Source of the DNA: Halichondria panicea
Taxonomy: Eukaryota; Porifera; Demospongiae; Suberitida; Halichondriidae
Direction: 5' to 3'
NCBI RefSeq assembly: GCF_963675165.1
Contig: NC_087377.1
Location: 13,574,198 to 13,638,197 of the forward strand
DNA: 64,000 nucleotides
The notes below the pieces were generated by a model that saw only the letters and a program-made list of their open reading frames with translations, was not told the DNA's origin and searched no databases. The position numbers and the translations under genes were made by a program. Below, piece after piece: positions 1-64,000 of the stretch; position 1 is the first letter of the stretch; each line of letters begins with the position of its first letter.

Positions 1-43
1 TATTTCCCTGTATAAGTTTAGTACCGTAATTTAGCTTCGTGTT

Positions 44-123
44 AGCCTCGTTCCCAGGCCGATCTATCGACTAGGAGTCGACCTAGCATTCAATTGGAGA
101 CGGATCGGCCTGGGAACGAGGCT
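44..123. repeat. Short inverted-repeat hairpin element
   Basis: The two arms, beginning AGCCTCGTTCCCAGGCCGAT and ending in its reverse complement, flank a short loop of about 35 bp that is itself partly palindromic. A related arm (AGCCTCGA..CAGGCCG) ends the element at 8811-9356, so this is probably a minimal member of the same MITE family. Confidence 0.6.
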
Positions 124-1053
124 AGCTCCGTGTATGCTCTCAAGTAACAAAATCTAGCCATAGATTGTCTAGCTAGCTAGCTATGGCAAGTTTAAGTTGT
201 TCAGATTAACGTATACATTGTCTTGCTTCCAAGAAGGCCCCACTCTCATTGCAGAACAGTCCCAACTCTTGTCAGAAGGAAGAAACGTCTTTGCCCGGTA
301 TTTATCGACACTTTATTTACATAATTATGTGATGTAGTTACCGGATTAGTAATTCCTATTCCTCCTAGATGGACAAGAAGAGCCAGTAAGATTTCTCACT
401 TCCCTTGAACACACTGCATGGTGGTTCAGTCAAGGCAAAAAGCAAGTCGTGTTGGACCGTGTCCTCCAGAGGGTTGCAGCAGGTCAGCAATGTCTGGAAT
501 CGTACGTGACAGGAAGGACCAACAACTGGAAAGACCATGCATGAACATCGGCACAGTAGGCTGCGTGGGGTTGTGATTGGGCAATATTAGCTAGTAGTTT
601 TATCTCCTCCGACTACTTTCTGACTTTGCTTGTCACATATTCAACAGTGTGGGATCTCGAGCCAATTGCAGCTTTAATTAATAGTAGAAATTTGCAATGA
701 TGAGGAATACATTAATCACAAGGCCAGAGGTCAGTCGAGGTAGTTGAGCCACTATAGCTACAGGTCGGTTAAACTTAATAAAATGTGTCTTCTGAAATTG
801 AGGCGATTTAAGTGCCATGTATATGATTATGAGTGAACAATGTTCAAATGTCGTATATTTAGAGGGTCACCTCTGATACAGGTTGGTTGGTAGAAAATTA
901 AAGTTGAAATGCAGTCAAGCATGACCACTAATTGCATTAGTGAAGTAGACATACACTGTATGACATGACTGGCTGCACTTCAACTTCTAACTGGTGTCAA
1001 CCAACCTGAAGTCCTCTGTAGGTAGCTAAGACTATATAGTTATAGTACAAGCT
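124..1053. other. Intergenic, no gene recognised
   Basis: No conserved exon of the receptor family and no convincing coding stretch is seen here. It is the presumed 5' flank of receptor gene A. Confidence 0.5.
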
Positions 1054-2925
1054 ATGCTTATACCAACTCAGGTCTTGCTAATTACTGTCTCAGATCGTAT
1101 TTTTCGGTATAAATTATGCTATAAATTACTTTACTGTTATTTCTCTACCAAAAAGAGGCATCTCTAATGTCCAACACGAGTGTAGCATGTCCTGGTGAGG
1201 CTGTTCTGTTCACATGCTCTTCGCCTGGTACTGCATTGAGATGGCAAGTAGATCTACTATCACCAGCAGGGACGTCACTGCAAAGTTTCTTCCTTCCCTC
1301 ACAAGTTGGTGTTCCAAGGACACTTGAATCTGGGGTGATCATATTTGAGGCTGTTCTTGTAAGCAATGATGGTGGAAATCTGACGTCCACTCTCATCAAC
1401 CTCAGTGAAGTGTCTGTACTGGGTGATAGCAATGTCACCTGTACTGTTATTAACAATGGTCCTACGTCACAGCAGCAAGCCATCATGGTTGCTGGTGAGT
1501 ATTGTAATTCATAGCTAAGCCTGTTGAGATGTTATTATTGCAGTTGTCCCAACACATCCACTCAATCCAAGCGTATCCTTCATTCAAAACCAACTCAGTT
1601 CCTCGATTATCACTCTGGACTGGGATCCTCCCTCCTCTACTGGTGGTGTGTCTGTCAGCTATGTCCTCATCATCTCCCCAACACCTCTCTCCGGGTCACC
1701 AGTCACCATGGACACCACCTCCATACAGATCACTGTCTCCTATAGCACTCCCTACGATGTGACTATCAGAGCTGTCAACTGTGTTGGAATGAGTCAAGAA
1801 AGTTCAATTGTGGATCTAAGTAAGCTAGCTATTTCATGGTGACTGCCGTCACATATATACGTACTCATTCCCTATCATACTTTTATCAATGCAGTTGTGT
1901 GCCCCACTCCATCTACTGCTGCTGGTGTTACCATCACCAACACACCTCCTGTCACTATTGATGGATCCATGCTCACCTTCACTTGCAGTGGAGACAATGA
2001 AGTGATAATCTCAACCTGTGGCAGTAGTGGGTGGTCTCCTGACCCTAGGACATTTGAATGCAGAACAGGTATCCTACGTAGCGGATCAACTGTATAATGT
2101 TGATTTCATTAGATCCTCAAGTCACCTGCGGCTCTCCTGCCACACCATCTAAAGGCAGTGTGGATGTCAGTGGTGAGACACCACCCTTTACACTAAGCTC
2201 ACAAGTCATCTATCGCTGTGATGAGGGACTGTTCCCCCCTGATGTGAGGACCAGCACATGCACTGATGTGGAGAGTAGGGGAGAGTGGGTGGAGAATCCT
2301 GGGAGCTTGGTGTGCAGGAAGAGGCCAGGTGAAACGTAGCTGTTTAGAGGTAATGTTTTTATTTCCTTCGAAAAAGCTCATTTTGTAATTTCTGGGACGT
2401 ATAATTGTAGTAGCTTACATATACATCGCCTTTGTTCCACATTTCCCTAAGTACGTATACAGTCATTTTGTTACCTTCCATATTATAGTCAACTGCTCTC
2501 TTCCTCCTGAGCCCTGTAACGGTGCTATAGTGGACTATGAGAGGTTAAATGAGACGGTGTTGGAGGGAACAGTGCTGACTTACCAGTGTGACAATGGAAT
2601 CTCACTGACTGGACCCAACACCATCACTTGCACTAATACTAGAGTCTGGAGCACTGAGCCTGAAACAATCAAGTGTGTGCCTAGGACTGAAGGTCAGTAA
2701 TTTTTTGCTATTCCAAAAATACATGCAGTCATATTATCCCCTCTCACAGTTTCTACTGTCGCTATCAGTGTGGTCATCACTTTCATTGTCACTCTAGTCA
2801 TTGGATTCCTCACTGGACTCCTAGTGATGCATCTTTTCTCTCGTAAGAAAGCAGTATACTCCCCGGCAACTGAAGGACAAGCTAACATAGGACCCACTGC
2901 ACTAGTTGGTCGATCCTGTTTATGA
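1054..2925 (+). CDS. Receptor A: Ig-FN3-CCP x3-TM, tail truncated by frameshift
   Basis: Predicted type I membrane receptor. Exons by splice sites: Ig 1156-1494, FN3 1544-1819, CCP1 1895-2068, CCP2 2113-2328, CCP3 2489-2692, TM and tail 2750-2925. Each ectodomain exon is a multiple of 3 and phase 1 at both ends. The Ig exon has the Cys pair (CPGEAVLFTC, NVTC) and a core Trp (RWQV); the FN3 exon ends with the family NCVG motif; each CCP exon shows the Cys/Trp pattern. The TM segment begins VAISVVITFIV. The signal-peptide exon is uncertain: 1054-1096 (starts MLIPTQVLLIT) fits phase and is hydrophobic but short. In the tail exon a 4-bp GATC insertion at about 2911-2916, relative to paralogues, shifts frame and brings in TGA at 2923-2925. 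This removes the YEEV/YGPL end that remains readable in another frame up to 2998. It may be a signalling-dead or decoy form, or an early pseudogene. Confidence 0.75.
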
Positions 2926-2999
2926 GGAGGTACCAGTATCACCCAAAGAGGAGATTGAACTCAACACAAACCAGGCGTATGGACCGTTAGGACTGTAAA

Positions 3000-3519
3000 A
3001 CTCATTCACTATAATATTCAATAGCATTATTCAACAAGTTAATTGTGATCATTCTGCCATTTCATTTGTTTTATAAGCCTATATAATTATAGATTCGCTA
3101 TAGTTCGTATATATAACCTGGAGATTGTCTCAATTGCATTCCCTATATAATACATCAGAGGAGGTTATTTTTTGCTGTAAAACTTGCCATTGTTATAAAC
3201 GTGGTTTTTTTGACTTCCTCAATCAGAAATAATAAAGTGGTGTGCTTCTTTTAAACCAAGTGATCAAACTCGACAGTTATTATAATTATGGGTCAGCTAG
3301 TGTGTGGTAGTATGTGCATTACACCCTAGCTTTCAACTATTGTTTTCCTTGCAACTTTCATTATTTAGCATCGGATATAAATGTATATGTAATATTATTC
3401 ATTGAAAACAATGTAGCACTGCATCTGTTCACACATATTTAAACTGATGTACACATGTATGCTAATTTGCTTTGTACAATAATAAGAGAATATTAATTAT
3501 ACAACTGTCCACAAATGTA
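3000..3519. other. Intergenic, 3' flank of receptor A
   Basis: AT-rich sequence with an AATAAA-like word near 3227 that could serve polyadenylation of gene A. No coding sequence is recognised. Related 3' flank recurs after genes B and E, which supports duplication of the whole unit. Confidence 0.45.
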
Positions 3520-3655
3520 CCTGGAACTGTCCTTGAGCTTGAGACAGCGTGCACTGTTCTGTCCAACTTGCCCAGATTCCTGCAGCAAATATAAATCACA
3601 GTACATAAAGAAAAACTCAGTGCTAATGCCTCTCACCATGTTTTGCTTCACTCAA
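3520..3655 (-). pseudogene. Pair of conserved minus-strand exon remnants
   Basis: On the minus strand a short exon ends at 3637 (GAAGCAAAACATG then GTGAGAGG donor), and a second begins at 3579 after TTTGCTGCAG (encodes ESGQVGQNSAR). Near-identical remnants lie at 40220-40385, and the second exon alone at about 7380-7414. Conservation at three sites at the same place relative to a receptor 3' end suggests the end of a convergent minus-strand gene, perhaps the HEAT-like gene of 7.4-9.5 kb. The product is not recognised. Confidence 0.4.
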
Positions 3656-4379
3656 GGTATTAGAGGGTTATATATATTATAATTATGTTATGTTATTATT
3701 TTTGTTTGCAATTGCTGTTGTTGGGTGTTGTGGAGGTGTTGTTGGCGGTCTGTTTGCATGGTGGTACTGATTGTTGTAGTGCTCATAGTTTTTTCACCAA
3801 GAACTTGAAAAGTGGAGCTTATAGAAGGATGTTTACGATTGTACAAAATCAATTGTTATTAATTTTGTTTAAGACAAGTGAGACAATGGAGATTTTGTAA
3901 AATGACTAACTTGCTCTAGAGGCCACATTGAGTTGCAGTCGAATCAGGCTTATAGAGAAATCAAATATATGCAGAGTATAGCTTGCTACTTGATCTTGAT
4001 TGTGAACCGTTTGTTTACTTATCAATATAATGGTCATGATTTCATTCATCTTTATTGTTAACAGAACAGTATCCTTTATGATCACAACAGCTGGCAAAAC
4101 AAACACTAACAGGTTACTCAGCCCACAGCTATTTACTGAAGTCAGCAATTTAGCAAATGTTTCGTTAACGATCTTTACTTTTGGAAAACTTTATAGGTCT
4201 CTGGATATAGGGTATAGTAAACACAAGGTAAATATTTGATCTCTTTTTTCGTACCCACACTGACACAATAAATTAACCACTGTCTCATGACTGGAGAAGT
4301 ATGATCTAATCTAGGAGGTAAAGATGTCACATTTTGCTTTTATATTTGCCCTGTTAAATAATGGTGAACTTGTTGATCA
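3656..4379. other. Intergenic; 5' flank shared with receptor E
   Basis: Around 4135-4180 the sequence (TTAGCAAATGTTTCGTTAA) matches the flank of gene E near 37560-37610, marking an older duplication. No gene is seen. Confidence 0.4.
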
Positions 4380-4665
4380 AGCATCTTCTGTTAGCAGTGA
4401 TGATTGGCTCTCAGATAGGAGGTATGAATGCAAAACAAGATATATTGTGTTTTATGTGTGATTGAAGCTGTTCTACTACAGAGGCGTCATTAGCGTCCAA
4501 CACGAGTGTGGCGTGTCCTGCATGGAGATCCAGTTCTGCTCACATGCTCTAAGCCTGCCCTGCATTGATATGGCAAGTGGATCAAGTGTCTGTACTGGAA
4601 GGAACCAATAATTTTATTACCTGTACTACTACCAATATATTTATATAGATCTAGATGTGTATAAA
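4380..4665 (+). pseudogene. Receptor remnant: leader plus partial Ig exon
   Basis: The sequence from TTGTTGATCAAGCATCTTCTG to about 4430 matches the leader region of gene E. An acceptor (CTACTACAG) at 4473-4481 is followed by the start of the Ig exon (CTTACAG-like, then SLASNTSVACP). The frame is lost after about 4520 by an indel around the GCATGGAGATCC stretch, and most of the Ig exon is deleted; only its last part (VSVLE-like, TCT) can be followed to about 4640. No downstream FN3 or CCP exon follows before gene B. It is a dead duplicate. Confidence 0.65.
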
Positions 4666-4818
4666 ATTATGGTTGACTTCTTCAATTATACTCAACATTC
4701 TGATGTGGTTTTTCTGACTTCCTCAATAGAGGTGTGTTAATTCAATCATAGGTGATCAATAAACTTAATTGTTGTTGTTGTACCAGCTAGTTATATATAT
4801 ATATATATAGCTCCTGTA

Positions 4819-6750
4819 ATGCAAGTACAGGCAGTTATTATCAGCATCCAGCTGTTTAGTCTTGCTGCAGGTAAGTTATATACATAGATCATCATCTATG
4901 TGTTCACTGGAACACACAATTTGTTTCAGCCACACTGATATCCACTCCCCCTGTGGTCTGTCCTGATGACACTGTCACCTTCACTTGCACTCTGCCTGGT
5001 AGTCTCATACGATGGACAGTGACTCCTCCACAAGGCCAAATGTTCCTCATCACTTTGAGTACCAGTAACACTGAGGACACACAAGGTAATCCAGCATTCC
5101 GTGGTGTTCTCACTGACTCCAGTGGAGGAATGCTCACTGCCACTCTCACCTCACTGTCTGAGACCTCCATTGTAGAAGGTACTATGGTGTTGTGTGAGGG
5201 AGCAAGCTCACAAGAGGGTCCTCTTACTATCACTGTGGCTGGTGAGTGGATGATGGAATGTATGTAGAGTTATATCTATAGTCAATACACCCACAGATCC
5301 ACCCAGCCCTCCACTGAACCCAAGAGTGTCCTCCACTCAAAACCAACCCAGCTCCTCCATTATCACTCTGGAGTGGGACCCTCCCTCTTCTACTGGTGGT
5401 GTGTCTGTCATGTATGTCCTCACCATCTCCCCAACACCTCTCTCTGAGTCACCAGTCACCGTGGAGACAACCTCTGCACAGATCACTGTCCTATACAGCA
5501 TTCCTTACAATGTAACCACCAGAGCTGTCAACTGTGCTGGAATGAGTCAAGAAGGTCTAATTGTGGATCTTAGTAAGCCATTCCATGGTCGTAATTATGT
5601 ATATATTGTACTCTTTCTCAGTTTTGTGCCCCACACCGTCTACTGCTGCTGGTGTGACCATGACCAACACACCTCCGGTCACTATTGGTGGATCCATGCT
5701 CACCTTCACTTGCAGTGGAGACAGTGAAGTGATAACCTCAACCTGTGGCAATAACGGGTGGTCTCCTGACCCTGGGACCTTCGACTGTGGCACCCCAGTT
5801 ACAGGTATCATACATGGGCAATTAACTCTCTAAAAGGAATGTTGATCTCATGCATTAGATCCCCTAGTCACCTGTGGATCTCCAGCTGCACCATCCAGAG
5901 GCAGTGTGGACATCCCTTCTCACTGGGTTCAGAGGTCACCTTCCACTGTGATGAGGGACTGTTCCCCCCTAATGTGAGGACCAGTACATGCACTGATGTG
6001 GGGGGTAGAGGAGAGTGGGTGGAGAATCCTGAGAGCTTGGTGTGCAGGGAGAAGCCAGGTGAAATGTAGTTGTTTAGAAGCTTGATTTTTCCGTCAAAAA
6101 ATAGTTTATGTGACTGCATGTGTACAGTTGTACCGCCTTTGTTCCACATTTCTTAGTATTCTGCAATGGCAGGTCATTGGGTGCTCATGTTGAGCTGATG
6201 AGATACAAAGATGTATACTCACAGTTATTTTCTGACCGTCCCTATATATAGTCAACTGCACTGTACCTGCTGAGCCGTGCAACGGTGCTATAGTGGACTA
6301 TGAGAGTTTGAATGAGACAGTGTCGGAGGGAACAGTGCTGACTTACCGGTGTGACAATGGATTCTCACTGACTGGACCCAACACCATCGCTTGCACTAAT
6401 GCTAGAATCTGAGGCAATCATGTGCGTAGGTCAGTAATTGTTTGCTATCCCAAAATTAATACAGTCATAATTATCTCACTGTTTTTACTGTCGCTCCCTT
6501 GTTCTCCACTTCTGCAACTGTCGCTATCAGTGTGGTCATCACTTTCATTGTCACTCTAGTCATTGGATTCCTCACTGGACTGCTAGTGATGTATCTTTTC
6601 TTTTGTAAGAAAGCAGTGTACTTCCCAGCAACTGAAGGACAAACTAACGCAGCGTCCACTGCACCAGCTGGTCCTGTTTATGAGGAGGTATCACCCAAAG
6701 AGGAGATTGAACTCAACACAAACCAGGCGTATGGACCATTAGGACTGTGA
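4819..6750 (+). pseudogene. Receptor B: Ig-FN3-CCP x3-TM-tail, broken in CCP2, CCP3 and TM splice
   Basis: Exons: signal peptide 4819-4870 (MQVQAVIISIQLFSLAA), Ig 4930-5241, FN3 5297-5572, CCP1 5622-5804, CCP2 5859-6058, CCP3 6252-about 6456, TM/tail from about 6490 to the stop at 6750. All exons through CCP1 are intact and phase 1. CCP2 is 200 bp against 216 in gene A: a 16-bp deletion near 5907 shifts frame to an early TGA. CCP3 has lost about 14 bp near 6411, making an in-frame TGA, and the TM-exon acceptor reads CACTG where paralogues have CACAG. The last exon still encodes an open TM and complete tail with YEEV and YGPL. At most a soluble Ig-FN3-CCP1 product could be made; exon skipping cannot rescue the TM acceptor. 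Most likely a recent pseudogene. Confidence 0.8.
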
Positions 6751-6840
6751 AACTCGTTCACAAGTTACATTGCAATAATTATCATTCTGTTGGTATTTTG
6801 TTTGTTATAGACTCAGTGTTTTTGATAGCGTATAATTATA

Positions 6841-6900
6841 ACCAGGAGCCCATATTAAATAAGAATTCTAGATCGATCTCTTATTTATATGGGCTCCTGG
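6841..6900. repeat. 60-bp near-perfect hairpin (MITE end pair)
   Basis: The arms begin ACCAGGAGCCCATA and end with the reverse complement, with a short AGAATTCTAGATCGAT centre. The same arm ends the element at 26633-26945, so this is probably a minimal deletion copy of that family. Confidence 0.65.
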
Positions 6901-7394
6901 TATAACTTATAGACAATTATAATTATATATGTAAAACCTATGTATTAGTTAATGTACATTTATAATAATATTATAGAGGGGTTTATGACAGTAAACCTCT
7001 CAACCACGAGGGCGTAGCCCAAGTTATAGATCTATGTGGTTTTCTCTCAATCAGAAAATTGAGTACACGTACGTATGTTTTTTCTTCATGAATCAAGTGA
7101 TCGATCAAGCTCAGCATGCGGTTATTAATTATGCCTCGATGTGCAGTAATAATATTATGTGCATTATACCCTAGCTTTCAGTATAATTATAAATTGTTAT
7201 TTGCAACTTTCATAAAATAATAATGGCATTGTTTATATTCAGCATCGGATATGTATAATTGAGAACAATGCAAACAATAGCTGCATCTGTTCACATATTT
7301 AAATTGATGAACAAAGAGTAAACGTACACATAATTATATTGCTTCAAATGTAAGAAAAACAACAAGCTATATAATTGTACATTGTATACTGTTC
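6901..7394. other. Intergenic between convergent units
   Basis: AT-rich 3' flank of receptor B, resembling the flanks after A and E. No coding sequence seen. Confidence 0.4.
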
Positions 7395-9468
7395 TTTCAG
7401 ACTTGTCAAGATTCCTGCAGCAAATATAGAACATCAGCACATAAAGATCTGGCCTGAAGTTTGGATATTAATTAAGCAATAATAATGCCATTATGGGGTG
7501 GGATTGTGGGGGTAGAAAGGAGGAGAGAGTGGCTGAAGGGATCGAATGTACATAAGTAAAGCCGTCCTAAGCCTATAATTAAGCTTAATGAGCAGGACTT
7601 TGAGTTACATGATTGTAATGTAGTAAATGATAGACATTACGCAAAGACTCACATTGGATTATGTTGTTTTATTCTCCCTCTGAGGATCATTCTCTCCAGC
7701 AGCTGACAGAGTGAAGTGAGACAGTCCACTCCAGCAAACTGCACCAGGCATTGTCACTGCTCTGTGAGGGGGGGGGTGCATGTAAATAACTGTATGTAGA
7801 TCTACACCATCAATATTGAAATAGCTAGGAAACAAGGACACAAAGTGTTTCTATATGCCATTGAAAGTAATGGCTCCTACACATGCAGTCCTAACAACTC
7901 ACCAGTTCATAGAAGATGCAGCTCTTAAACACTCCCTCACCCAGCGACTTGGGCAGGCAACTGTGGACAGAGAAAGGGAGAGAAAAACATTAAACACACT
8001 CGAAAAGAAGTGAGAGAGAGAGAATTTCAAGCTGGAGAAGGGAACTGAAGGGGGGGAGGTACTTTTGTAAATGATCAGTACACCTGATCATCAACATACC
8101 TTTATCCCATACCCCATTACACCCTCAATCACACAGCATATCCACACACATCACACACCCTCACTCTTCTCCCACGGCTTGTGATAGTGTGAGTCATACA
8201 TCCTCCCCTCCTCATTTTGGGGACCAGTGAACCACACGAGTACATTTACTGTGAGCTGGGTTGTCATGGATACAATGAATCTCCCTAAATACAGCCATTC
8301 CAGGGGATCAATACCAGAGGAGCTGAGGCAGGGAGAGGATGAACAATAAAATAATTCATCTTTGCATCTAAAAACACAATCATCTACTATTAAGTTAAAC
8401 ACAATCTTTCAGACAGCTGTTCAGGAAGCTTCAATGTACAACAATATTGATTGCCTAGCAGCAGCTTACAAGGTAACTTTGAGTGAAGTACAAGATGAAG
8501 ATAAGACGAGGAATGTAGTGGTCATCCACAACTTGGTGATCTGTTACAGAATACAGAAGGTGATACACTTCATACTAGCTAAACTATAGCTATAACAGGA
8601 TTGCAAAATACAACCGCAGCCAGTTAGGTCCCGTTAAAATTGCTCAGTATTATGTAAACTCTCAGTTATTTGCATCCAACGTACAACACATTCACAGGCC
8701 CACATTAATTTTATCTACTACAACATAATTATATAAAAGCATGTATATACAGTATCACAAACACCATTGTAAGCTAGCATACCTTTATCCTATACCCACT
8801 TAGCCTCGAATCCAGGCCGATTAAAATACGGCCTGGTACCTATTGCATGTGTAATTATCATAGGCGTGGTCCATACACGCCCACGTACTATCTACATGTA
8901 CTATGTACAGTTTGTATATGAAGCTTTATAGCCTTGCTAGCTAGCTGTGGCACTCTATGGTGTTGTCGAGAAGGCTTGCACACTAGTTTGAAACCAGAAG
9001 AGGCTCTCATCTACCTCTATGATGGCTGGATGGTCGTGATGTTTTGAACTTGGTTTCTGTTACATATGAGAGCTTCTTCTGGCTTCAGACTAGTGAGCAA
9101 GCCTTCTTGACAACACCATAGGGGCCACAGCTAGCCAGCAAGTCTTCTCGACAATGCAATAGAGAGCATAAGCCACAGCTTCACAGGAGACAAGTAAATA
9201 AGAAACTAGTAAACAAACTAGTTTACGGTTTAATTTTACAAAGGTTTACTAAAGTATAACGAGTCACCCAGATTCTGGGTGACTCAGTTCGCGCATGTGC
9301 ACTATCACCCATGCAATAGAGACCAGGCCGTATTTTAATCGGCCTGGTCTCGAGGCTAATACCCACTACACTATAAAGCTATATGTAAAGCTCCACATAT
9401 CGTCATGGAAACACTACAACAGTACACTCACCAGTCCTCCCACGTATGGTTTCAGACAATCCTTGTTA

Positions 9469-9470
<2 letters not shown>
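7395..9470 (-). pseudogene. HEAT-like minus-strand gene, copy 1 (partial, frameshifted)
   Basis: Minus-strand exons, in order: 9470-9432 (VNKDCLKPYVGGL), 7960-7903 (CLPKSLGEGVFKSC), about 7770-7660 (VLVQ-type exon ending HNPM), and 7414-about 7380. All are bounded by AG and GT. Comparison with copy 3 at 20.7 kb shows a 1-bp deletion in the third exon (GACAATGCCTGG against GACAATGTCCTGG), which breaks the frame. The leucine/alanine-rich amphipathic exons look like alpha-helical HEAT/ARM-type repeats; I do not recognise the family. The intron between the first two exons holds the transposon at 8811-9356. It lies convergent to receptor B. Confidence 0.45.
8811..9356. mobile_element. hAT-like MITE with long inverted repeats
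   Basis: Left end TAGCCTCGAATCCAGGCCGA and right end its near reverse complement, each arm about 50 bp. Both flanks read ATACCCACT or TACCCACT, an 8-9 bp target duplication as expected for hAT-type transposition. A second inverted repeat is nested inside (CTAGTTTGAAACCAGAAGAG near 8985 against its complement near 9075). No transposase ORF. Confidence 0.75.

Positions 9471-9507
<37 letters not shown>
9471..9507. repeat. (GT)n microsatellite
   Basis: GT dinucleotide run directly upstream (on the minus strand) of a HEAT-like exon. Equivalent runs sit at the same intron position at 13767-13800 and 21761-21800, so it predates the unit duplication. Confidence 0.9.
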
Positions 9508-9508
<1 letters not shown>

Positions 9509-10123
9509 GGGAGGGGGTTGAATTGTTGAGCTGTAATGTGTAACCATGAGCATGCATGCATACAATCTTTTTAACAAAGCCTAAAAAAGGCAAACTACCA
9601 CGCAGATGTGTTGTATCAACAAAAATCAAATCATAATTACCCCATGCGTGCGTAGCGCGCAGTAGGGGCAGAGTGATGTGTGTGTGTCGGTTTGTGTGTG
9701 TGTGGACACAAAAATGAGCTGTTTAAGCAAACTAAACGCTTTCATGGACTGCTTTAACTGCTAATGAGACAGTGGAAAATAATGGGTTGAAATTTGTAGG
9801 CAATTTTCAAGGGCGACAAAAAAAACTGTTTTCTAATCCATTTAATCGGTGATTTATAGATTCACGATCATTCCCAGAATGATATAGTCATTAATACGGT
9901 AAAAAGTTATTGTAGCCGTTGTGCGCGTGCAATGAAGCTCAACGCACGAAGTGAATGCTCTATGAGCATCTTGTTATGATTATAATTATAATATTATTGT
10001 CTACGAAAACTGGAAGTATAATTAAAAGAAGCTATGAATAAATTATCATAAAGGAAGTAAACAAAGAGGTTGTGTAGTCAGCAATCACATTGAAACCTTC
10101 TCACTGTCAAGAAATAATTCAAG
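9508..10123. other. Intergenic, 5' flank of receptor C1
   Basis: No gene seen. The last 60 bp (GAAGTAAACAAAGAGG to CAAGAAATAATTCAAG) recur at about 16765-16835 in front of receptor C2 and may hold its promoter or 5' leader. Confidence 0.5.
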
Positions 10124-11511
10124 ATGATACTAATAAGAGTACTTCTCCTGATTTGCTTTCTGGCTGCCTTCAGCACTGGTACGTAAGACTGACTATTCAA
10201 TTATAGATGTCCTTACATTGCTGCATGTTTCATAAAGCCCAATATTCAGTGAGTGTGGAGAGACCATGTCCAATGGAAACAGTCACTTTCACCTGCACTG
10301 CTGTTGGAGATTCGTTGAGATGGGAACTGCCAGATGTTTCTGCTCCGATCACTATCCTCTCTACTGCTGGTCTCAATGTACCACTAATGCAGTCAGGTTA
10401 CACTGTGACACTGATTGCATTCAACGACACTACATTAACATCTACTCTGTCAAAAACAGCAGTGAATAGGATCACTGTGTCCTGTGTGGAGCTTAGTATG
10501 CCTGATCTGACCACTATAGGATCTTCAACAATCAGTTTGGTTGGTGAGTTGCAGTTAGTGTCTTGTCTATTGTCTGTATATGCACTAAGTTACATAATTA
10601 GATCCACCAGGACCACCGTCTACCATCAGACACTCCACTCTGAGCAGCTCAGCTAATGAAGTTAGTGTATCTGTGCAGTGGAACCATCCTACTGAGACTG
10701 GTGGTAGAGATGACCTCACATACACAGTGACAGTCTCACCTCCGGCCCAGCTCTCTGCTACTGTCCTCACATCCACCTCTATCACTGTGACTGCTCAATA
10801 CAATATGGACTACACTGTCAGTGTTGTGGCTATCAACTGTGCTGGGAACAGTACAACAGCTGGGTACAACTTTAGGATTGGTGAGTTTTATTATTTTTTA
10901 CACAAAGTGTCAACTTCCTCTCAGGTGGCTGTCCTGTGCTGACCAACCCCATAAATGTAGCCTTTGGACCAGTCTCCAGCAGAATACCAGGATCCACAGT
11001 AACCATCCAGTGTGATGCTGGATATGTGTCTGCTATTGCTATGGTGACATGCGAGGGCAGTACATTGATATGGAGTCCAGACCCTGAGGCTATTGAGTGT
11101 ACATCACTAACCACAACTCGTGAGTTGAGTTAGTTGTATTGATGATTATATATAGTGTTTATCCTCTCTGTGTTAATTATTCATTACACAGCCCCTCCAA
11201 TAAACTGCACTGCTCCACTATCCCCACCACTTGAACCATCTACAGCTGCTCCTTGTAATTGTGCCAGCCTATCTGCAGCTGTCTCCACCAGTGTGGTTGT
11301 CACGGCAATTCTATTCACGATAATAGGATTATTTGTGGGACTCTTGATAATGTGTTTGCTCATGCATAAGAAGAATTCGTGCTCTTCGTCAGCTAAAGAG
11401 CAAGCTAACGTAGGACCCACTGTACCAGCTGGTCCTGTTTATGAGGAGGTGTCACCCAAAGAGGAGATTGAATTGAACACTAACCAGGCGTACGGACCAC
11501 TAGGATTGTAA
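10124..11511 (+). CDS. Receptor C1: Ig-FN3-CCP-TM with ITAM-like tail
   Basis: Five intact exons join in phase to 384 codons: 10124-10178 (signal peptide MILIRVLLLICFLAAFS), 10238-10543 (Ig, residues 19-120), 10602-10880 (FN3, 121-213, with NCAGNS), 10925-11119 (single CCP, 214-278, four Cys), 11192-11511 (Pro-rich stalk, TM about 313-335, tail). All ectodomain junctions are phase 1. The Ig exon keeps CPMETVTFTC, RWEL and VSC. The tail ends with Y362 (YEEV) and Y379 (YGPL), 13 residues apart between motifs, close to an ITAM. The Ig acceptor reads ATAAAG, a weak pyrimidine tract but shared with C2. It is a predicted plasma-membrane type I receptor; ligand unknown. It differs from A/B/D by having one CCP rather than three and a Cys-bearing stalk (CNC). 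Confidence 0.88.
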
Positions 11512-12017
11512 AACTTTCATCAACAGTTAATTAATGTACATGTAAACAATTAATATAGCACTACATCCGTTCATTATCAACAACTTAAACAATGTAAACA
11601 ATAACGTTGTTCATTAAAAAGCTACTATAGTCTACATGTTTTGTATCAAAAGTAGTAAATTCAAAGAAGTTATAATAATAATTATTATTATGCAGCCAAT
11701 AATTATGTAAATAATAGAAGCATGTGGCATAAAGTTAGGCAGCTGTATAAAGATTATAACTAAATAAAAGACACTGTTTAGTGTCTACGATGGGGTTTTA
11801 GAAGCCTCGGAATCCCAAAGGCACTGCCTGAGTGCAGTACCGGTGGTACAACAAGTGCCTGGGGTGTTTCCCATAGACACCAACAAAAGTGTGTCAAACT
11901 CACTTAGATACTAGTATGCGTGCGCAATCTCCCTTACACGGCTTCTACAGAAACCGTGATAAAAGCAAGCATAAAGTAAAAGCTGTTTTGGAGGTGTCTA
12001 TATGCATGGGATATAGA
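11512..12017. other. Intergenic, 3' flank of C1
   Basis: AT-rich; flank is similar to that after C2 (CATGTAAACAATTAATATAGC), confirming unit duplication. No gene seen. Confidence 0.4.
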
Positions 12018-12530
12018 AAGAAGCCCAAAGTCACTGTTTTAGTATCCCGAGCGTGACAAGTGGCTGAGGGCTTCTAAATCACATGAACACTGACAAAACA
12101 ATGTCTTTAGAAACTAGTGCGCATGTGCAAACCTTGACTACAATACAGCAAGTTTACTTTGCTTGAAAACAGCTAGGATACTTCTAAATCACATCGACAC
12201 CGACAAAACGATGTCTAACTCATTTAGATACTATAGTGCGCATGCGCAAACCTTGCCTTGAGGCTTGACAACAGGATACTAAGTACGTAAGTTGCAGGCC
12301 GGAATACTAAGTCCCACAGTAGACACTATTTTGGGGGTGTCTCTGGGATTTAGAAAGAAGCCCAAAGGCACTGTTTTAGTATCCCGAGCGTAGCGAGGGT
12401 ACTACAAGTGGCTGAAGGCTTCTAAATCACATGAACACTGACAAAACGATGTCTCTAGATACTAGTGCGCATGTGCAAACCTTGACTACAATACAGCAAG
12501 TTTACTTTGCTTGAAAACAGCTAGGATACT
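12018..12530. repeat. Direct repeat, about 160 bp, offset about 340 bp
   Basis: The block containing CACTGTTTTAGTATCCCGAG through ACAGCTAGGATACTT occurs near 12028-12183 and again near 12370-12530. A related piece with CATGCGCAAACCTTG lies between them. Non-coding. Confidence 0.6.
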
Positions 12531-12759
12531 TAAGTTGCAGGTATACTAATTAAGTCCCACAGTATACCTCCTCTGAGGCACTTCTCCATGTATTTCCCAT
12601 GTACAGTTAGGTACATCTTATCAACTAATGTCTAACGTCTAATATGCATACACATACAAAGGAATCCTGAATGACATTTGACAGTTGTCCTATAAGCTTT
12701 GAGTTGTTGGCCTAAGTCATGTAGCTACGTATATATACAGATATTATTCAAAGACTCAC

Positions 12760-13778
12760 ATTAGATTGTGTTGTTCTATTCTCCCTCTGAGGATCATCCT
12801 CCCCAGCAGCTGACAGAGTGAGGTGAGACAGTCCACTCAAGGGGAGAGTGCACCAGGCATTGTCACTGCTCTGTGGGGGGGAGTATGCAGATATCTTGAA
12901 TAGCTTAAATGTAGGACAGAGAAGCATTGAAAACACTCAAAGAATTAAGTTGGATATACATGTAGTCACAGTACAATTTACGAAAATGTTAATTATGTGG
13001 AATCTACTTTGAAAGTTTCTTAAAGTACGTGTCAGCTTTTGAGAAAATTTAGGTGATCTAGCTGGCTAAGAAATTTCAACCCAACCTATTGATAGTACAA
13101 CATACATCACTAAAGCAACTTTATAGACTTAGAGAGCAGAGGACGTCTGACATGTGTGTACGAATAATTACAAGTGCTAGTGTATTTTTTGGATCCCACA
13201 AGGACATCAATGCACTGAACTTATAGTGATTCGTACACGCATGTCAGACCTTCTCTGTGGTCATACTGAATGATACAATGAGTATCCTTTTATCACCCAT
13301 CTCACCAGTTTGAGCAGTGTCTCTAGGAGGTTGATGTGTTGAGGGTAGTGTCTGTGTCGTAGTGTCTCAGCACAGAGGGGGAGGAGGGAGGACACTCGGT
13401 CATCACACCCACTCACACCACTCAGCTCTCCCAGCAGGAGAATGAAGCTGGAGGGGGATACAAGATTAGATTTGGTTAAAACTGCTATTACGTATAAATA
13501 TTATACTCTGCAGTGCCTTGATTTACATCACAACACACAACACATTTATAAGCTCACTTGAGGATTCTCTTGTGTACACTGGCCCACATTTATCTACCAC
13601 AACGTCTATAAAAACACGCACCCTTATCACGAACACCTTGTACATGTACATAATTATAAGCTAGCATACCTTTATCCCATACCACTACACCATAAAGCTC
13701 CACACATCGTCATGGAAACACTACAACAGTACCACTCACCAGTCATTTTCAGACAATCCTTCACCTGTGTGTGTGTGC

Positions 13779-13809
<31 letters not shown>

Positions 13810-14727
13810 GATGGGTGGATGGGTGGGGTTGAATTGTTGAGCTGTAATGTGTAAACATAATTATGTGTGCTACTGAACACATGATATCGTACTTTAGGGG
13901 ATATAGGTTACACAGGCACCATTATCACATGACCACCCACTCACCTTAGTGCCCAGCTCTGCAGTACAGATACAGACTGCCTCTCTCACTGCATGATTGG
14001 CCGCCTGACTCTGGGAGATGTAGAAGTCCACCTGCACATACATCAACATCACAACAAGATTGAGATTGCTTCAATAACATACTACGATAGATAGCATTGT
14101 TCTACTTAATAACTATAATTATATTGAAAATTGTGAGCTAACCTACTACTAATTAAACGATTGCACTGTCAGAATCGATTAAAATACAGCTATTTGACTC
14201 GCCAAAAAGTGTCGTTTTAACTAAACACACCGTCTATGGAAACATTTCTGCATGTGGTAGCCAAAAAAATTATTGATACTAGCAGCTAGCTATATGCACG
14301 TAGCTACTATAGGTACAGGCAGCAGCTTGTTAGTGCTTCACAAAGACTTTCTCATGGCAGAGTTCAATTATGCAGGTGAAAAGAACTTTTGATGACAAAC
14401 TAAGGTTGTTGAATTAATAAACGCTGCTCTTAAACAGTGGCCTCTCTCGAATTGTAGCCTCCTTTTCCAGCAAAATGAAACATTTAGTAGCCGCGGCTCC
14501 TGATCAAGCATATAATTATGGTACCTTAATTTAGCTATTGCAATAATGATAGAGATCTCAATTAACAAATTTGTGCTGCTGGATTTGGCTAGCTCGTCCA
14601 CATTTGTGTTCCAATCACCCACTCACCACTTTGTGGATGTGTGCTGCTCTACCAGCTGCACTCCCCTGGTCTGTGTGACCACCCTCCAGGTCTCCTGAGA
14701 GTAGATCCTCCCTCAGCCACACAGCAC
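12760..14727 (-). pseudogene. HEAT-like minus-strand gene, copy 2 (frameshifted)
   Basis: Minus-strand exons: 14727-14627 (YYVAES-like), 14031-13945 (FYISQSQAANHAVREA), 13764-13740 (VKDCLKMT), 13447-13306 (FILLLGELSGVSGCDDR), about 12865-12762. The 14031-13945 and 13447-13306 exons are open and the same length as in copy 3 (87 and 142 bp). The first exon has +2 and -4 indels against copy 3, and the last has the same single-base loss as copy 1 plus further changes. The Ala/Leu-rich helices suggest HEAT/ARM repeats; family not recognised. Convergent with C1. Confidence 0.5.
13136..13257. repeat. Small inverted-repeat element, shared by two duplicons
   Basis: Arms GAGGACGTCTGACATG and its near reverse complement, with a TGTGTACGAAT continuation, flank about 65 bp. 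The same element sits at 21131-21253 in copy 3, so it inserted before that duplication. Confidence 0.6.
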
Positions 14728-15329
14728 CTGAGGGGGGAGGGAGAGATAGTGAAATACAGTGGAACAATGAACAAAGAACCTTCAGAGATAAGGGACACTG
14801 TAATAATAAGGACAGTGCTTCCGTCCCTACTTAAACTATATATAACCTCCGAACAAAAAGAAAACTTCTCTATCAAAGTGCCGTAAATATCAATAAACAT
14901 AATAAACGATATAGACATTACGTAAAATAATGGTTAAGCATCATTCAACCAATATGCACATCCTGAGACGTCAGAATGGATAAGCAACAATCACACGTAC
15001 TGCATGATCCAAACAGACGGTAAAGACTCACTATACAATAAATATTAAGGGAGACAACAATTAATGGTCGTAGCTCTGATAACTGTGGTGCGTATGTGTG
15101 TGTGGAGGGGGGGGTTAGTACTAACTCAGTCAATAGATGCAAATGGAATAGCAACTTAAATGAAACGATTTATGCATGCAGGTAAATCTTTCTGGGCATC
15201 TACGTATACTCTACTGTGGTTGCTTACGTAGATGTACGTATGTATGTTAGAATGAATAGCTTGTATACAGTCCCACTTTATACTCATTACCACTAGATCT
15301 ACCACATGCCAATATCTAATTAATGTACT

Positions 15330-15470
15330 GACTGCATAGCCTCACAGATAATCAGGAGTTCCTTTGCCAGTTGCTCCTCTCCGATCTTACTATGGTCTGC
15401 CAACTCCCTCCAGGTTGGTCTTCCAGAGCAACTCTTCGTCATCCATTAGCCAATCATTTCAGCCAAGCAG
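15330..15470 (-). pseudogene. Isolated Death-domain exon fragment
   Basis: On the minus strand this reads SCSGRPTWRELADHSKIGEE, matching the second Death-domain exon of G1 and G2. The upstream part contains a TAA where G1 and G2 encode the DQW segment, and three residues are missing in the ADH-SKI part. No matching first Death exon is seen upstream. A similar fragment lies at 23951-24100. It is a relic of a long-tail receptor or of a Death-domain exon attached to the HEAT-like gene. Confidence 0.6.
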
Positions 15471-15479
15471 CTGAAAGGG

Positions 15480-16749
15480 TAAAGATCCACTATACAATAA
15501 ACATCAAGTGAGACAAGTGTACTAGCTCTGATAACTCTTTCCTTGGCAATCTGTTGTAGAAATTACAACAACGGTAACGAATCGCTATGATGAATTAGAT
15601 GAAGTTGTATGTGAGCTCCTCCCTGACAAACAAACTGTAGTCTAGGTAACGGCCTTATCAGTCAAGTAGGCTAAAAATCTGTGTCCTTTGATGTAAGCTT
15701 TGATGTCTCTTTGTGCATATGTAGTTAAAAAAAAAAAAAAAAAAAAAACCTTTGACTAGCTAGGAAGAGTAGCAGTAGTAGTAGTAGGAAGAGTAGCAGT
15801 AGTAGTAGCAGTGCTAGCAGGACTAGACTAGATTAAAAAGTTGGTGGAAAGAATAACTGACCGTTTGGACGTCACCTGGCTGCCAGACTTTCATCTCGAC
15901 TCTTCCCCCTGAGTAGCTGGCCTTTCTCTAAGCCACAAAACTGAGCAAGAAGCTGAAGAAGCAGCTAGACAGAGACATGTACCTAGCCTTGAGAATTGGG
16001 AGGCGTGGCTCAACTAGTTAGCCCAGCCCAGAGGAATTGTTACCGTGGGTACTGAACAACCGTAGAAGTAGGGCTACCCCTGGCTTTACTGAATTAACTA
16101 GCTGTGTCTGCTGTCTAGTTGGACCAGATTTAGCTAGATAATGGGGTAGAGAATAGTTGAGCGGTGCTGTGTGTAGCTTGAACTGTACTGGCTGGCAAGA
16201 ATCTAGTAAGCACCCTATGCACTGATAACTCGTCAGAATGGAGGGTATGTTCTAGGGATCTGGACAGCTGTACATCCAAAGGAGCCAAGGAGTGCCAATC
16301 ATCTTCTCCCAGTCTCTGACACGCTAAACAAAACGAGCTAGAACTGGGAGTCCCAGCTAGAATTGCTAGCCGGATCTAGACTAATAGAATGACATGGAGG
16401 CGTGGTGAGGCGGGATCCACACTAATTGATCGACCTAAAGACGCTCCTGTTCCAGACTTTCACGAATGGCAAGGAAAGGGTTATAGGGTCATACAATGAT
16501 CTACAACCATTATTTGATGGACATATATATAATTACTGATATTATTTATCTAATTCAAGATGCTGTATTTCTGAGCACAATTGTACAGCATGCTTCGAAA
16601 ACCATGAGAAAAAAATACCAAAAAAATATAAATTTTAATAAGGCATGTAAGGCCACCCACCGGAGTACTTGTTTGGTTGTGTATTATTCATGTCTACGAA
16701 AACAGGAAGTGTAATTAAAAGAAGCTATGATATCATAGATAATAGAGAC
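15480..16749. other. Intergenic, simple repeats only
   Basis: Holds a poly-A run (15725-15748) and an AGTAGT-type tract (15768-15815). No gene or family exon recognised. Confidence 0.5.
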
Positions 16750-17601
16750 TATGATAAATAAAGGAAGTGAACAAAGAGAAGTTGTCTAGTCAGCAATTGC
16801 AACCTTCTAACTGTCAAGAAATAATTCAAGACTAGAGCACTAAAGTGCAAACCCTCGGCTGGTGACATGATTATAAAGAAACCAGAAGACTGATATAATG
16901 CAGTGCATATAGTGATGTTGCTATCATCATCATGCATGACTTGCACAGCAACTCAGGAGCAATAAAACTAAACCAGACTGGAGGCATGCTGAAACATTTG
17001 AGAACATGTAGTAGTACTATAGATAGATTGGATTAGGATCACAGCAAAGAAGCCTGGAGTCTCAGAGAAGTATGGCTCCAGGTCCTGCATGGATCCCTGT
17101 CAGCTAAAGCAAGCTTTCTACTTTAGTGACCCTGTCCCATTGTTCCTGGTATATACAGCTTTCTACTTTAGTGACCCTGTTCCATTGTTTCTGGACCTGG
17201 TACAGGATCACTTCAGTTATAAGTAACGCATGTGCAAGTTCTGTTCAAGCTACATTTTGCTCGCTTTTATTAGACAACAAAGCTTTAACACCGAAAGCTG
17301 CCACTATTAGAAGTACTGACTTGTTGTGTGGAGGCTACCCATGCTGTAAACGCAGTGCTAGAGCATCCAGGTAAGCAGACCCAGTCACAAGCTTCTTAGC
17401 TTTTGCTCGTTTTTATTTGACAACGAAGGTTTAACATGAAATTCTGCCACTATTAAAATTAATAACTTGTTGTATGAAGGCTATCCATGCTGTAAACGCA
17501 GTGCTGTGGCATCCAGTTGAGTAGATTCACCTGTCACAAACAAACAAACAAACAAACCAAACGACTACTATAACCCGTGGCCGCCCACGCGCCTCGGGTT
17601 A
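16750..17601. other. 5' flank of C2 split by an insertion
   Basis: 16765-16835 matches the 60 bp directly upstream of the C1 start codon, but in C2 about 765 bp of unrelated sequence (from ACTAGAGCACTAAAG) separates it from the ATG. The piece starting ACTAGAGCAC also occurs at about 20120, downstream of C2. Inside the insert are two tandem duplications: about 17105-17190 (TTTCTACTTTAGTGACCCTG twice) and about 17230-17520 (two diverged copies of about 140 bp). Confidence 0.55.
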
Positions 17602-19977
17602 ATGACACTAATAGAGCTCATTGGAGTTCTTCTGATTTGCTTTCTGGCTGGCTTCAGCACTGGTAAGAACTGAGTATTCAATTATAGATTTCCTTACATT
17701 GCTGCATTTTTCGTAAAGCCCAATATTCAGTGAGTGTGGAGAGACCATGTCCAATGGAAACAGTCACTTTCACCTGCACTGCTAATGGAGATTTCTTAAG
17801 ATGGGAACCGTCAGATGCAGCTCGCACGATCACTGTACTCTCCACCTCTGGTCTCAATGTAGCCAATGTTGTATCAGGTTACACCGTAACACTGATTGCA
17901 TTCAACGACACTACACTAACATCTACTCTGTCAAGAACAGCAGAGAATGGGATCACTGTGTCCTGCGTGGACCCACTGCCTACTCTAACCACTATAGGAT
18001 CTTCAACGATCCGATTGGTTGGTGAGTTGCAGTTAGTGTCTCGTCTATTGTCTGCATACACTAAGTTACATATAGATCTACCAGGACCACCTTCCATCAG
18101 ACACTCCATTTCAAGCAGCTCATCCATTGAAGTCAGTGTATCTGTACTGTGGAACCCTCCTACTGAGATTGGTGGTAGAGATGACCTCACCTACACAGTG
18201 ACCATCTCACCTCCGGCCCAGCTCTCTGCTACTGTCCTCACATCCACCTCTGTCACTGTGACTGCTCAATACAATGTGGACTACACTGTCAGTGTTGTGG
18301 CTACCAACTGTGCTGGAAACAGTACAACTGCTGACTACAACTTCAGAGTAGGTGAGTATAATTGTATATTTTTTGAACACAGTATCAATTGATCCTCTTA
18401 GGCGGCTGTCCTGTGCTGACCAACCCCATAAATGTAGCCTTTGGACCTGTCTCCAGCAGATTACCAGGATCCATAGTAACCATCCAGTGTGATGCTGGGT
18501 ATGTATCTGCTGTTACAATGGTGACATGTGAGGGTACACTGATATGGAGTCCAGACTCTGAGGCTATTGAGTGTACATCACTAACCACACCTACTCCCAC
18601 AACTCGTGAGTTAAGTACGGTGGCCCTGAGCGTTACTATTAGTTCACCTTAGCTACTTGATACTTTGCCTACCGTAGCTACTGGGTAGTTCGCCTACCTT
18701 AGCTACTGGGTAGTTCTACTTGATAGTTCGCCTACCTTAGCTACTGGGTAGTTCTACTTGATAGTTCGCCTACCTTAGCTACTTGATAGTTCACCTACCT
18801 TCGCTGCTTGATAGTTCACCTACCTTAGCTACTTTGCAGTTGACCTTTGAACTGCATGTTAATTCTATTTAATGCTGCTATAGCCGTACTGTACATAGCG
18901 ACTAGAGATCAATAATGAGAGCTACATATGCACGTATACAGGTACTGAGGATTATCTAACAGCAATGCAAGACTAGAGTACCACACCAGAACCATTGTAT
19001 AGTACAGAATTCTTGTGCTGCGATGGGATTAGGAGATATAAACGTGAACAACTTGAACTGCATGTGTTGTATTAGTCTGGGGCCAGACCTTTTCTCAGAG
19101 GGGAGGGGGAAGAGAAGAAAAAGGTCTCTTAATATAATCCTAGCTCTATTGCCCCAAGCTATTAGACTAGCTAGTATTGTATAACATGTAACTTCCAAAT
19201 GAATCAAGTGTGGTACTCTCATCTTGCATTGCTGTTACCCATAGGGTAGCACTAACCGGCTGCAGATAATCCTCAGTACCTGAATATATACATGGAGCTC
19301 TCATTTATATTGAGTCACATGGCTCCAGCAGCATTAACATACAGTTCAAAGGTCAACTTCGAAGTAGCTAAGGTAGGTGAACTATCAAGTAGCTAAGGTT
19401 GGCGAACTATCAAGTAGCTAAGGTAGGCGAACTATCAAGTAGCTAAGGTTGTTGAACTACAAACTTAAGGTAGTTGAACTACCCAGTAGCTAAGGTAGGC
19501 GAACTACCCAGTAGCTAAGGTAGGTGAACTATCAAGTAGCTAAGGTGAACTAATAGTAACGCTCAGGGCCACCGTAGTTAAGCTCTTGGCTGTATATAGT
19601 TATATAGATATTAATTCTATTACACAGCCCCTCCAATAAACTGCACGGCTCCACTATCCCCACCACTTGAACCACCTACAGCTGCTCCATGTAATTGTGA
19701 TTGTAATTGCGCCAGCCTATCTGATGGGAGTCGATTTGATGCAGCTGTCTCCACCAGTGTGGTTGTCACGGCAATTGTATTCACGATAATAGGATTATTT
19801 GTGGGACTCTTGATAATGTATTTGTTCATGCATAAGAAGAATGTGTACTCCCCGGCAACTAAAGAGCGAGCTAACGTAGGACCCACTGCACCAGCTGGTC
19901 CTGTTTATGAGGAGGTGTCACCCAAAGAGGAGATAGAACTGAACACTAACCAGGCGTATGGACCAGTAAGACTGTGA
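17602..19977 (+). CDS. Receptor C2: Ig-FN3-CCP-TM with ITAM-like tail
   Basis: Close paralogue of C1. Exons 17602-17662 (signal peptide MTLIELIGVLLICFLAGFS), 17719-18021 (Ig), 18076-18351 (FN3), 18402-18605 (CCP), 19628-19977 (stalk, TM, tail) join in phase to 397 codons with no stop. Compared with C1 the stalk is longer and holds CNCDCNC; the TM core is FTIIGLFVGLLIM. Tail tyrosines are Y375 (YEEV) and Y392 (YGPL); the terminus is RL instead of GL. The last intron is 1022 bp because it contains the inverted-repeat element at 18616-19574; other introns are about 50 bp. The start codon lies next to inserted DNA, so the first residues differ from C1, but the leader remains hydrophobic. Confidence 0.87.
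18616..19574. mobile_element. Long palindromic transposon with subterminal tandem repeats, in C2 intron
   Basis: Ends TACGGTGGCCCTGAGCGTTA and its reverse complement; flanks carry GTTAAG on both sides (6-7 bp target duplication). Each arm then holds several copies of a unit like TAGCTACTTGATAGTTCGCC, about 200 bp per arm. A further inverted repeat lies inside (AGGTACTGAGGATTATCT near 18940 against its complement near 19270). No transposase is evident. Confidence 0.8.
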
Positions 19978-20210
19978 AACTTATGGTAATTTTCATTAAC
20001 AGTTAATGTACATGTAAACAATTAATATATATAGCACTATACATCCGTTCAACTATACTTAAGTAAACAATAACGTTGTTCATTAAAAAGCCACTCACAT
20101 TTTTTGTATGAAGTTATATAACTAGAGCACTAAAGTGCAAACCCTCGGCTGGTGACATGATTATAAAGAAACCAAATAAAAAGTATGCAGTGCATGTAGT
20201 GATGTACCAT

Positions 20211-20417
20211 AATAATAGCGGGTAATTTTCGTGGGGCAAAATACTCGTGGTTCAGCAATATTGAGACTTTTCATGGGTAATATTTTCGTGGTTGCTGCTT
20301 GGATTGTAGGTAAAGGTAGGCAAGGTCGCTTCATTCGTGGGTAAAATATTCGTGGTCAGACCTCCAACCACGAAAACCACGAATATTTTGCCCCACGAAA
20401 ATTACCCGCTATACGGT
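20211..20417. mobile_element. MITE with GCGGGTAATTTTCGTGGGGC ends
   Basis: Both ends carry AGCGGGTAATTTTCGTGGGG in opposite orientation, followed by repeated CACGAATATTT-type blocks. A second copy is at 47385-47575. Confidence 0.7.
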
Positions 20418-20701
20418 ATGACTGGGCTGTCTAGCACAGCAACTCAGGAGACTGGAGGCTTCTATAGAAACCGTGATAAAAGCAAGCATAAAGTAAAAGC
20501 TGTGAACGCTATGTCAAACCACCTTCAAAGACAATCTCAACTAAAACAGCCATTATGTAGTCTATAGCTAACGTCTTATATGCATACACGTACAAAGGAA
20601 TCCTGAATGACACTATATATGATTTGACAGTTGTCTTATAGGCTTTGAGTTGTTGGCCTAAGTCATGTAGCTACGTATATAGATATTATTTAAAGACTCA
20701 C

Positions 20702-21756
20702 ATTGGATTGTGTTCTATTCTCCCTCTGAGGATCATTTTCCCCAGCAGCTGACAGAGTGAGATGAGACAGTCCACTCCAGCAGACTGCACCAGGACATTG
20801 TCACTGCTCTTAAAGGGGGGGGGGATGCTTGTAATAAGTGGAGTATGCAGATCTCATTATTTATTGAATAGCTTAAATGTAGGAAACAAGGACAGAGCAA
20901 CATTGAACACACTCAAATAAGTTAGATACATGCATGTATAGTCACAGTACAATTACACAAATACAAGAAAATGTTATGTGTGGAATATACTTCGAAACTT
21001 TCTTACAGTACGTGCCAGCTTTTGAGGAAATTTAGGTGATTTAGCTGGCTAAGAAATTTCAACCCACGCTATCGATAGTACAACATACATCACTAAAGCA
21101 ACTTTATAGACTTAGAGAGCATTGGGTCACTACCAGAGGACGTCCGACATGTGTGCACGAATAATTACAAGTGCTAGTGTATTTTTTGGATCACGCAATG
21201 ACATCAATGCACTGAACTTATAGTGATTCGTGCACGCATGTCAGACCTCCTCTGAGGTCATACTGAATGATACAACGAGTATCCTTATCACCCATCTCAC
21301 CAGTTTGAGCAGTGTCTCTAGGAGGTTGATGTGTTGAGGGTAGTGTCTGTGTCGTAGTGTCTCAGCACAGAGGGGGAGGAGGGAGGACACTCGGTCATCA
21401 CACCCACTCACACCACTCAGCTCTCCCAGCAGGAGAATGAAGCTGGAGGGGGATACAAGATTAGATTTGGTTAAAACTGCTATTACGTATAATTATTATA
21501 CTTTGCAGTGCCTCTATTTACATCACAACACACAACACATTCATAAGCTCACTTGAGGATTCTCTTGTGTACACTGGCCCACATTTATCTACCACAACAT
21601 CTACAAAAACACGTACCCTTATCACAAACACCTTGTACATGTACATAATTATAAGCTAGCATACCTTTATCCCATACTACTACACCATAAAGCTCCACAC
21701 ATCGTCATGGAAACACTACAACAGTACCACTCACCAGTCATTTTCAGACAATTCTT

Positions 21757-21804
<48 letters not shown>

Positions 21805-22984
21805 TGTGGGTAGGTGGGGTTGAATTATTGCGCTGTAATGTATAAACATAATTATGTGTGCTACTGAACACATGATATCGGAATTTAGGGGATATAGATT
21901 ATGCAGGCATTATCACATGACCACCCACTCACCTTAGTGCCTAGCTCTGCAGTACAGATGCAGGCTGCCTCTCTCACTGCATGATTGGCCGCCTGACTCT
22001 GGGAGATGTGGAACTCCACCTGCACAAACACAAATCAACATCACAACAAGATTGAGACTGCTTCAATAACATACTATGATACATAGCATTGTTCTACTTA
22101 ATAACTATAATTATATTGAAAATTGTGAGCTAACCTACTACTAATTAAACGATTGCACTGTCAGAATCGATTAAAATACAGCTATTTGACTCGCCAAAAA
22201 GTGTCGTTTTAACTAAACACACCTTCCATGGAAACAATCTACCATATAGCCGGTCACACATTCGTAGTTGAGCAATATTTAGTCAGTTTGTGGGATGCAT
22301 TTTCGTGGCTCTGAGATATGTAAGCCTACCTGCACAGACACATCACCTTAACAAACAAGACACCGTATATGCTCGATCAGAGGCCGCTCTTGTATAAAGG
22401 CCGCACTCAAATAGTAGCTTCCCTTGCTAGCAAAATGTAACATTTAGTAGCCGCTCTCAAATAGTAGCCTCAGTGAACTTTGACTCTAGCATTTCTGCAC
22501 GTGGTAGCCAAAAAATTATTAATACTATAGCAGCTAGTTACATGTACGTAGCTACTAGGTACAGGTAGCAGCTTGTTAGTGCTTCACAAAGACTTTCTCA
22601 TGGCAGAGTTCAATTATGCAGGTGAAAAGAACTTTTGATGACAAACTAAGGTTGTTGAATTAATAAACGCTGCTCTTAAACAGTGGCCTCTCTCGAATTG
22701 TAGCCTCGACTCCTCTTCCAGCAAAATGAAATATTTAGTAGCCGCGGCTCCTGATCAAGCATAATTATAATTATGGTACCTTAATTTAGCTATTGCAATA
22801 ATGATAGAGATCTCAACTAACAAATTTGTGCTGCTGGATTTGGCTAGCTCGTCCACATTTGTGTTCCAATCACCCACTCACCACTTTGTGGATGTGCTGC
22901 TCTACCAGCTGCACTCCCCTGGTCTGTGTGACCACCCTCCAGGTCTCCTGAGAGTAGAGCCTCACACTCTCAGCCACATAGTAC
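20702..22984 (-). CDS. HEAT-like minus-strand gene, copy 3 (best preserved exons)
   Basis: Minus-strand exons with consensus splice sites: 22984-22882 (YYVAESVRLYSQETWRVV), 22019-21933 (FHISQSQAANHAVREAAC, 29 codons), 21759-21735 (VKNCLKMT), 21442-21301 (FILLLGELSGVSGCDDRV), 20808-20702 (VLVQSAGVDCLISLCQLL). Each is open in one frame. The Ala/Leu-rich amphipathic segments suggest an alpha-solenoid of HEAT/ARM type; I cannot name the protein. The gene is incomplete here: no start, no clear stop, and I could not confirm every phase. It is convergent with receptor C2 and co-duplicated with it. Confidence 0.45.
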
Positions 22985-23950
22985 CTGAGGGGGAGGGAGA
23001 GATAGTGAAATACAGTGGAACAATAAACAAAGAACCTTCAGAGATAAGGGACACTGTAATAATAAAATAATAAGGACAGTGCTTCCGTCCCCGAAATTTC
23101 CTATACTCAAAAACTATATCCTCCAAATAAAAGGAAAACCTCTCTCTATCATATTATTAAGTGCCGTAAATATCAGTAAACATAGATAGTATGAAAAGTT
23201 TATAAATGGTAAGCATCAGTCAACCAACAAACACATTTTGTACTAGGGTGGGTAGATTAGGTAAAGACTTTAGAACAGATAAGCAACAATCACTCTGAGC
23301 CCAAACAGACGGTAAAGACCCACTCTACAATAAACATGAAGTGAGACAACAGTTAAGCAGATATCTGTGCTTGTGTGTGTGTGCCCCCCCCTCCCCCCAC
23401 ACACACGCACGCACAGTTATCAGAGCTACAACCGTTAGTTTTAAAACAGTCAATAGATGCATTTAAAGGGAATGACAACTTAAAATGAAATCAGGGATGA
23501 TTCATGCATGCAGGTGAATCTTACTGGACATGTACTCTACCGTGGTGCTTACGTAGATGTACATACATGCATGCTTGAACGAAAGTTTCAGTCTCACTTC
23601 CATTATGCACTACCCCCCCCCCCGGGACATACGGGGGATTTTGACTCTAACTTGACTTGAAATGTTACTCCATACTGGGGGATTTGACCTGGCTTTGCGT
23701 AGTAATTATAAAGACTGCTTTTATAACCTGTTTGCAACTGCTTGGTGCTCAAACCCCCTGTTGACTGGGAGATTTGAACACAGAATCCTTCCCCCTACCA
23801 GGGGGAATTTGCCCTAAGGTATGGTTAAATCCCCCATGTTAGCCCGACCCCTCCCGGGGGGGAGGGGAGAGTGGGGCGACACATTGATAGGTGCATTACC
23901 ACTAGATCTATCACATGCCAATATCTATTAAACATACTGATGCATACTCA

Positions 23951-24100
23951 CCAGCTAGCAGCAGCCTCAGGAGTTCCTTTGCCAGTTGCTCCTCCCAGAT
24001 CTTACTAAGATAATTATGGTCTGCCAGCTCCCTCCATGTTGGTCGTCCAGAGCAACTCTTCCATCCCTCCATTAGTCAACCACTTCAGTACAGCAGCTGA
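23951..24100 (-). pseudogene. Isolated Death-domain exon fragment, second copy
   Basis: The minus strand encodes KSCSGRPTWRELADH, then NYLSKIWEEQLAKELL, and a GTGAGT donor follows at phase 1, as in the second Death exon of G1. A one-base frame change before the KSC block separates it from its upstream WLT part. An ATAATTAT-type insert adds residues in the middle. Confidence 0.6.
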
Positions 24101-24359
24101 GACAAAACAGACGGTAAAGATCCACTACACAATAAACATCAAGTGAGACAAGTTCTGATAAAGGGTCATGCATTCTATAACCATTATTTAATGGACACAT
24201 AAAGGGTCATACAATCTACAACCGCGGATGTACATAATCATTACTGGTTGGCTGGTGGCAGTCTCTCCTCTGGGAGGAACTCCCTCGTAACCATAGAGGC
24301 TGACATACACAATAAACAATAAAACGTCTCATGCTTGACATGATACAGGGAACCTCTTG

Positions 24360-24388
24360 CCTCGATTCCAGCAGCCTGGAATCGAGGC
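24360..24388. repeat. Hairpin CCTCGATTCCAG
   Basis: CCTCGATTCCAG and its reverse complement are separated by 5 bp. The arm resembles the ends of the elements at 44 and 8811. Confidence 0.5.
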
Positions 24389-26035
24389 TAGAGAACCTTG
24401 AGACAGTAATAAAGAGGTGGATGGTAATTGAAGCGTTTGGGCTGGTAAATCTGGCTATAGGAAAATGGTGATCGTAATTGTCTCTCACAGATGTTCGCTT
24501 CATTTGCTAGGAAAAGGATTGGCTATGGATTTTAAGAAAGCTTTGTCCTAAAGCTATGCACGCAGTGGAACATGGGAATTACAGGCTCCTTGTGGTATAC
24601 TGGTTTAATTAGCTCTTATCTATATCGAATCAGCACTTCTTCCTATTCGTTCAGGTGTACCACTTGTTTACAATAACAATTTACCTGAACAGATCAACTA
24701 TGCCTCGTGTTACGTTTTGCAAACGATACCAATTATAAGCTTATTAAATCAATCTCAAGCTTAAATGATGGCCTGCTAATGCAATCAGATATTGCATCAT
24801 TTTTTTGTTGTGGTCTGACAGTATCTTGCACCATGTTATAATTTATTGTATCACTTAAATTAGTTTCATTTTGTACACTTGCTGTGAGTTCATAAATTGT
24901 TGATGGTATACCGGTATGCACGACACTTATGCCATCTTGTGTATGTTCACGAGTGAATGTACATACTTGATCAGACACTACAGTATTGACTTCGAAGCTG
25001 ATTAGGTAAAGAGTATTAACTAAACATAATTATACATAGTAAGCATCTTACAATCTGGACAAGGGTGTCCACATTTAAACATCACACATAATTACATTGC
25101 TAAACTAGTGATTCTTACCACAAGCCAATGGAATAGGTTAATAGCCATGAGCAGGTAATGTGTTCAAAGGCCCAATGTATTATTGCCCTATGGTATGGTA
25201 AAGTCAGAGTGTGTAGCATTCTTTATTCTTTTCAACTTTTGCTGTTTCTCCCTATAGTTTCGTTATCATAGTCTCTCGTTTGTGTTTTGTTTTGCTTTCT
25301 CTAGTGCCTTAAGTTTCCCATAAAGGGCACTATGACAGGAGAAACTACCCTGCTTGTCCTGCTCTACTCAATTCATTTTGCTAAATGACCCTTTTGGGAT
25401 TGGTTATAGACACACCACCTTAAGTAGGGGAAATATTTAGTGCAAGATATCTGCGGAGCTGACCTACTCTTGAATTACAATCATGCATAATCAAGTTTCA
25501 ACCAGTGTTGGTTATAAATGTGAAAAATTCAAGGTGGAAAAAGGAGGAACTAAATGAATATCTATAGAGTTACTCCCCCTCATGGGCAAATGAATACACT
25601 TAAAGTGTTGACAGTTGAGACTACATGTATTAAAAACCACCCATTAGTTGAAATGTTATTATATAGAAACCATATCACTGAAAGATAAACTAAGCCATCT
25701 ACCACAAACAGACAATCATCTTCCTATAATAACTCAACATTTCAATGCACTAGCACCAGGTACACAATGTATGTGTGTGAACATGTGCACGTACTTATAT
25801 TATATATACCTACACAGCTGCTGGCATCACATGAATGTATAACCGACCACGAAAGTAAACGGGAATTCATAGCCTAACATGGTCATACTAATAAACTGCT
25901 TTCATAACAGGAAAAACCAACATGCATTAATGCATGCATGCCCACCTATATACATGCTACAGCACTAATACAACATTATTTATGCAGGATAATGACCTAA
26001 TGTAGGGAACAATAATTATACAGACAGTTGGCATT
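24389..26035. other. Intergenic, no gene recognised
   Basis: AT-rich with short open stretches only, none with family motifs or paired splice sites that I can support. Confidence 0.45.
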
Positions 26036-26400
26036 GTATCTAGTGTGTTAATGTCTGCCTGAAAGCCTTGTCATGTACGTGTACAAATAAGCTGTTAAAG
26101 GACAATTAGAGGTTATATATAGCATTCTATTATTAAGTTTCTGTGTAGAATCCAATAATGCATTACGGAAACATTAAAAAAGTACACTATAAAAGCAACC
26201 AAGCTTCCTACACATGTCTAAAGCCCGAGTACAAAATTTCAGTTCAGATACACAAATGATATTCATGATATTGATGCTGTTAAGATTTACTATGGAAACA
26301 CCAAACAGTGAGTAGACCGTAATCACAGGGGCTCCGGGTGAATTCCAGACACACCCAATAATAAGAGGAAATAACATAAGCAGACAGGAAATGACAGGCC
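26036..26400. repeat. Block duplicated downstream of both G1 and G2
   Basis: Sequence around GAAAGCCTTGTCATGTACG through AAATTCCAGACACA matches the region 52960-53490, in the same position relative to the 3' end of G2. It supports a large duplication including G1, G2 and their 3' flanks. Non-coding as far as visible. Confidence 0.65.
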
Positions 26401-26632
26401 TTAAAGGATTATCTACTATTGTTAAAGCCAGTAGGCTTAACTTGGATTGGCACTACTCTTGATCTATGAAGCTTTTTATCACTTTTCATATAATTATAGG
26501 ATTGGCCACAAAACCACACAATTAATCCATAGAAACAAGTGAGGGCTATTAATCTCACAACGCCATGACTATGAACAGTGAAAATCAGATTATGTTAACA
26601 GCACTATACATAGTGGATATACCATACACATT

Positions 26633-26945
26633 ACCAGGAGCCCATAAATAAGAGCCCATAATAATATATATATGAAAGTTGCCCATAAATAGGAGCCCAT
26701 AAATAAGAGAAGGAGTGGCTAACTTCAACGTATACTCGGGGATCACGTTTCGTAATTGCCGGTGAAACTGCACTTCCTTGTATAGAAGCGACTAAGTGCT
26801 TGCAAACTGCAGCCCTGTATTGCATATAACACGTGTAGGGATTCAACCACTAAGTGACTCTGCATATATGGAAGTGTGGTCATAGCCACTTACGAAACAT
26901 AATCCCTGTAGTCAGCCGCTCCTTCTCTTATTTATGGGCTCCTGG
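26633..26945. mobile_element. MITE with ACCAGGAGCCCATAAATAAG ends
   Basis: Left arm ACCAGGAGCCCATAAATAAG and an additional inner copy near 26690; right arm is the reverse complement at about 26922-26945. Same family as the hairpin at 6841-6900. No ORF. Confidence 0.75.
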
Positions 26946-27156
26946 CATCACATAAGTGCAATTTAACAATAATCCGGAGGACACTTCCTATAGAGCTACA
27001 AACCAACATCATCACATACATGTACATGTACGCACCCGAGTGTGCATGATTCCATATAGAACACAACATGCAATACCTATGCACTGCTTGGCTCAATACA
27101 AGTTTTCTTTGTTGTTGCCTGAAAGTTGCCTGGTATATGGTTGGTACGCCTTTAAG

Positions 27157-27405
27157 GCCTATGGCAGAGGAGGTCCGACAACCATGGGCCTAACTTTAAT
27201 TCATAACTTGCGTTTAGAGGTACATGTTGCACTCCTCTTAGACTTAGTCCTCTGTCTTGTACTGTTAGGTATAGTTTTAGTAATAATTATAGGAGCTCTA
27301 ACACTCTCAATAACATCTGTAAATTAAGGCAATCAAGTTTCATGATTTGTTCAGCAAAAAATTAATGCTAGGCGCACAGTTGTCGAACCTCCTCTGGGCC
27401 TATGG
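27157..27405. mobile_element. Inverted-repeat element
   Basis: Arms GGCAGAGGAGGTCCGACAAC and near reverse complement GTTGTCGAACCTCCTCTGGG; about 250 bp. Similar in arm sequence to the element at 13136 and 21131. Confidence 0.6.
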
Positions 27406-27790
27406 TTTGAGGTATTATAACAAAACAGTTAATTTATGGACTTAGAATTGGTAATGATCAGTGGTTGAAATGAGCTACATGTACATGTATATTCTATAGT
27501 TGCTCAACATGTTACTATTACATGTATTATGTAAATCAACCAACACTAGCGGAGACTAAGTTTCTTGATAAATAATTAATTAAGTGATCAAAAAATTCTT
27601 GGGTAAAAAGTGAATTGAGAGGAAACAACCTATCTTGAATAAAATAAATAAAACTTTCCTGACATGTTAAACATGTAAGCTGACAATTAAATGATTGTGG
27701 CTAAAATCCGGGGGTAAACTAACAAAAATGATTTCATGTATTGAGAGTTTATTCTTGTACTAAAAATAGTTTTAATTCCATACCACACAC

Positions 27791-30303
27791 CTAGTGCTTG
27801 GTGTAGTGCTTAGAAGGGAGTGGAGGTGCCGGGGGTTCGTTGTTAAGGGCTGGTTTAGGGGGACGGGCTGGAACTATCTCAATAGTTCTGCATGGGAAAA
27901 GTGATCAAGATAAGAACCGTTAACACTACTAGATGATACAAGGGTAAAGTTATGATGACAGAACTACAGTTTATAATTATTTATATAGTTCAAACATGGG
28001 AGACACGTACATGTATTCGATGCATCTGTGGACCCATTATCCCAACCTATACGGACACCTCACCCTTTCGTTGGATTAAGATTTACCTATAAAAACTTTG
28101 GTTGCTGACTACCATACAATTGCATTGGTGGTTATACATGGGGAGCATGTTTTGTGGCACTCAACTTACGGTTTAGGAGGACGTGAGGGAGGCAGTGCCT
28201 TTGGTAATCCGGGGCCGTCATCTGTCATGGTGGGGGATCGAGAGGGGAGAGGAGGGGGAGGGGCTCGGTCGTACTTGTACACGGTACTTGGTACTGCCTT
28301 CATGTTCAACTCCACTGGGAGGCGACCTGTGAGTGAGTGTGGCGAGTGGGGTAGTGTGGGTCATAATCATACTGTAGGGTGTATTTTGCTCCAGCAATTA
28401 AACTACTTGGATCGAGTTAACAGCTGTTAAACATACAAAGAGTCTCATTTTGGTAAACAGGGAAGCATATTATGTTGTATACCACAGTTCTCAATGAGTC
28501 AGAGAGAAGAGCAGGAATGGATGGGGTGGCTTGTTGTAAAGTGAAGCAGTGTTGTGACTAGTGGTTGGGTAGTTAGACAATACTGCCCACACAATCATGG
28601 GAAGCCAGGTGTGGGCCCTTGGGATGAGTGGATACATGTACAGTAGAACCTCGATTATCCGGCCCTCCATTATTCGGAACCTCGATTATCCGGCTTGGCA
28701 GTTTTCTTTCAGAAAATGGGCGTGTCCCTCAAATGCGCATGCGCGTTGCAGCTGTTACCATGGAGACATGCCAGCTTATCTTCTGCGCATGTGCAGACAA
28801 CCATGTGGCACTGCTGTTTATCAATAAAGTGGGTGGAGGATCAAGGCGTGGTTTATCTATTCGATTATCCAGCATATTCACTTATCCAGCCTCCTTCTGG
28901 AACCAAGGTGTCTGGATAATCGAGGTTCTACTGTACATGTGTACATGCATAGTACAAGTACTGTACATGTGCATGCATGTACATGCTAGTACATGATAAT
29001 GAATGACCTTTTGTGATGAGTTAGAAAAGGCTATTAGGGTTGTACAAACATACAGTGTAGGAATAGCAATAACAACAATAATATTATGCTTGTGAGTATT
29101 TTTTTAAGGTTACGATGCAGTGTAATTATCAGTAGTAAATCAAGCTTGTCTTGACTGTATACACTATCGTCATTTTATATTGCATGTTCTTTGCCAGTAA
29201 GGAAATTATCTATTTAAAGGAGGAAAGGGGCAGGGCGGCTCGAAACGATTTCTTCAAAACAATGAACAGTCATCGAGTTAGCTCGTGTAGAAGTCGAAAA
29301 ATATGGAAAAATAGCCGACTAGCTGGCATTTTTCTTCAGTTTGTAGATAGATAGGACCAAGAACTCTTCGAGCCGCCCTCAGGAATATCATAAACTGCTG
29401 GTAGGTCACTGTTCAGTTCTTGTTAGAGTCTTTCTTTGTCTAATATTTGACGACTAAAATCGGTAATAACCACACGATCTTTGTGGTAAATTTTTTGTGC
29501 CATCCAGTTAGCGTACTGATAGCTAGCAAGCGCTGTAATAGTTACTTATGAGTAGTGCAACAGTATAGACACATAAAATAATAGAAACAATCTTCCTTTC
29601 TCACAAAAACAAAAAATAAAAACTCATGAATAATTCATGAGCAAACACTGCATCGTATAACCTTAATACTGTACGGTTATACTGACAATGACAGCTAGGC
29701 CACTATTAGTTAACAGCTTAACTATAGACTATACCAGCAGGGCCACACTTCAAGCAACAGACATGAAAGCACTACTCACCAGTATCGTAGATATTTATGA
29801 ATTCCTTTGCCAGTTGCTCCTCTCCGATCTTACTAAGATGACCAGCCAGCTCCCTCCAGGTTGGTCGCCCGGAGCAACTCCTCATCCACTGGTCGATCAC
29901 CTCCGTTAGACAGCCAGCGTGGTTGTTGCCACACGAATCCTCGATCTAAAATGAGATATTTGAGTGAGTAGCGCGTTACACTAATAATAGATTGGCACTT
30001 CTATTTGTACGATTAAGGTGTGACCAGACAATGGGTTAGTTATATGACTTTTATGAAAGTTATTGTTATCAACTTTCATCATAAAAAACAACACATTCCT
30101 TCACATGTACACCACGTACAGAACAAGGATTTACCCTTGATAGATTCAAGATTAGTAAGTACCTGTTTAATCATTGTTTCAGGCAGCCTCATAGTCTCTG
30201 CCAGCTCCCTCCATTTGTGGTCCATTGACCTGATCTGGACCAAGGCCTGGTCAATGTCCAGGAGCTTGTCCACATCAGGCATGGATGGGGCTGAGGCTGT
30301 GTG

Positions 30304-30379
<76 letters not shown>

Positions 30380-33300
30380 TGTGTGTGTGTGTGTGTGTGT
30401 GTGCACGTGTGTGTGTGTGATTGTGAGAGTGTGACCTCCCTAATGCAAAGAGGCCACCTGAAACATATTTCAGTAGGCAATGGGTTAGGGTAGCACTAAT
30501 AATTAGGTCACCTGTCACTGGAGGAAGCAATGAATGCTATGCACTTTCTAACACTAAAGATGAATACTATTAAATGGAGTGTACAGCAGCTATATCTTGC
30601 TACACCAACTCAGTGTGTGAATCCACATAACAAGGTTAGCTCCCAATTACCCACTGCCTTAAAAGGTAAGGGTAAAACCAGAAGCTGCTTATCAAAGAAC
30701 CACTTCCACTGGTTCCTAATCAGCTGGTCAGATGATGGGATTCTGCCATTTCGGCTGATTAAGAAGAAGTATGCTGTAATGTTGTCTGTTTCTGGTATTT
30801 TTGATTAGGATGCTTCTATCTTGTCTTTCCAAGTGTTGTTTTGCCTGTCTACCAGGAACAGACAACACTATATACAGCTTAATCATATGGAAATGGGGAT
30901 TTCGCTATAACTACCAGGAACGGATGCACTATGGTAGATTTTAGAAGAATCTAGTACACCTATTAAAATCAGTGACAATGACTTAAAGCATAATCACACA
31001 AACAGACTCACCTGTTGGGCTGGCGGGGAGGGTGGCTGCTTTGGCTTGCTTCCTACTGGTGGCAGCAACATCCACAGTGGCGTAGGTCACCTGATGTTGG
31101 TCCACTGTGGCAGTCGTGTTTTTGCCTTTCTTGTGGGGCTGGCTGGAGCTAAGGGCTGCATACACCACTGGCTCCACTGTGGCCTGGGGTGTCGGGAAAC
31201 AAACAGTGTCAAGATCGAATATCTTTCAGTTACAGATCTGTACAATGTGAAGCAGGATATTGCGGTAAAGTATTGTATTGGTGTACATGCACCACAGGAC
31301 ACTTGTACACAAACAGTTTCTTTATGAACCAAAGATGATTTGTTTAACTATAATAATATAGTTAGAATGCCAACCAAAACAAACACCCATTAGTCACAAT
31401 ACTGTAACTAATGACTGCACACACACACACACTCACCACATTGCCGAGCTGGCCATAGCCGGGGAGCCTCTGAGTCTGCAGGAAAATGGAATGCAATGAA
31501 CAATTGTGTCTAGATGAAAATTACCTGTCCAGTGTTCATTGTACTGTAGCCTTCTGAGTTGACTCCTATTTTCTGTAAGGAGGAAAAATAAAAAATCAAT
31601 GCTTTGTCAATAGCTCCAGGTAGTGTTACGTACATTGTCAGAGCTGATGACCACCTCATCGTAAGTTAGTGCCCCAGCATCCTGTATAAGAATAATAATA
31701 AGAAAGTGAGTGCACTGCAAATTATTTATATGCCATAAACCAATTTTTGGCTAAATGTGAGGTACCATGGTCTACATGTATATAGCGTAAACTGACTGAG
31801 CTCTTCTCACCGGGCTACGATTGACTCTGCTGTAACCCTCAGAGTCAGGAGGAGGAGGTTGGGGCTGACAGAGAGATAAAGAGAACAAGAGAGTGGGGTG
31901 GGGGGGGGGGGGGGGGGAGAGAAAAACAGATTTATTTTAAGGCTCTTACCTTCCAGCATCATATGTACAACAGCAAAAAAAGAATAAACTCACTTTTTTG
32001 GCATTTCTTGGGCCATATTGCCTCAGCTCACTGTAGTCTCCCTGAGCAGTGACATATAGGTACACACTACACACTGAGTTTATGATCTTACCTGAAGTCC
32101 CGACATCTCCACCACATCTTCATGGAGCTCGTCTGATTTCTGTCTCCTCAGTAACAGCAGAACAGTCACCGCGATGAGTATGAGACACACCACCACCAGT
32201 GTTCCACCAAAAACACCACCAACTATAGGTCCAATAGAGGGGACAGCTGGAGCATGGAGCAGGGAAGGAAATCAATGATGCTCATCACAATGGATATGCA
32301 CGTAAACAGTATACAATACTTTCATGCACATAGAGGCTGATCAAGTGCTTACTTTCAGTTGTTGGGGGTACACACATGATTGCCTCAGGCTCAGTGTTCC
32401 AAACTCCAGCGTTAGTGCACATGATGGTGTTGGGTCCATTCAGTGAAAGTCCATTGTCACAATGGTAAGTCAGCACTGTTCCCTCCAACACTGTCTCGTT
32501 CAGTCTATCATAGTCCAATATGGTTGTGTTGGATGGCTCCTCAGGGAGAGAGCAGTTAAAAAATGCACACTAAAAAATTTAGCTGCTAACCAAGCATGTC
32601 TCTGCAGGTGATATTAGTGTCTGGTCTCCAAGTTCCCACTCCACCTACACTCTCACATGTACTGGTCATAACACCAGCTGGGAACAGTCCTTTGTTACAG
32701 CGATAGGTCACCTCTGAACTCAATGGGAAGGGTGGTGCCCCACCACTGATATCCACACTGCCTCTGAAAGGAGCAGCAGGAGAGCCACAGGTGACCTCTG
32801 AGGGGGTGCTAATAACAGTCTGATAGTAATTCGATCTACTTTACCTGAGCTACATACGTAAGTGGTAGGATCAAGTGACCATCGTCCATCACTCTCACAG
32901 GATGCTGTTACCGTCTGTCCATTACAAGTGAAGCTCAGAGTTGATTCTAATAGTGCAGGCAGTGGAGGAGCACCAACGATGGTCACTTGGTCCGCAGGTG
33001 TTGGGTTGGAGGGGCAAACAGCTGCACGTTAATAGTATAAATTTCAGCTTTATAGCTAACCAATAGATGGAATCATCACCATTACATCAGTACTAGAGCC
33101 AGCACAGTTGACAGCTCTAATAGACACATTGTAGGGAGTGTTATACGAGATGGTCATCTGTGCTGAGGTGGTGTCCATGGTTACTGGTGACCCGGAGAGA
33201 GGTGTTGGGGAGATGGTGAGGACATACCTGACAGACACACCACCAGTAGAGGAGGGAGGGTCCCACTCTACATTGATAATGGACGAGTTGATTTGATTTT

Positions 33301-33458
33301 GACTGGCGGACAGTCTTAGGTTGAGTGGAAAGGTTGGAGCAACTGCAATTCAAGAGATTGACTTTGTCAAATATCCCAGAGGTGAATGTAACTTGCCAAA
33401 CAGACTTACCTGGTTCTCTACAAACACTGCCCTTAATTCGTTCCAGTAAGTTTGTCAT
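27791..33458 (-). CDS. Receptor G1: FN3-CCP x3-TM, multi-tyrosine tail, Death domain, Pro-rich end; altered 5' part
   Basis: Minus-strand exons: 33458-33410 (MTNLLERIKGSVCREP), 33342-33061 FN3, 33021-32845 CCP1, 32797-32591 CCP2, about 32557-32353 CCP3, 32246-32092 TM, 32041-31994 (DYSEL), 31864-31811 (GYSRV), 31681-31634 (TYDEVV), 31572-31525 (GYSTM), 31475-31437 (GYGQL), 31183-31012 (VVYAAL, VTYATV), 30296-30163 and 29945-29780 Death domain, 28326-28170 and 27887-27791 proline-rich end (stop 27791-27793). All phases agree from FN3 on. Odd points: no Ig or signal-peptide exon; the first exon matches phase but is not hydrophobic. The CCP3 acceptor is missing through a 25-bp deletion relative to G2; skipping CCP3 keeps frame. 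Death helices show WRELAETM and GRPTWRELAGHL. Predicted signalling receptor or a decayed relative of G2. Confidence 0.7.
28641..28933. mobile_element. pogo-like MITE, CAGTAGAACCTCGATTATCC ends, TA target
   Basis: Ends CAGTAGAACCTCGATTATCC and its reverse complement, flanked by TA on both sides, as in pogo/Tigger-type Tc1-mariner elements. It lies in the intron of G1 between the Death domain and the proline-rich exon. No intact transposase. Confidence 0.8.
29105..29664. mobile_element. Inverted-repeat element in G1 intron
   Basis: AAGGTTACGATGCAGTGT at 29106 pairs with ACACTGCATCGTATAACCTT at about 29645-29664. A second pair, GGGCGGCTCGAA near 29232 and TTCGAGCCGCCC near 29367, is nested inside. 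No ORF of note. Confidence 0.6.
30303..30425. repeat. (GA)n then (GT)n microsatellite in G1 intron
   Basis: A long GA run followed by a GT run, directly before the first Death-domain exon of G1 on the minus strand. The equivalent place in G2 (58282-58355) has GT/GA as well. Open reading frames through it are artefacts. Confidence 0.95.
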
Positions 33459-33519
33459 TTTTTAGCATTTGAGCCCTATACTTACTGCAACAAATATTGT
33501 GTGATTTTGTTTCATACAG

Positions 33520-34252
33520 CAAGACCTTCAATAGTTGGGGATCATCAGCTTTTTTATATGGGCAATTCTTCATTCAAGAGTAATTGGACAACTCCTGTTG
33601 GAACCTTTGATATTACGAATTTTCTTGTATAAGTTCATGTTGATGATTCTGTACTGCTACGTCTTACTACAACAGACACCTTTGTTGATATTGAACTCTC
33701 ACTTTTGGAAGGAGAAGTAATTCGTGTATTTGTTCAAGCTATGAGCAGATGTGGTGAAGTTGGCATGCAAAGCGGGTCTACTGTAATTGTCATCCGTGAA
33801 AACAGTAAGTTAAATGCAGTAAATAGACTAGCTAAAGTTTGCACAAATAATATACTTTGCACCTTTCTTTCCTACTTCTTACAGTAAGTTAAATGCAGTA
33901 AATAGACTAGCTAAAGTTTGCACAAATAATATACTTTGCACCTTTCTTTCCTACTTCTTACAGATATTATGCTTGGGGCTGTTATTGCTCTTGCAGTCAT
34001 CAGTGCACTTTTGTTGGTTTTAGCCGTTGCTGGTTGGTCGTGTGCATGTTGTGTAAGTCAAATAAGTAATATTGACCCATGCTCTCATACACACGATTTA
34101 GCTTCAGTTCACTGAGCTATACATCATTCAAACATTGAGCACAATAATTATGATACTATATACCTCCTCCGTTGTAGTGCCAGAAGTATGAGTACGATTG
34201 CGGGAAATGTAAATGGCGAAAAAGAACCTTCCCATCACCATCAGTTAGTTGA
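33520..34252 (+). pseudogene. Third receptor type: FN3-TM-short Cys/basic tail (5' truncated)
   Basis: Exons by splice sites: 33520-33804 (95 codons, phase 1-1, FN3-like with the end RVFVQAMSRCGEVGMQSGS), 33964-34052 (TM: IMLGAVIALAVISALLLVLAV), 34178-34252 (tail CQKYEYDCGKCKWRKRT, stop TGA 34250-34252). The FN3 exon carries an in-frame TAA at 33630-33632. No signal-peptide or upstream exon is present: the fragment starts about 60 bp from the first exon of G1, in the opposite direction. The tail has no YxxV/YxxL pair of the short class. Probably a truncated duplicate of a receptor located elsewhere. Confidence 0.65.
33803..33963 (+). repeat. Perfect 79-bp tandem duplication of an intron
   Basis: The unit from CAGTAAGTTAAATGCAGTA to CCTACTTCTTA is repeated without a mismatch, each with its own 5' donor (GTAAGT) and 3' acceptor (TTACAG). 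Identity implies a very recent event. Confidence 0.9.
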
Positions 34253-34899
34253 TGTTCTCTCTGCCATTATTGCTTTCAGATGTGTTTATCCTGTAGGAAT
34301 CTGAGCTTCAAGTCAAACCGGTTACTTAGAAGGTGGATAGAGCATTACATGTCTTCATTAAAAGTAAGTTACAAGGCCGACTTACAAGAGTATTTAATGA
34401 ATGTGCTTTAATCTATAATGAATGTGTACCCTCTCTCTTTTTAGGTATACAAGAAACAATTAGAAAAAGACTTTTAGTAATGACGTATGCGTTGTTTATG
34501 TCAATGTGGCTTTGTTTATTCAATCCATTACTCTGTGTTATTGAATGTACTATAATGTATACCAGTAATTTTATGTTCGGATTCTATTCAAGATTTTCTG
34601 TGGCGGTGGTGGTGGTGTAGTTGGGCGTCGCCCGAGCTTCCGTTAAGAAAGGAGGCCGGGTTTCAAGCTTATGTCAGGATTTGTCTTGCTCATTGCTGGT
34701 AGCAGCTATGAATAATTATTTATTGTTTTGAAGTGGGTGCCAATTTGTTGGTTGCAGGAAATGGCATACATGCAACCTTTGACCCTAGCCAGTCCTTCCC
34801 CCTTCAATGGCTGCTCGCTAGGACTCCTCTCTATGTGGGATGTGGTAAAGATCATTAACAATAATCTGAGACTACATTGTAGAGGCAAAGACAAGCAAG
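34253..34899. other. Intergenic, 5' flank of receptor D
   Basis: One open stretch at 34333-34620 has no recognisable domain or family motif, and I do not call it a gene. The segment just before the D start codon (AGGCAAAGACAAGCAAG) precedes the ATG. Confidence 0.4.
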
Positions 34900-36802
34900 A
34901 TGTTCACAACAGAGGATTTTATTTTTATACTTCTGTTGACAATATCTATTGTGTCTGGAGGTATGATTATACTGTAGGTTAACAGTAAATCTTCAAGCTG
35001 TGATTTCAGAAGCCTCTCTAGTGTCCAACAGCAGTGTGGCATGTCCTGGAGAGGCAGTTCTGTTCACATGCTCTTCGCCTGGTACTACAGTGAGATGGCA
35101 AGTGAATCCTCCAGCGGAATCTGGGTTGATGTCAGTACAAAGTATAATCTTCCTTGGTTCTGGAGTTGGTCGAAGGGACACATTTGGATCTGGAGTGATC
35201 ATGTTTGAGGCTGTTCTTGTAAGCAATGATGGTGGAACTCTGACTTCCACTCTCATCAACCTCAGTGAAGTGTCTGTACTGGATGGAAGCAATGTCACCT
35301 GTACACTTGTTGGTGGTGGTGGTGATGTAATGGAGTCACAACAGACTACTGTCGTAGTTGCTGGTAAGTACTTACCCAATATTCTGTTGAGACTAAATCT
35401 CTTGAATTGCAGTTGCTCCAACCTTTCCACTCAACCTAAGACTGTCCGCCAGTCAAAATCAAATCAACTCGTCCATTATCAATGTAGAGTGGGACACTCC
35501 CTCCTCTACTGGTGGTGTGTCTGTCAGGTATGTCCTCACCATCTCCCCAACACCTCTCTCCGGGTCACCAGTAACCATGGACACCACCTCAGCACAGATG
35601 ACCATCTCGTATAACGCTCCCTACAGTGTGACCATCAAAGCTGTCAACTGTGCTGGCTCTAGTACTGATGTGATGGTGATGATTCCATCTATTGGTTAGC
35701 TATATAAAGCTGAAATTATACTCTTAACGTGTACGTTTATCTTATAATTATGTAGTTGTTTGCCCATCCAACCCACCACCTGCGGACCGAGTGACCATTG
35801 TTGGTGGTCCTCCACTGCCTGCACTATTACGATCAACCCTGAGCTTCATTTGTAATGGAGAGACGGTAACAGCATCCTGTGATAGTGATGGACGATGGTC
35901 ACCTGACCCTACCACTTACGTCTGTAGCTCAGGTAAAGTAGATCGAATTATTATCAGACTGTTATTAGCACCCCCTCAGAGATCACCTGTGGCTCTCCTG
36001 CTGCACCTTTCAGAGGCAGTGTGGATATCAGTAGTGGGGTACCACCCTTCCCATTGAGTTCAGAGGTGACCTATCGCTGTGACGAGGGATTGTTCCCAGC
36101 TGGTGATATGACCAGTACATGTGAGAGTGTAGGTGGAGTGGGAACTTGGAGACCAGACAACACTAATATCATTTGCAGAGACATGCTTGGTGAGCAGCTA
36201 AACTCTTTTAGTGTGCATTTTAGCATTTCACCACAGTAAACTGCTCTCTACCCGAGGAGCCATCCAACACAACCATATTGGACTATGATAGACTGAACGA
36301 GACAGTGTTGGAGGGAACAGTGCTGACTTACCATTGTGACAATGGACTTTCACTGATTGGACCCAACACCATCACGTGCACTAACGCTGGAGTTTGGAGC
36401 ACTGAGCCTGAGGCAATCATGTGTGTACTCCATGCAACAACTGAAGGTGCATGTAGGCCATCATGTGTGTACTTGAATGTGTGTAGCTTTTGTTAATAGT
36501 TCGTACTCCCATATAAATATCTCAATTCCACAGATCCTACTGCCACCTCCCTATCCGTTGGTGTAGTTGCTGCTATCAGCGTAATTATTACTTTCTTTGT
36601 GGCTGCCATTCTTGGATTCCTCACTGGACTCCTAGTGATGCACCTTTGCTCTCGTAAGAAGGCAATATACTCTCCAGCAACTGAAGTACAAGCTAACGTA
36701 GGACTCACTGCACAGCCAGCTGGTCCTGTTTATGAGGAGGTGTCACCCAAAGAAGAGATGGAACTGAACACTAACCAGGCGTATGGACCATTGGGACTGT
36801 GA
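34900..36802 (+). CDS. Receptor D: Ig-FN3-CCP x3-TM with ITAM-like tail (intact)
   Basis: Seven exons join in phase to 521 codons with no stop: 34900-34960 (signal peptide MFTTEDFIFILLLTISIVSG), 35010-35363 (Ig, residues 21-138), 35413-35694 (FN3, 139-232), 35756-35932 (CCP1), 35980-36189 (CCP2), 36237-36446 (CCP3), 36534-36802 (TM about 440-467 and tail). Ig Cys pair CPGEAVLFTC/NVTC and Trp RWQV; FN3 VEWDTP and NCAGSS; four Cys per CCP. Tail: basic stop-transfer CSRKK, then Y498 (YEEV) and Y515 (YGPL). The CCP2 acceptor is the second AG (CCCCCTCAG), because the earlier TTATTAG would break frame. FN3 to CCP2 are nearly the same as in G1/G2, so D combines a long-class ectodomain with the short tail. 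This is the clearest complete three-CCP member. Confidence 0.9.
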
Positions 36803-37794
36803 ACTGTGCATTTGGTTTTCCACCCAACATGCATTGTCAGATATATACATGCATGCATGTATATTGCTAGCTATACCTTAAGATAGATTATAGTAGTATA
36901 TAATATAGTTTGAGTAATGTATTAATACCACATATATACATATGTTCATTAAAACCATGCTTTGTATCAAGAAAATATGCAACAACGAACTTGTCCTAAA
37001 GGAAATGCATCACAGCATGAAGTTAATTAGGATAATAAGTGACTGTATACAGTGAAACCTCCATAGAATGGACACCATTGGAGAACAATGTAGGTTTCAA
37101 TAATTATAATCATCTATATGCTTTATTACTGAGTCAATTCCTGCTATAAGTTAGTCTTGGACTAATTCATAGTTGATACAAGCTTTGAAAAGACTTGTAT
37201 ATATAGCGAGACTCTATAGCAGGTTTAGATTGACGATTGGAGGTATTGTATACACATTGAAGATCGAATGAGTTAGTAACAACATATAATTATGGAAAGT
37301 TACCTAACTATAATTGCACTAAGTAAAAAATTTACTATACATCTGTTCCTGTATAATTATACATTTAATTGCATGGGGTGAGCGAACGTTGCAATTTGTA
37401 TGTATGTTTGCTTGTCATAGACTGGCACATATTATTTTGTTATAATTTTACGTGATTTTATTGCGCATGCGCACAATCAGCGCTATATATGAAAGTCAGA
37501 ATCAACCAGGCAACATTAATTTTTATTCCTCCTCTTTTAATGCTGCTGTAGGCCAAAGTAGGCAATTAGCAAATGTTTCATTAATGATCTTTACTTTTAT
37601 TTTACAGGATATAATGTCCAAGAGTCTACTGCAGAAAACTCCAGATTGGAATGCACAACGTTACATAGATCTATTTCACTTTTTTTCCATACCCACACAA
37701 ACACAATAAGCCCACTGTCTCATAACTGGAGGACTAATCTCTAGACCTAGGTATAAAGATGTCACATTTTGCCCACTGGCAGTTATAAAATATG
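36803..37794. other. Intergenic between D and E
   Basis: AT-rich. Near 37550-37610 it matches the flank at 4135-4180, showing that E and the remnant at 4380 derive from one duplicated unit. Confidence 0.45.
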
Positions 37795-39940
37795 GTGAAC
37801 TTGTTGGTGATCCAGCATCTTCTGTTGTGTTAGCATGCAGTGATGATTAACTCTCAGATAAGAGGTATGATGACAAGAGTGTATTTAATGTGTGATTGAA
37901 CCTAAACAGAATTAGCCTCTTTATTGTCCAACACGAGTGTGGTGTGTTCTGGAGAGGCAGTTCTGTTCACATGCTCTAAATTAAATCCTGGTGTTGCATT
38001 GAGATGGAGAGTAGATCCTCCAACAGAGTCTGGGTTGATGTCAGTAGCACAATAATTATAATCGATTCTGATTATAGCTGGTCGAAGAGACACATTTGGG
38101 TCTGGAATAAGCAAATTTGAGCCTCTTCTTTTGAGCAACGATGGTGGAAATCTGACATCCACTCTCATCAACCTCAGTGAAGTGTCTGTACTGGATGACA
38201 GTATCGTCACCTGTACTGTTACTATTAGTGGCGGTTTAGCAATAGAGTCAAATCAGACTATTATTATTATAGTTGCTGGTATAAGTATCATTTCTCATAT
38301 GCATGCATGCTATTAAGAGTGTTGATACACACGCACATGCAGTTGCTCCAACCTCTCCACTCAACCTATTAAATACTATACGTCACTTAAAACCAAATTG
38401 ACTCTTCTATTATCACTCTGGACTGGGACTCTCCCTCATCTACTGGTGGTGTGTCTGTCAGCTATGTCCTCATCATCTCCCCAACACCGCTCTCTGGGTC
38501 ACCAGTCACCATGGAGACCACCTCCACACAGATCACTGTCCGAGGCTCCTATAACACACCCTACAATGTGACCATCAGAGCTGTCAACTGTGCTGGAATG
38601 AGTCAAGAAAGTTTAATAGTTGATCTAAGTAAGCTAGCTACTTCATGGTGACTGCCATCATTGATCATAGGCTGCAATTGTATATAAATAGGCTATTTTA
38701 TGATCATAAAACATAAATGTCTTTTCATGGTCATGCAACAATCAGGTATACTTTTAATGCAGTTGTGTGCCCCACACCGTCTACTGCTGCTGGTGTGATC
38801 ATCACCAATACACCTCCCGTCACTATTAGTGGATCCATGCTCACCTTCACTTGCAATGGAAATAATGAAGTGAGAACCTCAACCTGTGGCAATAGTGGAT
38901 GGTCTCCTGACCCTGGGACCTTAGAATGCAGAACAGGTATATCCTATATATGTAGTGGATTAACTGGGTAATGTTGACCTCATTAATTATATCTCCAAGT
39001 TACCTGTGGCTCTCCTGCCACGCCGTCCAGAGGTAGTGTGGACGTCAGTAGAGGGACACCACCCTTCACACTAACCTCAGAAGTCATCTATCGCTGTGAC
39101 GAGGGACTGTTCCCCCCTGATGTGAGGACCAGCACATACACTGATGTGGGGGATAGGGGAGAGTGGGTGGAGAATCCTGGGAGCTTGGTGTGCAGAGAGA
39201 GGCCAGGTGAAATGTATAGCTATTTAGAGGCAAAGTTTTTATTTCATTTGAAAAATCTCATTTTATAATTTCTGTGACGTACAGCAGTTGTATTAGCTTA
39301 CGTATACCACCTTTGTTCCACATTTTCTTAAGGTTCAATAGCAGCTAGGTTATAGGATGCTCGTACTGAGCTGATTGCATGGCAAATATATCATTTTCTG
39401 ACCATCCATATAGCAAACTGCTCTCTTCCTGCTGAGCCCTGCAACGGTGCTATAGTGGACTATGATAGGTTGAATGAGACAGTGTTGGAGGGAACAGTGC
39501 TGACTTACCAGTGTGACAATGGACTCTCACTGACTGGACTCCACACAACACCATCACTTGCACGTACTAATGCTGGAGTCTGGAGCACTGAGCCTGAGGC
39601 GATCATGTATGTAGTTAGTACTGAAGGTCAGTAATTGTTTGCTGTCCCAAAATACAGTCATACTCATCTCACAGTTTCTACCTTGTTCTCCACTTCTGCA
39701 ACTGTCGCTATCAGTGTAGTCATCACTTTCATTGTCACTCTAGTCATGGATTCCTCACTGGACTCCTATAGTGATGCATGTTTTCTCTTGTAAGAAGGCG
39801 ATGTACTTCCCGGCAACTGAAGGACAAGCTAACGTAGGACCCACTGCACCAGCTGGTCCTGTTTATGAGGAGGTACCAGTATCACCCAAAGAGGAGATTG
39901 AACTCAACACAAACCAAGCATATGGACCATTAGGACTGTA
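37795..39940 (+). pseudogene. Receptor E: Ig-FN3-CCP x3-TM-tail, multiply broken
   Basis: All family exons can be followed in order: leader near 37795, Ig 37914-about 38278, FN3 38344-38627, CCP1 38763-38937, CCP2 about 39000-39207, CCP3 about 39414-39627, TM/tail about 39677-39940. Lesions: an ATAATTATAAT-type insertion in the Ig exon makes two in-frame TAA codons near 38054-38060; a 4-bp net insertion shifts the FN3 frame; the CCP2 acceptor AG is lost (CATTAATTATAT instead of CATTAGAT); one CCP2 Cys is Tyr (STC to STY); CCP3 has 9 extra bases; two bases lost near 39744 shift the frame inside the TM segment. The tail motifs YEEV and YGPL persist as sequence. Clearly dead. Confidence 0.88.
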
Positions 39941-40004
39941 AAACTCATTCACTATAATATTCAATAGCATTCAACAAGTTAATTGTGACTACTCTGCCTT
40001 GTTA

Positions 40005-40385
40005 TAGGCCTATACTGCACTGTACCTGCTGAGCCCTGCAATGGTGCTATAGTAGACTATGAGAGGTATAAATTATATAATTATTCTTTGCAACTTTCAT
40101 TATTCAGCATCAGTATATTCTTTGAGATAATGTAATGTAAACAATACATGATTATATAGCGCTCATCTGTTCACATACTTGAACAAAGAGTATAATTAAG
40201 AGAATTAAGCTACATTAATTATACAACAGTTAGTACTGTTTCGTCAGACTTGTCCAGATTCCTGCAGCAAACTAAACATAGTATATACATAAAGAAAAAC
40301 AATAATAATTATTATTAACGAGTGGTGCAAGCTGCGCTGCGCTAATACCTCTCACCACGTTTTGCTTCACTCAACAAGCTTATAT
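40005..40385. pseudogene. CCP3 fragment plus minus-strand terminal exon remnant
   Basis: On the + strand 40015-40065 repeats the start of CCP3 (CTGTACCTGCTGAGCCCTGC) and ends abruptly. On the minus strand the exon pair known from 3520-3655 recurs: donor near 40357 (GAAGCAAAACGTG then GTGAGAGG) and exon start at 40261 after CTGCAG. Both show this end of the cluster was assembled by partial duplications. Confidence 0.5.
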
Positions 40386-42198
40386 AGTTCACTGCAACTA
40401 GCTAGTCAGTTTCACTTTAGTAGGTAATTGTATATCAACACAAGGTAAGGTCACAAAGTACAAAGATGATGTAATATCGTGACATCCTAAAAAAACATAG
40501 CTAAAGATAACATAAACAAATTAACATAATGGTCCATAATAAAATTAATGACCTATAATTATATATAATACTATATACATAAACAATAAAGGTAACAACA
40601 GACTACATAATAATGCACTCAGTTGTGTTCTGTCCTATGCTGGGACATAGTTCATGAACCAATCTGGAGACTTTCGATTTCGTCCAGACCTGCGTACATG
40701 CAGGTTTGGGTATGTTAGTTTCTGGTTGAGGGGGCACATTCCTTGTGGTATCATTCGGGGCAGATCCCTGTTCACTACTTGGCTGCTCTTCTTGGAATGT
40801 AGCTTCTGGGAGCTCAATCTCTCGAGGTTTCTCAGTTTGAATCACTTGACGGCGGTTTATTCTGTATACTTGTGACCACCTACTTGGACTTTATAGCTTC
40901 TGGTGCCAACTAATCCTGTGCAGACACCAGCACTCCAGGTTTTCTCACCAGGTAAGCGCAATTTCACTGTGTCTCCCGGGGTCAAAGGTTTTAGTGCATG
41001 ACTTGGTCTGGTGATTGTAATAGAGTTCTCCTGCCTGACGTTTTTTCTACTGATTTATCGCTTGAGTGTCCTCCTCTGTTGAGTACTCAGGTTATAATAG
41101 TGCTCTGGTTTTGGGAAGGAGTGTTTTGCATCGGCGACCTAGGAACCGTTGTGCTGGGCTAGCTGGTGCCTATTCCTTCTGTGGGTGTATTACGCCAGTC
41201 TAGGAGAACCTGGAATTCGGATTGACTAGCTTCTCTGCCCTTGGTAAATAGCCGGTTTACAGTCTTGACCGCATTTTCAGCTTTCCCATTCGATGTGGGT
41301 AGTGTGGGGATGATGTAGTGTGTTCGAAACGTCAACTCCGCTGAGCTGAATTGTGGGCAGTTGTCTGACATCAACTTTTCATGCAGGTACACCCCACCTT
41401 GCAAACATGGCCTTCAACGGCTTGTTTACCCGATTTGTATGGGACATTCTCGACTTCTACTAAAATAGTCACTCACCACAAGTAACGTATACGTCCTTTT
41501 AGCTCACATAATCGGCTCCCACTTTTGACCGTGCATGGTCGGGCTGCAAATCTGTGCTGCTGGAGAGGTTTTTTGCCTTGCATGACTCGGTGGCTTGCAC
41601 ACACATCACATTTCGATATGTATTCTTTGATCTCCGTCTACATTTGTGGCCAATACATTGTTTCTCTTTGAGGTATCCCTCTACTCCAATATGAGTAGCA
41701 TGTGGACCAATTCAATCATCTCCTTCTGTAACACTACTGGGATCACTAATCGTTGTCCTTTGAAGATCAACGAGTTGCATCGTCAATTCGTCACGAATGT
41801 CATAATATGCATGTATGCTCTCTGGTACCTCGCATTTCTTTTCGGGCCAACCTTTTAAAACGGTGAGTCGTATAACATGTCCAGTACGGGGTCCTCCCAA
41901 TGATGCTTGCTTCAAACGTTCTATCTTGTCAGCAGGAATGGCCAATGTGGATGTGTGATACTTCCTCTAGTTTCTGGATGGACTAGCAAACATTGATTTG
42001 CTTAGTGTGTCTGCCAAATACAGCCAAATACATCTCCGCCGGACCGGCCTTTCTTATACTTCAACCAGAGGCTACTAGGGTGACACAAGGTGTCATGGGG
42101 CGAGCGTGTTAGCAGTACAGGTGTTTTGATGCATGTTGTTAGACCCTGTTTGAACTTATTGGTTGGGTACTTGCTTGTCTTTCTTGGTCACTCTGTCT

Positions 42199-42384
42199 TC
42201 AAAGCCTTTGTTGTTTACGTTTGGCTAGCCTGACTTCTTTCTCTTCAGCTGTTTCTTGGGCTCTTGCTTGTCTCTCTCGATCCCTCCTTATTTGAAGTCT
42301 TTCTTGTTTGCGTTCGTTGTCAGGATTCATTTTATGCAACTTTTTCTTATGCCTCCAGTTGTGCAAAATACACGAGGAATACAC
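42199..42384 (-). other. Arg/Glu-rich coding fragment inside the retrotransposon
   Basis: Minus-strand open stretch rich in RRDRERQARAQETAEEKE-type sequence. Such Arg-rich heptad-like N-termini occur in some transposon-encoded proteins of invertebrates, so this may be part of another inserted element. Function not assigned. Confidence 0.35.
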
Positions 42385-42441
42385 GAAATTGGTAAGGACC
42401 GCGTGTGTAAAAACCAGCTATCAGGCCGTATGAACGTACCA

Positions 42442-42442
<1 letters not shown>

Positions 42443-42472
<30 letters not shown>

Positions 42473-42481
42473 CATACATAC
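42443..42481. repeat. (CATA)n microsatellite
   Basis: About nine copies of CATA within the interrupted retrotransposon. Confidence 0.9.
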
Positions 42482-44057
42482 AGAGAAATTTTCTACCGTC
42501 GTCACTACGTTAAGGCTCGCTACGCTCGTCCCAATTATTTTTGCAACCGAAGTAACATTCGTTGAAGCCTATGTTCAATTGCTAGCAATTCTTTTTCTAT
42601 TTGAGCATACCTGGAGTCTGTTTCGTTAAGTGTTCTTCTTGATGCATATGCTACCGGCTGATCTTCTTGAATTAGGGCAGCTCCATGCAAGGCCAGATTG
42701 CGAGGCATCACATTGTAGTGTCACTTCGTCTTCCAGGTTGTAGTATCGCAAGACTAGTGCACTGGATACGGCTTTCTTCAATGACTCTAAAGCATTTCGT
42801 TGTGCCTGATCCCACGTCCATTCGCTGTCTTTCCTGGTCAAATCTCTCAGTGATGTCTGACAAGTGAGAGGAACTTGCCCAAATACTGTGTAAGTCCTAA
42901 TAGACGCTGCACTCCGGCAACGTCAGAGAGGGGGCATTTCTTGGATGGCTTTCACTTTGTGGGGTCTACACACAACCCGTCAACCGTGGCCATACGACCA
43001 ATAAAAGGTACTTCTATTAGTCTCAACTTGATCTTTTTGTCATTTAGCTTCAAGTTTTGCTCTTCGCATCAATTCAAAAAAGCTTCTAGATGTTGGTCAT
43101 GATCTTCCCTGTAACCAATCACGACAAAATCATCAGCCACAACTTCCACTCCCTCCAACCTCTCGATTATCTCGTGCGTTTTCGCTAGAAAACTTCTAGG
43201 GCCGAGCTAATCCCAAATGGCATTCGTTTCCAACGATAATTATATCTCGATCCCAAATGGAGTATTGAACGTGGTGAGTAGAGACGATGGCATATCCAAT
43301 GCCACATGCCAGAACCCGTTTCTTGCATCCAAAACTGTGAAGAACTTTGCCCCATGGAGACGAGTTGCAATCTCTTCAATGGTGGGTAACGGGTATAGTG
43401 CTCGTGCACGCTGAAGAGCATTGTTGAGTTCCTTTGGATCCAAACACAAACGTAGCTTTCTGAGAACACTGTGACATCTCCTGTAAATGGTTTGTTGAGA
43501 CCATTGTTGTCCAAATATGCGACAATTTTCATGCCCACACTAGCTTTCCACTTATCGACTTATCTAGCTTCATATGGAATTTCCACGTGAAACTTCGATG
43601 GTCACAATACCGTACACGGAAATTTGACTACCTCCATACGCAAGGATCTTCTGACTGGTGGATTTGACATTTCTTATAGGTTGTGGTCTTTTGTTGCTTT
43701 CTTGTATAAGTCTAATGGGACTACATTGCATTGCGCTCCTGTATCCACCTGGAAGCATAAACAGTTTCCGCTCTCTAGTTTGAGTGTGACCAACTGAGAG
43801 TCATCTATGCCTGTTCCTGGCACTCCTGTTTGCAAGATTTCATCTTGCTCGTCTAACGTTTTGACTTCCTTCAGGGTTTGTCTACTTCATGCATTTCACA
43901 GCGAAGTGGTTTGGTTTACGGCACTTATTGCACGTTTTACCATAGGGTGCTGGACATACTTGTTGAATTTGTGTTTTCTACCTGCAATTCCAACATTCCC
44001 GGACGCTGCGGCCTTGGTTCGTTCGTTCGACTTCTGGCTTAACTGCACATTTTCATA

Positions 44058-44240
44058 TTGCTACTGCTGCTACCAGTGATACTGCTGCTGCTATACTACT
44101 GCTGCTACCAGTGATACTGCTGCTATACTAGTGCTGCTACTAGTGCTACCACTGCTGCTATCAGCGCTACCAGTGTTACTGCTGTTACTGTTAATTGCTA
44201 CCAGCGCTGCGTAGATCTACCAGTGCTAGGGTCTACCAGT
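44058..44240. repeat. Imperfect CTG/CTAC triplet-type tandem repeat
   Basis: Repeated words CTGCTGCTACCAGTG and TACTGCTGCTA over about 180 bp, next to the retrotransposon end. Not coding. Confidence 0.75.
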
Positions 44241-44246
44241 GCTGCT

Positions 44247-45503
44247 AGAGTATAAGTTGCCGAACTCCGTCAGACATCAAAGTGCATAAGGTAAAAGGGC
44301 GTGTAATGCACGAACAAAACAAGATTTATTCAAATTATAGTTACACACACTAACAGATGGCAACGGGACTACTACTATCCAGCGAAAACTTGGATAGGTC
44401 AAGTCACTTCCAGTCTGAGCAGTGATCACTTGAAAAAACTACAGAACTGATAATTCGATTTGTGCCAGAACATACTGATCCCCGTTTTTTTCCAAACTAC
44501 ACAGCTAGAGCTAACTGACACAAGCTACTACCCATATACTACCTACGTTTCACATCCACAGAGTGTACAGTATCTATATGGTGTGTGTAATTAGTTTTAA
44601 TCAATCTTGTTTTGTTCGTGCATTACACGCCCATTTATTTACCTGACACACTTTGCTGTCTGACGGAGTTCGGCGACTTACTCTACCAGCGCTACCATTA
44701 TACTCTTCAATGTTAATGGTTAGAAAGCTACAGTTTAAGCCAGTTCCTAAAAGTGGGGAATTTCTACATTTTTTAACTCAATCTCAGAAGCCATAATTAT
44801 TGGTCACAAACCTAACATTGTTAGCCTTATACATAATACCAAGTTTCATGCAATTCTGAAGAGATCACGTTTTAAATTTCGTTGAATTGATATGGAATGA
44901 CCCATTAGTGTCTACGATAGCATTACCGATTTACCTCGTTCTTTCACCGACGAATGCAGCTTAATGAACGGTGCTACTTTTGGTTTCTTAGATACATTTT
45001 TGACGGCACCCTTCTTCATTTTCTTAGCAGGAAGGCCAATTATAGCAGTAACTTCAACTCCTTTTGGTCGTCCACGTTTCCTCATGATAGGGGGGCATAT
45101 GAATAATTTTACTTACACGGACAATAGTTATAGTGAACTGGCATAAGCTAGTAAGACAAGATGTGGTGTGTGTGCAACAATAAACTCACTGGTTAACTCA
45201 TCTATTTCTTCCCACTTTTCAAATATATATTAGCGCTTATAGCTGGAGTATTGCTGACTCAGCACTTTTAGCTCCGCTTTGCATGCAGGGTTGCCTAATT
45301 GCTCCACTTTGTATATACTGCACTCTATCTAGATTGTACTCAGCTTGTGTCAGTTAGCTCTTTAGCTGTACTAGTTTGGCAAAAACGGGGATCGTATAAT
45401 TATGTTCTGGCGCAAATAGAATTATTCGGTAGTCGTGCATTACACGCCCTTTTACCTGACGCACTTTGATGTCTGACGGAGTTCAGCGACTTACTCTACC
45501 TGT
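44247..45503. mobile_element. 1.26-kb terminal-inverted-repeat DNA element
   Basis: Left end (GAGTATAAGTTGCCGAACTC, then GTGTAATGCACGAAC) and right end (reverse complement, at 45420-45503) match over about 250 bp including CCCCGTTTTT and TGACACAAGC blocks. An extra inverted copy of the terminus (44596-44687) lies inside, so either a deletion copy inserted or a partial inversion occurred. The small minus-strand reading frame at 44912-45085 is within it. Confidence 0.7.
44912..45085 (-). CDS. Small basic AT-hook-like protein of a DNA element
   Basis: 57-codon minus-strand frame, starting MRKRGRPKG and ending SVMLS. RGRP is the core of an AT-hook; the rest is Lys-rich. A possible GT donor (GAGGTAAAT) near its end means it could be a first exon of a longer transposon gene. 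It lies within the inverted-repeat element, so it is probably transposon-derived. Confidence 0.35.
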   Translation of the reverse strand: MRKRGRPKGVEVTAIIGLPAKKMKKGAVKNVSKKPKVAPFIKLHSSVKERGKSVMLS

Positions 45504-47384
45504 GTATGTTTATCGTGAATCAGAGTTCTTTATTATTTCTACAATAATTATTACATCCCTTTTTTTTTATCTTTGAGATGTTGGTGAGTCTTTTAACAGA
45601 ATCGCTTTTCCAATATAGCACTTGCCAGTTTGTCTTGAACTAATTTTTTGTTACCAACAACTCTGCTTCCTTTTTCATCCTTTGATAATGTCCTTTGGTG
45701 GGGCAACCTTCTAAACAATTCTCAGGTTGGTTAAGGCCGTTTCATAAATATGGGCCATAAATGAGGGTGTATTGCAATCCATTCATTGCTATTGTGTAAT
45801 GGTTTCATTGTGTACTTTTATATTCGGGATTCATATTATAATATTATACGTAAAATGGATCAGGATGATAACATCGTTGCCATGGTTACTACCTTGTTGC
45901 GTACGTTAACTTGCTATATACTTAAACCAAAGTATGCTGCCTCCAATAATCGCTTTCTTGGTGCAATCTTAGTATCAAAAGAAAGCTCTTACTACAGTAC
46001 AATAGAAACCAAGTGGATATTTAGGGCTGCTATCACGTATTTTGTACAGTAGGCATACAAATCATAACATTTTCACATTTTTTGAGCATTTTTTTCAATA
46101 AATTTGCTGTAATCAGAGCTAGAATGAGTTCATACCAAATATCCGGATTGTTTCTAGTAGATCTCACTAAGAGCTTTCTTCTGATACCAACATAGTTTTC
46201 TTCAATTTCAAGAAAAAAAACACCCTTAAACTACCTGAGTTCCTAGTATTCACCATTATTTTAATACCGTACTTGAATTCTGTAGTAGCTAGCTTATTAT
46301 TGAGATGACTTAATTGCGATAAATACACAACACGTATATATAAGGCAAGCCCAGCTTAGGGATGGTTGTGTTCATTGGTGTTAATTTTTTAACCAGTATA
46401 TAGGGACACATCCATACTGATGCACGTATAGAGTTAGCTCCATGAGGCATCCCTTTTTGAAAGTCCTGTAGACGAGGATGACAACACAAACCATTGTTAG
46501 AGTTTCGTCAAAAACAGTTAAGTCGTTTAAGCGTGAAAATACACGTGTGAAATACGATTGGTTAGGAGGGTCTGTAGAAACCTTATGTATACATGGTTTT
46601 TGCTTCATCGATCATGTATGCAACATTATTTCTACGCTATTTCTAACTCACTTTGTGGCACGTATTCCTCCACCCTTCGCCTTAAACTTCTTACCACAAT
46701 GTATACAACAGAATATGACCTCGTAATACCACTCAGAGCACAATTAAGACGTTTACAGGCTGCCTCTACACTCTTTCTGTCCCTCTCCATAACTTCACAA
46801 AATTCTTCTTATCAAACGTAGTTATTTTGCTATGCAAGTCTTCATAGCTAGAAAATGTTTCCCCGACATAAAAAGTGAGTAGATTGTGCTTGTTCATCCG
46901 CCAGCCCATCCTCTATAGCACTAGTTGAAGCAGCACTAATTGAAGCCATGTCCAGCTATTACTATATCTAGCCTTTCCGCTGAGCGTCCACTACTTAGTG
47001 ATATACGACCATAGTAAGAATGACAGAACCAATTGCAAGTAACAGCACGAGCGCGAGGCAAGCCCCTGCGTTAAAAGTACACTACCACGTGATCTTTTCG
47101 GCTCTCCAGTAACTACAGACAGAAGCCGTAAACATTTTAATAATAGTGGTGAGGAAAATAAGTTATATAATTATGTAGCTAGCTAAAGCAACGAAGTCCA
47201 AGCCAAAGTCCAGACTGAATGTAACTGACAATGCATGTATAATTATATATACACAAATACAAATTCAATCATCTCCTGGTAGGCAACCCTGTTCACTTCA
47301 CTTATAATTATCTCCTAGAACTATACACTATACAGTGCACCAGTCTAGAGAGTAGAATACCAAAATAGGTGTCAGAGTACCGTG
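45504..47384. other. Gene-poor region with a possible transposon fragment
   Basis: On the minus strand near 46690-46750 a short stretch reads CCIHCGKKFKAKGGGIRATK, a Cys-containing zinc-binding-like motif, but the frame is short and interrupted. It may be the remains of a transposon protein. Nothing else recognised. Confidence 0.35.
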
Positions 47385-47575
47385 TATAATTATAGATTGT
47401 ATTTTCGTGGGGCAAAATATTTTGTGATTTCGTGGTTGGAGCTCAAACCACGAATATTTTACCCACGAATAAAGCGACCTTGCTTCTGCAGTGCAAGCTC
47501 CAACCACGAAAATACTACCCACGAAATATCTCAATATTGCTGAACCACGAATATTTTGTTCCCCGAAAATTACCT
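47385..47575. mobile_element. MITE, second copy of the TTTTCGTGGGGC family
   Basis: Ends TATTTTCGTGGGGCAAAATA and near reverse complement with GAAAATTACC; internal CCACGAATATTT blocks as in 20211-20417. Confidence 0.65.
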
Positions 47576-49593
47576 TAAATGTATCTCAAGATTACATGGC
47601 TAAGAAATTGATGTGCTGATATACCATTATAGGTACGTGAATGAATAAGCCTTACTGACAACAGTATTCCCCAACAGTTGTTGTATATAGTAGGAAATCA
47701 TTTTAGGTGAAAATGGGGGTAATCGTTAATGTATGTAACATGCATATCGCGATAACTAAAGCATTTCTAGATCTGGACAAATCTTTTCTTTACAATTTAT
47801 TCAATTCCGTGTAATTTTTGGACTTTAGACGTATAAGATCAAATCTCTCCCTAACAGAAACGGCACTGAAAACTAGCAATTTTGAGGATGTGTAGTATGC
47901 AACATTGAATCTAATTATTATAGCCTATATAGATGTTGTGACGAAGTTCCAAACCCTAGCCGGAAACCGTTGGCCTTTCTCTCCCCAACTGATTACCCAC
48001 TATAACTGTTTTATTAATCACCACAAATTAACCCACCACCTTATGTTGTTATGGAAACATTTTTGGATATGTTTATTCACCTACACAATGGTATCAGCAG
48101 ATTTTCTTAGAAATGTTATATACATTTAAGTACAAAACTACTCACACATTTGCATGTAGTTCTATATATACTCTCTTGACTGCATGGATGCACTGCACAT
48201 GTAGTGTTACTGACTGAGCCAGTAGTTTAGAGTGCCTGTGAGGCTGATATGGTTGGCAAAATTACTGTTTTAATGTTTTCCCTCTGTCGACTCCCTCTCC
48301 AGCACCTAGCCTCTGGAACGAATTGATCATTACAGCATGTGCCAGGAGGTATGTTGCCGAATCAATTGGCGTTTGGTACGAGTCCTCCAGCCTCTGCTGA
48401 GGTTAGTTATTAAGAATCACGAATCTTAATTAACGGAGACATGCAGCTATACAGTGTTGCCATGCCATCGCTTAATTATACGAAAGCACCGCGGGTGCTG
48501 ATGCCTCGGTGGAGGTGCCAAAGCTACATAACATAAAACTACTATAGAATAGCTTAAAAACAATCGATGCCAAAAGTTCAAGTCTAAAATTATGGCTGCA
48601 AGTCAGCAGAGCCTTGCAGCTCTCTGCTCACTCTTGCAGCTACCAATAACTAGCGTTCTAATGCAGAGTGGCAATAGTTATGCATGCATGCATGGAATTA
48701 TACAATGAGGTAAACAGTTATGGTATTATTAAGCAAAGAAACAGTATACTCTGTGCTGAGTGTGCTCTCTAAGAAAAGTGCTGAAATTGGTGCTCCTATA
48801 ATAGGGTTCACTATAGCAGAATTAGCAGAATTTTCCTGACATGTGTTAGATGGGAGTGGCATGCCTCACAACAGGAAAGACGGGTTGCAAGTCTATCAAG
48901 CATTAATAGGTTATTATTCTGCTGCAGAAAATCATACAGCACCTCAGAGGCTTTAATAAGCTCCCCTCCTCATCTGCAGCAAGCTGAGCTCTACGATTAG
49001 AGGCGATGCATGCCTATGCAGAGAATGAATGCTTAATTGATTTGCTTAATTGATTACTTGAAACCCGTTTTTTAGGGGTGGGGACTGGCCAGACATGGTT
49101 ACTAATGGGGTATACTAAAGGGGCAAATGTCGCAAAAACAATCAGTCAATGTATATAGTCTTTAGACTCTTGTTAATCCGGTCACCCGTGGGACAGTGCA
49201 GCTTGGTGGCTGTATTTCAAAAATAGCGGCGGCTAAAAAACGACCTTACCTCGAATCTAATGGCAGTTTTGTCTCGAGGGTAATGAAGGATAATGACTCG
49301 TTAATTCTGCTCTCTATTTAAGTGTAATCCAATTTATCTGCCAAACCATACCTAAAACGTCATATCCGACCGTAATAAACATGTATTAAAAACCTTTGAG
49401 GCAGCCAGTACTCGAGTGCATGGCCACATTTCAGGGTGAGTTTTGCGCATATCCGTGCCAAACCAAATGGCCAGTATATCGAGGTGGCCGTACTTTAGAG
49501 AGCTGGAATAGCGAAAGTCTACAGTATCCTTCTGCCGAGTTATGTTATTGCTTCTGCTAATTAAAAAGCGAAACGTGGATGAGATCAAAATCC
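47576..49593. other. Intergenic, no gene recognised
   Basis: Short open stretches only. The open minus-strand stretch at 49352-49651 runs into the arm of the next element and has no known domain. Confidence 0.4.
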
Positions 49594-50383
49594 TTTTAAC
49601 CATAGATTGAAAAGGAAGGGGATTGGAAACGAAAATTTTTGCGTGAAACACCCCGCGTTATAGGGCGTGGCTAAAACTACAAAGGGATTATTTTATAGTC
49701 AGCATGCTCATTACCTGTCTTGGCTGCCATACATGTGCTGTACATAGAAATGGTGAAATTGATCACTTTTAATGTTGAATATTCTAAAAAGTAAAGAGAA
49801 TATAGCTCTAAAAGGTCGACTAAGCAACGCAGCCACTATCACTAAACAAATAAATGCTATAAAAGAAGGAATAGCCCTTACTATGAAGTCGTGAGAGGTC
49901 AAGGCCCGTGGTGTGTCTAAAAGTATACTAAAGCAGTTTGAAAGACTATACTGCAAACGTTTATGAACAGTAAAGCTTATCCATGGCATGAAACCATTCT
50001 ATATAGCACTTAGATACATAATAACCGAGTCAAGCAATGTCTTTTGCTGTTTAGGCTTCGCAGCAGGGAAAGAGAAAAGTTGACATGGAGTAATTCAAGC
50101 TATACTCAACAAAAACTAAAAACAGAGTAAAGACAGCGGACTTAGACAAGTTAGAGCTTGTCAGTGGTGTAAACTTACTCCTCTAGAGTAACCTCCCAGC
50201 CTCTGAGTGATCGCTAGTGGATAGGAGAGCTAGAAACAGTTGAAATACAACCAAAGTATGGTCAAAACAAAAATAATCGCGAGCGCGAAATCATAACGCG
50301 GAGTACTGTTTCAACCATTTACACAGGGAGGCCTGCATGGTCGTTTCCAATCCCCTTCCTTTTCAATCTATGTTTTAACTGAT
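49594..50383. mobile_element. Inverted-repeat element, ATAGATTGAAAAGGAAGGGG ends
   Basis: Arms CATAGATTGAAAAGGAAGGG followed by GATTGGAAACG, inverted at about 50343-50378. The related arms with ATTGAATAGGGAGAGG at 56899-57722 and a solo end near 51290-51335 belong to the same family. Confidence 0.75.
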
Positions 50384-51480
50384 GGCACAAGCATTTTAAG
50401 TATATGTACAGACAGTGAAATGGGGTGGGGCAGTGGGGCTCCTCTGCAGAGTCAGCAGATCACAGTCCTGATATTATATTTAGTGCCTAACCACATTGGT
50501 TAAATGCATGTGCATGGTTTGTGCAACAACACTGCTAAAGTAAGTTAATCCACATGCAGCTGAAATTTATATAGCTAGAGCTCACTATGGCACAATATTC
50601 ATTCTTTTTTCTCTTCAGTACCTCAGCCTGCCCATGATGAAGAAAGTATAGGACCTTCTTCTTACGAAGCTCGATGAATCCCCAGCGTCTATTCTTACTT
50701 TATATACACAAGTTGCTAACTGATTCGCTTGACTTTGAAGCAGTTGCTCGTACGTGACTTTGCTTCCACGTCGAATAAACTATTTTGCTATAGCTCCACA
50801 TGCAGATAGACTATGTATCCTTCTCCTGTTTATCTCTGAGAACATACAAAATGTAAAAAGTTCATCTCCGGCGGGACGGGAGGGGGGGACCCACTCCATG
50901 CGTCGCAAGGAAAGGGTCTATTCCTTTTTTCTGCCCCCTACCTAAAAAATCTTCTTACGGCCCTAAACGTTACCTCTAATTAGATGCGACCCTCTAAATA
51001 TTCGACACCAGGACTTCAATATAATTTTTAACCTCCAAAAGAAGCGATCTCTGGCTTCGTAATTATTAACGCTTTAAATCGAGGTCTTACGGTACAACGG
51101 TAAAATGAGCTTGAACAGTGGTTATTCACTATCTATATAAAGCACAGTTGCACTGGATACTGGAGAACTTTACAGAATTCTAGTAACAACTCAGAAAATC
51201 CTAGATTTGCAGTAATCTCAGTTACCCGTGAAGTTCCTGGGGAATAGATTAGCCATCATTAGGCGAGGTGCGGATGTTTAATCGAAATCTACTTCCGTTT
51301 CCAATCCCTCTATCCTACATCTATGCTCTAACCAATCAGATTGCAGTATTTATGGTAAACATGATCTAATGGAGGGAACAATCATTAAAGTGTGTTGAGT
51401 TTGTATGTACATCGCATGCAATCTATGTTTGTTCTAATTTTCCCTGAGTTTGACCTTCATAAAGTTGTCATAACTTTGCC
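50384..51480. other. Intergenic, no gene recognised
   Basis: Contains a solo end of the TTTCCAATCCCTCT element family near 51290-51335. No other feature seen. Confidence 0.4.
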
Positions 51481-52202
51481 TAGACTCGCAATCCACTCCC
51501 TTTTCTCTGATTGGACGGGGGCGGGAGAAAAGGGACTGGTGACTCTGCATGGGCTACAGCTTGTATGTGTAAATCAAGAATGCTATTAAATATTAATGTC
51601 ACGTGCAAATTATCCAGATGCGTCAAAGCAGAGTCAAAGCTAAACACATCTATCTAGCCAGCCTTTTGATATTATAGATCCTTGTACCAGTGTCTGTTGT
51701 GCCACAACTTGTGGATTAGCATGGAACAGCTGATGAACGTAGAAATCTTGGCAGTCCTTCTTTGAACCGAGGAGTGGCAGCGATTTAAGACAGCTTGTAC
51801 AAGTCTGACTACTCTCAATTCAACTGCTGCCCTCTGCCATTATCTGTCTTGTATTGTACAGGTTATTAAAAGCTTTAGGCAACCAATGACTTTCGGCTGC
51901 CAGTTCTCATCACGTAAAACTAAAACAAGCTAATCTCTGCTGATTTCTTAGATGACTATATCCTAGCTGAATGCCTGATGTCGTTATTACTCCATCATCT
52001 TCTCTTTTCTAGCACTAGCATCCATTCTCAAACTGTAGCTAAGAAGCCCGTGATCACTTTTGCAGGCTACGCAATTCTACTTAACCTCACGCAATAATCT
52101 CTACCCAAATTCTGGTAGAGACAGAAGCTGTAGCCCAGAGTCACCAGTCCCTTTTCTCCCGCCCCCATCCAATCAAAGAAAAGGGAGTGGCTTGCGAGTC
52201 TA
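51481..52202. mobile_element. Inverted-repeat element with about 80-bp arms
   Basis: Left arm TAGACTCGCAATCCACTCCC and on through GGCGGGAGAAAAGGGACTGG; the right arm is the reverse complement with few mismatches, ending GCGAGTCTA. About 720 bp, no coding capacity seen. Confidence 0.8.
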
Positions 52203-52270
52203 AACTTTGTCATACTTTACTGTTTCATATACCTGGATTCCTTGTTAAAAAGCACTTCTATATATCTATA

Positions 52271-52846
52271 CCGTAGAAACTGGATTATTAGCGCTTACTC
52301 GACTATATAGATCTATAAGCATATCTTTATTTTAAGCGCATGCTCAACTTGAGGTTTTTATACTCGAATTGAAGCGCTTTTTCAATTATGCGACGGTTAT
52401 TAGTGAATTGATTCAGCTAATTTTGTTTATCTATGAGCTATATAGTTAGCTTGTACAGTGCAGGATAGCTATATAGCCATCTGAAAGGACTCTCTGGGCA
52501 TGCTGTTACTATGTCTGATCATGCTGAGAGAATGTGAGACATGCATGGATGAGGTCCTTTTATTCCAAGTTCCTGGTCAATATGAATGTTTTTATAATAT
52601 AAATTTCAATTATGTATATAAATGAACTGTAAAATGAACTGTAACATAATAGATCCAGTTAGGGTTGCCTGCTTTCCTTGCTTGCTCACTTTCTAGCCAG
52701 CTTGCGAGTCAGCACTCATCACAGAGACATCCGGTTGCTGGGTGGGGCTCGAAATGACTGCATTATAGGCGCATTCTCGAATATAAGCGTATAGAGCTCT
52801 GCTATTGACCCCAAAAGCGCATGCGCTAATAATCCAGTTTCTACGG
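52271..52846. mobile_element. MITE with CCGTAGAAACTGGATTATTA ends and TA target
   Basis: CCGTAGAAACTGGATTATTA at the left, reverse complement at the right, TA on both sides. The interior repeats the TAAGCGC-type words. Tc1/mariner-like target choice. Confidence 0.8.
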
Positions 52847-52879
52847 TATGCTGTAGAGCTGGTAAGCTCCAACCAGCTA

Positions 52880-53420
52880 AAAGTTGATCACATAACTTCC
52901 GGGGTCGAACTCAATGCAAATAGACTTTATAGTTGGCATTACATGAAGTGTGTTGATTGTCATGCGCTGAAAGCCTTGTCATGTATACACGACAAATTAA
53001 TAGATAAGCGGTGACAAGGACAATTGACAATTGAGGTTATAATTATGTATGTAGCATTTCAAGTTTTTGTGTAGAATCCAATGATGCGTTACAGCAACAT
53101 TATAAGTACGCCATAAAAGCAACGAAGCCATAATTGACCACATAACTTCCGGGGTCGCACTCAATGCAAATAGACTTTAGTTGGCATTGTATGAAGTGTG
53201 TTGATTGTCATGCGCTGAAAGCCTTGTCATGTATACACGACAAATAAGCGGTGACAGTACAATTGAGGTTATATGTACCATTTCAAGATTTTGTGTAGAA
53301 TCCAATGATGCGTTACAGCAACATTACAAGTACGCCATAAAAGCAACCAAGCTTCCTACACATGTCAAAAGTCCGAGTACAAAATTTCAATTCAGATGCA
53401 CAAATGATATTGATGACGTC
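52880..53420. repeat. Direct repeat, about 250 bp, two copies
   Basis: The block from CATAACTTCCGGGGTCG to GTACGCCATAAAAGCAAC occurs at about 52890-53120 and 53142-53347. A third, more diverged copy of part of it lies at 26036-26200. It is the 3' flank of G2. Confidence 0.75.
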
Positions 53421-53825
53421 AAGCTTTGCTATGAAAACACCAATCAGTGTAATCACAGGGGTTCCCCAGTAAATTCCAGACACAACCAATGAGAGGAAGT
53501 GACATAGGCAGACACGAAATGACAGGCAACCTCAATTACTTGGAGGGCACACAATTAATCCATGTATCCATAGAAACAAACCAGAGCTATATATACATAT
53601 ATATCATTGTATATAATTTATACAAATTAATGTTCTCGATACATGAGCAGTGATCAAAAAATGTTTCTAAAAGCGAATTGAGAAGAAATAACCTATATGA
53701 ATAAAACTTTCTTAATGACAATTAAGTGATTGTGACTAAACTATGGGATAACACACTTGAGTTCATGTATTGAGTTGATACTAACAAATTGCACTAAAAT
53801 TTTTGTTGTATTCTGTACCACACAC

Positions 53826-55502
53826 CTAGTGCTTCGTGTATTGCTTAGAAGGTACCAGGGGTTCGTTGTAAGGGGCTGGTTTAGGGGGACGGGCTGGAAC
53901 CATCGCACCAGCTCTGTATGGGGGAGAAGGAGATAAGAACCGTTCAAGTAGCTAAGTTAAGCGATACAAGATATGTTGTTATTACAATTTACCTGCACAT
54001 TATATAGTTGGAACACTCGATATGGGAGGCGTGTACTTGATGCACAATGACATTAGCCTAACCTACTGACACCACCCCATCCCTTTGCAGTGGCGGATGC
54101 AGGAAATGTGAAAGGATGGTCCCTGAATTCGGCTCGTTGTCTCACCGCGCTTAGCGCAAACATTTTGGGGTTACGCCCACTTCCGGTCATGTGAGGGCCC
54201 TCAGTACAGGCTGCAGTTATTCTCTGGGGCTGGACTGGGGACGTCGGTAGAGCTAGAGGGAAAACTTGGAGACTGCATGCAGTGCTGATATTACATCCTG
54301 TGACTCTGAGCCTATTCTTGTTTTCGTTATTAGTTTTTGTATAATTATTATTTTGATTGTATTACAGTAGAAAACCTCGCTAATCCGAATAGAGCGGGAC
54401 CAGACTCCATCCGAATACATGACATTTCCGGATTAACAGATGTCATTAATTGATTATGAATATCATTAACAAATACATTTTGTACATGTATTATGATATT
54501 GCTGTGGCCAGAAGGGAAGCTGCTGGCTAGAATAGTCTTTATCTCAACTTTCTCTCCAATACAGTGAGCTTGTGAGCTCTCTCTTCGTTTTCTTTGCAGT
54601 GGCCATAGTCTTGAGCCAGTTTATCAATAAAATTATTGCTGATTCAGCTAAGCAATTTACATTGCGCATGTGCAATACTCTATTCTACTGACAGCCCCTC
54701 CTCTTTTTCAGTTTGCCATTTTGTCCGGATTTGCAAGGTTTGGGAATTAAAGGGGTCCGGATTAGCGAGGTTCTACTGTACTGTCTCAGTGTCTGCTGCA
54801 TTTCAACTTTACCTGCTTTGAGATTGGCATTACAACACTTGGTCTCTTCCTGTTTAAAGTCTTCTCCTCATTTCGTTACTCTAATATTAATCATAGAGCT
54901 AGAGCTAGAGCTAGAGAGAGCTAGCTAGCTAGTCTGGTCTGAATGACCAAATGGATAAGGGAAATCCCCATCTCTGTTCAGGGAGCTTCCCTCAATTTTG
55001 CTGCTATTGCTATTTGCGAAGATCCAGTTGAGAAAGAAGAAGCTGCCACTAGCTGGGTTTAGCTAGCTTCTGTTCCTTCTAGAGTTGACTGCATGCATGT
55101 ATTGACCTTAGTACATCTGTAGAGTAGAATAGGTAAAATATGACTGTAAATGACTGTAGATTGCTAAAAATCAATTCTAATATTCTGAGCAAAAGGGGGG
55201 TTCCTTTGCTCCCTTGGATCTCCCCCTGGATCCGCCACTGCTTTGTTGAATTAAGTTTTTCCTACAAAAACTTCGGTTGCAGACCACACAATTGGAGTGG
55301 TAGTTTCATAGGGGAATGTTTTGTGGCATTCAATCAACTTACGCTTTAGGAGGACGTGAGGGAAGGTTTGGTAGTCCAGGACTGTCATCTGTCGTTGTAG
55401 GTGATCGAGAGGGGAGGGGAGGGGGAGGGGCTCGGTCATACTTGTACACAGTATTTGGTACCGCCTTCATGTTCAACTCCACTGGGAGACGACCTGTGAG
55501 CG

Positions 55503-55533
<31 letters not shown>

Positions 55534-58500
55534 AGTGGCGGATCCAGTATTCTAGCTCAACCCATTCTTTGCAACTTTCACGAAGTGGGTGTGGCTTAGA
55601 GCAGAATAGCAGACAATCTAGCTGAGACTTTTTGAAGCTGAAGAGCAAGATGACTTCATGCATTTCTGCTATTTGCTGCTACTATGTATGTCATATTGTT
55701 GATAATTATAGTCATCTTCAAACCCATGGCCAGAAAAACTACACTGATTGGCCTTAAAAAAACAGTTGACCTTTTGTAAAAATGTTTCTTTTAATTGCCC
55801 CTCCCCCCTTTTCAAAAGTCCTGGATCCGCCCCTGGTGTGTGTACTATAATTGGAATTTTAATCAATCTTGAAGATAGAGCCATTATACACATGTAGGAA
55901 GTAAACCTGTCGTATGATATAAGTGATCCTTCTAGCAAAGCTTATTTAAGGATTGCAGATCTCTGTTCTAGCCCATAAGTTAGAGATGAAGTGACTTAGT
56001 CTGTGTTTAAAACACTCTCTATAGTAAAGTTTGTGAGGCAATAGATGACTTCCATAAGCCTTCCTTAGCTGATTTATCCATAGATAAACGAAAGAAAGGG
56101 ATAGGCAACGCCCAGCACTTCCGTTGGATGAGGCGAGCTGCTAAAAAGGGGCGTGTAATGAGCAAAAGGGGTGTGTGCACTCAAAATGTCAGTAAAGAGT
56201 TTGTAGTATTATAGCAAACTGTGCTCTTGAGGAGACACCAGATACACTTAGACATAGGCTATTAATCTTTTAGAGCTACTATATGCAAAGTGATGAGAAA
56301 GTGAGCTCCAAAGGGGGTGTCAGTACACTCTACAAACCATAACAGGTCTGTTCCCAAGTCCTTCAAATGCCATCTCTTCGATCACACAATACAGATAAAG
56401 ATACTTGTGTTCCACTTTCTAATACCTAAACTGTATCTTAGAGTACTTCAAACTAGATTACCATGTACAGTAAGAGCAGGAGAGGTACGCAAACTTTCTG
56501 GACTTTGGACAAACGTTTCATGGTGCTGCTACTACTTCACTGCATTGAGAGCTGGAAAATATGCTTTGTTCCATGCAGTTATAAACACACTTTAATTCTG
56601 TGAAACGTACATGTTATAAAATTATTTCATATTGGAGATAGAGGTACATAAACTGACAAATTGGTGTTTTTTCACACAAATCAAGCTGAATAAAAGAAAG
56701 CTCGGCACTAACATAGCAGCTGTAGCTATCAGTAGTGCTGGGTGTATGTGTGCATGATGCTTGATTGCTTTGAATTTCTCTTTTAGGCCCCCTACGAGAA
56801 AAATAAGCAGATATAGGGATCATTGTGTACTTTCTTGAGCGCAACAAAGTAAACAGCAGCAGGTTGAAGTGCCTCTTATAAATTTTATTTTTATGTTGGT
56901 CCCAGCATAGATTGAATAGGGAGAGGGATTGGAAATGGAAGTAGCGTCACGTGACATTTTACATTGAATTTGCAGCATAGCACTAGAGAGCTTTTGATGT
57001 CAATCCGTGTTACGGTTGCTCAACACGCGGGAAACAATGTTTCATGATTATGATCACTACAAAATATTCAGAGCCCCCCTAAAACGTCATTCTCATGCCC
57101 CCTAATGGTGAGCATTAGTTGGAAAAGAAAATATACATTTTTGACTTTTGTGAAGATAATAATAGCTAGAGGTACAAAACGTTCTTTGTTACGCTATGAG
57201 ATCTTTATGTACCTAGAATGCTAGCTTCTAAGGACACTCCAAGTGATACTCTGGTTTCTGGTCCACCGCCCGCATCAGATTTTATTCTTGGATTTCTATC
57301 TCATTATTGGATTTCTATCTACTACGCATGCGCAGAATGGTCCATGTGGCACAAAATAGTGTGATAATGATATTCATTTGCAAAATAATGAGATTCATAA
57401 GGTGAAATTGATATAATGAGAAAAGCCGCCCGCCCGCATGCAATTAGAAAAACTTCAGGACCAGAAACCAGAGTGTCACTTGGAGTGGCCTAATATAGCT
57501 AAGACTGTGCAACTCATCGGTGTACTGTGTCCCATATGGTCTCAAGTGTCAGTTGGAAGTGCAAGTTTTAGTACAAATGTAGTATAATCTAGCAGACAGT
57601 CAAGGGTACCAGATTATACCAACGTTAGATACACAGCCTCGATTACACCAAGGCGTAGTGCGGATATAATTCGAGGTAAGTTCCGTTTCCAATCCCTCTC
57701 CCTATTCAATCTATGGTCCCAGTCCTTAATGCACCTGATCGAGAAGTAACACACATGAAACCACTATTCACCAGTATCGTAGATAGTCATAAGCTCCTTT
57801 GACAGTTGCTCTTCTCCGATATGACTAAGATGACCAGCCAGCTCTCTCCAGGTTGGTCGCCCAGAACAGCTCCTCAACCACTGGTCGATCACCTCCGTTA
57901 GACAGCCACTATGGTTGATTCCACATGAATCCTCGATCTAAAATGAGATATTTGAGTGAGTTATACCAACAATAGATTGGCACTTCTATTTGTACGATTA
58001 AGGTGTGACCAAACAATGGGTTAGTTATATGACTTTTAAGAAAGTTATTGTTATCAACTTTCATCATGTAAAAACAACAACACATTCCTTCACACCACGT
58101 ACAGAACAATGATTGACCCTTGATAGATTTAAGATTAGTAAGTACCTGTTCAATCATTGTTTCAGGCAGCCTCATAGTCTCAGCCAGCTCCCTCCATTTG
58201 TGGTCCATTGACCTGATCTGCACCAAGGCCTGGTCAATGTCCAGGAGCTTGTCCACATCAGGCGGGGCTGGGGCTGAGGCTGTGTGTGTGTGTGAGAGAA
58301 TGTGTGTGTGTGTGCGTGTGTGCGTGTGTGCGTGTGTGTGTGTGAGAGAGAGAGAAAACTGACCTCGCTAATGCAAAGAGGCCACCTAAAACATAATATT
58401 ATTTCAGTACGCTATATGCTTCAGGGCAGCCACTACAATTAGGTCACCTGTCACTGGAGGAAGCAATGAACACTTTCTAACACCCAAGCCATGAATACCA

Positions 58501-61500
58501 TTGAGGGGAGTCTATAGCAGCTATATCTTGGTGCACCAACTCAGTGTGTGAATTCACATAACAAGGTTAGCTCTCAATCACCCACTGCTTTAAAAGGTAA
58601 GGGTAAAGCCAGAAGCTGTAAACTTGACAGCTTATCAAAGAACCACTTCCACTGGTTCCTAATCAGCTAGTCAGGTGATGGGATTCTGCCATTTCGGCTG
58701 ATTAAGAAGAAGTATGCTGTAATGTTGTCTGTTCCTGGTAGTTTTAATTAGGATGCTTCTATCTTGTCTTTTCCAAGTGTTGTTTTGCCTGTCTACCAGG
58801 AACAGACAACACTATATACAGCTTAATCATATGGAAATGGGAAAAAATGAGGATCTCGCTAGATGTCTCTAACTACCAGGAACGGACGCACTATGGTACA
58901 TTCTAACATATCTGGTACACCTATCAACAATGACTCAAAGCCTAATCACACAAACAGACTCACCTGTTGGGCTGGCGGGGAGGGTGGCTGCCTTGGCTTG
59001 CTTCCTACTGGTGGCAGCAACATCCACAGTGGCGTAGGTGACGTGGTGCTGGTCCACTGTGGCAGTCGTGTTGCTGCCTTTCTTGTGGGGCTGGCTGGAG
59101 CTAAGGGCAGCATAGACCACTGGCTCCACTGTAGCCTGGGGTGTCGGGAAACAAACAGTGTCAAGAATATATTTCAGTTACAGATCTGTACAATGTGATG
59201 CAGGATATTGCGGTAAAGTATTGTATTGGTGTACATGCACCACAGGACACGCACAAACAGTTTCTTTATGAACCAAAGATGATTTGTTTTAACTTGAAAT
59301 AAGTATAGTTAGAATGCCAACCAAAACAAACACCCATTAGTCACAATACTCTCACTAATGACTGCACACACACACACACTCACCACATTGCCGAGCTGGC
59401 CATAGCCGGGGAGCCTCTGAGTCTGCAGGAAAATGGAATGCAATGAACAATTGTGTCTAGATGAAAATTACCTGTTTAGTGTTCATTGTACTGTAGCCTT
59501 CTGAGTTGACTCCTATTTTCTGTAAGGAGGAAAAATAAAAAATCAATGCTTTGTTCAATAGCTCCAGGTATATAGTGTTACGTACATTGTCTGAGTTGAG
59601 GACCACCTCATCGTAAGTTAGTGCTCCAGCATCCTATACATTATAACATATAGAAAGTGAGTGCACTACACATTTTTTATATGCCATAAACCAATTTTTG
59701 GCTAAATGTGAGGTACCATGGTCTACATGTATATAGTGTAAACTGACTGAGCTCTTCTCACCGGGCTACGATTGACTCTGCTGTAACCCTCAGAGTCAGG
59801 AGGAGGAGGTTGGGCCTGACAGAGAGACAGAACAAGAAAGTGGGGAGAGACACATTATTTAAGTTACTTTCAGCATCATAACGTACAGCAGCAGCAAAAA
59901 ATCAACTCACTTTCTTTGCATTCCTTGGGCCGTCATGCCTCAGCTCACTGTAGTCTCCCTGAGCAGTGACACATAGATACACACTACACACCGAGTTTAT
60001 GATCTTACCTGAAGTCCCGACATCTCCACCACATCTTCATTGAGCTCGTCTGATTTCTGTCTCCTCAGTAAGCACAGGGCAATCACCACGATGAGTATGA
60101 GACACACCAGCACCAGTGTTCCACCAAAAACACCACCAACTATAAGTCCAATAGAGGGGGGGACAACAGCTGCATGGAGCAGGGAAGGAAATCAATGACG
60201 CTCATCACAATGGATATGCACGTACACAGTATACAATACTTTCATACACATAGAGGCTGATCAAGTGCTTACTTTCAGTTGTTGGGGGTACACACATGAT
60301 TGCCTCAGGCTCAGTGCTCCAAACTCCAGCGTTAGTGCAAGTGATGGTGTTGGGTCCTGTCAGTGAGAGTCCATTGTCACACCGGTAAGTCAGCACTGTT
60401 CCCTCCAGCACTGTCTCATTCAACCTCTCATAGTTCAATATGGTTCCGTTGGATGGCTCCTCAGGGAGAGAGCAGTTTACTGTGGTGAAATGCGATATAA
60501 TTAAAAAATGCACACTAAAAAGTTTAGCTGCTAACCAAGCATGTCTCTGCAGGTGATATTAGTGTCTGGTCTCCAAGTTCCCACTCCACCTACACTCTCA
60601 CATGTACTGGTCATAACACCAGCCGGGAACAGTCCTTTGTTACAGCGATAGGTCACCTCTGAACTCAATGGGAAGGGTGGTGCCCCACCACTGATATCCA
60701 CACTGCCTCTGAAAGGAGCAGGAGAGCCACAGGTGACCTCTGAGGGGGTACTAATAACAGTCTGATAGTAAATCGATCTACTTTACCTGAGCTACATACG
60801 TAAGTGGTAGGATCAAGTGACCATCGTCCATCACTCTCACAGGATGCTGTTACCGTCTGTCCATTACAAGTGAAGCTCAGGGTTGATTCTAATAGTGCAG
60901 GCAGTGGAGGAGCACCAACGATGGTCACTTGGTCCGCAGGTGTTGGGTTGGAGGGGCAAACAGCTGCATCAGATAAACGTACACGTTAATAGTATAAATT
61001 TCAGCTTAATAGCTAACCAATAGATGGAATCATCACCATTACATCAGTACTAGAGCCAGCACAGTTGACAGCTCTAATAGACACATTGTAGGGAGTGTTA
61101 TACGAGATGGTCATCTGTGCTGAGGTGGTGTCCATGGTTACTGGTGACCCGGAAAGAGGTGTTGGGGAGATGGTGAGGACATACCTGACAGACACACCAC
61201 CAGTAGAGGAGGGAGGGTCTCACTCTACATTGATAATGGACGAGTTGATTTGATTTTGACTAGTGGACTGTCTTAGGTTGAGTGGAAAGGTTGGAGCAAC
61301 TGCAATTCAAGAGATTAGTCTCAACAGAATATTGGCTAAGTACTTACCAGCAACTATGACATCGACAGTAGCTATTACATCACCACCACCACTAACAATT
61401 GTACAAGTGACATTGCTATCATCCAGTACAGACACTTCACTGAGGTTGATGAGAGTGGAAGTCAGAGTTCCACCATCATTGCTCACAAGAACAGCCTCAA

Positions 61501-61836
61501 ACATGATCACTCCAGATCCAAATGTGTCCCTTCGACCAACTCCAGAACCAAGCAAGATTGCACTTTGTACATACATCAACCCAGATTCCGCTGGAGGAGC
61601 CACTTGCCATCTCACTGAAGTACCAGGCGAAGAGCATGTGAACAGAACTGCCTCTCCAGGACATGCCACACTAGTGTTGGACACCAGAGAGGCCTCTGAA
61701 TTAATAGGGGGTAAAGTAGTGTTGAATGTAAATTGGTATTCTATCTTTAAAGAATAATATTTTGATCTGTCTCACCTACAGCTGAAAGCCCAATTGCAAA
61801 AACAAGTAGGAGAGATCTTCTGACAAAAAACTCCAT
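53826..61836 (-). CDS. Receptor G2: Ig-FN3-CCP x3-TM, ITIM-like tyrosine tail, Death domain, Pro-rich end
   Basis: Seventeen minus-strand exons join in phase to 796 codons: 61836-61776 (leader MEFFVRRSLLLVFAIGLSA), 61695-61348 Ig, 61299-61018 FN3, 60963-60787 CCP1, 60739-60536 CCP2, 60479-60273 CCP3, 60169-60009 TM (about 433-461), 59958-59911 (Y483 YSEL), 59815-59762 (Y507 YSRV), 59633-59586 (Y521 TYDEVV), 59519-59472 (Y539 YSTM), 59422-59384 (Y553 YGQL), 59135-58964 (Y567 VVYAAL, Y593 VTYATV), 58279-58146 and 57937-57772 Death domain (617-716), 55493-55343 and 53913-53826 proline-rich end (RPPKP). One lesion: codon 163 in FN3 is TGA (61222-61220) where D and G1 have TGG in VEW. Otherwise it is fully open. 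It may be a polymorphic null, a soluble Ig form, or a sequencing error. Large introns hold transposons. Confidence 0.85.
54088..55240. mobile_element. Element with CAGTGGCGGAT ends and CTTTG target duplication, in G2 intron
   Basis: Left CAGTGGCGGATGCAGG, right CCTGGATCCGCCACTG; CTTTG flanks both ends (54083-54087 and 55241-55245). It contains the pogo-like MITE at 54365-54778, which therefore inserted later. Located between the two proline-rich exons of G2. Confidence 0.75.
54365..54778. mobile_element. pogo-like MITE nested in a second element
   Basis: Ends CAGTAGAAAACCTCGCTAAT and ATTAGCGAGGTTCTACTG with TA on both sides. Same broad type as 28641-28933 but distinct internal sequence. Confidence 0.8.
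55533..55835. mobile_element. Short copy of the CAGTGGCGGATCCAG element
   Basis: CAGTGGCGGATCCAG at the left and CTGGATCCGCCCCTG at the right, within a GT-repeat that provides the target. About 300 bp. It lies in the G2 intron after the Death exons. Confidence 0.7.
56899..57722. mobile_element. Inverted-repeat element, ATAGATTGAATAGGGAGAGG ends
   Basis: GGTCCCAGCATAGATTGAAT left and ATTCAATCTATGGTCCCAG right, arms about 45 bp. Contains the nested element at 57230-57491. Lies directly downstream of the second Death exon of G2. Confidence 0.8.
57230..57491. mobile_element. Nested inverted-repeat element
   Basis: ACTCCAAGTGATACTCTGGT and the complement ACCAGAGTGTCACTTGGAGT, arms about 33 bp. 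Inserted in the element at 56899-57722. Confidence 0.75.
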
Positions 61837-61913
61837 TGTTTAAAGCATAGTATCTATGGTTAAAGAACTCGCAACCATCTCCCAGCTAAAATTTTTATAG
61901 GCGTGTTGTGTAG

Positions 61914-62865
61914 GGGTGCATGGAAAAGAAGGAAACGGAAAACGGAAACGGAAACGGAAGGCGGAAATGGAAACGGAAGGCAGAAACGGAAAACGGAAAT
62001 ATCTCAGCTGTGTAAAGTTAACGACCATTACCATTCTGTGTTTTTTGACATGAATCATAGTACATTGTTGTATGAATATCGGGATGTAGAGAGCTGAGTT
62101 GTAGGAAGCCTATCTAGCTTCAAGGAGCTTCAAGGAGCAATAAAATAAGGTAACTTGAGACAAGGGGGTGCTCCAGAGCATGCTTCCTACGCCCCTGGTC
62201 GATCAGAGTGAATGAAGTGAACCTGTTTGACTGATATGAAAGTTGAGCACATGGAAAAGCAGTATAGGAGGTCAGAATCTGAGAACTGAATACATCCAGC
62301 TTTCGCAAGTAACAGATGACGTCAGGCAAGATTGTATGGAGAAGTAAGACCCTTGCAAAACATGGACTCTGCTGCAACATTGCATGGCAACTTGATGGCT
62401 GAACCTTACACAAGATTGTAATTATGTTGGAGAGTAATACCCTGAGATACAGCTGCAATGGCTGAACTAACAGTACTGCATGGTAGCCTTGTACTTGTCC
62501 GGTTTTCGGTTTTTACTTCACTTGCTTCATGTTCACTCTCATGTTTATTTATTGATTTATAATTATATTCAATTTAAAACACAGAATGGTAATTAAACTG
62601 ATGAGAGTGAAGTGAACATGAAAGCATAAAAGCACTGTACTGATGAGAATGAAGTGAACATGAAGCACCCCCTTGTCTCAAGCTACCTTACCTAGTTGCT
62701 CCTTGAATGTCATAGCTAGACTAGATTGATAGGCTTCCACACAGCACCCCTTTACAAATACATCTTCTGCTATCAACTTTCACTACTGCAAAAAATACAG
62801 AATGGTAATGGTCGTTTCCGTTTTCCGTTTCCGTTTCCGTTTTCCGTTTCCTTCTTTTCCAACCC
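61914..62865. mobile_element. hAT-like element with GGAAACGG-rich ends, 5' of G2
   Basis: Target duplication GTTGTGTAG at 61905-61913 and 62866-62874. Ends GGAAAAGAAGGAAACGG and complement, rich in GGAAACGGAAA repeats. A second pair of arms (GACAAGGGGGTGCTCC near 62160, complement near 62665) is nested inside. It starts only 70 bp upstream of the G2 start codon, so it may affect its promoter. Confidence 0.8.
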
Positions 62866-63002
62866 GTTGTGTAGTCTTAGACTCGCCAGCCAGCCCTTCC
62901 CCTCGGGGTAAGGGACTGGTGGATTGACTATCTGAGAGTTGTGCCGGTGGAATTTTAATGAGTTGCATGACATCATGTACGACATCATCATGTGGTTTGT
63001 TA

Positions 63003-63470
63003 GTCTCATGAATCAGCCGCCGTTCTTTTGGAACCACCGTCTGAGCACTCTTGTCATCGTTTTATGTGCCAAGACGGAATTCCGTCTTGACCAATCAAAT
63101 TGCAGAAGTCCAGTCAGGTGATGAACTTGGAGGCAGCAAAGAACTGCACTTTGCTCAACGCATTTGGATAATCATTACGCATGCATTACGCATGGTAAAC
63201 ACTTCATACATAGAAGCTGCTACGAAGCATAAGCAAGGCAAGCAGGGGTCCTTGGGCACAGATTTAGCACCACAGCAAAACACAAGTAGAGAGAGATGCC
63301 TTCGCTTGGCGATTTGTATAACAATTAGGAAATATGTGTGGGCGTAAGATAACGATTTAATTACATTCCATTGGTTTTGTGAGCAATCAACATTCCATTT
63401 TGAAATGACTTCATGACAAGAGTGCTCAGACGGTGGTTCCAAAAGAACGGCGGCTGATTCATGAGACTAG
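63003..63470. mobile_element. Inverted-repeat element with near-perfect 50-bp arms
   Basis: GTCTCATGAATCAGCCGCCG and on through GACAAGAG-type sequence pairs with its reverse complement at about 63413-63470. TAG or CTAG flanks the ends. The reading frame across it is not a gene. Confidence 0.8.
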
Positions 63471-64000
63471 TGGTTTGTAATGTCTGACATTGTTGCAAAT
63501 GGCTAATAAGCTCCCCTGGCCTTGCTTAGTTTGTGGCAGAGAAACCAAGAAACTATGAGAACTGGTGGTAGAAGGCTACTGTCAAGCCCTTTCCATTCCC
63601 ACATACTTTCAGACTGGAAAGATTTTCTCCAATGTAAGACATTGTCACAAGTGGTGCAAATTAACTTGACATGCTCCTCCATTGCTAGTACTTATACTTC
63701 TTGACTGTGCAGCAGTGCAGCTGGAGCTAGCTAGCTAGCTAGCTTTGTGGTAATTGGTCAATTGGTGATACTTTGCAAATATGTTTTTCTCAAGAACCAT
63801 TCAACGCAGCAAGAATATGAAGATTTATATCTATAGCTAAGACACTGTGCTACTGGATCCTGCTATAGCCTAATCTTGGAAATTGCACTATCCACAGTAC
63901 ACATGCATTTATGTGGTTCATTTACCTGAGCTGGCTGGGGCCTGGTGGTGCAAGAATCAGAACAAAGAGCTATCAGGTGTATGTAGTACTATTCAGGCTG
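63471..64000. other. Intergenic, no gene recognised
   Basis: Contains a (GCTA)n-type tract near 63725-63745. No coding feature supported. Confidence 0.5.

Follow-up and report, generated by a model that had tools for sequence, protein, structure and literature searches.

The mechanisms of invertebrate allorecognition have been called a "complete mystery" in a review whose account also describes a lack of conservation among the candidate allorecognition proteins of sponges, cnidarians and ascidians, together with the use of the same signal transduction pathways from cnidarians to mammals (PMC12065747). The fester and FcoR genes of the Botryllus schlosseri fuhc locus, as that review describes them, resemble the sponge receptor array reported here in forming a large clustered family with Ig and Sushi domains in the ectodomain, in a long tail that bears ITIMs or tyrosine motifs of other kinds, and in having adjoining partner genes, one without a known signalling domain (PMC12065747). 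This likeness is by description, with no claim of sequence homology, and relative to that account of fester/FcoR the sponge array adds a Death domain after the ITIMs, FN3 domains, and one ectodomain cassette carried on two tails. The Hydractinia Alr family (41 genes with ITIM/ITAM-type motifs) is likewise a cluster of Ig-type receptors in an early-branching animal; it is not known to have CCP or Death domains, and the main feature that distinguishes the sponge array from it is one ectodomain exchanged between two tails. For sponges themselves, Ig-TIR receptors and an Ig/CARD gene have been described in which Ig-type domains accompany an intracellular death or innate signalling module, this module being a TIR or CARD and the genes concerned numbering one or two (PMC6208332). 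In contrast, the array comprises many genes with two tails, and joins ITIMs to a Death domain.

Death receptors and UNC5 are single-pass proteins with an intracellular Death domain, and UNC5 also contains Ig domains. The array resembles them as a single-pass receptor with a Death domain inside, but TNFR, TSP1 and ZU5 domains are absent from the four array proteins scanned, and in the array the Death domain comes after as many as seven tyrosine motifs. In vertebrate paired receptors, the activating partner carries a charged membrane residue and acts with an ITAM adaptor, whereas the charged residue is mostly absent from the membrane segment of the sponge short-tail receptors. No Death domain is known in the vertebrate receptors, which share with the array an ITIM tail, clustering and homogenisation of ectodomains. 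Matched ectodomains on different tails, as in KIR, LILR, PIR, SIRP and Xenopus FcR-like receptors (see PMC2413239), also recur in the array. No family with the sponge tail design was found in the open-licence literature searched (preprints being outside the scope of the search), and the first-pass annotation's view that the domain order is undescribed holds within those papers. The array is thus much like vertebrate paired immune receptors in plan, while the design of its tails has no match in the papers searched.

Results

The window, a stretch of 64,000 nucleotides, lies within a receptor array that occupies C1:11.2-14.9 Mb (genome size 131 Mb) and extends far beyond the window. The short-tail exon has matches at no fewer than 150 places and the two-ITIM exon at 20. 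Chance is excluded because exon order and motifs recur at loci megabases apart. The first-pass supposition of a sponge-like animal is supported by CGASYAF, the silicatein pattern (a cathepsin with Ser replacing the catalytic Cys): it occurs at three places, all within Peptidase_C1 matches on C2, and at none in a reversed control, and these silicatein-like genes point to a demosponge. A tRNA search found none.

All eight receptor loci previously proposed (A to H) were recovered where they had been placed, with the YEEV...YGPL tail on the forward strand at A, B, C, D, F and G and the long tail on the reverse strand at E and H. Many copies in the array are broken, including five of these eight, and the idea that all eight are intact was rejected; C, D and F are open. 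Gene C (10124..11511) consists of a candidate signal peptide (10124-10178), Ig-like (10238-10543), FN3 (10602-10880), CCP (10925-11119) and TM+tail (11192-11511) exons, and is open when joined. The same holds for gene D (17602..19977; candidate signal peptide 17602-17662, Ig-like 17719-18021, FN3 18076-18351, CCP 18402-18572, TM+tail 19628-19977) and gene F (34900..36802; candidate signal peptide 34900-34960, Ig-like 35010-35363, FN3 35413-35694, CCPs 35756-35932, 35980-36189 and 36237-36446, TM+tail 36534-36802). Locus A (1156..2998) has Ig-like, FN3, three CCP and TM exons, and its tail frame is broken before YEEV, so that YEEV/YGPL lie out of frame. Locus B (4930..6750) has a frame lesion in its second CCP exon, a stop in its third and an open tail exon; locus G (37910..39941) has two stops in the Ig exon and a broken TM exon frame.

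On the reverse strand, locus H (57764..61836) comprises 15 exons: signal peptide (61776-61836), Ig-like (61348-61695), FN3 (61018-61299), three CCPs (60787-60963, 60536-60739, 60273-60479), TM (60009-60169), five tyrosine exons (59911-59958, 59762-59815, 59586-59633, 59472-59519, 59384-59422), a two-ITIM exon (58964-59135) and two Death-domain exons (58146-58279, 57764-57937). Locus E (29772..33342) retains FN3, three CCP, TM and five one-tyrosine exons, followed by the two-ITIM exon (31012-31183) and Death-domain exons (30163-30296, 29772-29945); an Ig exon, a signal peptide and an acceptor for the third CCP exon were sought at this locus and not found. Two relics of the second Death-domain exon, also on the reverse strand, lie downstream of gene C (15347..15469, one stop) and gene D (23947..24126, with stops).

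Exon order and strand are identical in 14 long-tail models (E, H and 12 elsewhere) at loci megabases apart, and the gap between the last CCP and the TM exon is 38-140 bases in 12 of them. All 12 long copies modelled outside the window read open from the Ig-like exon to the Death-domain stop; locus H, joined from signal peptide to Death-domain stop, contains one internal stop (a TGA in FN3, at about 61220-61222). Splice-phase agreement in these joins is partly built in, because the search for splice sites presupposed that phase.

Ectodomains fall into a three-CCP class (A, B, E, F, G, H) and a one-CCP class (C, D), whose Ig-like exons are 26-29% alike from one class to the other. Within the window, the profile scan for Sushi and FN3 covered the ectodomains of C and F. 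It bore out the earlier domain assignments in part: Sushi passes its Pfam cut-off of 20.7 in F (51.7) and fails in C (14.5), and FN3 falls slightly below its cut-off of 25 in both C (23.1) and F (23.9). The N-terminal domain has no significant match to Pfam Ig (best E 0.028), with PDB profiles placing a xylosidase first (0.023) and antibody V domains next, from 0.042. The domain is called Ig-like from its C-C-W-L-C pattern, which is invariant (12 of 12), and not from a significant profile match. Across four receptor proteins scanned, the outside part gave Sushi and fn3, besides weak matches below cut-off, and TNFR cysteine-rich repeats gave no match. Median dN/dS is 0.56-0.62 for Ig-like and FN3 exons, and positive selection is not shown, all ectodomain medians lying below 1.

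The ITIM-like motifs and Death domain reported earlier for the long tail were confirmed. Using the consensus [SIVLT]xYxx[ILV], the sixth and seventh tyrosines (Y6 and Y7) form ITIMs 23-26 residues apart in all 14 long models, Y3 forms one in all 12 models having that exon, and E and H each carry three exact ITIMs. In a Pfam Death scan of five of the 14 modelled tails, H (22.9 bits), E (31.6), L016 (23.6) and L010 (25.1) exceed the cut-off of 22.6, and L022 (17.1) falls below it; comparison with PDB sequences gave weak FADD matches only (E 0.078). YxxM and acidic-GY motifs are also present; with these and the Death domain, the design of the long tail goes beyond a purely inhibitory one. Median dN/dS is 0.19-0.33 in the tyrosine exons and 0.20-0.22 in the Death exons, so the long-tail exons are under more constraint than the ectodomain exons. 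Copies L019, L020 and L026, in which the tail ends with the ITIM exon, were rejected as a third tail class: they are near-identical and decayed, with stops in their CCP exons as well. The genome also encodes an SHP2-like tandem-SH2 phosphatase (C3:8404573-8406287), whose second SH2 and linker match PTPN11 with E 5e-57. A second tandem-SH2 gene, L050, has an SH2-SH2-SH3 order that, judged by eye only, is PLC-gamma-like and not that of Syk.

In the short tail, YEEV and YGP are separated by 17 residues in 21 of the 25 tails read, and the TM+tail exon has a median dN/dS of 0.42. Canonical ITAM spacing differs from 17 residues, and no canonical ITAM was found in these tails. The membrane segments of C, D and F contain no charged residue, D having RFD at the outer edge. 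Among 20 sampled short-tail copies, L032 has an Arg within the segment and L030 an Arg at its inner edge, while Glu (L035, L042, L045) or RFD (L046-L048) stands at the outer edge; the L038 segment was read by eye. The first-pass proposal of a paired system is upheld for related ectodomains on different tails and for an ITIM tail, and is further supported by the SHP2-like gene. An activating role for the short tail is not borne out, since this tail lacks a canonical ITAM and most of the membrane segments lack a charged residue.

Shared ectodomains occur with two unrelated tails, and these have been swapped repeatedly. Ectodomain trees contain nine changes of tail label, at least five of them forced, and groups spanning both tail classes (H with F, L009 and L010 with L043, L011 with L034) have 100% bootstrap support. 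Placing all long tails in one clade is rejected on the ectodomain tree (AU test, p-AU 3.1e-5), part of this rejection reflecting the deep split between two ectodomain classes that each have long tails. Tail labels show no excess clustering on the tree relative to shuffled labels, 147-150 of 500 shuffles being as low. At the DNA level, long and short members of H-type pairs are 91-96% identical over 1.0-1.8 kb, introns included, in four comparisons; the identity stops after the third CCP exon, marking a cassette swap in these pairs. The high ectodomain similarity claimed earlier holds in H-type pairs and, in the Ig-like exon, does not extend across the two classes.

In 19 of 20 cases a long gene and the short gene nearest to it run antiparallel, and a head-to-head companion Ig exon (Ig/FN3-type) accompanies all eight C-type long genes, counts that are not independent because the loci share descent by segmental duplication. 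The companions of C-type long genes are tail-less in six of eight, and a terminal hydrophobic exon occurs in six of these eight and in nine of the 11 companion loci looked at. A secreted companion was rejected, since the apparent stop past FN3 is a shared GTTAGT donor with another exon after it. The head-to-head arrangement of E and F is not general and was rejected as a long-short rule; no short-tail exon was found upstream of long genes in the stretch examined there.

Discussion

What is observed here is the anatomy of the genes, the exchange of cassettes, the constraint, the array itself, the companions and the SHP2-like gene. We lean, by a little, toward reading the array as a tandem series of single-pass surface receptors for non-self or self. 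The recognition role, signalling polarity, adaptors and protein pairing are putative in this proposal, in which the fast-changing Ig-like/FN3/CCP ectodomain would recognise allogeneic cells or microbes and a nearly identical ectodomain would be read out through two unrelated tails. Ligand binding to a long-tail receptor would lead to tyrosine phosphorylation, the two ITIMs and the upstream LTYDEV recruiting a tandem-SH2 phosphatase of the SHP2 kind. Further SH2 proteins would dock on the remaining tyrosines, and a death-fold adaptor on the C-terminal Death domain. The short tail would deliver a different signal via YEEV and YGP[LV], probably by SH2 docking. Gene conversion or recombination may copy ectodomain cassettes between classes and keep pairs matched, and C-type long receptors may work with the tail-less Ig/FN3 partner encoded head-to-head.

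A more specific form is advanced only tentatively: that the array serves allorecognition or immune recognition in the sponge and is organised like an NK-receptor system, with the tail-less head-to-head partners as co-receptors. Cassettes copied between ITIM-plus-Death and YEEV/YGPL receptors would then give two outcomes for each new specificity.

It seems rather unlikely that the long-tail genes are the sole signalling receptors and the short-tail genes decoys, adhesion molecules or a donor pool for gene conversion. Such roles would suit the numerical excess of short-tail over two-ITIM places, the broken state of several short copies and the cassettes common to both classes, but the near-invariant end of the short tail and its dN/dS argue that this tail is itself kept. 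We doubt still more that these are cell-adhesion or aggregation receptors of sponge tissue, neither immune nor allorecognition in function: Ig, FN3 and CCP modules are frequent among adhesion proteins, but the size and turnover of the array, its pseudogenes, the ITIMs alongside a phosphatase gene and the recurrent exchange of tails are more in keeping with recognition families. That the tails are separate neighbouring genes, joined only in appearance, is rejected as highly improbable, for although exon joins were modelled here from genomic sequence and splice sites were sought in phase, the recurrent order and strand, short CCP-TM gaps, open joins (with one stop in H) and constraint on the tails speak against it.

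Receptor-level discrimination of self from non-self in sponges is a long-standing question, and the array supplies specific genes for typing in individuals that fuse or reject. A demosponge array of two-tailed receptors, combining ITIMs and a Death domain with an SHP2-like phosphatase, would carry the logic of shared signalling into Porifera. If the NK-like form is true, ITIM-based control of self and non-self would date to sponges, directly coupled there to a death-fold output.

Two ectodomain classes and two tails in the window

The window spans C1:13574198–13638197. Comparison of the window with itself, combined with exon searches, reveals eight receptor loci. Loci A, B, C, D, F, and G, on the + strand, carry a transmembrane (TM) exon with a tail resembling ...GPVYEEVSPKEEIELNTNQAYGPLGL, which A and G carry out of frame, while the 3′ part of loci E and H, on the − strand, encodes a long tail. 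Locus H extends on the − strand from a signal peptide start at 61836 through 15 exons to the stop of a Death domain at 57764, with a single in-frame TGA, located in FN3. The joined exons of C, D, and F read openly from candidate signal peptides, picked by a simple hydrophobicity scan, through the tail. Frameshifts or stops occur in A, B, and G, and searches of E for an Ig exon, a signal peptide, and a CCP3 acceptor found none. The first-pass annotation had described eight loci with highly similar Ig, FN3, and CCP exons and two tail classes divided by strand; the loci and the strand division stand, but the ectodomains fall into two classes, namely an H-type, in which Ig-like and FN3 are followed by three CCP, and a C-type, in which they are followed by one (C and D in the window). 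The two classes share 26–29% identity in the Ig-like exon.

Among the Ig, FN3, Sushi, and Death domains originally proposed, profile searches of translated exons bear out the last two in most of the proteins scanned. In whole-protein Pfam scans of four receptor proteins (C, F, and, from elsewhere in the genome, L010 and L022), Sushi scores far over the cut-off of 20.7 bits in L010, L022, and F but reaches only 14.5 bits in C, and FN3 scores 16.2–23.9 bits, below its cut-off of 25. Death exceeds its Pfam cut-off in L010, H, E, and L016 and falls under it in L022 (17.1 bits); the best matches of the Death region among PDB sequences are weak FADD matches (E 0.078). The N-terminal domain contains a C-C-W-L-C pattern invariant in 12 of 12 aligned sequences, yet its matches to Ig profiles fall short of significance, the best in Pfam being 0.028; the top PDB match is a xylosidase (0.023), and the rest of the best 60, from 0.042 onward, are mostly antibody V domains. 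We term this domain Ig-like.

Several repeats also lie within the window. Duplicated blocks downstream of C and D (12632–15518 and 20568–24153), mostly 84–89% alike and 75–79% near the end, each terminate in a Death exon relic. Further repeats (26026–28341 and 52931–55508), 70–82% alike, are tied to no gene, and pieces of a decayed LTR-type retroelement occupy 40600–43900 on the − strand, with a weak reverse transcriptase match (E 6e-5, below the Pfam cut-off) and, in another piece, an integrase match at 0.11.

Extent of the receptor array

Across the 131.46 Mb genome (39 contigs), the short TM+tail exon has at least 150 matches, 149 on contig C1 at 11.25–14.93 Mb and one on C7, a lower bound given that 150 of 307 candidates were scored and that A, C, and G are absent from the list, with broken copies counted. 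The two-ITIM exon of the long tail occurs at 20 places, the second Death exon yields 52 matches, several with stops, and the C-type Ig-like exon 116, a figure that counts fragments. From 20 stretches taken mainly around long-tail places, a chosen sample of 20 around short genes, and the window, models could be built for 14 long and 26 short loci. Outside the window, each of the 12 long models, built without signal peptides, joins from the Ig-like exon to the Death stop free of internal stops; because the search for splice sites imposed the expected phase, agreement in phase is weak evidence by itself.

Six two-ITIM places lie outside these models: L019, L020, L026, L021, L024, and one weak match. 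L021 is a decayed copy, and the stretch covered at L024 lacks an ectodomain. L019 (C1:11778000), L020 (C1:13204000), and L026 (C1:12587500) are decayed long-tail loci with companion genes, spaced 0.6–1.4 Mb apart, and their near-identity reflects either a recent duplication of segments or an assembly artefact.

Short places number 116 on the + and 33 on the − strand, against 5 and 15 two-ITIM places (Fisher p 5e-6). For 19 of the 20 two-ITIM places, the closest short place listed lies antiparallel, including inverted segments in which both are flipped. All these counts take in decayed copies and are non-independent, since segmental duplication appears to be how the array grows; several array places occur as identically scoring pairs.

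Each of the eight modelled C-type long genes has, 0.5–2.0 kb upstream of its own Ig exon and on the opposite strand, a further Ig-like exon; these exons belong to a single family with 19 strong genome matches, and the six H-type long genes have no such exon within 20 kb. In five of these head-to-head companions an FN3-like exon could be read, ending in a GTTAGT donor each time. The terminal exon, encoding one hydrophobic segment and a stop without a cytoplasmic tail, was found at 9 of 11 companion loci examined, six of the nine lying beside the eight C-type long genes; it was not seen at L014 or in the 1.8 kb examined at L023. One companion scanned with Pfam gave no significant domain. This layout suggests a tail-less or lipid-anchored partner. 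In Botryllus, each fester-family gene adjoins a cognate co-receptor that has the motifs (PMC12065747), a layout that the sponge genes resemble in arrangement only.

Ectodomain exchange between tails

A DNA tree of Ig and FN3 exons was computed for 31 of the 40 models, nine without an open Ig or FN3 exon being dropped and H placed from the Ig exon only. Nine changes of tail label are needed, of which starred branches force at least five. One clade uniting all long tails is rejected (p-AU 3.1e-5), partly because the two ectodomain classes, each with long tails, are deeply split. Groups joining long and short tails (H/F, L009+L010/L043, and L011/L034) receive 100% bootstrap. The label is unclustered relative to shuffles (147–150 of 500 as low). 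Free exchange predicts this, but it also means that tail lineages are not visible from the tree by itself.

Long–short DNA identity reaches 91% for E/F and H/F, 96% for L009/L043, and 95% for L011/L034 over 1.0–1.8 kb including introns. The latter two pairs drop to 87–88% in CCP3; all four blocks end at that exon, and the H/F block also starts only at the Ig exon, such that the signal peptides differ. The two C-type pairs compared are 83–88% identical over 0.65–0.9 kb, ending earlier than the H-type. The claim that similar ectodomains occur on two tails is supported, and the pattern is one of gene conversion or cassette exchange keeping pairs matched.

Composition and constraint of the tails

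The long tail comprises five small phase 0 exons of 39–60 bases with one tyrosine each, namely [DE]YS[EA]L, [GD]Y[SN][RI][VI], LTYDEV (LTYNGV in L016), YS[TV]M, and YGQ[LI] (Y1–Y5; found in 9, 12, 12, 11, and 12 of the 14 long loci), followed by the two-ITIM exon (V[VI]YA[AV]L and VTYATV; Y6 and Y7) and a Death domain over two exons. L015 and L025 have two strict ITIMs and the 12 loci having Y3 have three, to which L023 adds a fourth. Y6 and Y7 lie 23–26 residues apart, a spacing that suits a tandem-SH2 phosphatase.

Median Nei–Gojobori dN/dS, for pairs of moderate divergence, is 0.19–0.33 in tyrosine exons and 0.20–0.22 in Death exons (pooled values are somewhat higher, 0.24–0.41), 0.61–0.62 in Ig-like, 0.56–0.62 in FN3, and 0.48–0.50 in CCP exons. 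The short TM+tail exon gives 0.42, a value that takes in pieces of A and G carrying frameshifts as well as a miscalled exon in L048, and the long TM exon 0.71, with uncertain exon ends in C-type genes. No exon class measured has a median above 1. The low tail values indicate that the tail is coding and kept, with the ectodomain freer to vary.

Relatives with two Death-like domains lie at C1:14427600–14437599 (L027) and C1:14505600–14515599 (L028), near 14.43 and 14.51 Mb. In L027, both Death domains exceed the Pfam cut-off, and ahead of each lie open frames carrying tyrosine motifs, VSYAMV among them, so that the ITIM–Death combination seems to be repeated there as a module.

The spacing between YEEV and YGP is 17 residues in 21 of the 25 short tails read; the exceptions are L031, in which Cys stands for the leading Tyr, L048, where a wrong exon was picked although the tail is present, and frameshifted A and G; B, whose tail is open, is outside this set. 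No charge lies inside the membrane segment of C, D, or F; among 20 sampled short copies, L032 has an Arg inside it and some have charges at its edge.

SH2 and phosphatase matches overlap at C3:8404573–8406287, a region whose fragments can be read as two SH2 domains plus one PTP domain. PTPN11 is matched at 5e-57 by the second of these SH2 domains together with its linker. Tyrosine phosphatase domains have 176 genome matches, most of those listed on C4 arrays, mainly at 0.04–2.6 Mb, possibly a second expanded family. The silicatein-type active-site pattern occurs at three places, all within Peptidase_C1 matches, which makes a demosponge the most likely host.

Relationship to paired receptors

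An ITAM side, a defining feature of vertebrate paired receptors, was not found in the sponge array; an activating role for the short tail is not supported, and we therefore do not class the system with the activating/inhibitory pairs of vertebrates. In the long tail, ITIMs are combined with YxxM and acidic-GY motifs and a Death domain. Acidic-GY resembles hemITAM, and both motifs could activate; with ITIMs and a Death domain alongside, the long tail may signal with either polarity. No published counterpart was found in the accessible portion of the literature on sponge ITIM/allorecognition, Porifera Death/Sushi/Ig, Amphimedon ITIM, invertebrate paired receptors, demosponge Death/FN3, and Hydractinia motifs, a scope outside which most subscription papers and preprints fall. 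In its anatomy and evolution, this sponge receptor system resembles paired receptors.
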